Shown here: positions 1 to 64,000 of the stretch, one piece after another
Layout: the number at the start of each line of letters is the position of its first letter
How positions within the stretch are numbered: position 1 is the first letter of the stretch
Source: Sipunculus nudus
Taxonomy: Eukaryota > Annelida > Sipuncula > Golfingiida > Sipunculidae
DNA: 64,000 nt
Direction of reading: 5' to 3'
Assembly (NCBI GenBank): GCA_026874595.1
Contig: CM049311.1
Span: 32,383,176 to 32,447,175, forward strand
Made by a program: the position numbers and the translations under genes
Notes under the pieces: generated by a model
What the model saw: only the letters and a program-made list of their open reading frames with translations
What the model was told of the DNA's origin: nothing
Database searches by the model: none

Positions 1-16
1 AATGCTTAGTCATTAG

Positions 17-104
17 CATATTGTTAATGCCACTGATGATGATGATACAACAGGTTTACGACTAACACTGCCACCACCAACACGAGTTCAGGGACTCCTG
101 AGAG
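17..104 (+). CDS. Probable internal coding exon of an unidentified gene
   Basis: An 88-nt open stretch lies between a candidate acceptor (AG at 15-16) and a good donor, GAG|GTATGT, at 105. In the open frame it reads as 29 codons plus one base (phase 0 in, phase 1 out). It includes an Asp run followed by a Leu/Pro-rich stretch, DDDDTTGLRLTLPPPTR. The upstream frame is closed by a TAG overlapping the acceptor, as expected for an intron boundary. The composition looks like a disordered or linker region and I recognise no domain. The exon's 5' limit is uncertain because the window starts here. Its phase-1 end matches the next candidate exon only if that exon uses its AAG acceptor (start 16964) rather than its CAG acceptor (start 16959). 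Confidence 0.5.
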
Positions 105-1501
105 GTATGTCAAGTGCCATGAGTGTGCCTACAGCTTAGATTGAATCTTCATTAACCAATCAGTTTTTATCTCTGATATTTTATCTCTAGATGTTTTATT
201 ATTTTGTAATAATGCATTTGCTGCAGTATCTTACAAAATATTACTTTTTAATCATTAGCTTGATTACTCTATCGATTCTGATTGTTTATTTTGCTTGTTA
301 TTTAGTGAGTGCAGTTTTAGTTTTTTTTTCTCTGTAGCTGTAGATACAATGAGATTAATCAACCTAGCTTTTAACCCTGCCAGCTGATCTTTCTGTGTAC
401 ACTGTTAGCTGATCGGAGTAGCTTATGACTAAACTTCAGGATATATAATGCTCTGCTGATATCTAAGGTCTCATATTATAAACCAAATGGATACAACTAA
501 GTTTTTTTGGAACTGCAGAGCAATCAGTAGGAAAAAAAGATTGTTGTTTCATTTAAATTTGTTTCATTCTTTAACGTTTTTCTGTATGAAGAGTGAGTTG
601 ACCATCCATGTGTCTCTATACTACCAAGTCTGTAGTTACGCTTTCACAGACCTTGATTCAGTGAGCCACTCTTGTATTCATTTAATGAAAAATGAACAAG
701 GCCAATGAAATAACACCATTAAGCTCCTTCTGTGGGGATGTCTGGTGCAATGTTTTGATCAAACATAGATCGAGAACATGACAAGTAAAAAAAACATATA
801 AGCCTGTACTGCTACTGGTATGTGTTTTTTATCACATGATATGTAAACCATGTATTTTTTTTTTGCATTTTGGTAACTGAATTTGATTAGAAGTTGTGAT
901 CTCAGCCCAAACACTTGCAGGCCTGTTCATAATTCATGATATATACACCAGAGCAGGTCACTGAATCAAGGTCTGTGAAAGCATTGCCACAAACTTGATA
1001 GTATGATGATGTTCCATGTACCTGAATTTAGCAGTAAGAGTCACTGTCAGTTGCAAATCAGATCCTACTGAAATGGCCATGATAATATGCAACATGATGG
1101 TAGCACCATCTCTAAGTGATTGTGATTACCGAAACAATCCATATAAAAATGCCACAATTGCCTTTTTGTTGCTCACACACCTTTAGGGTCAGACAGTTAA
1201 CAATCATATAAAATTGTGAATTTTGACCAAAATGTGGTAGTTGGTAAGTGCATATGGCAGGTGGTTGCTTTGCTCAAGGTACAATTCTAACCATAAAACT
1301 ATCTGTATAAGGCAAAAATGGATATTTTCAGTATCAGCAGTTGGTGGTTTGATCCCAGGGTCTCTCAAACCAGTGAACACTGTACAGCTTTTGGATAACT
1401 TGTTTGTCACACAGACTGAAAAGTATTATAGACAAAACAGTTACAGTATCTGTTCTCTGCTTGAACTATTCTTGCCTGTGTAATTATATCTGAAAGCAGT
1501 A
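105..1501. other. Intron-like DNA, no supported gene
   Basis: AT-rich sequence following the donor at 105. Short open frames at 487-708 and 1241-1483 have no splice or composition support. A GGTTTGATCCC string near 1347 faintly resembles a Pol III B box, but no matching A box is evident. Confidence 0.6.
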
Positions 1502-1811
1502 AGGCCAAAAAAAAATAAAAGGTATGGTTCTCAGGCACCGCACGTGTCACTTTTAACCCCCCGCATCAAACATTTTTATTTTGATTTTTATCTTTCAAGA
1601 AGATAAAATAATGCAGTTTTGATACCATTTTCTTTGTTATGTAGTGCTTTTACCTGTTTAGCAAAACATCTCTGTTATTTTCATGCCTTTCCCTGATCAT
1701 AAGAAATGTTTATCGAAACATACAAAAAAAGGTAAAAAATAAAATACCCCCCGCCTGCAGTGATTTCTGAAAAAAGTGCCTGAGAACCTTACCTTTTGAT
1801 TTTTTTGGCCT
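1502..1811. mobile_element. MITE-like element G1 with about 36-bp terminal inverted repeats
   Basis: A 310-bp element begins AGGCCAAAAA and ends TTTTTTGGCCT. The first part, including GGTATGGTTCTCAGGCAC, returns as its near-perfect reverse complement GTGCCTGAGAACCTTACC near 1771. A second copy (50121-50455) has the same ends and the same internal landmark, GTGCTTTTACCTGTTTAGCA in this copy. It has no coding capacity, so it is non-autonomous. Flanking duplications are too short or ambiguous to assign a superfamily. Confidence 0.75.
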
Positions 1812-1867
1812 AAGTACTGTCCCCCTGAAATAAGAGGTAGCTTTGACATTAAGGCTAACTGATTTTT

Positions 1868-3271
1868 ATGCCCCCGCCACAAAGTGGCCAGGGCATGTAG
1901 TTTTACCCATGTCCGTCCTTCCGTCATTCCGTCAATCCGAAATCAAACAGTTGTACGGACTTTTTTTCGCAAGGCCTGCAGATATTGGCCTGATTTTTGG
2001 TGTGTGGGCAGATAATGACCAGTTACAGATCCAGTTCGCGTTTCGTCCTGGTTGACCTACTTTTGACCGTTTTACGGCTCCTAAACTTAGAAAATTTCAA
2101 GAAAAATATAAATTTTCATGACAAATACACATGTACATACTTTTTTTCACAATGCCTGCAGATATTGGCCTGATTTTTGGTCTGTGTGCAGATAATGACC
2201 AGTTACAGATCAAGTTTGAGTTTCGTTATGGTGGACCTAATTTTGACTGTTTTACGGCTCCTTAACTTAGAAAATTTTTTGAAAAATAGAAATTTCATGA
2301 CAATACACATGTACGGACTTTTTTTCACAATGCCTGCAGATATTGGCCTGATTTTTGGTATGTAGGCAGATATAGACCAGTTACAGATCGAGTTCGCGTT
2401 TCCTCCCGGTTGACCTACTTTATGATTTTTTTTACCGCTCCTAAACATAGAAAATTTCAAGTAAAATATAAATTTTTAATGACAAATGTACATGTACAGC
2501 TGTTTTAGCCCTCAGCTCATAGGCTGATGGGCTATTGTCGTCACCCAAGCTGTCCATCTGTCCGTCTGTCTGTCTGTCCGTCCGGAGTCTGTCCATCCTG
2601 CGTCTGTTAACTTTTACCTTGTGAGCGGGATATATAATAATAATGTCTAAAAGGTTTCACCGTTGCAATTTTATTTCATCAGTGAATATGTATATCGATA
2701 AAATCTCAGTCAAGTTCGAAGATTGGTGACCTTGACCCATTTTTCTACATTTTAGAGCTGATTATACAAAAACACTCAAAAGCTTATATCTCAGGAACCA
2801 TATGGTGGATTGTTATGAAACATGGTACATACCTCTCCAATTTAGATTTATAACTGATTATCAGCTTTTGCTAATATCCTAGTTTTGCAATGCAGTGCTT
2901 ACAGATACTGGCCTAATGTTTGGTCTGTGGGTGCATAATGACCACTTACAGATCAAGTTCGTGTTTCATCCCAGTTGACCTATTTTTGACCATATGACAG
3001 ATCCTGAACATAGAAAAATTTCATGAAAGACAGAAATTTTTATGATTAATGCACATGTATGGACTTTTTTTCACAATGCCTGCAGATACTGGCCTGATTT
3101 TAGGTGTGTTGCTTGATAATGACCCTTTACAGATCATGATTGCATTTTGCCCTTGTTGACCTACTTTTGACCATACGACACCTCCTGAACTTAAAAAATT
3201 TTACAAAATTTAACTAATGTTTCTAATTTGCCCCAGGCGGGGGCATTCGTGTCGTTCAGACACATCTAGTT
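1868..3271 (+). mobile_element. Helentron-like non-autonomous element E1
   Basis: The 5' end is a hairpin, ATGCCC...GGGCAT, whose left arm TGCCCCCGCC returns inverted as GGCGGGGGCA at about 3235-3244. A second small hairpin follows (GTGTC...GACAC), then the tail ATCTAGTT. A TCCGTC-type stretch follows the 5' hairpin. The interior is tandem modules of about 180 bp, starting near 1958, 2137, 2317, 2890 and 3064, each with the landmark CCTGCAGATATTGGCCTGAT or a variant. It has no coding capacity. The plan matches Helentron/HINE elements as described in other animals; the class assignment is inference. It is interrupted by F1. Confidence 0.7.
2506..2884 (+). mobile_element. Short hairpin-led element F1 nested in E1
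   Basis: The E module series is broken after CATGTAC at about 2497 and resumes at about 2885 (TTGCAATGCAGTGC). The inserted 379 bp begin with a hairpin (TAGCCC...GGGCTA, with CAGC/GCTG inner pairing) followed by TCTGTCCGTC repeats, and end in CTAGTT. Start and tail resemble families B, D and E, but the expected inverted 5' arm at the 3' end is not evident. The copy may be 3'-decayed or a relative with a different terminus. Confidence 0.5.
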
Positions 3272-3350
3272 TTTTCAGCCCTTGATGCTTGTGTTTTTTT
3301 GTGTGAGCAGTCAATTTCACAGCTTGAGAGTAAATAAAAATTTTGTTTTT

Positions 3351-6300
3351 TAGCTCAGCTGACTGAAAGTCATCTGAGCTATAGCGATCACTCTTTGTCT
3401 GTCGTCCGTCTGTCCGTCTGTCCGTCCGTTAACCAGGCACAAATCGTAACTGCTGAACCTAGAACCTTGTAACTTGGGATTCTGAGAGGTCCATGAAAAA
3501 TCTCCTTGGAAACCAGAAATTAGGTCTCTGTTACCCATATCCTTCGAGCTATGGGGCCCCAAAGTACCCCCCAGAAAAGTCAAAAATTTCATACAAAAAC
3601 TTCAATATCTCATTAACTACTTGACTGATGGTCATGATTTTTGGCATACATATTGATCATGAGATGTTTCATCAGTTTCTGCAGACTGGTGGCGCCACCT
3701 GTATTTTTTGATTTTTTACAAATTTTTTTCTCTACTTTTGAGACCTTTAAAAATGTGAACATCTGTTAACAAGGCACAAATTGTAAAGCCTAGACCTAGA
3801 ATCTTAATTCTTGATACACTGAGTGGTCCATGAAAAATCTCCTTGGAAACCAGAAATTAGGTCTCTGTTACCCATATCCTTCGAGCTATGGGGCCCCAAA
3901 GTACCCCCCAGAATAGTAAAAAATTTCATACAAAAACTTCAATATCTCAATAACTACAACACTGATGGTCATGATTTTTTGCATACATATTGATCATGAG
4001 ATGTTCCATAAGTTCCTGCAGACTGGTGGCGCCAACTGTATTTTTCGATTTTTTTACAAATTTTTCCTCTATTTTTGAGACGTTTAAAGATGCTGTCATC
4101 TGTTAACCTGGCACAAATCGTAACCGCTGGACCTAGAATCTTCATTCTCGACACACTGAGAAACCTATTAAAAGTCTCCGTGGAAACCATAAATTAGATC
4201 TCTGTTACCCATATCCTTCGAGCTATAGGGCCCCAAAGTACCCCCCAGAAAAGTAAAAAATTTCATACAAAAACTTCAATATCTCATTAACTACTTGACT
4301 GATGGTCATGATTTTTGGCATACGTATTGATCATGAGATGTTCCATCACTTCCTGCAGACTGGTGGCGCCACCTGAATTTTTCGATTTTTTACAAATTTA
4401 AAAATGTGAACAGCTGTTAACAGGGCACAAATCATAAAGACTGGACCTAGAATCTTCATTCTTGACACACTGAGAGGTCCATAAAAAGTCTGCATGGAAA
4501 CCTGAAATAAAGTCTCTGTTACCCATATCCTTTGAGCTATGGGGGGCTCCCAATAACCCCCCAGAATAATGGAAAATTTGATAAAAACAAACTGCAACAT
4601 CTCAATAACTACAACACTGATGGTCATGATTTTTGGCATACATATTGATCAAGAGGTGTTTCATCAGTTTCTGCAGACTGGTGGTGCCACCTGTATTTTT
4701 TTAAATTTTCACATTTTTTTTCTCTATTTTCGAGACCTTTCAGGATGTAGTTATCTGTCAACAGGGTACAAATCGTAAGGACTGGACCTAGAATCTTCAT
4801 TGTTGACACACAGGGAGACCCATGATAAGTCTCCATGGACACCTGAAATTAGGTCTCTGTTACCCATATCCTTTGAGCTATGGCACTCCAAAGTACAGCT
4901 CAGAATAATGGAAAATTTGATACAAAAGCTGAAGTATCTGAACAACTAATGCAGAGATCACCATAATTGTTTTCATGGATATTGATCATGGAGTGTTTCA
5001 TCAGTTTCTGCAGACTGGTGGCACCACCTGTATTTGTTCGGGTCTTTTTATGAATTTTTTTCTCTATTTTTGAGACCTTTAAAGTTATGAACATCTGTTA
5101 ACAGGGCACAAATCATTAAAACTGGACCTAGAATCTTCATTCTTGACACACAGGGAGACCCATGAAAAGTCTCCATGGAAACCTGAAATTAGGTCTCTGT
5201 TACCCATATTCTTTAAGCTGTATGGCTCCAAATTACCCCCCAGAATAATGGAAAATTTGATACAAAAACTGCAGTATCTCAATAACTACAACACTGATGG
5301 TCATGATTTTCGGCATACATATTGATCATGACCTGTTCCATCAGTTTCTGCAGACTGGGTGCGCCACCTCTATTTTTTTCAAATTTTTACAATTTTTTTT
5401 CTCTTTTTTGATACCTTTAAAGATGTGGTTATCTGTCAACAGGGTACAAATCGCAACAACTGGACCTAGAATCTTCATTCTTGTCATGCAAGAAGGCCCA
5501 TGAAAAGTGCCTGTGGAAACTTAAAATTAGGTCTCTGTTACCCATATTCTTCAAGCTATAGGACTCTGAAGTATCCCTCAGAATAATGGACAAATTTGAT
5601 ACAAAAGCTGAAGTATCTGAACAACTAATGGGGAGATCACCATGATTCTTTGCATGGATATTGATGTTTGTAAGTGTTTTTATTAGTTTCTGCAGACTGG
5701 TGGAGCCCTCTGTATTTTTGTACCCGCCATAACGAAGTTTTGTGGATACTGTGTTTTTGACCGGGTTCCTCCGCCGTTGCCGCGTTCGTTTCCAGAGAGC
5801 TCCTCTGGGACTTGATTTTATCAGCTTTCCAAGCTCATATCTCGGGAACCGTTTGACTGATCAGGAAATAAAATTTATACTAATGTAGCCCTCGGATAGC
5901 TTTATAACATACACAAAAAATGGTGGCGCCACCTGTAACCATGTTTGCACAGTGTCCATCTGTTCACCTGCCTTTGGATAAAATCACTCATATCTCTGCA
6001 GTGAATTGACTAATTCATCTGAAATTCGGCATGCGTATACATCCTGGATAGCTTTCTTGATTTTATGACAGGTGGCGCCACCTACATTCTCATTCACGCT
6101 GATGACATCCAAGCTCATATTTCGGGAACCGTTTGACCGATGGGGCCAAAATTTTGCATGTATATAGATCTAACATAGCTCTTTATCATACGCTAAACTG
6201 GTGGCGCCACCTGCAACCATTTTTGCACAGCGTTTGTCTGTTTGTCTGCCGTGCAATAATGTCACTCATATCTCGGCAGTGGTTTGACATATCTGCCTAA

Positions 6301-7235
6301 AATTTTGCAGTTTTATACATCCTGGATAGCTTTCTTGATTTTATTACAGGTGGTGCCACCTTTATTCTAGTTTATGCTGCAGACATCCAAGCTCATATCT
6401 CAGGAACCGTTTGAACGATTGGGCCAAAATTTTGCATGTGTATAGATCTCACATAGGTCTTTATCATACACAAAACTGGAGGGGCCACCTGCAACCATTT
6501 TTGCACATTTTGCACAGCGTCTGTCTGTTGGTCTGACGTGGCCTAAAAGCACTCATTTCTCTGTAGTGGTTTGACATAACTGCCTAAAATTTTTGCAGGT
6601 TTATACATCCTGGATAGCTTTCTTGATTTTATGACAGGTGGCGCCACCTACATTCTAGTTAACGCTGCACACATCCAAGCTAATATCTCAGGAACCATTT
6701 GACCGATTGGGCCAAAATTGTGCTTGTGTTTAGATCTCACATAGGTCTTTATCATACACAAAACTGCAACCATTTTTGCACAGCGTCTGTCTGTTTGTCT
6801 GCCGTGGGCTAAAATCACTCATATCCATGTAGTGGTTTGACTTTTCTGCCTAAAATTTTGCATATGTATACAACTTGGACAGCTTTCTGGATTTGTGGTA
6901 GGTTGCACAACCTACATACACATTTAGGCTGCAGACATCCATGCTAATATGCAACATACCTCACTCTGTTTCCCCTTGCCACTCAATCCATGCCTCACTT
7001 CACTCTGATTTTGGCAGATACACGTAGTCACTTGTCGGCTACCCGTATTCTAGTTTTTAAAGTTTACACATTTTTTCTCTATTTTTCAGATATATAAATA
7101 CAGACTAAATCTTGGCCTGTTGGTTAATCTGTTTGATGCTTCAGTTGAATGGGTATCTACCATTCTGATGATAAAATTTCCTTTTGTGAATCTCTTCCCA
7201 GTCAGCTGAGCGTCATGACCCATGGGTCACTTGTT
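3351..7235 (+). mobile_element. Helentron-like element A1, about 336-bp modules, interrupted by B1
   Basis: It starts with the hairpin TAGCTCAGCTGACT/AAGTCATCTGAGCTA, then GTCCGTC repeats. The 3' end carries the inverted arm GTCAGCTGAGC, a palindromic hairpin around GACCCATGGGTC, and the tail CACTTGTT. Between them lie about seven tandem modules of roughly 336 bp (starts near 3431, 3768, 4103, 4416, 4758, 5098 and 5436). Each begins TTAACnnGGCACAAATC and most contain GGTGGCGCCACC or a variant. Open frames here are short and recur per module, so they are not genes. B1 (5720-7055) sits in a T-run, and the uninterrupted site is seen in A2 near 9399. Confidence 0.75.
5720..7055 (+). mobile_element. 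Helentron-like element B1, nested in A1
   Basis: It starts with a diverged hairpin (GTACCCGCC...GTGGATAC) followed by CCGCCG-type sequence. It ends with the inverted arm GGCAGATAC, a hairpin around GTAGTC...GGCTAC, and the tail CCGTATTCTAGTT. The interior holds modules of about 280 bp with GGGAACCGTTTGACCGAT and one or two GGTGGCGCCACC palindromes each (for example 5922-5933 and 6071-6082). Removing it restores the A-family sequence TGTATTTTT...AAGTTTAC as in A2. It is non-coding and carries many substitutions relative to B2 and B3. Confidence 0.75.
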
Positions 7236-7708
7236 TTTTCATTAAAGTTAATTTTCAGTGATCCTAATATTGTAGTTTAATTTTAATTAAGCTTGTAAAT
7301 GAATGAGCTGTTGTTTCACTGCTTTCAGGTTTATCAGTTTCAAAAAATTATGTAGATTCATAATATACCATATACATTAGTGCCTGCTTCTTATGTTGTA
7401 TAGCAGTATAGCTTGAATTAGTAAAAACTCTCAATTCAGGGACTTACTTTTTTATTTGATTGAAAGCTGCAGGTACAAAAATATAAGTCCTTGAGCTGCA
7501 ATTATCTGAATCTCCAGAGACAGGATCCAACTTTTATAAATTAAATAGCTTGGATTGCATACCTGGCAAAAAAGTGTATGTCTTAAATCAGTCCAGAAAA
7601 CTCATACATTCTACACATAAGGCAGGTAAAAAGCAGGCTTTAAGGTATACATTATGTGGAGCATTATGTTGTGCAACCTACTCCCTTGTGTGTGGCTTGC
7701 TATGTTTT
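7236..7708. other. Unique intron-like DNA between two A elements
   Basis: About 470 bp of AT-rich sequence with no open frame of interest and no repeat recognised within the window. Confidence 0.6.
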
Positions 7709-9590
7709 TAGCTCAGCTGACTGTAAGTCATCTGGGCTATAGCGATCACCCTTTGTCCGTCGTCCGTCTGTCGTGCCGTCCGTCCGTCCGTTAACCTGGC
7801 ACAAATCGTAACTGCTGGACCTAGAAACTTGTAACTTGACATTCTGAGAGGTCCATGAAAAATCTCCTTGGAAACCAGAAATGAGGTCTCTGTTACCCAT
7901 ATCCTTTGAGCTATGGGGCCCCAAAGTACCCCCCAGAATAGTCAAAAATTTCATACAAAAACTTCAATATCTCATTAACTACACCACTGATGGTCATGAT
8001 TTTTTGCATACATATTAATCATGAGATGTTCCATTAGTTCCTGCAGACTGGTGGCGCCACCTGTATTTTTAGATTTTTTACGAATTTTTTTTTCTATTTT
8101 TGAGATCTTTAAATATGTGAACATCTGTTAACAAGGCACAAATTGTAAAGACTGGATCTAGAATCTTCATTCTTTACACACTGAGAGACCTATGAAAAGT
8201 CTCCATGGAAACCAGAAATGAGGTCTCTGTTACCCATATCCTTTGAGCTATGGAGCCCCAAAGTACCCCCCAGAATAGTAAAAACTTTCATACAAAAACT
8301 TCAGTATCTCATTAACTATATCACTGATGGTCAAGATTTTTGGCATACATATTGATCATGAGATGTTTCATCAGTTTCTGCAGACTGGTGGCGCCACCTG
8401 TATTTTTTTATTCTTTACGAATTGTTTTCTCTATTCTTGAGACCTTTAAAAATGTGAACATCTGTTTGGGGCACAAATCGTAAAGACTGGACCTAGAATC
8501 TTCATTCTTGACACAGTGAGAGACCTATGAAAAGTCTCCATGGGAACCTGAAATTAGGTCTCTGTTACCCATATCCTTTGAGCTTTGGCACTCCAAAGTA
8601 CAGCTCAGAATAATGGAAAATTTGATACAAAAGCTGAAGTATCTGAACAACTAATGCAGAGATCACCATAATTGTTTGCATGGATATTGATCATGGAGTG
8701 TTTCATCAGTTTCTGCAGACTGGTGGCACAACCTGTACTTGTTCAGGTTTTTTTACGAATTTTTTTCTCTATTTTTTAGACCTTCAAAGATATGAACATT
8801 TGTTAACAGGGCACAAATCATAACAACTGGACCTAGAATCTTCATTCTTGACACACAGGGAGACCCATGAAAAAGTCTCCATGGAAACCTGAAATTAGGT
8901 CTCTGTTACCCATATCCTTTAAGCTGTATGCCTCCAAAATACCCTTCAGAATAATAGAAAATTTGATACAAAAACCGCAGTATCTCAATAACTACAACAC
9001 TGATGGTCATGATTTTTCGCATACATATTGATCATGAGGTGTTCCATCAGTTTCTGCAGACTGGGTGCGCCACCTCTATTTTTTTCAAATTTTTACGAAT
9101 CTTTTTCTCTATTTTTGAGTTATCTGTCAACAGGGTACAAATAGTAACAACTGGACCTAGAATCTTCATTTTTGTCATGCAAGGAGGCCCATGAAAAGTG
9201 TCTGTGGAAACCTGAATTTAGGTCTCTGTTTCCCATATCCTTCAAGCTATAGGACTCCGAAGTTTCCCTCACAATAATGGAAAATTTGATACAAAAGCTG
9301 AAGTATCTGAACAACTAATGCAGAGATCACCATGATTCTTTGCATGTATATTGACCATTAAGTGTTTTTATTAGTTTCTGCAGACTGGTGGAGCCACCTG
9401 TATTTTTTTTAAGTTTACGCTTTTTTCTCTATTTTTGAAATATATATAAATGCAGGCACAATCTTGGCCTGTTGGTTAATCTGTTTGATGCTTCAGTTGA
9501 ATGGGTATATACTACCATTCAGATGATAAAATTTCCTTTTTCGAATCTCTTCCCAGTCAGCCAAGTGTCATGACCCATGGGTCACTTGTT
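7709..9590 (+). mobile_element. Helentron-like element A2, five modules
   Basis: Same family as A1: 5' hairpin TAGCTCAGCTGACTGTAAGT with CATCTGGGCTA, GTCCGTC repeats, then about five modules of roughly 336 bp starting near 7791, 8127, 8463, 8802 and 9126. The 3' end has a decayed inverted arm (GTCAGCCAAG), the hairpin GACCCATGGGTCAC and the tail TTGTT. It lacks the B insertion, so it preserves the empty site for B1. It has fewer modules than A1, consistent with module copy-number change by recombination. Confidence 0.75.
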
Positions 9591-12500
9591 TATTCCTGTG
9601 ACCAATAATATTCAGATCAGAGTTTGTTCCTAGTAGGTATGGGACCCACAGTGTAACCTGTGTGAAGTGTTTTGGGAAAACATGTCCACCTAGTACTCCT
9701 ATCAGATCATATCTAGTATGGTTCCAAATGTAGTAAATTTTTGATAAAATCTTTTGAGAATCAGTGATGAGTTATGGTTCATCATATCACTACCAGATGG
9801 CAGCACTGATCAAAGTGGAAAAATACATCATATGATTGGGCAAATAATGTCACTTAGAGATAACTTGATATCCTCATCAGATGTTTATTTTGTCTGTTCA
9901 CACACACATTCCATATTAGATACCATCAACATAACATTGGAAAAAACAAGAAAGATGCAATGTATTGATGCATTCATTGCATAGAAGAGTTTGCATGAAG
10001 GACTACAATAACAACATTTCAAGCCTGGATCCTATATAGTTATTGTCATGAATCTCTGAATAACAGTAAGTTACCAGTACTTTAATTATCCCAACTAATT
10101 AGTAGAGTCATTATACTACAGTTGAAAGGGAGGATATTTAAAACATTGGAAATTTCATATTATCATATAGAGTATAAAATGTTCTTTCAGCAAGCAATAA
10201 TTTAGTCATAGGATCCTAAAATGGTAATAAGGAGGTCTTATTGAAGGTGCAGTCTTAAACCATTTCCATCTTCTGGGTTTAAATATTTAGAGGTGTGACT
10301 GATTTTCTCAAGAATGTACCTAGTACATGATATTAACAATTGTATTCCATGAATATATGTCAGGTGTCAATTAAGATGGATATGTGAAGTACTGTTGCTC
10401 ACTCAGGTGAATAGATTTAAACACAATTCAGTCATGTTTAATGTGCTATGTGTACCTTCATTAACGAGTACACTATACACTGTGACACATGCACACAGGT
10501 ATAATCACTGGTGCTATAACCAGGAAGACAACCTCAGTCTGTTACAGTCACACAACCCAAGTTTCAGTTTTACTTTTAATTGCATGGATCTTACTTGAGT
10601 ATCATTTTCATAACAAGATTTTTTGGATCATACAGCTTGACACAGAATAATTGTTACTTTCACGGATGAAGCCCTGGCTTCACAGGTAAGTAGAGATGCT
10701 GATGGAATATTTAATTGAGGCAATTAAGATATTAAAGCTATAGAAGCATTCGTGGACTCATTATGTCATATGGTTGTCAGACAAATTAACTGTTTGCTCT
10801 AAAAGTCTGAAGTGAACCTATGTTTTCTCACAGAAAAATTTGGGTTCCATGCCTAATACCCTTCTTCTATATCATCTAAATAATGTACTTTTAATTATAA
10901 TGAAATTTGTGAAAGTGTTAGAAAATTTACGGCCTATGAAATTCTGAATTTATTTCATGATTATTGTACATATCAGGTTAAATGGGTGATAAGTAGGATT
11001 AACATGAGTTCACCATAAATATAGAGCTTGATATTCACTTATAGCAAATTGTTATTAATCAACCTCTAAATATTATTAATATAAGACACATAATCAAAAT
11101 ATGGGTTAAGCCACATTCTGCAACTACTTAGGCCATATTTAATGCAGTCTCTTTGTTGATAATCACTTCAGATAAATAGTAGATATGATCAAGAATGAAA
11201 TAAATTTATAAGTGGCATGTTTTAATCCAACATTTGTGGGTTATACATAAAGATATTATTTATACAATATTTTTTTAGGCCCCCTCCCCCACAAATTTTT
11301 TAGAGGCTTTTGTATTTTAGACAAGTGGCCTTTTAGTGTTCCAAGAAAAAGGCAAAAGATCAAGTCTGAGGCTTTAAGTCTGATATCACTGACCATGACT
11401 GACTTTTACTTTGCCCCCCTGTTATTTGGGCATGTACATTCTTGTTGCGATTCTCAGAGCCCCCCCCCTCCCACTTCCAGAGGAGTATACACCCATAACT
11501 CACCACAACAGGTGCTATAACATAATTTTGTCCTGTTTTGCTTGTACCCATGACCAGTAAATATTCACTCTTTGGTAGAGAGGGCGTACCCTTGTGGTTA
11601 AGACCTTTGACATTTGGAAGATAGTTCAACTGAAACACAGACTTGCCTTCTCAAGTTCGGCATCACTGATATAATAGTCTTTATATGATATACACCTGTA
11701 TACACTTTGTATTCTCTTTCTCTATTTAAATATATCAATATATGCCTTTTAATCATGCAGGACTCCCACCAGGCTAACAAGGAAATAAAGGAATTTTATA
11801 GGAGGACTTGAAACAAAAATAATGAAGTTTATAGGAATTTTCAATCAAAATATAGAAAAACATAGGAGTTATTGCTGCACAATCATGGTGTGCACCGGAA
11901 ATTAACACGACCATTCATCCTTCAAGCTTCTTCTAAACGTCTATTTAATTGGTTAAGGTGGCTGCACTTTTATGACTATCTCTTACATGGACAGTTCTAC
12001 AACAGATCTGCATGTTTTCAATAATGATAGATTTATTTAACAATAATCATTTAACTTTTATATTGGAAACAAAATTGTGCAGTGAAAAAATATAGCAGGT
12101 TACAGTCTAAATCCTGGTTCATATAGGAAATAATAGGAGACAATTTTTTCATAGGAAAATATAGGAAATAGTTGACAAATATAGGACTCTATGGGAGCTG
12201 ATTATGACTTCCAATAGAAATAAAATTGAACCTGTTCAATATAACAAAAAGAAATAACAAGTGTTTGGCTCCTTAAGAGAGTTTTTTATTAATTTCTGTG
12301 TGAATACAAATGTTTCCATTCCTGTTTAAAAAAAAATAACAATTTTTTAATATAAAAATAGTCTATTATTGCAGCTGCATCCTGTTGAAGCAATGGCATG
12401 TATGGTGCTGACACCTACTTGCAGTTGAGGATACTATACCTAGCTTGTATATTGTGTTTTACTTCCTTGTTTGAGTTGCTTTCTGTTGTTTGATTGATGT

Positions 12501-14044
12501 TCTGACTGAATTATATTTTGCTGTTTTTAATTTTCCATTATTTTTTCTAAATATGTATAGTTCTGTTTTACTACTCTTTCATCAAGATGACATTGAATGA
12601 TACATTGTAAAAGTTGCATTTTGCTTATAGTCTGGAGTCATGTCAGCCACACAAATGCAGTTGGCTGGGACAAAAAGAGGGCTGATCAAAGTAGTAAGCC
12701 TAGTTTTGTGGCTGGACTTGGCTTGCAAAATGCTTGCTGGCTTAAAGCGACATAAAAACCTATTCATTAGAAAATGTTACATTTGTTTAAACAAGTTATC
12801 TATGTTATGTGTGACGTATTCCAAACATTTAACTAGTTTGTGATTAAATATCCGGTATAGTTAATCCTGGTGGTTTCATAAGCCAACACTTTCTTAATAA
12901 AACAATCACACTGTTTCCTTTCAGCGACAAGAAAACAAAAAATAACAAACCTGAACATTTTTTTTCGAGCAATTTTAATTATATAAGATTTATCGGTTTT
13001 GTATTAATTTTTATCTTCAGTGCCTCCTGATAAACAAACTCACGGAGTTAAAATTTCACAATTTTCACCTTTTCATTGTTTCACAAAGATTCTATTTTCA
13101 CATTCTCATCATACAAAAAACCTACACAGAGTATAACCATTATTATATCAATTTATGATATCAAATAATATGTGGGTAAAATATTAACAATAGCATGGGG
13201 ACCAAAGAGAACAACAACCGAGTGGAAATTATTGTTCATTACTGGCAGATAATTTTGACTTTTCCTTAAACAAAACCTTAACAGCTTTAAAAGTCAGGGT
13301 GCGACTTGTATTAAGGATGCGACTTCTACAACAACTTTTACAGCATAATATGTCATTTATAATAGCATTCGTTGAACATGAAAAGTCTATTATTATTCAT
13401 AATATCAGCCTTTTAGCTTTCTACTTGCTTCCAGTGATGTGACCTTTTATTAACAGAATTTTTTTTTTCACAATAATTCTCCCTACATATATTTTGCCAA
13501 TTTGAAACCCATGTGTTCAAAAATGCAACCACAGTATTTTCCATGGATTGTTCGAGCAGCTATAGTAACTAATATGAGGCACTTTCCATTGCTTTGATGC
13601 TGGCAAATTATAATCTGTAGTCTTTTGTGTTGTTTTGTAGTCAGTTCCCAGTGTTAAAGCATTCTGCTCAGTATAAAATAATCTAAGAACTCCAAGGAGT
13701 CGTCATTTTAAATATGTGAGATTTTCAAAATGTGGGAAATCATCTTATAGACCTTTTGACCTGCTCCATTGACATCTGTTGGTAGTGACTGACACTATTT
13801 GTTCAGGTCTGTAATACTGAAAAGGAAGATTATATCTATTTTTTTTTCTAAAATAATTAAAGTAAACAAAAGTCTCTTATCCTTTAACATGTTTCAGTCT
13901 CTGACAGGTATTTGTTTCATATAATAAAACCTGAAATTCTGGCTCACTGGACCCAAACATGGGAGATGTTTGGGGAGATGACTGTGACATGCCATGTGCA
14001 TATAATATGGAAAAGGTGTATATTCAGACAATTTATTTTTAAAT
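9591..14044. other. Intron-like DNA, no supported gene
   Basis: About 4.5 kb without a recognised element. A 76-codon open frame at 9754-9984 has no supporting signals. A perfect-looking donor, CACAG|GTAAGT, occurs at 10687; a short open stretch before it (about 10650-10686) could be a small exon only if a weak acceptor within TTGACACAG is used. I did not accept it. A C-rich stretch lies near 11460. Confidence 0.5.
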
Positions 14045-14222
14045 TACAGTGGAACCTGTCTCAAAGATCACCCGTCCAGTAAGACCACCTGTCAACCAAG
14101 ACCACCCTTGAGTGAACCAAAAGCATTCATTTCATTATAACTGACCTGATTAATAAGATCACCAGTGGAGTAAGACTTTTGGCCAGTCCCATGGGTGGTC
14201 TTATAACACATATTTCACTGTA
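14045..14222. mobile_element. Short MITE I1 with TACAGTGGAACC ends
   Basis: This 178-bp element begins TACAGTGGAACCTGT and ends with the near inverse ATTTCACTGTA, allowing a TA target duplication at each edge. A second copy at 60350-60529 shares the ends and interior landmarks such as TTTTGGCCAGTCCCAT. The small size, inverted ends and TA flanks suggest a Tc1/mariner-type MITE; that class is inferred. It is non-coding. Confidence 0.65.
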
Positions 14223-14279
14223 TCTTAAAAGAATAATGTTTATCAGCATCATTTAACTGCACAGTACATAAATAATTTT

Positions 14280-16948
14280 TAGCTCAGCTGACTATAAGTC
14301 ATCTGAGCTATAGTCGTGGTCCATTGTCCGTCGTCCGTCCGTCTGTCCGTCCGTCCGTCCGTCCGTCCGTCCGTCCGTCCGTCCGTCCGTAGATGTGGCA
14401 CGTTTTGAAACCATAAGACCTAGGAATCCAAAATTCGGCATAATGTTAGATGTCCCCAAGATCTCCTCCCAAGCCGAAAACTGGGTCTTTGCGACTTTGT
14501 TCCTTTGAGAAATTAAAGAAAAACCTCAATTTTTTATTAAAAACCTATTTTTACACTTCAGGACTGCCTAATATAAAAACCACTCATCTGTTTTTCCTCA
14601 TACTTACCATAGTTATTCCTCTATATAGTTCCTATGTACATGCCAGAAATTATGTCTGTATTATAAAAATTTAAAAAGTTATGGGCCCAAACATAATGCA
14701 TTGTGTAAAAAATCAGGAAAGATATTTGATCACTTAACACAAAATATGTTAAAGCTATAAACTTTTTTTCCAGTAATATAACTTTAATTAATCAAAATTA
14801 AATTGTATACCCAAAATTAGATCAAAATCTTTTAAATTTTTTAATATATTAACAAAAATAAAAAATTGGTACCTTAAATTTTGCCCAACTTTGACCATGG
14901 CACGTTTTTTTCCTGTAAGTACTGTGGATTTAATTTTCACAGCATGTTTTTTTTAGCATTTTGTCTGTAAACACCAAAAATTTGAAACCAGTTGATCAAA
15001 AACTGTAGATTTTATTCAAGCTTTCAAGCACCATGTAACATATTGTTTACATCAAACTAGTGTCATGCAGTTTGCAAGTGCTCAGCTCCCCAACTTCAGC
15101 TCTCAGTTCCTAAAATTTGGCATACAATTAGATGTCTCAAAAATCCCCTACCATGCCAAGAATTTGATCACTAGGACTTAATACCTTCGAGATATTAATA
15201 AAAAACTTCATTTTTCCATTAAAAACCCATTGTTACACTTCAAGACAGCCTAATATCAAAACCACTGATCTGACTTTAATCATATATAATATACATATTT
15301 TTCTATATATTCTCTATGCACATGCCAGAAATGATGTCAGTATTGCGTAATTGTTTTAAGTTATGGGCCCAAACATAATGCACTTTGTAAAAAATCAAGA
15401 AATATATTTACTCCCTTAACAAGAGGATTGCTGAAGCTAGAGATTTTTTGTCAGGGATGTAACATTATTTAATCAGGATTCAATTGAATACCCAAAATTA
15501 GTTCTGAATTTTTCAAATTGTATAAGTTATTAGTATAAATATAAAATTAGTACCTTAAATTTTGCCCAACTTTGACCATGGCATGTTTGTTTCCTGTGAG
15601 TACTGTTGATATAATTTTCATATCATGCACACATAAAGATTTCAGCTTTTTAGTTTGAAAAGCTGAAAGAAATTGGCCAAAAATTGTAGCTTTTATTGAT
15701 GTTTTTATGAGACCATGTCAGACCTTGGCTCTCTGTAGCACCTCTTGAGTCACCTGTATGTTGACCTGGTTGAACTTTCAGCAAATTATGCATGCTTGAG
15801 GCGAGACATAAACTGGGGCGTCCAGGCAGCTTATTATATAATGGCCAGCCACAGTTGATCTAGGTGTCCAACCCAACTCATCTAGTAGTTTTAACCAACA
15901 ACATAACAATAAACAATAAATTAATAAATTTTTATTGGTTTTTAATAACAAATTAAAGAAAAATAGAAAAGGAATTTGTTAGTTGATAATAACAGGAAAT
16001 TAACTTGCAGTTACCGATGATATAAGTATCTTGTATCGATGGATAGAATGTCATGTATTCCAAATAACACCATGCAGTCACCTATGGTATTTTTCAGTTC
16101 AATTTTAATGATAAAAAATTAAATCATATTATTCATTACTAATCATTAGGGATCATATGAAGGAAATTAATGATAGACAAAGATGCAGTTGATAATATTA
16201 ATCTAGATTCCCACTGTGTCTAGTTTGTACATTGATGTGAAATTAGTCCAAAATAAATATATTACATTTTTTTTTTAATATAAATAAAAGCCATAAATCC
16301 AGGTACTTATGATCATTATTTAAATGTGTGAATTTTGTATATTCTGGATTCTCAACATCATTGTTTGGTGAAAACTGAATAAATACCAGACATGGTGCGA
16401 ATACTTTGCAATTGTATTTAAACACGAATATGAATATGTACTCCATTATAAAATTTCTTTCATAAGAATGGGAATTCAGGTAAAAATGAAAGTATATGAA
16501 TACCAGTGCAAATATTTTCAAAATGTATTAATGAATGCATTCATGAATATATTCTTTAATATTATTTTAATAATCATTTCAGTCATATTTTATTTGAAAA
16601 AATCATACTATTCTCTTATTATTTTTAATAAAAATTATATTTAGGACAATATTTGTAATTTTTCTAATAAATAGTTAAACTCTTATATTATATGTTCTGC
16701 TTATATTAGTTATATGGCCAAGTCAAAATCTGTGTGACAATCCCACTCCATTTGTTAATGAAATAAATGAAATTAATCCTCTTTCCTGTCTCCAAAGGTA
16801 CTTTCAAAATCATACATAAGCTAAACAACAACAACTCATAATACAGCTTATTTTTATTACCATATAAAACCAGCATGTGCCTCATTTCTAAATCATATTT
16901 TTTTATCATATATATCAGCTGAGCACCGTGACCCATAGGTCCCTTGTT
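14280..16948 (+). mobile_element. Helentron-like element C1, ending next to an exon
   Basis: Termini match family A: 5' hairpin TAGCTCAGCTGACTATAAGT with CATCTGAGCTA, and 3' end CAGCTGAGC, GTGACCCATAGGTCCC, TTGTT. The interior differs from A. It has two diverged modules of roughly 690 bp (starting near 14400 and 15110; landmark GACCATGGCACGTTT or GACCATGGCATGTTT), then an AT-rich 3' kilobase. C2 and C3 share this interior. A GTCC microsatellite occupies 14327-14390. It is non-coding. Its last base is 10 bp before the exon at 16959, so the element forms the end of that intron. Confidence 0.75.
14327..14390 (+). repeat. GTCC tetranucleotide microsatellite inside C1
   Basis: Near-perfect (GTCC)n of about 64 bp directly after the 5' hairpin of C1. 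C2 has a shorter copy (about 44822-44868) and C3 a degenerate one (about 52150-52205), so the tract is an ancestral part of the element that varies in length. Confidence 0.85.
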
Positions 16949-16963
16949 CGTATTTCAGCCAAG
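16949..16963 (+). promoter_or_regulatory. 3' splice site region with two candidate AGs
   Basis: The sequence CGTATTTCAGCCAAG between C1 and the exon offers CAG (exon from 16959, phase 2 entry) and AAG (exon from 16964, phase 1 entry). The first AG after the pyrimidines would normally be favoured. Only the second matches the phase-1 end of the exon at 17-104. A candidate branch-point A (GTGAC, A at about 16930) lies in the 3' hairpin of C1. Confidence 0.45.
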
Positions 16964-17254
16964 AGACTGATTTGGACACTGACAATGATGTGTTCCGTAG
17001 TGGGTCAGAATCCCCAGGGTACCACCTGGAGATCGAATCTAAACACCGGAGAGCCACAGTGAGCGGAGGATCACCAACACTGCAGCGCCCCCACATAGAG
17101 ATCAACGATCTGACTGTCGCTGGAAGACCTAAGTCTTACACAATTAGCCTGGGGTCACCAAGTTCAGAATCTGAAGGTCACAGCCTGGGGTCACCAGGGT
17201 CAGAGGGGCTGGCATCACCAGATACAGATTTCAAATGGATACCACAAAAATCTG
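16959..17254 (+). CDS. Internal coding exon, Ser/Pro/Gly-rich linker of an unidentified protein
   Basis: A 296-nt exon from TTTCAG| to a strong donor, TCTG|GTATGT, open throughout in one frame with about 98 codons. GC content is clearly above the flanking DNA. The protein is polar and serine-rich with recurring SP and GSP motifs (GSESPGYHLE, SGGSPTL, SLGSPSSESEGHSLGSPGSE, LASPDTDFKW). That is typical of a disordered, phosphorylatable region of a cytoplasmic signalling or scaffold protein. No catalytic or binding domain is visible. It ends in phase 1. With the alternative acceptor at 16964 it would be phase 1 to phase 1 and could follow the exon at 17-104. I do not recognise the family. Confidence 0.75.
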
Positions 17255-18124
17255 GTATGTGTAACTCACAGAAATCAGCGCTAAATAAAATCACTTACAT
17301 AAGCTTACATACTTACATGCATTCTTACAGAACTGGCATAATATGCAACATTTCAAATGGCTACTACACACATTTTATATGTTTCAGTCACTGAAATCTG
17401 CAAGATATAAACAAATTAAGAATTACTTACTCACACTCTTGCTTACTTAACAGATAAAAATGCAGCATCACCATTAAATACAATTTAACCTAAGAATCGA
17501 TGAACCTGTAACAAAAATGTGCCAGTGATTCATGATAGCATATATAATTAGATAAGCATCTTAACATCTTGTAATCAGTGTGCAATTTTAAGCTTTATCT
17601 CTTCACTTCTGTGTCTGCTAAAGGCCTAATAGCCATACACTCATTAGCTGTCATCTTCGGGCAGGGCTTCGGGCAGAGGTCATGAGGTGTGCTTGATTTT
17701 AGCTATGCAGTTGATATTTGGTGGTTTTGAAAGATGACAGCTTATGTCTATATATATTAATACACTTTTTGTTTGAAATATTTGTCAAATAGTGAGCAAC
17801 TATGAAAATTGACATGTTATACCTGGAAGAATGCACCGTGTTGAGCACATATGTATATTTTGAAAAAGCATTATTACCTTTAAAAACTATAATGGTATGG
17901 TATTTTTCAGCCATTGTTGATGTGTAGGTATAGATGAAATGTGACATCTTTAAGAAAGACTTATTTATTACCACACAAGCTCTATTATCACACAGTGATA
18001 AAACACACATACACACACACATATATATATTTGTACATAGCCATAATTTTTTATGCAAAAACTGATTTATACATATATTTTGTATATTATATATTATACA
18101 TTTTTTTAATATTATATATTATAC

Positions 18125-18127
<3 letters not shown>
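17255..18127. other. Intron-like DNA, no supported gene
   Basis: AT-rich sequence after the donor. A 119-codon minus-strand open frame (17699-18058) runs into CA/TA simple repeats and has an implausible composition. A short CA run lies near 18003-18022. Confidence 0.6.

Positions 18128-18184
<57 letters not shown>
18128..18184. repeat. (AT)n microsatellite
   Basis: Uninterrupted TA dinucleotide run of about 57 bp, directly after two copies of an ATATTATACATTT motif. It generates a spurious Tyr/Ile open frame. Confidence 0.95.
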
Positions 18185-18189
<5 letters not shown>

Positions 18190-18230
18190 ATCATATTCTA
18201 TAAGTAGTTCAACAATATTCATTCTTTAAG

Positions 18231-18452
18231 AATGTCCAGCTAAGTTTGGTCCTTGAGTTTCATGACAGTTTGTATTTTTACATTGTTAATGCACATGAAC
18301 CGGAGTTACCTCGTGGTCATAAGTGCAATGAGTGGTATTACATATCATGGCTGCTCATGCATATTCAACATGTTTATGACCACTATGAGACACCTTACAA
18401 GGAGGATTTATCACAGGATCCTGAATCTGTCATGAAAAAATTCTGTAAATAG
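18231..18452 (+). CDS. Candidate orphan terminal exon or exon relic
   Basis: After a plausible acceptor, ATTCATTCTTTAAG|, an open frame of 73 codons runs to TAG at 18450-18452. Its composition is protein-like: rich in Trp, Tyr, His, Asp and Glu, with motifs such as FHDSLYFYIVNAHEPELPRG and NEWYYISWLLMHIQHVYDHY. Entry phase would be 0, so it does not follow the 17254 donor (phase 1). No polyadenylation signal immediately follows. It could be a terminal exon of an alternative transcript, a fragment of a decayed gene, or chance. I do not recognise the family. Confidence 0.35.
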   Translation, partial: NVQLSLVLEFHDSLYFYIVNAHEPELPRGHKCNEWYYISWLLMHIQHVYDHYETPYKEDLSQDPESVMKKFCK

Positions 18453-19034
18453 ACCAGGCTGTTGTTATTGCTTCCTTATAAGTGTCAGTGTGCATATTGT
18501 GATTACTAAACATGCAGGCAAGGAGACCTGACAAATTTTCATACAAACACATCCTAGTACAGATACATTAGTTGCCAGTAGTGTTGGGAAACAGTTCTAA
18601 TTTCTTGATAGATCATGGGTAAAAACCATTCACCCTCTATCAACTGATAATCAAAATTAATGAGTCATTTAGGAGTATGAAAGTTCTCACTGTATAAAAA
18701 CCTTAACAGCCTATCAATTAATATAGAGGTCTACAAGTGTGCTAATATATGTAATAATTCTTTAGCTTATGTGTGTGTAATAACCTTGGGTATGAAGATA
18801 TTATAAACACAGACTTTTATAGAGTTTTCTTGCATGAATTAAATGAAAGCCTATATTCCACATCACAAAGCCTATGAGAGCCTATATTTCTCCTATAAAG
18901 ACTTTGTAATCAAATAGGGCACTGCTAGATTGCTAATCAGATGGTTTTGCACTGAGAGACTAATTATGGATTATAATTGATCATGGGCCCATCTCTACTT
19001 GCCAATACTACATCCTAATAATGATTGGAAAAAA
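18453..19034. other. Intron-like DNA, no supported gene
   Basis: AT-rich, no recognised repeat or coding signal. Confidence 0.6.
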
Positions 19035-19556
19035 CTGCATGTGTCAATTTTGACAACCCGCACCCCCCACATTATGGTTGTTACATTGAATATCAGTAGT
19101 TTTTACAAAATTTAACTTTCTTAAAAAAAAGTAGAATAATAGTTAAACCTTGATAATGTGGTCCCCTTGGGACTGAGTTAATCTACCCCCTTTTGCAGGC
19201 GCCCACTATATGGAAGTAGTTCTTGTAACATAGATTATAAGGAGGAGGAGTAATAATGGGACTGTAAAAATTTGCTCACTATTTAGAGGTGATACCTTTA
19301 TGGAGGTGTCCACTAGGATAGGTTCCAATGACAATTGGGTAAAATTTAATTTTGTTTTGATGTGCTTTTACCTGTTTAGCAAAACAATTCTGTAATTGTA
19401 TCCCCAGACAAAGTCGGGGGATACTATGTTTTCATACCGCCGCCGCCGCCGCATATAAATCTTGTTGGCGCGATAACCCAAAAAATATATCACGGAACTT
19501 TACCAAACTTGGTATATGTATAGATATGGGTAAGAGGACGACGCCTATTTAAAATG

Positions 19557-19568
19557 AGGTCATGACCT
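19557..19568. promoter_or_regulatory. Palindromic AGGTCATGACCT in D1
   Basis: AGGTCATGACCT is a perfect inverted pair of nuclear-receptor half-sites with no spacer, the classic idealised thyroid/retinoid receptor palindrome. A second, slightly altered copy (GGGTCATGACCT) lies about 330 bp downstream near 19884. Binding is not shown. Confidence 0.4.
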
Positions 19569-20055
19569 TTACTAGGAGAGTGTCCTTGACCTTGAATAGG
19601 TTCAATTTTGGGGAAAATCACACAAATTCTTTAATATTTCAAGAAATCTTGCATGGATTTATCCAAAAATCAAGTTGATGGAAGATCATGGATAGGGTTG
19701 TCATGTTCCAGATACTGGTGGCGCCACCTATTATTCTTTACTTGTTTTCGTGCTGTTTAATACCCCCAAAATTGCCACCTTACAGTACTGTGAGCATTAT
19801 AAGTCAAAAACTAATGGACAGATTTCTTTTATATTATGCATATACATAGGTATGGGTTATGGGATGATGTTTATTTAAATTGGGGTCATGACCTTTCCTA
19901 TGATAGTGGCCTTGACCTTGAATATTGCCATATATGGTGAAAATCACACACCTAGCTCTTATGATATCTCCAGTGTTGATAGCCATATGGATTTCAAACA
20001 TGACTTATGTATGGCCCACCACTAAAGTAAGAACCCTATAGGTTCTAGGGTCATG

Positions 20056-20941
20056 AGGTCAAAGGTCAAGGTCACTGGACTGGCATTTTAAAAGATACTG
20101 TGGATGCATTTTAAGCCAAACTTTCATCCTAGGTCTTCCATCTTGAATATATAGCTCACTTGCCAATAGTGGATGATCCATATAAATTTTGGGGTCACAA
20201 GGTCAAAGGTCAAGGCCACAGGAGCTATCTGTCCAAAAATTAGTTTCTGGATGATAATTCCTGCTTTTATTGATGTATGGATTTCAAACTTGACTTATAT
20301 ATGTCCCATTGGAAAAGCAAGACCCAAATTGATTTTGGGGTCATGAGGTCAAAGGGCTAGGGCACAGGACACATCTTTAAAAAGATTGTGGATGCATTTT
20401 CAGCCAAACATTTAATCTCAGACCTTTCATCATACACATATAAGTCATCTGCCAATAGAGGAAGAACCCTATCAGTTTTGAGGTCACAAGGTCAAAGGTG
20501 AAGGTCACAGGAGCCATCTGTCCAAAAATTAGTTCCTGGATGATAATTCCTGCTTTTATTGATGTATGGATTTCAAACTTGACTTGTATTTGACCCATTG
20601 GAAAAGCAAGACTGGAATTGATTTCAGGGTCATGAGGTCAAAGGTCAAGGTCACAGGAAACCTCTTTAAAAAGATTGTGGATGAATTTTCAGCCAAACAA
20701 TTCATCTCAGATCTTTCATCATGCACATATAGTTCTCCTGCCAAGAGAGGAAGAACACTATCAATTTTGAGGTCACAAGGTCAAAGGTGAAGGTCACAGG
20801 AGACATCTGTCCGAAAATTAGTTTCTGGATGATAATTCCTGCTTTATTGATGTATAGATTTCAAACTTGACTTGCATATGTCCCATTGGAAAAGCAAGAC
20901 CCGAATTGATTTTGGGGTCATGAGGTCAAAGGTCAAGGTCA
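20056..20941. promoter_or_regulatory. Seven clusters of AGGTCA half-sites (DR1-type) in D1
   Basis: AGGTCAAAGGTCAAGGTCA occurs at 20056-20074, 20635-20653 and 20923-20941. A perfect AGGTCAAAGGTCA occurs at 20200-20212. Weaker versions lie near 20346, 20489 and 20778. AGGTCA direct repeats spaced by one base are the known DR1 site class (RXR, HNF4 and PPAR types), and TCAAGGTCA is the monomer site class of ERR and NR5A receptors. The clusters arise from the module repeats of D1. Any regulatory use is inference. Confidence 0.45.
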
Positions 20942-21265
20942 CAGGACACATCTTTAAAAAGATCAAGGTCACAGGACCAACATCTTCAACAAGATTGTGG
21001 ATTGTTAGATGGAAGAAACAATAAATATGCCAAGTGTCAGTATATGTTGCTAAAAATGGGGGTCTATTCTTAAAGGGGGGGCCTACTATGTCTGGGGATA
21101 CTCTGGCACCTGCGGTGCCAAGAAATGTCTAGTTATCTTTTTGTCCCCCTGACTGTAAGAAATTTTTTGGAAGTTAAATATAAAAAAGTTTTAAAAGTAA
21201 TTGCCTTCCTGCACTGATTACTGAAAAAAAGTGCCTGAAAACCTACATCTTTGGGTGAATTTTCG

Positions 21266-22296
21266 TGATAACTTGAACACTTTAGGGAGTCCAATAAACA
21301 GAAGGCTTAGCAGGCTCTTACCTCTGTGATATAGGTAACTCAGACACTTTAGGTAATCCAATGAACAGAAGGCTTTGCAGGCTCTTACCTCTGTGATTTA
21401 GGTAACTCAGACACTTTAGGTGATCCAATGAACAGAAGGCTTTGCAGGCTCTAACCTCTGTGATATAGGTAACTCAGACACTTTAGGTAATCCAATGAAC
21501 AGAAGGCTTTGCAGGCTCTTACCTCTGTGATTTAGGTAACTGAGACACTTTAGGTGATCCAATGAACAGAAGGCTTTGCAGGCTCTTACCTCTGTGATAT
21601 AGGTAAGTAAGACACTTTAGGTAATCCAATGAACAGAAGGCTTTGCAGGCTCTTACCTCTGTGATTTAGGTAACTGAGACACTTTAGGTGATCCAATGAA
21701 CAGAAGGCTTTGCAGGCTCTTATCTCTGTGATATAGGTAACTCAGACACTTTAGGTAATCCAATGAACATATGGCTCTTATATCAGTAACTAAGACACTG
21801 TATTTATTCCTATGAACAGTAGGCTTAGCAGGCTGTTTTCATGTTTTATAGGTAACTCAAGCACTTTAGGAGGTCTATTAAACAGGAGGCATAGCAGGCT
21901 GTTACTGTTGTTATAAAGTTAACTCAGACACTTTAGTTGGTCCAATGAACAGATTGCCTAGCAGGCTGTTATCTCTGTTATATAGGTAAGTAAGACACTT
22001 TAGATGGCCCTATGAACAGTTGGCTTAGCAGGCTGTTTTCATGTTATATAGGTAACTCAAACACTTTAGTTGATACAATGAACATTAGGCTTCGCAATAG
22101 ATAACTAAGACACTTTAGATGGTCCAATGAACAGAAGGATTAGCAAGCTGTTACCTCTTTAATACAGGCAAGTAAGACACTTGAGATGGTCCAATGAACA
22201 TAAGGATTACCAATATGTTACCTCTGTTATATAGGTAACTAAGACATTTTAGGTGGTCATATTAACAGTAGGCTTAACAGGCTGTAATAAAGGTAT
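21266..22296. repeat. 67-bp minisatellite, about 15 copies
   Basis: Unit landmarks are ACACTTTAGGTAATCCAATG and GAAGGCTTTGCAGGCTCTTA, with period 67 bp in the core. Core copies (about 21330-21760) are near-identical and alternate between two variants (GTGATATAGG and GTGATTTAGG). Copies from about 21780 onward are diverged and partly shortened. It starts just after the 3' end of G3. Confidence 0.85.
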
Positions 22297-23118
22297 CTCT
22301 TTACACAGGCTAGACCCTCCATCCTAGCTGCCATAATATATATAAAGATGGTTCGACTGTGTTATGTCACATCCACTCTCAGGCAGTCAATTGCAAAATA
22401 TTGCTGTAAAATATTTCTTCTTATATATCAATTTAAATTTATAATTTGAATTTCACACATAGTGCAATATTACTCCTGAAAAAAAAAATTATATATGTCA
22501 AGAAAACATAGACATGCATCCCACTATAACTTGAAAATTTGGGTGTGGTCCAAAAAAAGTGTTTTTCTGTTTTAATACACATAACCTTGCTATAAATTCT
22601 ATCCGTAGCTGGATTCTTACTTGGACAATTTCTTTTGAGTACTTTTGTGTCACATCCCGGCACCCTTATCAAACCCTGACAGGTTTATTTCTCCAGTTTC
22701 CCAAACTGCTCATGATGGCTGCCATTTTGCATTCACTCTAAAACCCAGATGTCAAAGGTTGAAAATTATTGAAATAAAGCGGGTGAGTATAACAGTATAG
22801 AGTATAGAGAATGTGACCTGTTTCTAGCATTCCTCTGTGGTTTAAGTTTAGGTTTTTATTAACTGTAATACAAACACATGTTAAACCTCTTTAGGTATTG
22901 ATTTTTCAGTGAAAGCTAAGTCAATATCCTGGTACCCTGGATTGTATTGTGTCTCAGGCCTCCCATGATCATATAAGGTGGAGAATAAACAGCCTGCAGC
23001 CAGTGTGGTAAATTATATGTATAGCAGTCTTATTGATTTATTTTGTAAGACATACAAGGTTTATTACATATTATTGCACATTTATGTGAATTAAAAAAAA
23101 TATTGATTTTATTGTCAG
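22297..23118. other. Intron-like DNA, no supported gene
   Basis: No convincing exon. A donor-like GTGAGT at 22783 follows non-coding sequence. Confidence 0.55.
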
Positions 23119-23262
23119 GACTCTCAAGATGTACAGGCAAATTTGCTGTACATAACAATACATTCTGGTACTGTGGTACAATTGTTTAGACACAAAGGTC
23201 AAGGAGCAGTGTACACAGGTAGAGGATTTAGTACAGGTGCTATGAATGTTATTGTGCTGCAG
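23119..23262 (+). CDS. Weak candidate exon, phase 0 to 0
   Basis: After TTTTATTGTCAG| an open stretch of exactly 48 codons reaches CTGCAG|GTATTA. The translation (for example LLYITIHSGTVVQLFRHKGQ) is protein-like, but the donor is weak and the frame stays open beyond it. A G20 homopolymer lies 130 bp downstream. It may be chance or a fragment of an old mobile element. I do not recognise it. Confidence 0.2.
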
Positions 23263-23391
23263 GTATTAAGCGTCTACTGTCAGCAGGAGAGGTTATGCAA
23301 CATGGAGGTAATCTGGGTTAATGTTAGCCAGGGATAAAGAGTATGCATGCCAAGAATAGGATTATGGGAACAGAGGCTTGGGCAACTGGTC

Positions 23392-23411
23392 GGGGGGGGG
23401 GGGGGGGGGGG
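23392..23411 (+). repeat. Poly-G tract, 20 bases
   Basis: Twenty consecutive G. Similar tracts lie at 40313-40333 (G, 21), 27641-27655 (C, 15) and 25725-25737 (C, 13). Long G/C homopolymers are unusual in such AT-rich DNA. Confidence 0.9.
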
Positions 23412-23989
23412 TCGGAATTGGGTCAAAATCATGCTTTAGGCTTCATGCATACTGTTACTGTACCTTTAGCTTACACTGTAACAAGCTTTGGTGCTGAGGA
23501 GGGACATGTAGTTCACTGCATGACAGTTACTGATCTTTGATACTGTGGATATTTGTGGTGAACATGACTTGGGTTTATTATATTAGTGAAGGTAGCAAGT
23601 CCATGGATGTATATACTAAATGGATGAAGTGACCAGTCATCATGTGTCATTTGATTCCAGTGGCCTGTCCATATATGCATAGAGAGGTAACTTTGAAAAT
23701 TCAGGCACTCAGTCAGTCAGACTTACCTGTACCTGCTAATATAAGGTGTTGTGTTACATGTAAATGGGAAACACGGAATTCTGTTCATTTATTCAGCAGG
23801 GCTGTATTTATGTAATTTACCAAGAGTTTAAGGTATTTTTGAATATGACATGTTTGATAAGTTATCACAAAATGAGTGGTAAAATTTTGTACTGTACTGG
23901 CAGAGTAATGAAATTAGGTTATTTTGACATGTTCAAGTTTTTGGATTATTTTCAAGGTGTATATGCATGTGCTAAATTAGAAATTCTTG
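23412..23989. other. Intron-like DNA, no supported gene
   Basis: An 80-codon open frame at 23764-24006 lacks splice or composition support. Confidence 0.5.
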
Positions 23990-24131
23990 GACTGATGATT
24001 GATTGATCGACTGACGGATTGATTGCCTGATTGATTTGTTAAATGATTGATTGATTCCTTCCTCCCCATCTTTATTTCTTCCTTCCTTCATTCTTTGATT
24101 AATTAATTCATTCATTCATTCTTTGTTGTGA

Positions 24132-24167
<36 letters not shown>

Positions 24168-24345
24168 CATTCATTCATTCATTCAATCATTTACTGATTG
24201 ATTTATGGATGGATGGATTGATTGATTCATTGGTTGGTTCTTTGTTTGTTCATTCATTCATTTATTCATTCATTCATCCATTCATTCATTCATTTATTTT
24301 ATCTATTCATTCATTCATTCATTTATTCATTCATTCAGAATCAAT
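23990..24345. repeat. Compound GATT / ATTC tetranucleotide microsatellite
   Basis: Tracts of GATT are followed by ATTC with interruptions (CTTCCTTC, GGTT), switching motif near 24167. Open frames rich in His, Ser, Phe and Ile here are simple-repeat artefacts. Confidence 0.9.
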
Positions 24346-27300
24346 ACATTAACATGATTCTAGTCTGTAAAGTAAGTATAGCATGACCTTAAGTTTGTGA
24401 ACTAAGATCCTATAAAGTTGTGATGGTCTTGTACTTAAATGTCAGCTCTCATATTGTTGTTTAGATAAGCTCATATAATAGGTTATTTGTCCTCTGCTGG
24501 CCCTTGTCTAACTTCATAAGTAACAATGGACCCGACCAAGGTTATAATTCAGAGTATGCTAGATTTATGATCATCCCTGGTTTATTCATACTCCAAGCAA
24601 GTGTGTGGGTGACTTGGTCAGGGCAAGGGTTTGGATGAGCTACTTCTCTTCAGCTGGTGAGCTTGAGAACTCTTCTTGAATGTTGACAATGGTTGATAAC
24701 TGCTATCAGTAAACAAAGTTAAGATGTTCCTAGCTGGATGGTTCTTGATCCAAATATACGGATCTCCTTTATAGAAATATAAGCATGTTTCTTACTGACT
24801 ATGGTTCTAGAAAGTTCCCTAAAGATGGTTTCCTCCACACTACTCTCTGTGTCTCACTGTCTTTCCTGCTGTCTGCTTGTCTCCTCCGTCTACTCACAGT
24901 CTACCTACAGTCTCTGATGATTTGACCCACCGACACATACTCTGCCTATTTGACTGTTTCTATCATATAAATGCCCTCTTAGTTTGCAAGACTATGATGT
25001 TTTATGCGAACATACAACATAAGTTTTGGATCTGTAAATTTAAATTAATCCTTGACCTAGCGATTGACCTAGATGATACATTATTGGTTTTTATTTGTAT
25101 TATTAAATTATTTTTCAGTGTCTGATTATGTAAGTTTGATATATCTGTGTATAATTTTACTTCTGTATGGTTGGGCGATTTTGGCCCCACACTGTTCTTG
25201 GGCAGCTTCTTGTCCCCTTTTTCTTGAATTAAATTTATTAATAAAATTTGTTCATACGGCCTTTTGGCCCGTATTCACCAATACATTGTTATACTCCTTT
25301 GTGTGTTGGAAAGTGTGTGTGAGCATAAATGCACATACTTGACCAACACTCACAAAGATCCTATTGGTACACTTTAAACAAATAATAATTAAATCCTAAA
25401 AGCTGCCTTTGGGATATCTGATGAACTAACTCGCTCTACTTGTAAAACAAAGACCAGTGAGCTAATTAAAAAAACTTAATTGCTGATGGCCAGACATGTC
25501 ATCACATGTTTGAAAGAGCATGACATGATTGTGACCTCAGTTTACACTTTGTGACCATACTCTCATCAGTTGTAGTAAAAGATCAGCGCACAGTAATTAA
25601 ACTACACATTGATGAGTTCTTTCTCTGAATAAACTGTGTATCATAGAAACTATTCTGTTGTAGACTACTGGGTAATCGGATAAAGTTGTATGCTGGGGCA
25701 TATCCAGAGGGGTGCTACAAAGCGCCCCCCCCCCCCCACACACACATACAAACATCTGACTTTGCATGTAATATTCAGGAAAAACTTACCAGATGCTAGG
25801 AAAGTTATGGTATGAAAACAATTATAGAACATTAAATATTAGTCCAGTTTCACTGCTGTACAATTTATCTGCAACAATTTATACATAGAGATTTCTCCCA
25901 GGTACATTATTTCTGAATCTGTCATGAGATAACTAAGAATATGGAGATAAGGAATCATGTATGCATCCCAAACTATTGATTAATACGTTGCTTGTAGGAA
26001 TTCACTCTTTTTTTCAGCCATTCTCAGTTTTCATTACTGCTCCAGCAACTGTTTTTCTTGTTTTGAGTATTAAAAATGTTGCTAGAATATTGAAATTCTA
26101 GGGTGCTTCTTTGCAGAATCTAAAATTATCTTGGATTATGCCTGAAAATTTCAATCTCGCCTGTCTCGTACAATTTTTACAGTTTTTGGTCACACATATA
26201 TCATCACACACACACACACATATATATATGTTATGCCAAAAAGTGAAATTGCCTAATCCATGAAATGGGCAAAATTGGCTTCCCAATTCATGAAATGGGC
26301 GTATTTAAAACTGAGAATTTCTGCTTGATTCTGGTCATGCATAAATGGCATTATTATCAATATCAGCCATATCAACATGGTTATACATGCAAACATAATA
26401 CTATTTTTTATCAAATAAAGAAAAAAAATTGATTATCTCAATTTATATTTTATTTTTTTTTAGTCACAATGGGGATTAATCCGTGAGAATTTTTATTAAA
26501 TTTTCCCTTATAATTGTAAGGAATATAATAAGGAAGATCTTGGGTTCTTTATTTAGAATACTTAATGACCAGCCAGAGTCTCACAATATATGTTTTAGCG
26601 TAAATATTTCAGTCGTTTAATGTCGATCGAGTTCTTCACACTTGGTGTACAGTAGTATCTTAACAGTCCTGTTTATCTAAGATATTTGTCAGTACTAAGA
26701 AAAAAAAAAGAAATTATAAAAATAAAGTATATTTCAATGATATGTTTAATTTGTAATATATATTAAACAAGTTGAAGAAATTTATGCTCACAATATGTAA
26801 TATGTTATTATATTTTATATGGTTAAATTAAACTTTATTTGATAAGAAATGTGCTCAAAAATGTGTATAAAAATCACAGTCATACAAGAATATTTGCACT
26901 CTTTTTCTGTACCTTGAGCAAAATATTTATATACATGTTAATAAATACTACCAAAATATTGATAGGTATGTTATTTAGTTTGTAAATGGTAAATATAGTG
27001 TACTTTAAATAAATGGCAGAAACAAACGACAAACAAAATGTGTACATAGTACTAACTTTCAGTTTAGATTGAGTAGGTTATTTGATGGTTAAATCAACTG
27101 AGTGAACAGATTCATAGTTTTTAGATATGAAACTGACAGAAACCAGTAACTTAAAATATATGTTTCTTAAAAAATAAAATGTAACTAATTAAAATAGAAC
27201 TGTGATATATATCTTAATAATATATAATAATATATACCTAAAAAATGTTTGATAAAGTATAAATATCTGATTCAAAACTAAATACAAAATTTAAAATCTG

Positions 27301-28109
27301 ACATTATAGAGAGTGCTTAATACATGGATTGTTTAATATTTTCAGAAATAAACACATTATTTTAAGAAACATACAAATTTGTACTTAAACTGCATAATAT
27401 ATACCGGTACAGACTTTTTGGTCATTTGTTCAATCATGCTTGACTTTTATATACTATTTTGCATGTGCTGTTTTAAAGTATAACACTTTTGACATGCACA
27501 TGGAACCATGCATCAATATTAATTCATGCTCTTGAAAGGGTAGGGAATGATTTATAAATAATTTCACATTTGGGGTTTATCATATATACATTTATATGCA
27601 TGTGTGTAGACCCTTTGCCCAGAGGTATTTCTGCAGCCAACCCCCCCCCCCCCCCTTCTTTTGTAAATCCTGTCCATGGTATTAGCTAATGCAAATTAAG
27701 TGGATAAAATGTGTGAGATATTATATCAAATTATATTGTTCCACAAATATTACATGACATTGCAGGTTAATGCAATATGTGGTCATCAAATTATGTTATC
27801 TGAGTACACAGTTTTAGCGTGATATTGTGATACAAACATTTTGTATTAAGTGATTAAATTGTATTAGTACTGGTTTATTGTGATGTATTTCTGATTTTAT
27901 CTGTCCGTCAGTATAAAATTAGTTATCTGAAAAGAACCAATGAACATAGTGTGAGTATAAAGTATACCAGATGTTATTGTATTATACCAGTCCATAGATA
28001 TAAATTAAATCATATTATCTCACACATTGCTCAGAGGTTTTCTTAATGAATAATGAAAGGGACGTTATGAGGATAAACATTGAGTTAGTATGAATACAAA
28101 TGGTAATTG
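24346..28109. other. Intron-like DNA, no supported gene
   Basis: Mostly AT-rich, especially 26400-27600. A hairpin, ATACGGCCTTTTGGCCCGTAT, at about 25254-25274 follows AATAAA-containing sequence and may be the end of an unclassified mobile element. C homopolymers lie at 25725 and 27641, and a CA run at about 26206-26219. Confidence 0.5.
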
Positions 28110-31100
28110 GATCCACAGACTATACTATGGTTTCATGATGGTCCCTGACCGCTGTTGCAGATAACATTTATTAGATCCCAAGACTATACTATGGTTTAAG
28201 GACAGTCCCTGACCGCTGCTGCAGTTAACAGTTATTGGATCCCCAGACTATACTATGGTTTCATGACGGTCTCTGACTGCTGTTGCAGATAACAGTTATT
28301 GGATCCCCAGACTATACTATGGTTTCATGACTGTCCTTGACCACTGTTGCAGACAACAGTTATTGGATCCCCAGACTATACTATGGTTTAAGGACAGTCC
28401 CTGACCACTGTTGCAGATAACAGTTATTGGATCCCAAGACTATACTATGGTTTAAGGACAGTCCCTGACTGCTGTTGCAGATAACAGTTATTGGATCCCA
28501 AGACTATACTATGGTTTCATGATGGTCCCTGACCGCTGCTGCAGATAATAGTTATTGGATCCCCAGACTATACTATGGTTTCATGACGGTCTCTGACCAC
28601 TGTTGCAGATAACAGTTATTGTATCCACAGACTATACTATGGTTTAATGATGGTCCCTGACCGCTGCTGCAGATAACAGTTATTGGATCCCCAGACTATA
28701 CTATGGTTTCATGACGGTCTCTGACCACTGTTGCAGATAACAGTTATTGGATCCCCAGACTATACTATGGTTTAATGATGGTCCCTGACCGCTGCTGCAG
28801 ATAACAGTTATTGGATCCCCAGACTATACGATGGTTTAATGATGGTCTCTGACTGCTGTTGCAGATAACAGTTATTGGATCCCAAGACTATACTATGGTT
28901 TCATGATGGTCCCTGACGGCTGCTGCAGATAACAGTTATTGGATCCCCAGACTATACTATGGTTTCATGACTGTCTCTGACCACTGTTGCAGATAACAGT
29001 TATTTGATCCCCAGACTATACTATGGTTTCATGACGGTCTCTGACCACTGTTGCAGATAACAGTTATTGGATCCCCAGACTATACTATGGTTTCATGATG
29101 GTCCCTGACCACTGCTGAAGATAACAGTTATTGGATCCCCAGACTATACTATGGTTTAATGACGGTCTCTGACTGCTGTTACAGATAACAGTTATTGGAT
29201 CCCCAGACTATACTATGGTTTCATGACGGTCTCTGACCACTGTTGCAGATCAGTTATAGGATCCCCAGACTATACTATGGTTTAATGACGGTCCCTGACC
29301 GCTGTTGCAGATAACAGTTATTGGATCCCCAGACTATACTATGGTTTCATGACGGTCTCTGACTGCTGTTGCAGATAACAGTTATTGGGGTCCCAGACTA
29401 TACTATGGTTTAATGACGGTCTCTGACTGCTGTTGCAGATAACAGTTATTGGATCCCCAGACTATACTATGGTTTAATGATGGTCCCTGACCGCTGCTGC
29501 AGATAACAGTTATTGGATCCCCAGACTATACTTTGGTTTCATGACGGTCTCTGACCACTGTTGCAGATAACAGTTATTGGATCCCCAGACTATACTATGG
29601 TTTCATGACGGTCTCTGACCACTGTTGCAGATAACAGTTATTGGATCCCCAGACTATTCTATGGTTTCATGACGGTCTCTGACTGCTGTTGCAGATAACA
29701 GTTATTGGGGTCCCAGACTATACTATGGTTTAATGACGGTCTCTGACTGCTGTTGCAGATAACAGTTATTGGGTCCCTAGACTATACTATGGTTTCATGA
29801 TGGTCCCTGACTGCTGCTGAAGATAACAGTTATTGGATCCCCAGACTATACTATGGTTTAATGACGGTCTCTGACTGCTGTTGCAGATAACAGTTATTGG
29901 ATCCCCAGACTATACTATGGTTTAATGACGGTCTCTGACTGCTGCTGCAGATAACAGTTATTGGATCCCCAGACCATACTATGGTTTAATGACGGTCCCT
30001 GACTGCTGCTGCAGGTAACAGTTATTGGATCCCCAGACTATACTATGGTTTAATGACGGTCCCTGACTGCTGCTGCAGGTAACAGTTATTGGATCCCCAG
30101 ACTATACTATGGTTTAATGACGGTCTCTGACTGCTGCTGCAGGTAACAGTTATTGGATCCCCAGACTATACTATGGTTTCATGACGGTCTCTGACTGCTG
30201 CTGCAGATAACAGTTATTGGAACCCCAGACTATACTATGGTTTAATGACAGTCCCTGACCGCTGTTGCAGATAACAGTTATTGGATCCCCAGACTATACT
30301 ATGGTTTCATGACGGTCTCTGACCACTGTTGCAGATAACAGTTATTGGATCCCCAGACTATACTATGGTTTAATGACGGTCTCTGACCACTGTTGCAGAT
30401 AACAGTTATTGGATCCCCAGACTATACTATGGTTTCATGACGGTCTCTGACCACTGTTGCAGATTACAGTTATTGGATCCCCAGACTATACTATGGTTTA
30501 ATGACGGTCTCTGACCACTGTTGCAGATAACAGTTATTGGGGTCCCAGACTATACTATGGTTTAATGACGGTCTCTGACTGCTGTTGCAGATAACAGTTA
30601 TTGGGTCCCTAGACTATACTATGGTTTCATGATGGTCCCTGACTGCTGCTGAAGATAACAGTTATTGGATCCCCAGACTATACTATGGTTTAATGACGGT
30701 CTCTGACTGCTGTTGCAGATAACAGTTATTGGATCCCCAGACTATACTATGGTTTAATGACGGTCTCTGACTGCTGCTGCAGATAACAGTTATTGGATCC
30801 CCAGACCATACTATGGTTTAATGACGGTCCCTGACTGCTGCTGCAGGTAACAGTTATTGGATCCCCAGACTATACTATGGTTTAATGACGGTCCCTGACT
30901 GCTGCTGCAGGTAACAGTTATTGGATCCCCAGACTATACTATGGTTTAATGACGGTCTCTGACTGCTGCTGCAGGTAACAGTTATTGGATCCCCAGACTA
31001 TACTATGGTTTCATGACGGTCTCTGACTGCTGCTGCAGATAACAGTTATTGGAACCCCAGACTATACTATGGTTTAATGACAGTCCCTGACCGCTGTTGC

Positions 31101-32943
31101 AGATAACAGTTATTGGATCCCCAGACTATACTATGGTTTCATGACGGTCTCTGACCACTGTTGCAGATAACAGTTATTGGATCCCCAGACTATACTATGG
31201 TTTAATGACGGTCTCTGACCACTGTTGCAGATAACAGTTATTGGATCCCCAGACTATACTATGGTTTCATGACGGTCTCTGACCACTGTTGCAGATTACA
31301 GTTATTGGATCCCCAGACTATACTATGGTTTAATGACGGTCTCTGACCACTGTTGCAGATAACAGTTATTTGATCCCCAGACTCTACTATGGTTTCATGA
31401 CGGTCTCTGACCACTGTTGCAGATAACAGTTATTGGATCCCCAGACTATACTATGGTTTCATGATGGTCCCTGACCACTGCTGAAGATAACAGTTATTGG
31501 ATCCCCAGACTATACTATGGTTTAATGACGGTCTCTGACTGCTGTTACAGATAACAGTTATTGGATCCCCAGACTATACTATGGTTTCATGACGGTCTCT
31601 GACCACTGTTGCAGATAACAGTTATAGGATCCCCAGACTATACTATGGTTTAATGACGGTCCCTGACCGCTGTTGCAGATAACAGTTATTGGATCCCCAG
31701 ACTATACTATGGTTTCATGACGGTCTCTGACTGCTGTTGCAGATAACAGTTATTGGGGTCCCAGACTATACTATGGTTTAATGACGGTCTCTGACTGCTG
31801 TTGCAGATAACAGTTATTGGATCCCCAGACTATACTATGGTTTAATAATGGTCCCTGACCGCTGCTGCAGATAACAGTTATTGGATCCCCAGACTATACT
31901 TTGGTTTCATGACGGTCTCTGACCACTGTTGCAGATAACAGTTATTGGATCCCCAGACTATACTATGGTTTCATGACGGTCTCTGACCACTGTTGCAGAT
32001 AACAGTTATTGGATCCCCAGACTATACTATGGTTTCATGACGGTCTCTGACTGCTGTTGTAGATAACAGTTATTGGGGTCCCAGACTATACTATGGTTTA
32101 ATGACGGTCTCTGACTGCTGTTGCAGATAACAGTTATTGGATCCCCAGACTATACTTTGGTTTCATGATGGTCCCTGACCGCTGCTGAAGATAACAGTTA
32201 TTGGATCCCCAGACTATACTATGGTTTAATGACGGTCTCTGACTGCTGTTGCAGATAACAGTTATTGGATCCCCAGACTATACTATGGTTTAATGACGGT
32301 CTCTGACTGCTGTTGCAGATAACAGTTATTGGATCCCCAGACCATACTATGGTTTAATGACGGTCTCTGACTGCTGCTGCAGGTAACAGTTATTGGATCC
32401 CCAGACTATACTATGGTTTAATGACGGTCCCTGACTGCTGCTGCAGGTAACAGTTATTGGATCCCCAGACTATACTATGGTTTAATGACGGTCTCTGACT
32501 GCTGCTGCAGGTAACAGTTATTGGATCCCCAGACTATACTATGGTTTAATGACGGTCTCTGACTGCTGCTGCAGGTAACAGTTATTGGATCCCCAGACTA
32601 TACTATGGTTTAATGACGGTCTCTGACTGCTGCTGCAGATAACAGTTATTGGATCCCCAGACTATACTATGGTTTAATGACAGTCCCTGACCGCTGTTGC
32701 AGATAACAGTTATTGGATCCCCAGACTATACTATGGTTTCATGACGGTCTCTGACCACTGTTGCAGATAACAGTTATTGGATCCCCAGACTATACTATGG
32801 TTTAATGACGGTCTCTGGCCGCTGCTGCAGGTAACAGTTATTGGATCCCCAGACTAAACTATGGTTTAATGATGGTCTCTGGCCGCTGCTGCAGGTAACA
32901 GTTATTGGATCCCCAGACTAAACTATGGTTTAATGACGGTCCC
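28110..32943. repeat. 64-bp satellite array, about 75 copies, with higher-order duplications
   Basis: The unit is 64 bp with landmarks GGATCCCCAGACTATACTAT, GGTTTMATGACGGTCTCTGA and TGCAGATAACAGTTATT. Variants alternate at a few sites (TTCATG/TTAATG, GGTCTC/GGTCCC, CCACTG/CTGCTG). Rare diagnostic variants recur at fixed offsets. TTGGGGTCCC at 29701 and 30533 differ by 832 bp (13 units). TTGGGGTCCC at 29381 and 31749, and GTTATAGG at 29253 and 31621, differ by 2368 bp (37 units). Every unit is closed by stops, so it is non-coding. Confidence 0.95.
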
Positions 32944-33190
32944 TCAGGAGATATTTCTCAGGAGGAATTTGTTATATCAGCCTTAAATTTCACATAATTA
33001 TTCATATTGGATGGCTTTGTTGTATACAAGGCTGATGGCGCTATCTACAATAATTTTTGCACAGTGTATGTCCTTGCTTATTTCTCCGGAGGGGTTTGAT
33101 ATATCAACCTTAAATAGAGCATATGTATAGATCCTTGATAGCTTCATGGTATACAATACTTATGGCGCCACCTACCTTCATTTTGTATTG
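32944..33190. mobile_element. Diverged B-like module flanking the satellite
   Basis: Two half-modules reading CAATAATTTTTGCACAGTGT and ACTTATGGCGCCACCTACCT resemble the B-family layout (CCATTTTTGCACAGC and GGTGGCGCCACCTAC) at the expected spacing but are strongly diverged. The right edge of the 64-bp satellite runs into this relic. Confidence 0.4.
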
Positions 33191-34243
33191 TGTGCACCTA
33201 TGCCAGTATTTCAGCAGTGATATTTTAGTAATTGGTACAAAATGTGTGTTGGTACAAAAAAATTTAATGCATGAATACACAGAACAGTGTGATTTTTGGA
33301 TGTTTGCTAACTGACTTGTTTTGTCTAGGTATTCCAGATTACATTGTTAGAAATGAAAGAAGATTAATTTTAAATTAATATAAATGCAGAATGCTGATAA
33401 ACCCCAATAATAAGGGCCAAGTCCATCCATTTATAAATCTGACACAACTAAAAGTGGATTTAAATTTGGACCAGAGATTTTGTTGCATCTTTGATCATTA
33501 TTTGTGACTTATATTAAATTACTTTGACCCACCAGAATTACCATAATCTTTATGGTATCATGTGATTTTATTTATTAAAACTAAGTGCTAAGCACTAGAA
33601 ATGATAACCACTGTTAAAACATCTAAACAAGTCAGAATTTATATTAATAAAATATTAGCTTTTCAAGCTGTCGCCCAAGCTTCAGTCCATAGATTTAAAC
33701 AAATAGACAAATGTTTGTTCACATACTTTCCTGTAAAAGTTAATTGGTGTAAAACCACCTCAAGATAGGCATAAACTGTGACTACAGTGTCAGTTTTGGC
33801 TTTAGTTCAAGGATAGGTTAGTTGTGTATAAAGCTATAGATTATGAAAAAAAAACACTCTATAACCTATCATGGATGATCGATATAACTGCTTTGGAATT
33901 AACTGTTGATGTGACCAAAATACTGAACAGAAGCAGAACATGATTCCAAGCTTTAATAAACATAAATCATTTGATGCAGAGGCAGACCCATGCAGGTACT
34001 TAACGCACCGTCATAAGTAAACCACAGAGTACCATGTTGTACAATAACCACACAGGGAGCACATAGTGATCATGGAGGCGGCATATGTTACGAGACACTT
34101 GACTTGTGTGTTAATGTGTTTGTTGCTAAGTAGAAAATTATCCAGTGCCAAGTGCATTGTTTGATCTAATGAAGCAGTATATGTATTTTTGGTAGTGCAG
34201 CAAACACACTCATTTGTGGATTTAATTGACTGAAAACCTGGAA
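33191..34243. other. Upstream region of a candidate first exon
   Basis: No obvious TATA box or CpG cluster. GC rises modestly after about 34010. A potential acceptor (GGTAGTGCAG at 34191-34200) could mean the 34244 exon is preceded by a non-coding exon. An in-frame TAA at 34223-34225 closes the frame upstream of the ATG. Confidence 0.4.
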
Positions 34244-34540
34244 ATGCTTCGCCGTTTGCTGAAGATGCCTTGCTGTTTTACAGGGGTGGATATTAAAACA
34301 TCGTCTCCTATAAACATTACGACGACATCACAGACTCACCTGCCGACACCTTCAGTGTTTACACCAAACCCGCCGGTTATCGAGCTCCATGTTAATTCAG
34401 AGCCGGAGGAATCTCCAAAAAGACGGAGAGCGAGCGAAGCTGCATCCATGGAAATCCCCGGTCACACTGACCAGGGCACCCCACAGCTGGTCCGAGTGAG
34501 ACGACTCAATTCTAATGGCTGCCCTGAAACATCTGATGAT
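34244..34540 (+). CDS. Candidate alternative first coding exon (99 codons)
   Basis: The first ATG after the in-frame stop at 34223 opens 99 codons ending in phase 0 at a strong donor, GATGAT|GTGAGT. GC content is well above the surroundings. The protein starts MLRRLLKMPCCF, a short basic/hydrophobic segment with paired Cys that could be a lipid-modified or membrane-contact N-terminus. It continues as a disordered Pro/Ser/Thr region, a basic stretch SPKRRRASEAA (a plausible basophilic kinase or nuclear-import motif) and an acidic end. No domain is recognised. Its phase matches the exon at 58897, as do the exons at 42939 and 58721. If it is preceded by a 5' UTR exon the start codon is unchanged. 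Confidence 0.65.
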
Positions 34541-37179
34541 GTGAGTATATTATTTACTTCAGCAATATTATAGATAATACCTTGATGTTTTAATCTTTGT
34601 CATGGAAGGGCTATAGGTACATTGAGTTTTTGAACATTTTGTTGCACATTAAGTACAGTATAAAATTTTTGTTTAATGTTCATACATCGACAGAAAAGGT
34701 TGAAAACATATTGGACTAGAGGTCTGCAGTTGCAAAAACCTCCCCGTTTTTGTTACATGGGTAAAAAAATAAATATCAGGCCCAAATGTGTCTCCTGTGA
34801 CTATTATGCTCACCAAATATTGCATGGTTTTGGAAAATCAGTATTGTTATGATCTTGGTCCAATATGGGCGGAAGGGAAATAATAAAATCAAGAACAAAA
34901 GTTTCATTGATGGTTTTACAGTCCAGAGGACCTAAGACCCCCCCCCCAAAAAAAAAAAAACAAAAAAACTGATCAGGACCCAATTAATGCTTTTGAAATA
35001 CTCTTCAACCCCTATAACCTCATATACAAGAACCAGAGATGAAGTGTCACGTCATACATAATTACAATGCATAAGGAAGTGTTTTGTATTTAAGTTTAAT
35101 ATTAGCTTTTAGCACAGGAGACTTTTGTTATGCTTTGTTTTAGACTCTTGTGTGAACTGATCATGAAGTGTGATAGCTGTTAACCTACTATCACATAGGA
35201 TGATTTGTTTTACTCTAGTCGGTCTTAATGACTCAGCGAGATGTCCTCAACCATTAACTCTATGTATTCAACTTAAACTACAACAACTTCACAGTTGTAC
35301 GACACAGTTGAATGTTTCACCTGGAGTTGCACAAATCTGGTAGAGGTTCATGGTGAACATTTATGTTACACATACCAGTTGAACATCAAAGTGCCATCTT
35401 CTGGTTGATCATATTAATGACCTATTCATATTAAACCATATTAAACATAACAGTGTTGGGAGCAGCACTGGGCCCTAATAACACCATAACATTTACTGAC
35501 ATTTACTTTTCCTTGATGAATTGGTCACTGGATGTGCCATATTTTTGTAATCATTCCTATCAAAAACTTACTTGCCATTAAATAGTCATCAAATCAACTG
35601 TGTAACTGCAGGTTATTGTTTCTTCCATTCCTCACACTACAGGACAAATTCATGTTCACCCTTAAATTAGAACTCAAGTAAGGGTAATAAACCAGTACAG
35701 AAATGCCTGATTTAGAATTATTTTGTTAATTAGTCTGTTGGTCGCACAAATCATCCTCATATATCAGTCATGTAGGTTCAGAGGTACCTTGTTTGTCAGA
35801 TGTCCTCAAAATTTCTCAAAAAGTTCCAAATTGATGTGGCAAATTCTGCCGGATCCTGGTCCACATTTTTATTTCACTGATGAATAGACCCAAATTGTAG
35901 TTCTTCCTCTTTGGCCCATGGCCCAAAATTTCATCAAAATGCTTTAAGATGATCAAGAGAAAATAGGGGGGACAAACATACAAACACACAAACCCTACTT
36001 ATCACATAACTCTTAGCCACCTTCCAAGGTGGAAGTTACTAGTTACTTGAGCAGGCAAGTTAAGTGGGTCATTATCTTGAGTGGTTATACTGCAATCCTT
36101 GATCAAGGTTTCAGCCTCAAGTGTTCTCCTATCTAGTGACCAGTAAAGTCATCCATTAAGTGTTCTTTTTCAATAGCAGGCCCTTAGGATATGGGGTCTC
36201 CTGATTCGCCCAACTCATTGGTTAGGTATATCAGATTCCACTAGAGGGCATCACGATTCGTGATTGGTACCTGGCATGAAACACCCACTCAATTTTTAAG
36301 CCGGATTAGCATCAGTTGATAAATTTATAATCAACTGTTATATATATTTATGCAGTGTTATGACATATAATATAACTACTTTAAATTTACATAAACATTT
36401 GAATTATATCTCACTGTATTAATTCCTTTTGGCTGAATACAAAAGTTTCAGTGCAAAACTGTCCTAGCACATAGACTTACGTACTATCTATAGTTCACCT
36501 GTTTTATATATTTTCTTATTAATTTGTATGTGAGTACACACATCCAGGTGCGTCTGTTTACCATAAGAAAACTGCATAACCATCAGAGGTTCAACCTTCC
36601 AAATCTGTGACAAATCTTAAAGAGGCCCAATCACCTATATGAGTATTATAAAGTTTATAAAGGTAATCCCTTGGAGCATTCATAAAAATAGGCTAGAAAA
36701 TGTGGATATCACCCCACACAGGCTGCTTGTATTGTTTATATCAAAGAGTTTAAAATATGTGGGGGCCCGCCAAAATAATCAAAACAAATTCAACAAGGGC
36801 ATTTGGCAGCAGATCAGATAAGCCAGAGCTTCACAAATGGCGTTTTGCAACAAGTGACCTTTCTACCTCTGCATATATGCAAAGTACCACCTTATATTTC
36901 ATGTTTTCCCATTTGTCAACATTGCTGTGTTTACAAACATGTTGTTTATAAACATGTTGACACATCCTTCACAAAGGCCTTATATGAACTATTCACAACC
37001 ACAATTTCCTTTAGATCATTTATATATACACACAGGAGGCCAGAAATCATATAAATTCTTTATTCAAAAGGTAGGTGATTGAGCACCTTTAAACAAGGAG
37101 AAGAAGCATGAAGGAAGAAATGCAATAGAAACACAGATTGAAGCTTGAAAAATCTTAAAGGTGCCCATGCACCTACCTT
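34541..37179. other. Intron-like DNA, no supported gene
   Basis: An A/C-rich low-complexity patch lies at about 34937-34967. Small open frames near 36640-37050 overlap one another with no coding signal. Confidence 0.55.
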
Positions 37180-37459
37180 TTGATCTGGGCCTGTCCAGAT
37201 TACAATGCTGTAATGAAAACTTCAGGATTTAAATCTGGTCTGGACTGATTTTAAACTGGGCCAGCCAAGATTAGAATTTTGATCTGGACTGGTCAAGTTT
37301 ACAATCCTCTGGTGGACTGATTTTTAACTGGGCTTTCCCAGACCAGAATCCTAATCTAATCTTAGGCTAGCTTGATTTTATCATCTTAAATCATCTAAAA
37401 CCACAGGATTGTAATCTTGACTAGCCTAGATCAAAATTTTAATCTGGGCCGGTCAGTTA
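37180..37459. repeat. Unclassified internally repetitive segment
   Basis: About 280 bp with repeated and inverted short strings. Examples are TGATCTGGACTGGTCAAG against CTTGACTAGCCTAGATCA, and several variants of TTTTAAACTGGGC. This suggests a small foldback-type repeat. I could not define ends. Confidence 0.35.
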
Positions 37460-37589
37460 TTGTATCCCCAGACAAAGTCCTGGGGTACTATGTTTTCATA
37501 CCGGTCCCCCCGCCGCTGCCACATATAATTCTTGTTGGCGCAATAACTCAAAAAATATTTCACAGATCTTTACCAAACTTAAACGCTTA
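37460..37589 (+). mobile_element. 5' fragment of a D element (D2)
   Basis: About 125 bp match the D1 5' end (TGTATCCCCAGACAAAGTCC, hairpin, CCGCC-type tract, TTCTTGTTGGCGC) and stop after TTTACCAAACTT. B2 follows at once. No D sequence resumes after B2, so this is not a simple nested insertion. Confidence 0.65.
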
Positions 37590-38765
37590 TTGTATCCGCC
37601 AAAACAGAGTTTTGCGGATACTATGTTTTCAGCTGCACACCGCTGCCGCTGCTGCTGCCGCCGCCGCCGCGTAGGTGTCCGGAGAACTCCTCCGTAACCC
37701 GGGATTATGTTCGGGTCACATGTGAACTGCTGCGCCCCGATTTTGTTTTGACCTCTTACCTTTCCTCTACGCTCTGCGTCCGTTTGTGCGTCTGTTTCCA
37801 CACATAAACCGACTTATCTCGGGAACCGTTTGACCGATCAGGAAATTTTTTTGCACAAATGTAACCCTTGGAGAGCTTTATAACATACACAAAAAATGGT
37901 GGCGCCACCTGCAACCATGTTTGCACAGTGTCCATCTGTTTGTCTGCCTTGGGTAAAAATTACTCATATCTCTGCAGTGACTTGACTAATTCACCTAAAA
38001 TTGGGCATGCATATACATCCTGGATAGCTTTTCTGATTTTATGACAGGTGGCGCCATCTACATTCACGTTTACGCTGCAGACATCCAAGCTCATATCTCG
38101 GGAACCGTTTGACCGATTGGGCCAAAATTTTGCATGTGTATAGATCTCACATAGCTCTTTATCATACTCAAAACTGGTGGCGCCACCTACAGCCATTTTT
38201 GCACAGCTCCTGTTTGTTTGTCTGCCATGGGATAAAATCACTCCTATCTCGGCAGTGGTTTGACATATCTGCTTAAAATTTTGCAGGTTTATACATCCCC
38301 GACAGCTCTCTTGATTTTATGACAGGTGGCGCCACCTGCATTCTAGTTTATGCAGCAGACATCCAAGCTCATATCTTGGGAACCGTTTGACCGATTGGGC
38401 CAAAATTTTGCATGTGTATAGTTCTCACATAGCTCTTTATCATACGCAAAACTGGTGGCGTCACCTGCAGCCATTTTTGCTCAGCGTCCATCTATTTGTC
38501 TGCCACGGGCTAAAATCACTCATAAACATATAGTGGTTTGACTTATCTGCCTCAAATTTTGCATATGTATACAACTTGGACGGCTTTCTGGATTTTGTGG
38601 TAGGTGGCGCAACCTACATACACCATTTGGCTGCAGACATCCATGCTAATATGCAACACTTCACTCTTTTTTCCCCTTGCCACTCAATCCATGCCTCACT
38701 TCACCTGTTCCACTCTGATTTAGGCGGATACACGTGGTCTCTTGTCGACTACCCGTATTCTAGTT
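37590..38765 (+). mobile_element. Helentron-like element B2
   Basis: It has a clean B-family 5' hairpin (GTATCCGCCAAAAC / GTTTTGCGGATAC) and a CTGCCGCCGCCGCC-type tract. It has modules of about 280 bp with GGTGGCGCCACC. The 3' end has the inverted arm GGCGGATAC, the hairpin GTGGTC...GACTAC, and the tail CCGTATTCTAGTT. Short open frames recur per module and are not genes. Confidence 0.8.
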
Positions 38766-40851
38766 CTCAAATGATGTTAATGCAATAACCTGCAAAGAAT
38801 TTGATGAACAACCAAATTCGTTTCTGCATAATAACTCCCCTAACATGGATGGATAAGATTAAAACATGTATCACCCATGGCCTAAGGGAGAAGCTTATTG
38901 ATATTTGGGTCAGATGGAAAAAAAAAGTAATACACAGTTTGGTGTTCAGTTGCTGGTGTCTCCTTCAGCAGGCCAGAAATGGATGAATTTTTTTCGAGTC
39001 ACTTGTGTACAGCGGCATTACATTTTCACAGCATATTTTGTACAGACAATTTGAAGATTCCCCAGAAAAGGATACACTGGCCCAACGCACCACAGTGGCT
39101 CTCATTAAGACCATGTTTGGACAAATCTATCTCCACTTCTAACATCTCAAGGAATTTGGACCTATTATAGTGACCATCAACAAATTTACATTGATTTTCA
39201 TATGTAACCATTCTACACATCACAGCGCATCTGTAGACCCAAGTCCAAGAACAGCTGAATCTCAGTTCAAGAGAATGACCATTTTATCACTACTAACCAA
39301 CAGCTGACTCTCTCTAATACTACAAGGTTCATGTACAGACTCAAGCCTCACATATAATAAGGCCAATTCAGCATACAAATACTGGAAAAATATTTGACAC
39401 AGCCCAGCCAAGACTTCAACCAAGAATAATTGGCTCAGGTAATACAGAAATACAGAAACTCAAAATGCATGCAGTTCTTTTATATCATTATTTTGATAGC
39501 TTTGAACATTTTCACTTTACCATATCTTTTCTTCCAGTTTATACATGTCAGCTGTTCTTTACAGGTTCTTTAATTTTCAAATATTACTCTTTCAGCCCAT
39601 GCTACCAAAGTACACCAAATTCACAGTACTTCAATTAATAATGACTGTATCTTTTGCGGGGCCCATACTGACCTGTCAGTTTTCTAGTTTCTCTAATTTT
39701 ATGTTGTTTATTACTGTTGATGAATAACATGTGACCAATATAACTCAAAAACTGATGGCATGAATTCTGTGAAATTTGGTATGAGCAGAAATCTGGCTGG
39801 AGTCTAATGTTGGATATAGCTATATGTATGTAAAGAAAAGACTTAGAGCATGTCAGTATACCTTGATTGGCTTCATGTTCAGTAGGTTAAAATTTTGTGA
39901 TTTTTACTTTTTTCAGTGGTTTGCTAGGGTTCCATTTTTGCAATATCACTGTATGAAAAACCTATACAGATTGAAACCATATTCTTTTTTATTACTTATA
40001 TTACAAAATAAGTGGACAAAATCTTAATAATTTCATGGAGATCGAAGGAAACATGGAAATAATTAATTGATTTTGGAAATCATTATTCATTAATGGCAGA
40101 TAATTTGAAAGATCTGATATCATTTATAATAAAAATCTTAGAACATACAAGATATATTATTACTTATTATAATATAACATTTTTTAACTTGTCTTCAACG
40201 ATGGGACCACATTCATGAAGGCTTTATTTTCGCAATAATTAGCCTTTCCAAAAATAGCGAATATGAAACCGCTGCACACAAAAAGGTAAATACAGTATTA
40301 TTCTTCAGGACTGGGGGGGGGGGGGGGGGGGGGCAGTGTATAGGGTAAAAAGCTTTTCATATTATATTACATCTAAATATACTCTAGTATTCCTAGTGCC
40401 TCAGGTCACAGCAAATTGTATATTGCTGCAGAGTTATTAGTGGCTACAACAAGGAAGTTCTGAACAGTCACTTTGTGTGCACAAACACTTCTTGACCTTG
40501 CATGCCTCTTAAGGCAAAATATATGATCGTAAGCCTCATTCTGTTAAACACATTCTAACACTGTTCAGCCAAGTGTAGATGGCTTATATCATATGACTGT
40601 CTTACGAAAGGAACACCGAACTTGATTCATGTGGTTTTAACATCACAATAAATTTGGAGCTTCTGATGGAAGGGTTGCTTGTTTTGTTGTGTTTCTTCCT
40701 AGAAAATTAAGGGCAAGGTTGAACATGTAAAGATGACTTCTCACCTACAACACCATTTGTCTGCCTGTAACTTTATGTATTAAGATATTTCTTATATCCT
40801 TCTATAATTGGAGAATGTGGGTATGGTAAAAAAATTGCATAGGCAGTACTA
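38766..40851. other. Intron-like DNA, no supported gene
   Basis: No convincing exon. It contains a 21-base G tract at 40313-40333. Confidence 0.55.
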
Positions 40852-41793
40852 TGCCACACATTACTTGGCTTGGCCACCTGTACAGTTGTTTCACTGTGCC
40901 ACACATTACCTGGCTTGGCCACCTGTACAGTTGTTTTACTGTGCCACACATTACCTGGCTTGGCCACCTGTACAGTTGTTTTACTGTGCCACACATTACC
41001 TGGCTTTGCCACCTGTACAGTTGTTTTACTGTGCCACACATTACCTGGCTTTGCCACCTGTACAGTTGTTTTACTGTGCCACACATTACCAGGCTTTGCT
41101 ACCTGTAAAGCTGTTATACTGAGCTACACATTACCTGGCTTGGCCACCTGTACAGTTGTTTTACTGTGCCACACATTACCTGGCTTTGCCACCTGTACAG
41201 TTGTTTTACTGTGCCATACATTACATGGCTTTGCCACCTGTACAGTTGTTTTACTGTGCCACACATTACCTGGCTTTGCCACCTGTACAGTTGTTTTACT
41301 GTGCCACACATTACCTGGCTTTGCCACCTGTACAGTTGTTTTACTGTGCCACACATTACCTGGCTTTGCCACCTGTACAGTTGTTTTACTGTGCCACACA
41401 TTACCTGGCTTGGCCACCTGTACAGTTGTTTTACTGTGAAACACATTACCAGGCTTTGCTACCTGTAAAGCTGTTATACTGAGCTACACATTACCTGGCT
41501 TTGCCACCTGTACAGTTGTTTTACTGTGCCACACATTACCTGGCTTGGCCACCTGTACAGTTGTTTTACTGTGCCACACATTACCTGGCTTTGCCACCTG
41601 TACAGTTGTTTTACTGTGCCACACATTACCTGGCTTTGCTACCTGTAAAGCTGTTATACTTAGCTACACATTACCTGGTTTTGCCACATGTACAACTGTT
41701 ATACCTAGCTACACATTACCTGGCTTTGCCACCTGCACAACTGTTATACCTAGCTACACATTACCTGGCTTGGCCACCTGTACAGCTGTTTTA
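40852..41793. repeat. 45-bp minisatellite, about 21 copies
   Basis: The unit is 45 bp: ACATTACCTGGCTTTGCCAC, CTGTACAGTTGTTTTACTGT, GCCAC. A diagnostic variant (GCTACCTGTAAAGCTGTTAT) recurs at about 41098, 41458 and 41638, giving offsets of 8 and 4 units. Because 45 is a multiple of 3, frames stay open on both strands (up to 189 codons) as 15-residue repeats. These are not accepted as genes. Three further units continue at 42199-42335 beyond a SINE insertion. Confidence 0.9.
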
Positions 41794-42198
41794 TTTTTAA
41801 GATTTTTTTGGTGGAGGAACTGCCTCCATTTTTTAATGCTTTGCTTAGCTTAGTATATATGTACATCTGCAGAGTTCCATTTCGGTTTTGGACTAAGTTA
41901 CAGGGGCTTATATCCTGTTTTCCTTGTGTAAACCAGGTTTGGTATACCACTCCTGATGGCCCTGGATGTGTGGCATTCCCATTACTGGGTCATAACAAGG
42001 AGGAACCCCCATAAGGCGCACTTGTTTGTGAGTGCTATATGATTGATGGGCACAGCCTCCCCATTAAGCCTGCAGAGCACTCACCCTGGCTGGGTTGGGG
42101 GGGGGGACCATGAAAAATCTCTTCGCCTAGGCTGAGATTCGAACTCACAATCTCTCATCTTTGAGTCCTGCGCTGTACCCCTTAGCACAGAAGCCAGT
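41794..42198 (-). mobile_element. tRNA-derived SINE-like insertion inside the minisatellite
   Basis: Read on the minus strand, the head near 42190-42120 has a D-arm-like GCTAAGGGGTACAGC and a B-box-like GAGTTCGAATCTC with a T-stem of 4 paired bases. The other end (about 41794-41812) is A-rich on the minus strand, as a SINE tail should be. The flanking ACCTGTACAGCTGTT occurs on both sides (41776 and 42199). That fits a target duplication, though this string also belongs to the minisatellite unit. Length is about 405 bp. The body between tail and head is not recognised. Confidence 0.55.
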
Positions 42199-42335
42199 AC
42201 CTGTACAGCTGTTATACTGAGCTGCACATTACCTGGCTTGGCCACCTGTACAGTTATTTTACTGTGCCACACATTTCCTGGCTTGGCCACCTGTACAGCT
42301 GTTATACTGAGCAGCACTTTACCTGGCTTAGTGAA
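42199..42335. repeat. Continuation of the 45-bp minisatellite
   Basis: Three units with GCTTGGCCACCTGTACAG, in register with the array left of the SINE, ending at ACTTTACCTGGCTTAG. Confidence 0.85.
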
Positions 42336-42938
42336 CTAAGTGAACTATTTCCACCCAACAAAACCTGTTAATTAAAGGATATAAGCCTATGATTAACTGT
42401 TCATTTGGAGACAAAAGTTCAATTTTACAAAAAATGAAGGAATAATTGGTGTGCTTCCCTCATATTGCTTACCTCATATTGTTTAAAAAAAATTATTTTT
42501 AACCAGATGACTCTATTCCAAAACCTGGAATAGGTCTTCTCTGATAGTGAACCAGCTGATATGATTACTATGATTATGATTAGCTCATTTAAGTTCAGTC
42601 AGTGCTGTGTGTTAGAGATGACTTATGGAGGATGACCATTATGAACTACCAAAAATTCATTCATGTGAGAGTGAGCGAGTCTGGATCGAGTCACTCAACC
42701 GTAGTGTTATTGTCGGGTAGTACGGAGTAGTTACAGTCATGCAGTACCCGCTTGTACCATTGTGGTACTCATGGGGTTGTTAAGCCTCAGTGATGCTATG
42801 AACGTTGCAGTATATACATAGACAACAAAGAGCTGAAGCTAGAAATTCACTTTATTTCCTCCAGGATATAGGCCTGAGGTTTGGTTACTGGGACTTAATC
42901 GTGTGTAAGGGGCTCTGTTGACGCTGTTTTATGCAGAT
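42336..42938. other. Upstream region of a candidate first exon
   Basis: From about 42660 the GC content rises and CG dinucleotides become more frequent (GAGCGAG, TCGAG, TGTCGGG, GTACGG), as at a promoter or 5' UTR, but no TATA box is evident. An in-frame TAA at 42906-42908 closes the frame upstream of the ATG at 42939. CAG at 42934-42936 could be an acceptor. Confidence 0.35.
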
Positions 42939-43025
42939 ATGATTGACTTGGAAGGGTTACCGAGGAAAGATTGTCAGATGTCAACCTCAGCTGGGACAGA
43001 GCCTGTCTTGTGCCAAGAGTCTCTG
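42939..43025 (+). CDS. Candidate alternative first coding exon (29 codons)
   Basis: The frame is ATG, 29 codons, ending in phase 0 at CTCTG|GTAATT. The translation (MIDLEGLPRKDCQMS, then TSAGTEPVLCQESL) is polar and protein-like. The frame closes two codons into the putative intron. The donor is weaker than those at 34541 and 58802. The end phase matches entry into the exon at 58897, so this could be a further alternative N-terminus. It could also be a fortuitous open stretch. Confidence 0.45.
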
Positions 43026-44168
43026 GTAATTTAATTTTTTAATATGGAGTGTTCACTAAACGGACATAACATCTCATCTTGTTTCATATCTGATCTGATT
43101 TTTACTCATGTCATTCTGGTACTTGTTAAAGAAATTAAATCAGAATGGTTCAGTTTGATGTAATTTATGACCTTTTCATGATGTTTCTGCATTTCTTTGC
43201 ATGTCAAAATAATGGATGTACCAATAGTTCAGGTAATTTTTATTTCACTTGGTTCTTGATCTTTCAGCAGGTTTGTGTCTCAGGATTTCAGAATATTCAT
43301 ATACACTTTAAAGGGAAAGGATAAGTGTCATGGTGCCTTGGCAGAGATGCTCTCATTTGTGTGAAGAAATATCATAAAAGTTTTGCCTGAATAAGGATAA
43401 TAAATATATCATATAACCCCCCCCCCCCCACTTTCAATCTCTGAGATCCAGCTGTCGATAAGTGTGTTACAGTGTTTGATTTGTTATAGTCAAATTAAAT
43501 CCTGCAAATCACTTAAATGGCCATAAACCATATTGTAACAAATTCCAATGTAAGTGTGTCAGTTAAGTTATAAATAACCTTGAAAAGAGCTAGTGCACTT
43601 GTACTGGCACAGTAACCAGTGGTAGCTAAAAGTCACGAGGTAATTCTATATATGTTGAAGTAGTGAGAAAATGTAGAGAACAATAAGTCGAATATGGGAC
43701 TGAGAATAAAAATTACCACAACTACTGTATCACAAAGACTGTATATCTGCTTAATTTGGCTTGGCAATTGACTATACCAGCTTCACTTTGTAAATTTGAA
43801 TTAAATTAATTCAGTAAGTATTCATCATACCAACCTGATGTAATTGACGTTCCATCTGAACATATAAATAATGATGGATCCTTTGTAATGATGAATCCTT
43901 TTAATATAAGACAGTTTCATGAATGTAACCTATCCAATTATACTATACAAATCAAATTTTCTCTTGGTCCCTCTATGATTAATTAAATCAAACATTGTGG
44001 CACCAGAAATGTAAACGTGCAACTTTGTAAAGTCTTCAGAGGTTTACTCTGTTCATAACATAAATTCTTCTTCCACCAACCCACCATGCAGATTTAAGGT
44101 TCATTTTAACATAAGTGGAAGGCACAATAATTGTTTCATTTGTTCTGTATCTTTATATTGAAATGTAA
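43026..44168. other. Intron-like DNA, no supported gene
   Basis: AT-rich, with a C11-type tract near 43420. Nothing coding seen. Confidence 0.6.
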
Positions 44169-47100
44169 TTGTATCCGCCAAAACAGAGTTTTGCGGATAC
44201 TATGTTTTCAGCCCACCGCCGCTGCCGCCGCGTAGGTGTCCGGAGAACTCTGTAACCGCTGGGTGGAATTTTACTAAACCAGGGATTATGTTCGGGTCAC
44301 ATGTGAACTGCTGCGCCACCATTTTGTTTTGACCTCTGACCTGTGCTCTGCGTCCGTTTGTGCGTCTGTTTCCACACATAAACCCACATATCTCGGGAAC
44401 CGTTTGACCGATCAGGAAATTTTTTTTGCACAAATGTAGCCCTTGGAGAGCTTTATAACATACACAAAAATGGTGGCGCCACCTGCAACCATGTTTGTAC
44501 ATGTTCATCTGTTCATCTGCCTTGGGTTTAAATCACTCATATCTCTGCAGTGGTATGACTAATTCACCTGAAATTTGGCATGCGTATACATCCTGGATAG
44601 CTTTTCTGATTTTATGACAGGTGGCGCCACCTACATTCACGTTTATGCTGCAGACATCCAAGCTCATATCTTGGGAACGGTTTGACCGATTGGGCCAAAA
44701 TTTTGCATGTGTATAGATTTCACATAGCTCTTTATCATACGCAAAACTGGTGCGCCACTTGCAGCCATTTTTAGCTCAGCTGACTATAAGTCATCTGAGC
44801 TATAGTCGTGGTCCATTGTCCGTCGTCCGTCCGTCTGTCCGTCCGTCCGTCCGTCCGTCCGTCCGTAGATGTGGCACGTTTTGAAACCGTAAGACCTAGG
44901 AATCCAAAATTCAGCATAATGTTAGATGTCCCAAAGATCTCCTATCAAGCCGAAAACTGGGTCTTTGCGACTTTGTTCCTTTGAGAAATTAAGGAAAAAC
45001 CTCAATTTTTTATTAAAAACCTATTTTCACACTTTAGGACTGCCTAATATCAAAACCACTCATCTGTTTTTCCTCATATTTACCATAAATATTCCTCTAT
45101 ATAGTTCCTATGTACATGCCAGAAATTATGTCTGTATTATTTAATTTAAAAAAGTTCTGGGCCCAAACATAATGCATTTTGAAAAAAATAAGGAAAGATA
45201 TTTGATCACTTAACACAAAAAATGTTAAAGCTGTGGACCTTTTTTCCAGTAATATAACTTTAATTAATCAAAATTAAATTGTATACCCAAAATTAGATGA
45301 AAATCTTTAAAATTTTTTAAAATATTAATAAACATAAAAAATTGGAACCTTAAATTTTGCCCAACTTTGACCATGGCACGTTTTTTTCCTGTAAGTACTG
45401 TGGATTTAATTTTCACAGCATGTTTTTGTCAGCATTTCAACTGTTAACACCAAAAATTTGAAACCAGTTGATCAAAAACTGTAGATTTTAATCAAGTTTC
45501 AAGCACCTTGTAACATATTGTTTACATCAAGCTAGTGTTATGCAGTTTGCAAAAGATCAGCTCCCCAGCTTCAGCTCTAAGTTCCTTAAATTCAGCATAC
45601 AGTTAGATGTCTCCAAAATCCCCCACCATGCCAAGAATTTGGTCACTAGGACTTAATACCTTCGAGATATTAATGAAAAACTTCATTTTTCCATTAAAAA
45701 CCCATTGTTACACTTCAAGACTGCCTAATATCAAAACCACTGATCTGACTTTAATCATAAACAATATACATATTTTTCGTTCTCTATGCACATCCCAGAA
45801 TGATGTCAGTATTGCGTAATTGTTTTAAGTTATGGGCCCAAACATAATGCACTTTGAAAGAAATATATTTACTCCCTTAACAAGGGCATTGCTAGAGATT
45901 TTTTTGTCAGGGATGTAACATTATTTAATCAAGATTCAATTGAATACCAAAAATTAGTTCTGAATTTTTCACATTTTATAAGTTATTAGTATAAATATAA
46001 AATTAGTACCTTAAATTTTGCCCAACTGTGACCATGGCACGTTTGTTTCCCGTGAGCACTGTTGATATAATTTTCATATCATGCACACATAAGGATTTCA
46101 GCTTTTTAGTTTAGAAAGCTGAAAGAAATTGGCCAAAAATTGTAGCTTTTATTAATGTTTTTTATGAGACCCTGTCAGACTTTGGCTCTCTCCAGCCCCT
46201 CTTGAGTCACCAGTATGTTGACCTTGTTGACCTTTCATCAAATTATGCACGCTTGAGGCGAGGCATACAGGAATCCAGGCAGCTTATGGCCAGCCACAGT
46301 TGATCCAGGTGTCCAACCCAACTCATCTAGTAGTTTTAACCAACAACATAACAATAAACAACAAATTAATAAATTTTTATTGGTTTTTAATAAATTAAAG
46401 AAAAATAGAAAAGGAATTTGTTAGTTTAAAATAACAGGAAATTATCTTGCAGTTACTGATGATATAAGAATCTTGTATCGATGGGTAGAATGTCGCATAT
46501 TCCAAATAACACCATGCAGTCACCTATGGCATTTTTCAGTTCAATTTTAATGATAAAGAAGTAAATCATATTATTCATTACTAATCATTAGGGATCATAT
46601 GAAGGAAATTAATGATAGACAAAGATGCAGTTGATAATATTAATCTAGATTCCTACTGTGTCTAGTGTGTACATTGATGTGAAATTAGTCCAAAATGAAT
46701 TTTTTACAGTTATTTTTTAATATAAATAAAAGCCATAAAACCAGGTACTTATGATCATTATTTAAATGTGTGAATTTTGTATATTCTGGATTCTCAACAT
46801 CATTGTTTGGTGAAAATTGAATAAATACCAGACATGGTGCGAATACTTTGTAATTGTATTTAAATACGAATATGATTATGTACTCCATCATAAAAATTCT
46901 TGCATAAAGAATGGGAATTCAGGTAAAAATGAAAGTATATGAATACTGGTGCAAATACTTTCAAAATGTATTCATGAATGCATTCATGAATATACTCTTT
47001 AATATTATTTTAATAATCATATCAGTTATATTTCATTTTTAAAAAATCATATGATTCTCTTATTATTTTTAATAAAAATTATATTTGGGACAATATTTGT

Positions 47101-48233
47101 AATTTTTTTTAATAAATAGTTCAACTCTTATATTACATGTTCTGCTTATAAGTTATATGGCCAAGTCAAAATCTGTGTGACAATAGTACTCCAATTGTTA
47201 ATAAAATAAATGAAATCAATCCTCTTCCCTGTCTCCAAAGGTACTATTAAAATCATACATAAGCTAAACAACAACAACTCATAATACAGCTTATATTTAT
47301 TACCACACAAAACCAGCATGTGCCTTATTTCTAAATAATATTTTTTTATCATATATAACAGCTGAGCGTCGTGACCCATAGGTCCCTTGTTGCACAGCTC
47401 CCGTCTGTTTGTCTGCCATGGGATAAAATCACTCATATCTCAGCAGTGGTTTGACATATCTGCCTAAAATTTTGCAGGATTATACATCCTGGACAGCTCT
47501 CTTGATTTTATGACAGGTGGCGCCACCTACTTTCTAGTTTACGCTGCAGATATCCAAGCTCCTATCTCAGGAACTGTTTGACTGATTGGGCCAAAATTTT
47601 GCATGTGTATAGTTTTCACATAGCTCTTTATCATACGCAAAACTGGTGGCGCCATCTGCAACCATTTTTGCACAGCATTCGTCTGTTTGTCTGCCACGGG
47701 ATAAAATCACTCATATCTGGGCAGTGGTTTGACATATCTGCCTAAAATTTTGCAGGTTTATACATCCTGGACAGCTCTCTTGATTTTATGACAGGTGGCG
47801 CCACCTACATTCTTGTTTATGCTGCAGACATCCAAGCTCATAACTCAGGAACCGTTTGACTGATTGGGCCAAAGTTTTGCATGTGTATAGTTCTCACATA
47901 GCTCTTTATCATACGCAAAACTGGTGGCACCACCTGCAACCATTTTTGCACAGCATCCATCTGTTTGTCTGCCACGGGCTAAAATCACTCATATACATGT
48001 AGTGGTTTGACTTATCTGCCTTAAATTTTGCATATATATACAACTTGGACAGCTTTCTGGATTTTGTGGTAGGTGGCGCAACCTACATACACATTTTGGC
48101 TGCAGACATCCATGCTAATATACAACACTTCCCTCTATTTCCCCTTGCCATTCAATCCATGCCTCACTTCACCAGTTCCACTCTGATTTAGGCGGATACA
48201 CGTAGTCACTTGTCGATTACCCGTATTCTAGTT
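44169..48233 (+). mobile_element. Helentron-like element B3, interrupted by C2
   Basis: B-family hairpin GTATCCGCCAAAAC / GTTTTGCGGATAC at the 5' end, CCGCCGCTGCCGCCGCG tract, modules of about 280 bp with GGTGGCGCCACC, and 3' end GGCGGATACACGTAGTCACT...GATTACCCGTATTCTAGTT. The module series stops at GCAGCCATTTTT (44772) and resumes at TGCACAGCTCC (47392). The uninterrupted module reads CCATTTTTGCACAGC, so C2 is a clean insertion with no net loss. Confidence 0.8.
44772..47391 (+). mobile_element. Helentron-like element C2, nested in B3
   Basis: Same termini and interior as C1, about 2.6 kb, with GTCC microsatellite at about 44822-44868 and two internal modules (GACCATGGCACGTTT in each). It has a few deletions relative to C1 (for example near 45880). 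It ends CAGCTGAGCGTCGTGACC, CATAGGTCCCTTGTT. The insertion point lies in a T-run and can be read as between two T's. Confidence 0.8.
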
Positions 48234-50120
48234 AGTGAATCAAAATTATCATGGATCTTTGTTTTAATTCATATAGGCCCCACTTACTTCTAGACAGAAG
48301 CATGTGACATATTTTTGAGAATATAAAGACACATACATACTTACTAATACAATAAAAAGAAAATTTATCTGCTTATCCAGGAATTATTGCTTCTTTAGAG
48401 AAAACTTATGTTGTGTTGAGCATTATCCTTGACAACTTGTTCATTGGTCTTATAGTCATGAGCTCATGAGGTTTATGAATCAGTTGCAGTCAAAGTTGAG
48501 TACAAACTGTTGACTTCTTTCATACTGATTTTATTCTGTTTTACAGTAAGGGAGTGCTCATTGGTCTAAGTCATGAGGTCTTGGTTTCTGAATCAGTTAC
48601 GTTCAAGCTTAGGTTCAGTGAAAAATTTATCCTGACTGAATAAAAACATGTGTCCTGAAGTCTGACTATTATACCTTGTGGAATTCTGCTGTTTCCATTG
48701 AAGACTTAAGTCCACCAGATGACTTACCATAATTTCCAAAAATTTTTCCTCCAGCTTCTACTATGAAGATACTTGTCTAATGGCCACCAAACTCTCTCCA
48801 CCGATAAATTCCCACCTTAAGACTGCCCTCAGATAATGTACTTTCCTGTGGTATTTCACTCTCAAAAAATTCAAAATTTCAATGGGGGCACCCATTTGCA
48901 TACAAACTAATATGCAGATATGTTGCAAGAAACATTGCATGATGGAATTAGGGGTACACCACCAGCATTGATTACATATTTCTGTTATCTTCATATGCTT
49001 GCAGTAGACAGTGCAACCTACAGTGCATGGTGCTAACTTCAAAGGAAGAAATGGTATTTATATTCAATTATACCTTGGGATATAAAACTGGACCAAACAT
49101 AGCAAAACATGGCAAAGCACTGCAGTATTGCTGTCATTTCCATAAGTGAAATTGATATAATAATCTTCACAGTCTGAAGAAACTGTGCTGCCACACAGCT
49201 GCTGTCTATTACTGGTAGCAGCCGGGTGTTGGCCTCAGTTTAGCAAGACCTTAGAGTGATATATAAGGCAGCATTATTATAACTAAAAATATTGCTCATT
49301 TTGGTATTGGAATGTCAGCTAGAACAACTCCTGTCTGAGGTCTGAGATTGTACATCAGCAGAAAAACAAGGGCAGCTCAATGAGCCATGGTACGTCATAA
49401 TTCTTAATCAATATCTTTTAATTAAACAACAGGGTTCACTCTTGGTTTTCAGGGTACATTTTTTCTGAGTGTTTGACATTTGCTTATATGTGGCATTGAT
49501 TAAACGATGTATGGGCAAGTGCAGTCCCACAATACATGGTGAAATACTTATTAATACATTCATATCAGGCATGAATTTTCATGACTGTTTCCTGTAATAT
49601 GGTGGAAGTATATATACCAGTACGATCCACAACTCTCAAGGTATTGTCCTGGCCGGTGTGTTTTGGTGTGTATGCTGCTGATGATGATTCAGGGGCTTTT
49701 TCCTAGGCAAGGTTTAACACTGGATATTCTGTAGCTGGTTCTTGTCTCTTTCTGTGGTACTGCAAAAGCGATTTTAGCAGAATTATTTCTTGGTAAGTGA
49801 CAGTTATCATCATTGTTATATTCAATATAAAATTATTTTAGTCATTGATAAATCACACTTTAGATTGAAGTAAATCTTAATATATGTGGCTAACATGAGA
49901 AAATAATTGGCACTTCCAGCAGTTGATTGGTTTAAATGATTTTGGGATATGACTTTAGTAAAACTCTCTATTCAGGGACATACATTGTTCAGAGCTTATG
50001 TTATGGAATGTCCAGGGACAGGATCCAACATACATAATTTTATCTCTAGACATGATTATTGATGGTCTTGAAAATTTCTTTAATAAGTAAAGAGTCATCA
50101 TGAACAAATGATGACTATTT
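48234..50120. other. Intron-like DNA, no supported gene
   Basis: A strong donor-like TTTCTTG|GTAAGTGA at 49794 follows non-coding sequence and could mark an untranslated first exon; unproven. Imperfect direct repeats (CATTGGTCT...CATGAGGT...AATCAGTT) occur near 48443 and 48560. Confidence 0.5.
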
Positions 50121-50455
50121 AGGCCAAAAAAAATGAAAGGTATGGTTCTCAGGCACCGCCCGCATCAATTTTAAACCCCCGCATCAAAAATTTTTACTTT
50201 GATTTTCAATAAAAACTTTCCAATTTTGAGCTGCTGCCGCTCCGACATTTCTTTAAAGAAGGTAAAACCATACAATTTCCTTTATGTAGTGCTTTTACTT
50301 ATTTAGCAAAATAAAACTGTTATTTTCATGCTTTTCCCTTATCATTTGACATTTTTATCGAAACATACCAAAAAATTTAAAATAAAAAAAGCGCCCGCCC
50401 GCATTGATTTCTGAAAAAAAGTGCCTGAGAACCATACCTTTTTTTATTTTGGCCT
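50121..50455. mobile_element. MITE-like element G2
   Basis: Ends AGGCCAAAAAAAATGAAAGG and, inverted, CATACCTTTTTTTATTTTGG followed by CCT. The internal GGTTCTCAGGCAC returns as GTGCCTGAGAACC, as in G1. Length is 335 bp, non-coding. It has an extra short segment (near 50215-50260) relative to G1. Confidence 0.75.
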
Positions 50456-51749
50456 TATTACTAAATATTTGTTTTGCAAAACAGCCATTACCCTCTGAAG
50501 TTATATCTCTTAGGGCTGTGTATCGGCGCTAATTTCACCTTGTCCACTTACAGTGTCCATTGAATGAGGATGAAGGTGACCTTATGATGAGAACGGCATG
50601 TTGTTATTGAGCTTTTAGGATTTCAGGTTTTTATGAACAGGACTAAAATTAATCCAGAAATTATAATGTGTTGTTTAGACATTAGAGCAAAATATATATA
50701 TCTGAGATTATATCAAGGTTTCACCTCTTTAATTAAGTCATTCAAATATAAGATATTATTCATTGTTAATTCAGTTTCTGAAAAACATCAGACATACCTA
50801 TTTAAACAATTAAAACAAATCTATATAAACCTCTGCTTCATGTTTTCTGCAGGATGTCAAGGACAGTGGTTCTAATTGGTTGGTAAATCATGTTCAGTGA
50901 TAAAACAAAAATTAACGACTAATGGTCATTCATTAATCGATTTTATTTTATGATATTTTATGTACCCTCTATATTGCCATGAAATCAGATGCATAGAATT
51001 ATATCTAAAATATGTTAATTATTCTGACTTGTTCATCATGCTGAGAGGTAACTGTAACAGCCTGGTTATTGACACTGTTGCAAAAGGTTCCATTAAAATG
51101 CTGTTCGCTTTGTGTCCTATCTTTCTAATTTTTCTGACAGGTTTAGATTTTTGTGGATTTTGCATTCTTGGAATGCCCTGAGACTTTCATGAGATTCTGT
51201 TCATGATCATTAGATTTATGTTGTATACAGACAAACACACAAACGGGGAGGAATACATACCCTCCTGGCAGAGGCAACAAATGGCTAAACATAATATGGT
51301 GCATATTATATAATAGCCAAAGTTTTGCTTGATCTGGTTGTGAAGATAAAATTGAGACTAAAAGAACTGTGTTTTGAGTCTTAGTCTTAAGAATTATATT
51401 GCTGCTAAAATGTCCCAAAAAGTTCGGTTCCTCAGTTCAAAAATGGGCCCACATATAGATGGCAACCCCTAAAGTGGCACCTGTCTGTAAGGCACAGCCT
51501 TCCCATTTGCCTCAAAATGTCCTCTACTCACTGGATATTTAAACATTTTCATAATGTAAGAGGGACACCCCCTCCATACCCTCCCCCATTTACCTATATA
51601 TAATTGACTGTAAACAACAAGGCTCTGGCTCATATAATCTAAGAAGAAATAAAATTACAAAATTTATATTTTGAAAAGGCTGAATCTATTATGTAAAAAT
51701 TAAAGGTAGGGCAATATGATATATTGCATTATTGATATACTATAGGCAC

Positions 51750-51751
<2 letters not shown>
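50456..51751. other. Intron-like DNA, no supported gene
   Basis: Short open frames only, no splice support. Confidence 0.6.

Positions 51752-51802
<51 letters not shown>
51752..51802. repeat. (AT)n microsatellite
   Basis: TA dinucleotide run of about 51 bp. Confidence 0.95.
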
Positions 51803-51806
<4 letters not shown>

Positions 51807-52044
51807 TAAATAAAATATAAATAAAATTTTCCTAAAAAAATTAATGCTTGCACAGTTTAAGAACTCATAATACCCATTCACCACCAACTACAATTCCTGA
51901 ATTTCTGGATCCATCACTGGAAAACCACAGATTTCAAACCACACAAGTGTTACATGTAAATATGTGTTTCATCCTAACCAGAAATCACACTTAATATTGC
52001 TCAAAGTGAACTTAATACCCCCAGATCTCTTTCTAACAATCACA

Positions 52045-52047
<3 letters not shown>

Positions 52048-52098
<51 letters not shown>
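52048..52098. repeat. (AT)n microsatellite abutting C3
   Basis: TA dinucleotide run of about 51 bp ending 3-4 bp before the 5' hairpin of C3. Confidence 0.95.
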
Positions 52099-52101
<3 letters not shown>

Positions 52102-54775
52102 TGAGCTCAGCTGACTATAAGTCATCTGAGCAATAGTCGTGGTCCATTGTCAGTCGTCCGTCCGTCTGTCTGTCCATCTGTCCGTCCATCTGTCTGTCCG
52201 GATGTCCGTTCGTAAGACTGGCACTTTTCGACACCATTGGACCTACGAATCTGAAATTCGCCATACAGTTAGATGTCCCCAAAATCTCCTACCATGCCGA
52301 AAATTGGGTCAATAGGACTTTGTTCCTTTGAGATATTAAGGAAAAACCTCAATTTTTTATTAGAAATCTATTTTCACACTTCAGGACTGCCTAATATCAA
52401 AACCACTCATCTGGTTTTCTTCATATTTACCATAAATATTCCTCTATATAGTTCCTATGTACATGTCTGAAATTAAGTCAGTATTATTTAATTTAAAAAA
52501 GTTATGGGCCCAAACATAATGGACTTTGTAAAAAAATCAGGAAAGATATTTGGTCACTTAAGACCATAAGTGTTAAAGGTAGGGACTTTTTTTCAGTAAT
52601 ACAACTTTAATTGATCAAAATTTAATTGTATACCAAAAATTAGATCAAAATCTGTTAATTTTTTTTAAATATTGGCAAAAATATAAAATTGGTACCTTAA
52701 ATTTTGCCCAAGTTTGACCATGGCACGTTTTTTTTCTGTAAGTACTGTGGATTTAATTTTCACAGCATGTTTTTGTTAGCATATTGTCTGTTAACACCAA
52801 AAATTTGAAACCAGTTGATCAAAAACTGTAGATTTTATTCAAGTTTTCAAGCACCATGTCACATCAGGTTTACATCAAGCTAGTGTTATGCAGTTTGCTA
52901 GACCTCAGCTCCCCAGCTTCAGCTCTAAGTTCCTTAAATTTAGCATACAGTTGGATGTCTCCAAAATGCCCTACCATGCCAAGAATTTGATCACTAGGAC
53001 TTAATTCCTTCAAAATATTAATGAAAAACTTCATTTTTCCTTTAAAACCCCATTGTTCCACTGTAAGACTGCCTAATATCAAAACCACTGATCTGACTTT
53101 GATCATATATAATATACATATTTTTCTTTACATTCGCTATGCACATGCCAGAAATGATGTCAGTATTGCCTAATTGTTTTAAGTTATGGGCCCAAACACT
53201 TTTTTAAATATCAAGAAATATATTTACTCCATTAACAAGAGGATTGCTTAAGCTAGAGATTCTTTGTCAGGGATGTAACATTATTTAATCAAGATTCAAT
53301 TGAATACCAAAAATTAGTTCTGAATTTTTCAAATTTTAAATTTATTAGTATAAATATAAAATTAGTACCTTAAATTTTGCCAAACTTTGACCATGGCACG
53401 TTTGTTTCCTGAGAGCACTGTTGATATAATTTTCATATTATGCACACATAAGGATTTCATCTTTGTAGTTTAGAAAGCTGAAAGAAATTGGCCAAATATT
53501 GTAGCTTTTATTAATGTTTTTATGAAACCATGTCAGACCCAGGCTTAATCTAGCCCCTCTTCAGTCACCTGTATGTTGACCTTGTTGACCTTTCATCAGA
53601 TTATGCATGCTTGAGCGAAGCATACACTGGGGCAGCCAGGCAGCTAATGCCCAGCCACAGTTGATCCAGGTGTCCAACCCAACTCATCTAGTAGTTGTTT
53701 TGAAAAACAACATAACAATTAACAATAAATTAATAAATTTGTATTGTTTTTTTTATAACAAATTAAAGAAAAATTTATAGAAAAGGAATTTGTTAGTTGA
53801 TGAGTAACAGAAAATTAACTTGCAGTTACTGATGATGTAAGAATCTTGAATGGATGGATAGAATGTCAATGTCAATGTTAATCCAAATAACACCATGCAG
53901 TCACCTATGGTATTTTTCAGTGAAATTTTAATGATAAAAAAATAAATCATATTAATCATTCCTAATCATTAGGGATCATATGAAGGAAATTAATGATAGA
54001 CAAAGATGCAGTTGATAATATTAATCTAGATTCCTACTGTGTCTAGTGTGTTGATTGATGTGAAAGTAGTCCAAAGTGAATATATTACATTTATTTTTTA
54101 ACATAAATAAAAGCCATAAAACCAGGTACTTATGATCATTATTTAAATTTGTGAATTTTGTATATTCTTGATTCTCAACATCATTGTTTGGCTAAAACTG
54201 AATAAATACTAGACATGGTGCAAATGCTTTGCAAATGTATTTGAATACGAATATGAATATGTACTGCATTAAAAAATTTTATTGCATAAGAATGGGAATT
54301 CAGGTAAAAATGAAAGTATTTGAATACCAGTGCAGATACTTTCAAAATGTATTCATGAATGCATTCATGAATATATTCTATAATATTATTTCAATAATCA
54401 TTTCAGTTATATTTTATTTTAAAAAATCATATGATTTTCTTTTTATTTTTTTTTTAAATAAAAATTATATTGGCACAATATTTGTTATTAAATTTTAATA
54501 AATAGTTAAACTCTTTTATTATATGTGCTGCTTATAAGTTATATGGCCAAGTCAAAATCTGTGTGACAATAGCACTCCATTTGTAAATAAAATAAGTGAA
54601 ATCAGTCCTCTTCCCTGTCTCCAAAGATACTATCAAAATCATACATAAGCTAAACACCAACAACTCATAATAAAGCTTATATTTATAACCACACAGACAA
54701 GCATGTGCCTCTTTCCCAAATCATGTTTTTTATTATATAGAACAGCTGAGCGCCGTGACCCATGGGTCCCTTGTT
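52102..54775 (+). mobile_element. Helentron-like element C3
   Basis: 5' hairpin TGAGCTCAGCTGACTATAAG with CATCTGAGCAA, degenerate GTCC/GTCT tract, two modules (GACCATGGCACGTTT near 52717 and 53389), AT-rich 3' kilobase. The 3' end is CAGCTGAGC, GCCGTGACCCATGGGTCC, CTTGTT. It is collinear with C1 and C2 throughout. Non-coding. Confidence 0.8.
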
Positions 54776-55410
54776 ATGAAAAAGCTGACATTTTAGCTGA
54801 CCTGATTTTTGTGCCAGCCATTTGGGGACAAAACCAAGCACCCATACATGTAGCTTAATATAATAATGTAAGCTACATGGAAGCATGCAGTGAAACTTTT
54901 GACATTTGGTTAGCAGCACTCTTTGCTTGCATTATTGGTATGTTGCATAAGATAATTAATTAAGCTTGCTGTTTCATATGAACGCATGGAGGGCCCTCTA
55001 GGTTGTTAGCTACAACATAAAATTTATAACTAAACAAATCAAATATATCCTTTATAACCTTTGCAGCATGGTTTGCTGTATTAATGAAATTGCCCATGAA
55101 TAAAAAGATGTATCTTTTAATATATGATTAAGTTATGAATGCTGGATGTTTTAATGTTAAAATGTTTAGAATACCACCGACTGTGAAATAAATTAAAAAA
55201 ACCTTGCACATTTTATCATGTAGACAAATGTTAGCTGTTGTACAAAATGCTGTCATTTCAACCTCTTCAATTTAATCCTGCCATAATTTTGTGTTCTAGT
55301 TTTCCTCATGCAATTTCCATAAAACATATTATTTATTTGATACATTTATCTCCTACAAGCTGGCATCTATCAATATTATATCCTAATTCTGTATTTTTGA
55401 GGGAAAAAAA
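54776..55410. other. Intron-like DNA, no supported gene
   Basis: AT-rich, nothing recognised. Confidence 0.6.
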
Positions 55411-56365
55411 TTTTTCTTAGTGCTGTGACCTTGACCTATGCTCACAAGGTCAAGTACGTCACAGTAAATTCTGGGCATTGCTTGAACGTTATCACTATAG
55501 CTACTAGGGTTATGACTGGAATTAGTTCCAATTTAGTGGAAGGCATCGACTTATAATTCTCTCAAACTAATTAACTTTTGGTTGACCTTGACCCATATTT
55601 GCGCAATTTATATACACATTTGCATTTTCACCAATGACTAAATATCATCAAAAAGTCTTTTTTTTATATCATCATTCTGTAATATTGAGGCAGAAAGATT
55701 TTTCCTGGTGCTGTGACCTTGACTTGCTCTCAAGGTCAAGTAACAGTAGACTTATGGCACCGTTTGTTTGTTTGCACAATAGCAACCAAAGGTTTTGATT
55801 GGATTTTGTTTTAATTTAGTGGAAGGCATTGACTGATGATTCTCTCGAATTAAATAACTTTTAATAAATTTGTGCAATTTATTAGCACTTTCGCATTTTT
55901 TCCTATGACTTAATATCATCAAAAAGATGTTTTAGGCATATCTCAGGCATATTGTCAAATATTCTTATGTATCAGTATTGTATCATTCTGTTTTCAAAGT
56001 TTTCTAAAATTAGGTGATTTTGGCCTAATTTAGCCATAAAACTTGATCAGACAGGATACCTTTATCAATGCTATTAGCTCCTCTCTTATTCATCAGAATT
56101 GGACCAAACCATGCATTATTCATCAGTTTGCATTATAGTACCCATTTTGCTCATGACCTTGACACATGCTTTCAAGGTCAAGTCACAGTAGACTTTGAGC
56201 ATCATTTATATGTAAATGCAATAGTGCCAAGGGTTTGAATGAATTTTGTTCTAATTTAGTGGAAGGCATCAACTACTAACTCTCCTAGACTGATAAACTT
56301 TACGTTGACCTTGACTTATATTTGTGCAATATAATAACAGTTTTGCATTTTCACCAATGACTCAA
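55411..56365. repeat. Three diverged modules rich in TGACCTTGA / TCAAGGTCA
   Basis: Three related segments (starting near 55420, 55705 and 56145) share TGCTGTGACCTTGAC, TCAAGGTCAAGT, AATTTAGTGGAAGGCAT and GCATTTTCACCAATGACT or close variants. No terminal hairpins were found. The half-sites face each other within each module (TGACCTTGACCT at 55426-55437, then CAAGGTCAAG at about 55445). It is probably an old modular repeat. Confidence 0.6.
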
Positions 56366-58233
56366 ATTCACTTAATATCATTTAAAAGAGAAATTATATG
56401 ACCATGGAGAGCACTTGATTTATTTGCATGAAAATACAGCTCGATTAGTAATATTTAAAAATTAAACATTTTAAACTACGCAAAAGTGTATGACAGCATA
56501 AAGAACCAAACCAAACCCAGAATAAATTCAGAAACAGGTTAATATTTTATGATTTTTTTTTTCAGAACCTGATTAATACTATCTAGATGCTTGCAATTGC
56601 TGAAAACCACAAGGTTCCCTAGTCTACATAAAACATAAACCCCCTCGCCCCTATTATTTCCCCCATGTAAAACCCTTGAAATTATGTCAAGGTCAGCAAT
56701 ATATATCAGGTACAAATCTGTCACTTATATATATGACTATAACTGTGTCCAAAGATCAACTGGAAAATCAGTAATATTGGAGATTTGTTCAATTATGAAA
56801 ACCAGAAAGGAAAAAAAAGGAAAAAAATTAAAATTTATGATTTTGCACTTGAGGACCTTAGAAAGGATATCCCTATTAAAAATATTTTTATTACAAAAAA
56901 ATGAAATATTGACATTTAAATAACCCAGACTTCCCTTAATATCAACCTCATAAACCTCAATCCCCTCCTTCAGGATTACTGGTGGGGGGGGAGGCTTATA
57001 TAAGGATACTAATGTACCTGGCATCATAGTATAATGTTTACTTAGTAGAATACCTGTCCAGTACACTGTTATCAGGTGTACCCATCAACAGAGTGTTATG
57101 TAATACAGTCACCATGACCAGCGGTGATTATACAGTGACATGTGTGATTGACTCTCAGCCAGTTTATCATGACTCTTAACCTGGTGTTCTATTATGCTAA
57201 CTACTTCATAATTTAGCCACTTAACCCAATAGTTTATAATTAAACACTCAGGCCAAAACCTCTCCAACTTTGAAAAGGCTCATGAGCTTCAGCTGATTAA
57301 TAATATTGAAATTTATGTAAGAAAATTATTGTTGATAAGTATCTCCTTCCTGTCCCTGTATAATTGTTCTAAATTACTTAAATATAATTATCACTAATTA
57401 AACATTTTTATGAAAGCCACTTAATAATATGTGTTTCCTTCTTTGATTTGTTAATTATGGTATTATTTTCCCCATCTCTCTGAAATATAATTCTAATTAA
57501 GTGTCCCGGCGTTTCCTGTATTTGTTACTTTCTGATAACATCTTCATAGACTGGATGATCATTGATTTAATTGACAAATTTAATTGAAAGTTCTTTGAAG
57601 GATAACTTAATATTAACATATACATAATATAAAACAATAAACCTTTCATATTCTTATTCTTTTTTATACATTCTTGTTAAAAAATCTTATTAAACATTCT
57701 AATTATTAAAAAAGGTATTAAAATATACAAAATCTTTAACCATTTGACATGATGACAGTACAACTATGAAAGAAATATCATGCAAGAAAACAGTATGCAT
57801 ATAAGAAAGTTCAGTTATAAAATTGTTTTTATCTTTATCTTAACTCTTTATCTTAATTAAATAAAACATGATCTAATAAATACATACATGCTATATGGTC
57901 CTGCCATGTTCTATAGCATCTTTCATTAAATATTAACAGTGACCAAAATTTTAATATTGAATGGTAGTTTAAACAATTAAGCAATGGCTATATAGTACAT
58001 TTCATTTTTGGTATTTTATCATTACTAGCAGGATCTAAGGATACATAGAAAACTTATTATTTGACAAAATAAAAAAATACCATATTTCTTCAAGTTACCC
58101 CTTTTCTCAAATGTCCAGACAACCTAAATGTTCATTTGTTCTATCCAACATGGTGTGAAATTGGGGTGTTGTTTGTGTCATTTGAACAGTTGGTGATTGG
58201 ATGTTTGTGCAGGTAAACTGATGTCATGCTGAT
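56366..58233. other. Intron-like DNA, no supported gene
   Basis: AT-rich, with no recognised element. An imperfect G8 tract lies near 56981. Confidence 0.55.
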
Positions 58234-58537
58234 CAGGTGTATAAACCTTCCGGTCTGCAAACAGAGACCTGTAAACAGGGCAGAGTGTCAGTGAGATAAA
58301 TTTCATTAATGTGTTGATTACACTGATCTTCCCAGAGCTCACAGGTGTTACATAACACAGGTCAGGCATTGTGGGTAGCATACATGTTGTAATAGGGATC
58401 ACTCAGGTGTAACAACAGGTATCAGGCAGGTGCCCTAAGGATGTGAATTAAATGTCCCTAATTCCCCCTGCCCGGGCCTGCAGCAGGTAACCAATTAACC
58501 ATAACAACAACATCTTAGATCCCCAGGTGTATATAAA
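58234..58537 (+). promoter_or_regulatory. Candidate promoter: five CAGGTG E-boxes plus TATA box
   Basis: CAGGTG occurs at 58234, 58342, 58404, 58427 and 58524, all in the same direction. TATATAAA at 58530-58537 immediately follows the last one. CCAATTAACC (about 58490) adds a CCAAT-like element. GC rises here relative to the AT-rich upstream DNA. CAGGTG is the E-box class bound by Snail/ZEB zinc-finger proteins and some bHLH factors. If TATATAAA is used, transcription would start near 58560, about 160 bp before the chosen ATG. Confidence 0.5.
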
Positions 58538-58720
58538 TGGACTGTGACCCATGTCTGGTTAATACTCCTGTACACACTGTGGCACAGAGGGCAGATACAC
58601 CTTCAAGGAATTCTTATGAATCTTCAGTCCAACTGGAAAGCTGCACACATGCACACACTCTTGGATTTACCAGCTTTCAACTTCCTGTATCTCAGAGTAT
58701 TGACTCGTTGCTTGAAAGAA

Positions 58721-58801
58721 ATGACTGGTAAAAACTTCCTCCCCAAGTCCCCGGCTGTGATGAGTGTACATAAACTGTTTACCAGACATCGGCTCAAACA
58801 G
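58721..58801 (+). CDS. Candidate alternative first coding exon (27 codons)
   Basis: From ATG 58721 the frame gives MTGKNFLP then KSPAVMSVHKLFTRHRLKQ and ends in phase 0 at a consensus donor, CAG|GTAAGT. The peptide is basic with an SP motif. In-frame ATGs at 58616 and 58646 could extend the N-terminus; I chose 58721 because the upstream translation is less protein-like. A second overlapping frame (from 58537, ending 58731) is also Ser-rich and open, and might be a uORF or part of another splice form. A TATA/E-box promoter lies upstream. The intron to the next exon is only 95 bp. Confidence 0.65.
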
Positions 58802-58896
58802 GTAAGTTGTGTTTACCTGTTGTGCTGGTTGTTTGTACATGATACTGCCAGTGTCACTACTTATATGTGTAATGTCTGTTTTGATTTTCATTGCAG

Positions 58897-58940
58897 GAGT
58901 CTTCTACTGACAAGAAAGAGGACCCAGCTGCCAGGAAAAG
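58897..58940 (+). CDS. Small coding exon shared by the alternative first exons
   Basis: A 44-nt exon lies between a strong acceptor, GATTTTCATTGCAG|, and the donor AAAAG|GTAGGA. Entered in phase 0 it reads ESSTDKKEDPAARK plus two bases (phase 2 out). It is highly charged and probably part of a disordered linker. The preceding 95-nt intron is short and well formed, which is the best evidence of real splicing in the window. The first exons at 34244, 42939 and 58721 all end in phase 0 and could each join here. The next exon must lie beyond the window or was not recognised. Confidence 0.65.
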
Positions 58941-60349
58941 GTAGGATTCATATTTAATTTGTACTGAAATAATACAATATATTAATCCCATATTTGACTC
59001 TGTTGCATATACTATGTTCACCCTTATTTGTGAGTTATTTCTGGAGAAATGTTATCTGGTAGAACCTGTGCTTGTACTTTGCATCCTAATCAGGTCTCCT
59101 GACATAAAGAATGAACATATTTATGACACAGTATTTCAACTGATGCACCAGAGTCATATATAATAACAAGTGAACAAGAATTTCTGTATACTCTTTTCTT
59201 TCTGAACTTGATCATAATTAAGTATATAACTTAAATATTAAAATTATGTTCTTATGTGCCATTTCAAGAAATATCAAACATTTGCATGCTTTCTACAAGT
59301 GGAAAAATTCAAAATTTCAAAAATAAATCATAAAATAAAAATAATTTCAAAATGGAAAAAAATATAGTTGGCATTTATTTATTTATTTATTTTACCAATA
59401 TTTAAAAGTGCCAGTATCCACAGTTAGTATATTTGCTCAGTGGCACTGATACAATATACAGAAATAAGTTTTGTTACAAAGTTGATAAAAATGCAATGGT
59501 TACATATAAAACCAATTAGATGATTAAGAAGACCCTAATATCATTATAACATCACTCACAAGGATGATAAAGAAAATAAAGTTAATAACATACCAAGATA
59601 CAATAGAAATTGGAAAGGTTAAAATTCATTTAAAATTAAAAATCAAATTGGAACAAAGTTATTTGGAATTTATGAAAACTAAGCATAGAATGTAAAAATC
59701 TTATTTATTTGCACAAAATATATTTACGTTGGAAATACAGGAAAGTTATTAAAATGTTTTTTTTTTTGTAATCTTGAACTTGAAAAACCATAATTGAAAT
59801 GTAATATGATATGTACTTTCATGTAGAGTGCATTCTCAGCTTTCAGAATATGTATATGCCAAGGGGGCCTAGAAAAGTAATTTGTAAAAGTTAAAGGAAA
59901 AATTAAAACAGTTCTAACACATGTTCATGAGACAGTTTTAAGACCTCATGCTCTCTTATCACAAAAATGTTCTAATGCTTGCTGAGGAATTTCCACAGTC
60001 TTGTATGTCTTGTCAGGGCTACATCCAGGACAATATATACATAAACATATATCGTGAAGGTTCCAAAAAAAATTGTCTGGGCCCTTGCGAACACTTATGA
60101 AGTTGAGTGACACTGCTGTTACCTTGTCAGGAAAACACCTCACACCTTTATGTCAGTCAAAGGCCACACATAAAAAATAAGTGGTTCCATGTATTCTCCG
60201 ACCAAAAAATGAACACGGTGCATTTGTTTCTCTTTTATGGAAATTTTACTGCTTACAGGAATCACACAGGATTCATTTCTTGAAACAATATATATTTAAA
60301 ATATATTTAAAAAAAAAAATTTTCATGAATCTTGTTAATATATTTATTA
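58941..60349. other. Intron-like DNA, no supported gene
   Basis: AT-rich. A short ATTT tetranucleotide run lies at about 59374-59392. Open frames are not supported. Confidence 0.6.
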
Positions 60350-60529
60350 TACAGTGGAACCTGTTTGAAAGACCATCTGTCTTATAAAACCACCTGTGTG
60401 TTAAGACCACATTTTAGTGAACCAAAATCATTGACATTGCTTATAACTGACATGTTTAATAAGACCACCTGTGAAGACCACTTTTGGCCAGTCCCATAAG
60501 GGCGGTCTCATAACAAAGGTTTCATTGTA
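60350..60529. mobile_element. Short MITE I2
   Basis: TACAGTGGAACCTGTTTGAA at the left and the near inverse AGGTTTCATTGTA at the right, with the same interior as I1 (CTTTTGGCCAGTCCCATAAG). It is 180 bp with TA at both edges. Confidence 0.65.
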
Positions 60530-62976
60530 TGTGCTTTTAAGGGTTCCTTATGATCTCTGTAAAGAGCAACAGTTTTATAGAACCAGATATTGCTTGTGGC
60601 CTCATGTGTATTATCATTTATCAATTGAGCCTCGTAGGATCCGACAACAAGAAGGAACTGACAGGGATACAAGTGTGGGAATTAAATTCCAATGCTACAT
60701 ATTTATCATGCACTTGAGCAGTGTTTGCATAAATGGTTGTTTGATAAATGTTTGCAGGCTAGTAAAAGAGGATACATACTAAATATTATTAAAACATATG
60801 TGGATATTTGTGTTGATATGTACTTAAATGAACATTATAGAAACTGCTTAGTAAAAAATATTGCACAAGTACACAAAGTTAAACTTTCAATGCATATCTT
60901 TATATTTCAAGTACATTATGTAAATCAAACACAGGATGAGCAAATAATTAGAGGAATACATACACATTAGAATAGATATATGTACATAAATTAATTTTTA
61001 GCTAACAATATGTCAGAATGGAATATTAACTCGTTATAATATAAGCCTACATTTGAAGACAGTGGTCATAGAGATAAGCATTTGTAACTATAAATGCAAT
61101 ACTCAAACAGTATGTAATTATTGTTTTGTTATACAGATTGTAAAATTTAATTCATTAAACACAGAATTACTTTACTGATATTGATTAAAAGGATTTTTGG
61201 AGAAATAATTTTAGGTAATGATGAATGCAGGATTATGGTAATACAAAATTAAAAAATGATTTTTTGTGTATATTCTGCAGTTTAATCAGATCTTGTCTAT
61301 TTGATAAATCAAATATTTCAGACATGATTATGATTTCAAAATGACATGCTGAATACTATTTTAATATATGGTGTATATTTATCTTAAAATGATTGTCACA
61401 TCAATGATTAAATGATAGTTGTTTTAAAATAGGATTAGGTAGAATTTATAATTTTGTCAGGTTGGATTCATATTCATGTAATAAAATTGTAACATCAAAA
61501 GTAAGAAGAAATTGTCCATATTAAAATTACTTAAAATATAAAATATACCTTTCACAGGTATTTGCTTATCAGTCTCGGTTATTAATTTGTAATTCTAGTA
61601 AAATTTCAGTATACTGCAATCAGTGAACTGCTTCATTTGAAATGACACCATAATTCCATAAACCCTTGCTTTGGTTGAATTAAAAAACATTTTTATGGAA
61701 GGATTAAGAAATATACAGGGTTACCTCGGGGACCTCAAAAGTCTAATTTATATATGCACTTTTAAGGCCTTGAAAATGCCTTAAAAATGCTAGGAATCCT
61801 GACATAGGTCTGAAATTTAATTTCACCCATCTTGATATAATGAATGAGCATAACCATCCAGTGATCGAAGTATGCTTGCGACAGTTTTGGAGATGTTGCT
61901 GTGGTAACTTGTCAAAGAAAGATCTCCATAGATTCTCAGGACTCCTCCGCTAATAAATGAAGGCTCCAAAAACGTCAGGAGTATTAGTCTCTCCAACAGA
62001 TGCCAGATAGGGATTGTCAGTAGTTTTAATGCAAGGAAGGCCCATTAAAGAATTCTATGTATAAAGGGGTCTTAAATTTTCTGTCACTTGGTCTTGAAAA
62101 TCTTAAATTTGCTTTTTGCAGAGAGATGCAGGAACCCTGATATAGAGATATTGAGAAATGTTTATTTTCAGATGATAATATGACTATGATGAATAGAGTT
62201 TAAAATTAAACTTCAGAATCGTGACGTGAAACATTTATCAAGGATGTATATCAGACCTGTCAGTTAATTGCTCAGTGGTGGCTCTGTGTCATTGTTGTGC
62301 CACTACATTATCATATTTCATATACAGTCAAGAGTACAGGAAGCTTAAATATCATGATCGTACAGCTGCATGTCACATACACACATTTCTTGTTATCTTA
62401 CACACATCATGTCACATCGAGCATGATTTATGAAAGAAACATTGTTATAAATTATTCATTGTTATTGTTACAACTAATACTCTGTTATTATTAATTATTC
62501 ATTATTATTATTGATACAATTATTATTGTTTTTATTATTATTATTATTATTATTATTTACTTGTTGTCTGATGTCTGATGTTCTGAATAATAATAAAAAA
62601 CACTTATTGTTATTAGGAATTATAAAAAACAATGATTTGCATTCCATAGATTGTTATTAATTCAAAGAGGAAAAAAAAACATTTGGGGAGATTCGTGATA
62701 ATTATTTCACACAAACTTCTAGTGACCTTTCTTATCAGTTGACAAAATTAAACTGGATTGCTGTAGACTTAATAAGCATATAATTTATATAATGATGAAG
62801 ATTTAGCAGGTTCTACATTTTTCAGGCATGGTTTAATTCATGTATGTACTTTGCACACTCATTACATAATTAATTCACGAGTTTAAATTTTGGTCCTGAT
62901 GAAATTATTTTTTATTTGATTTGGTCAACACAATCTGTAAACATAAATCATTTTTTCATATTTATTACCAGCAAAG
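60530..62976. other. Intron-like DNA with an (ATT)n patch
   Basis: No supported exon. Open frames near 60471-60970 overlap the MITE end and one another. An ATT trinucleotide-rich segment spans about 62475-62560. Confidence 0.55.
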
Positions 62977-63294
62977 CTATATGTTTTTTATGAGTTTCCC
63001 GTGTTTTCCTAACCATTCAAATTCCCAGCTAAATATATATTTATTATAGAATGCAGTGTATCTGTGATAGAACGCATGACCGCTTTTCAGTTTATATAAT
63101 CTCCCAGGGTAAATAGTCTTAATTACACAACAACACTTACTAGGTACATTATCATAATTAGAGAGAGGATAACCATCTGAATTGTTTAATAATTTAAACT
63201 CCAGAATACGGTCAGAGATCATAGTGAACCTGCTCATTATAAAAACAAGGAAGTTAAACATGACTGTTGACATGAAATAAGCAAAGACGGCCAT
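62977..63294 (-). CDS. Hypothetical small protein, 105 codons
   Basis: This is the longest open frame in the window outside tandem or simple repeats. It runs from ATG at 63294 down to TAG at 62977. Residues about 1-22 are hydrophobic (MAVFAYFMSTVMFNFLVFIM), like a signal anchor; the rest is mixed, with three consecutive Cys and many Tyr. There is no family recognition, no promoter signal and no conserved motif. In DNA this AT-rich a frame of this length could be chance, so I give it low weight. Confidence 0.2.
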   Translation of the reverse strand: MAVFAYFMSTVMFNFLVFIMSRFTMISDRILEFKLLNNSDGYPLSNYDNVPSKCCCVIKTIYPGRLYKLKSGHAFYHRYTAFYNKYIFSWEFEWLGKHGKLIKNI

Positions 63295-63700
63295 GTGCGT
63301 TTTTCATGGTTTGAGTCATGTCAAGGAAACTTAAGGGCATATATACATGACTTCAAATTCTTCTGTGAAAATGATTAGCATTCACATGCTGTCTCATTAT
63401 AGTTGTGTATGAGTAAAGGTGAAAAGATTTTGCTGACATATGAGAAATACTGGAAAGTGGATGGTAAGTCCAGATGATGTATTCGTCTTAAGAATGGCGG
63501 CTTACTCATTTATACCAATAAATTTGATATGATTGGTTTTACATAGGAAATCTTGACAGTACAGTCTCATTCGAAAATACCAAAAATCATGTCAGTGTTT
63601 TTTCAAATATTTAACATGTTGAAGTTCTTAAGTATAACCAAAGAACATCTTTTTGTTTCAAAATTTAGTTGTGTCAGTCTTGGGTTGGTCTGTCAAGTTA

Positions 63701-63833
63701 TGACACAGTTTACTTTATATATAAATGGATATTAACCAGTTCATTCAATACCCATTGAGCATATGACAGCTTATCTTATATATAACTGGATATTAACCAG
63801 TTTATTCAGTACCCATTGAGCATATGACAGCTT
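63701..63833. repeat. Local tandem duplication, 61-bp unit, about two copies
   Basis: TGGATATTAACCAGTT and ACCCATTGAGCATATGACAG recur 61 bp apart with few changes. It is a young local duplication. Confidence 0.85.
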
Positions 63834-64000
63834 AGATATTTTTCCTCAGCTCCTAAAACAAAGCCCGAATTTTACCCCCAAAGGCTGTTGTTTTAATATG
63901 TCTAGTTAATATCTTGAAAATCAAAGACAATTCTTATTTGGTAGTATGACTATTATAAAAGGACTATTTTTAGTGTGACTAACAGGTAACAGGTTTCTCT

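Follow-up and report, generated by a model that had tools for sequence, protein, structure and literature searches.

HINEs, non-autonomous Helentrons, that carry satellites are common across oyster genomes, and in the available text on Cg_HINE of the Pacific oyster none of 10 autonomous Helentrons could be related to the HINEs (PMC7492417). Helentrons with a tegument-like deubiquitinase were described in molluscs too (PMC9741609). In the literature covered, each source being available in part, no mollusc HINE was assigned an autonomous partner (PMC7492417, PMC4067079, PMC9741609, PMC11136912, PMC12628747, PMC10294476, PMC5371812, PMC5876387; this coverage does not extend to Repbase and most subscription journals).

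Here, a 64-kb stretch of DNA from Sipunculus nudus (in the following, the window) was analysed. It holds 11 elements or fragments on one terminal plan, more than the nine copies that a preliminary description had given as a minimum. Judged by their ends and satellite-like modules, these elements are very probably HINEs that would be moved in trans by the Rep, helicase and endonuclease proteins of Helentrons.

Elements of the window and their terminal plan

All elements lie on the + strand. The E element (1868..3271) starts with a 5' hairpin (ATGCCCCCGCC...), a GTCC-like microsatellite and 180-bp tandem modules, followed on its 3' side by the inverse arm, a GTGTC/GACAC hairpin and ATCTAGTT. Family A is represented by A1 (3352..7235), with a GCTCAGCTGAC hairpin, a GTCC microsatellite and 337-bp modules, which ends in GTCAGCTGAGC, a TGACCCATGGGTCA hairpin and CTTGTT and is interrupted by the nested B-type element B' (5720..7055), and by A2 (7710..9590), with a degenerate 3' arm (GTCAGCCAAGT). 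D1 (19398..21134) combines a GTATCCCCAGACA hairpin, a CCG microsatellite and 289-bp modules with an inverse arm, a GGCACC/GGTGCC hairpin and a terminal TCTAGTT, and D2 (37462..37580) is a 5' fragment of the same family. Family B comprises B1 (37592..38765) and B2 (44171..48233), the latter interrupted by C2 (44773..47391). The other members of family C are the element C1 (14281..16948) and C3 (52104..54775), and the last 33 bases of C3 occur unchanged at the 3' terminus of a Rep-helicase-endonuclease Helentron at C7:71189229. Element C1 ends 10 bp before an AG resembling the splice acceptor of a + strand exon. No reading frame of at least 120 amino acids was found inside the elements, and the window contains only three such frames. 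B' in A1 and C2 in B2 are nested insertions; the likeness of D2 to D1 stops about 11 bp before B1 and leaves no clean nest.

The common plan with pairs of inverse arms was borne out by the arm positions and by a blind scan. In the window, the A/C arm GCTCAGCTGAC was located at 3353, 7711, 14282, 44774 and 52105, the B arm GTATCCGCC at 37592 and 44171 with its inverse GGCGGATAC at 38723 and 48191, the D arm GTATCCCCAGACA at 19398 and 37462 (inverse, 21089), and the E arm TGCCCCCGCC at 1869 (inverse, 3236). An exact inverse at the 3' end had been proposed for every family; this is true for A1, B1, B2, D1 and E, whereas GTCAGCTGAGC occurs exactly at 7201 only, the arm of A2 is degenerate, the inverse in the C copies matches over 9-10 bases and the arm of B' carries one change (GGCAGATAC). 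The blind scan, defined as a 9-nt arm in a hairpin with the exact inverse 0.6-5 kb further on and CT[TA]GTT within 50 nt, returned 16 matches in the window, all of which fall in eight of the 11 named elements. In 40 first-order Markov controls the same scan found on average 1.18 matches (maximum 5), and it found two in the reversed window and none on the opposite strand.

As in HINEs, subterminal inverted repeats, the 5' one within a hairpin, are accompanied by a microsatellite. The 5' hairpins, folded for one element per family (A, B, D and E), were in no case equalled by any of 200 shuffles. The second small hairpin proposed for the 3' end was seen in part of the families: with one folded per family, it is well formed in D and E (0/200 and 1/200 shuffles as good), but that of A is ordinary (54/200) and B2 has no fold at all. 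For A, the 3' palindrome draws on pairing across 11 distinct tails, in three of which one stem pair changes from A-T to G-C; two covariation measures, pairs changed on both sides and further pair types, were no better than in shuffles (336/500 and 500/500).

The families had been called unrelated in sequence, which is only partly right because A and C have both ends in common, B and D share the 5' arm (GGATACTATGTTTTCA), and ACTGGTGGCGCCACCT is common to A, B and D. The palindrome GGTGGCGCCACC was likewise found in A, B and D.

Insertion sites and class assignment

At both nested insertions, the filled site carries two more T's than the uninterrupted homologous module of the window. For B', eight T's stand at the homologous place in A2 against 5+5 at the filled site, and for C2 in B2 the uninterrupted CCATTTTTGCACAG is present in other B modules. 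The two-T difference is equally compatible with an element that ends in TT and with duplication of a TT. Seven of eight B loci fetched, among them B1 of the window itself, have unlike 20-base flanks and the ends TT|GTATCC...CTAGTT|, with the eighth locus falling outside the search expression. A B1 query extended 15 bases past 38765 was scored against 39 further near-full-length genomic copies, and 28 alignments end exactly at base 38765. No target-site duplication longer than TT was found at the two nested sites and the seven of eight B loci, and at the 3' side terminal inverted repeats do not extend to the outermost base; either feature would have spoken against Helentrons. Insertion into T-rich sites without target-site duplication agrees with HINEs, a TT duplication being formally equivalent.

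Cut-and-paste MITEs or satellite arrays that merely resemble each other at their ends would account for interiors filled with satellite-like modules, and a TT duplication is formally possible for them, but the 3' ends without outermost inverted repeats, the exact ends amid unlike flanks and the ends held in common with Rep-helicase elements make such an origin scarcely credible. Canonical Helitrons, with 5' TC, 3' CTRR and insertion between A and T, are also very unlikely, if slightly less so. The CTAG before the TT that ends B, D and E does fit CTRR, and a canonical-type Rep is encoded in the genome (L010, IEWQKRGLPHVH). Apart from this CTAG, however, none of the canonical features was seen in the elements: the 5' ends begin with A or G, A and C terminate in CTTG, insertion takes place after T, and the partners bear the Helentron signature F-Y-R...G-S-P and an endonuclease-like domain. 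The Helentron-like reading of the preliminary description is thus supported by the terminal plan measured against controls, by the TT ends and by a Rep-helicase element with the termini of family A. By analogy to published work on Helitrons, Rep would nick at the 5' end within the T-run, one strand would be peeled off up to the 3' inverse arm and hairpin, which would stop the process, and the strand or a circle would then enter at TT.

Autonomous partners

The search for a Rep-helicase gene by shared termini, suggested in the preliminary description, identified an element for family A with both ends in two copies. The Helentron on C17 extends over 14,884 bp from an A-type 5' terminus (35640360) to an A-type 3' terminus (35625477) and contains one stop-free frame of 2,342 codons with a tegument-like domain (PF04843, within the first 509 amino acids), Rep, PIF1 helicase and endonuclease. 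The Rep motif is of the Helentron type (FFYRVEFQQRGSPHIH, within this frame, together with PF14214), and the helicase (PF05970, E 4.8e-23) is combined with a C-terminal AP-endonuclease (PF03372, 25.3 bits vs a cut-off of 24.5). PF14529 was under its cut-off in both Helentrons tested, with 24.0 against 27.4 in the C17 frame. The 337-bp modules of this Helentron are 75-77% identical to those of family A in the window over 1.2-1.3 kb. In the second copy (C1:71789260-71805195), the interior of which was read in part, the 5' hairpin matches in 26 of 27 and the 3' tail in 32 of 33 bases, with a Rep match between them. These two are the only copies in which both ends were seen. Because 5' end, modules and 3' end match the full Helentron, family A is best read as its putative internal-deletion relative in the same genome. 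Loci L083 and L084 were rejected as simple deletion derivatives; they are composites that contain an A-type 5' part, a 3' fragment of E and further A modules.

Oddly, the C17 stretch has an A-type 5' terminus both at position 641 and at position 1365, which might indicate that the A-type 5' module stands beside the coding region by chance as a separate, truncated HINE, with only the 3' ends shared. HINE tails are indeed very dense (17,171 A/C tails in the genome), and among 16 matches of at least 500 bases to the 5' noncoding stretch, C17 included, a listed Rep lies within 9 kb in only four (C17, C10, C5 and C1). Against this, no A-type 3' tail (best match 18/33) lies in the 9 kb of C17 that include the two 5' termini and the beginning of the coding frame, and the inner 5' terminus, the modules and the noncoding stretch recur at three of four further loci (L069, L070 and L071; not L068); in L069 and L070 a listed Rep lies 8-9 kb downstream. 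On C1, too, the outer terminus precedes a Rep and an A-type tail. A chance neighbourhood is therefore very unlikely, and the C17 element is taken as a Helentron with the ends of family A.

For family C, the 3' terminus is that of a second, diverged subfamily of Helentrons: the C-type tail matches the 3' end of the Helentron at C7:71189229 in 33 of 33 bases. Over 12.7 kb upstream of its Rep, no 5' end of the C-type Helentron (hel2) was found. The partner of A and the candidate partner of C belong to different but related Helentron subfamilies. Of 21 Rep or helicase loci, 10 have an A/C-type tail (one segmental duplicate and one partial included) and 11 have none, some through nested insertions. 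Such a tail was also found at two of two more loci. The tail variant tracks the coding clade, with three C-type (one a duplicate), three A-type and three G-type loci.

The anatomy of B, D and E is the same as that of A/C. At the 21 loci, which represent part of the Rep matches, no B, D or E tail was attributable to the Rep or helicase element itself. No B, D or E tails or 5' arms occur in 18 kb at hel1 (C11:50385293, a 2,235-aa frame of the QARGSPHAH Rep group), and no partner of these families was found downstream of the L035-type Rep (L046), at 15 further helicase loci or at the divergent L057 type. Pieces of B and D at L057 and L059 and E copies beside hel2 and C8 were rejected as own ends and read as insertions. 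Of the proposed shared or related autonomous partner, the part that stands concerns A with both ends and C with its 3' end, but for B, D and E none was found.

Orientation blocks and comparison with known systems

All 11 elements of the window point in the same direction. Availability of targets as the cause was not supported, as T-runs and A-runs outside the elements are about equally frequent (407/380, 120/141 and 43/60 for at least 4, 5 and 6 bases). The 100 A/C tails listed from C1:0.06-4.33 Mb form 15 orientation runs vs 35.3 in shuffles (0 of 20,000 with as few); their pairs agree in 81-90% below 100 kb and in 62% at 0.8-2 Mb, against 66% expected from the 78:22 make-up. This signal comes mostly from one chromosome end, and some of the close pairs may be local duplicates. 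In the same region, eight of eight D tails are oriented as the nearest A/C tail, and over 56 Mb 20 of 22 D pairs less than 50 kb apart agree, but D runs overall are not significantly below chance (45 vs 50.2, p 0.17).

Tentatively, the orientation of unrelated Helentron-type families might be set regionally (about 0.1-1 Mb), with the strand entering single-stranded DNA at replication forks and one template strand preferred, a reading we hold to be somewhat less probable than its opposite. Gene direction is a possible other source of the blocks. If replication is the cause, the way in which thousands of HINEs point would preserve a fossil map of the direction of replication forks in an animal germline, as a eukaryotic counterpart of IS608; should the blocks hold genome-wide and follow replication, insertion of an animal single-strand transposon would be tied to fork polarity. 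Single-strand transposition of the IS200/IS605 family relies on HUH chemistry. Within this family, orientation of the element follows the direction of replication, as described for IS608, and the proposed mode would resemble it in single-strand transposition with orientation tied to replication, whereas IS608 is bacterial and the present data consist of a regional correlation of orientation alone (PMC5371812). Orientation blocks in Helitrons or Helentrons are not described in the available parts of the literature covered, Repbase and most subscription journals lying outside it.

Like the Helentrons of mite, Culex and Drosophila, the autonomous element combines Rep motif 2 (F/Y-x-R and G-S-P) with PIF1 helicase and AP-endonuclease, and the short elements share subterminal inverted repeats, flanking T's and, in part of the families, a 3' palindrome with the HINE/DINE-1 elements of these animals (PMC4067079). 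A reading of HINEs as deletion derivatives is common to both, but here the tandem modules are inside the autonomous element too (PMC4067079). The frame with Herpes_teg_N (PF04843) and endonuclease corresponds to the Helentrons with a tegument-like deubiquitinase, for which, unlike here, the available text describes no link to HINEs or satellites (PMC9741609). The anatomy resembles that of Cg_HINE, with a subterminal inverted repeat and its complementary repeat, a GTCC-type microsatellite, satellite-like central repeats, a 3' subterminal repeat, here in part of the families with a palindrome, TT-rich sites without duplication, and groups with related ends and unrelated repeats, here A and C (PMC7492417). 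At 337, 278, 289 and 180 bp, most of the modules exceed the 140-180 bp reported for Cg_HINE, and unlike in the oyster a Helentron with the ends and modules of family A was found (PMC7492417). As the C17 Helentron carries these modules, they can belong to the autonomous element and need not be later filler, and a Helentron with an open reading frame and both the ends and the satellite-like modules of family A makes the link between HINEs and Helentrons testable.

An autonomous Helentron with the ends and modules of family A

The preliminary description placed an autonomous partner of these gene-less elements outside the window, and such a partner exists for family A and in part for family C. 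On contig C17 (C17:35625400-35641000, covered by loci L066, L085 and L053), an A-type 5' terminus at C17:35640360 (the outer one, L066 reverse strand position 641) and an A-type 3' terminus at C17:35625477 lie 14,884 bp apart and enclose a single stop-free frame of 2,342 codons (C17:35633527 to 35626502, stop to stop). Rep motif 2, the Walker A and B motifs and GDFNID are present in the frame, and YIVSYVSK (YxxxYxxK) was recognised by eye. Pfam assigned Helitron_like_N (E 1.6e-27), PIF1 (E 4.8e-23), DUF6570 (E 1.1e-16), Herpes_teg_N (E 4.4e-13) and Exo_endo_phos (25.3 bits, cut-off 24.5), and among the PDB chains with sequence matches are PIF1 helicases and Helraiser (7lcc, E 1.1e-11). The modules behind the 5' terminus are 75-77% identical to the A modules of the window. 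The ends and modules of A are thus linked to a Rep-helicase-endonuclease gene.

A B element is nested between the modules and the coding frame. A second, inner A-type 5' terminus (L066 reverse strand position 1365) places two termini in tandem in one Helentron; L069, L070 and L071 each have it at this junction too, and L068 lacks it. An A-type 3' tail was looked for across the 9 kb of L066 without success, the best candidate having 18/33 matches.

A second copy, in which a Rep match lies at 71800017, spans contig C1 from 71789260 to 71805195 (interior read in part). Genome matches to the noncoding stretch that follows the C17 modules number 42, of which 16 are at least 500 bases long. Among the Reps listed, one lies within 9 kb downstream for four of these 16 (C17, C10:71608663, C5:42920862 and C1:71791199) and also for a shorter match (C9:52355404); the other 12 have none of the listed Reps nearby and may therefore be larger non-autonomous copies or fall outside what the lists, which are lower bounds, include. 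Nine sites were inspected for outer 5' ends. Four of them (L073, L074, L077 and L080) had the 5' hairpin with at least 25/27 matches, that of L074 being the inner terminus and that of L080 ambiguous; three others lay within modules and two gave no result. Nine short matches of the noncoding stretch break at one same base, and the two that were read (L083, C13:51407400-51410600; L084, C8:45117800-45121000) are composite elements with the same junctions, in the order A-type Helentron 5' part, E 3' fragment including its CTAGTT end, and further A modules.

Tails and coding clades

The genome, in which the window is C6:32383176-32447175, comprises 1.43 Gb in 153 contigs and holds at least 143 matches to the Helitron Rep domain PF14214. 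The 30 loci read fall into several groups: a large group marked by IEFQARGSPHAH, a second by FYRVEFQQRGSPHIH, a third by FYRIEFQQRGWPHVH, and one of canonical type. A motif of the FYRVEFQQRGSPHIH type is a Helentron signature according to PMC4067079, and it is the FYRVEFQQRGSPHIH group that carries the A/C tails. The large IEFQARGSPHAH group comprises L039/L040 (C11:50385293) and most of L011-L033; its frames reach about 2,400 aa and are in many cases stop-free.

For family C, the coding region at C7:71189229 (hel2) contains PF14214, DUF6570 and a helicase C-terminus, with an endonuclease fragment below Pfam cut-offs, and is followed by a run of 33 bases identical to the end of element C3. A copy on contig C3 is 97% identical and has kept the tail (29/33 aligned); another copy on C7 is a segmental duplicate, because its flank matches too. 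Among 21 loci checked for tails (hel1, the Rep-helicase locus on C11; hel2; L043-L046; L049-L063), 10 had an A/C-type tail (L044 a duplicate, L058 partial) and 11 had none. Two further places fetched for 3' ends gave 32/33 each.

In a tree built from the coding ends of 14 tail-checked loci, the tail variant agrees with the coding clade: C-type tails group in one clade (hel2, L043, L044), A-type in another (L053, L062, L063) and G-type (TGGCCC/GGGCCA) in a third (L045, L056, L061), the remaining five loci being without a tail. The hairpin stem is 90.9% paired across 11 distinct tails, which had been picked for matching, and one A-T pair is G-C in three of them. The covariation score was matched by 3/500 shuffles, with related rows counted more than once; the count of pairs changed on both sides was matched by 336/500 and the number of pair types by 500/500.

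Common anatomy and insertion sites

The arms and their inverses were found where they had been described, and the identification as Helentron-like was right. A scan of the window on the plan alone, without family sequences, gave 16 hits, falling only on E, A1, C1, D1, B1, B2, C2 and C3, compared with a mean of 1.18 and a maximum of 5 in 40 Markov runs, 2 in the reversed sequence and 0 on the opposite strand. With A2, B' and fragment D2, which the scan missed, the total comes to 11 elements, every one of them on the plus strand. The 3' hairpin ascribed to every family is weak in A, where 54/200 shuffles fold as well, and the tested B2 copy lacks it.

The families had also been called unrelated in sequence, which needs qualification: A and C have common ends, and GGATACTATGTTTTCA after the hairpin is common to B and D. 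Besides microsatellite words, the only 11-mers common to three families in a one-strand comparison were TAAGTCATCTG (A, C and D) and pieces of ACTGGTGGCGCCACCT (A, B and D). The core of the latter, the 12-bp palindrome GGTGGCGCCACC, has 16 exact occurrences, 11 with one mismatch and five with two; 31 of these 32 lie inside A, B or D elements (0.55 expected from 20 Markov sequences). It recurs in the modules of A, B and D (window 3688-47794), though these otherwise differ.

Other repeats include an array in which a 64-bp unit is repeated about 75 times (93% matches, window 28106-32941), behind which lies a fragment that has a GGTGGCGCCACC-like module. Units of 67 bp and 45 bp form further tandem arrays outside named elements (window 21277-22276 and 40847-42329). 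Copies of a short repeat centred on AAGTGCCTGAGAACC occur in both orientations, about 250 bp from each other (window 1500-1815 and 50415-50457), and the repeat is present upstream in hel2 too (position 842); these copies resemble the termini of a further small element.

Nested insertions (B' within A1, C2 within B2) show no target-site duplication longer than TT. Paralogous uninterrupted modules elsewhere in the window, which are not the pre-insertion state of the same sites, have 8 T's versus 5+5 around B' and 5 T's versus 5+2 around C2, so each insertion would add a TT that is either carried by the element or duplicated from the target. A genome search with B returned 41 matches from 9,440 candidates (40 scored); besides the window's own copy and one partial match, 39 are near full length. 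The query extended 15 bases past the proposed 3' base, yet 28 of these 39 alignments end at precisely that base; the other 11 continue 2-15 bases past it. At seven of eight B loci read (one the window's own), the 20-base flanks are mutually unlike and the 5' flank ends in TT; the eighth was not matched by the search expression. Element C1 ends 10 bp before ...TATTTCAG, which is followed by a plus-strand open stretch of 140 codons (window 16948-17394) without a Pfam match; the element apparently inserted into a T-rich tract ahead of an exon.

The anatomy common to the families and the insertion sites are thus observed. After the published Helitron scheme, as outlined in the Helraiser paper, transposition would begin with a nick at the 5' end, the strand would be peeled as far as the 3' hairpin, and insertion would follow at TT.

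Orientation of neighbouring elements

Exact matches in the genome number 17,171 for the A/C tail pattern (8,696 and 8,475 by strand; none in the control) and 1,951 for the D pattern (985 on the forward and 966 on the reverse strand; none in the reversed control), so that strands are balanced genome-wide. Locally, 100 listed A/C tails (C1:64036-4325960), 78 minus and 22 plus, form 15 orientation runs versus 35.3 expected (0/20,000 shuffles as few). Pairs agree in 81% of cases when less than 20 kb apart, in 90% (20-50 kb), 84% (50-100 kb) and 82% (100-200 kb), and farther apart in 67% (200-400 kb), 72% (400-800 kb) and 62% (0.8-2 Mb), compared with 66% expected from the 78:22 mixture alone. All eight D tails in the same stretch, four plus and four minus, are oriented like the A/C tail closest to them. 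In the D list, which covers 56 Mb (C1:137706-56223371), 7/7 pairs agree below 20 kb and 13/15 at 20-50 kb, with 41% to 66% beyond 50 kb; the overall runs test on these D tails was not significant (45 vs 50.2, p 0.17).

Such blocks could possibly arise from replication-fork direction, from gene direction or from local duplication. The AT skew of the window outside elements is -0.026. The one likely exon of the window lies on the strand along which the elements point, and the window therefore does not discriminate among these causes.

As a kind, the elements are already known, and what merits following is the link to an autonomous Helentron carrying the same satellite-like modules, together with the orientation blocks. 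The literature searched reported no such blocks for Helitrons or Helentrons. The element types in the window appear to be like those of bivalves, and in IS200/IS605, according to a review (PMC5371812), element orientation follows replication.
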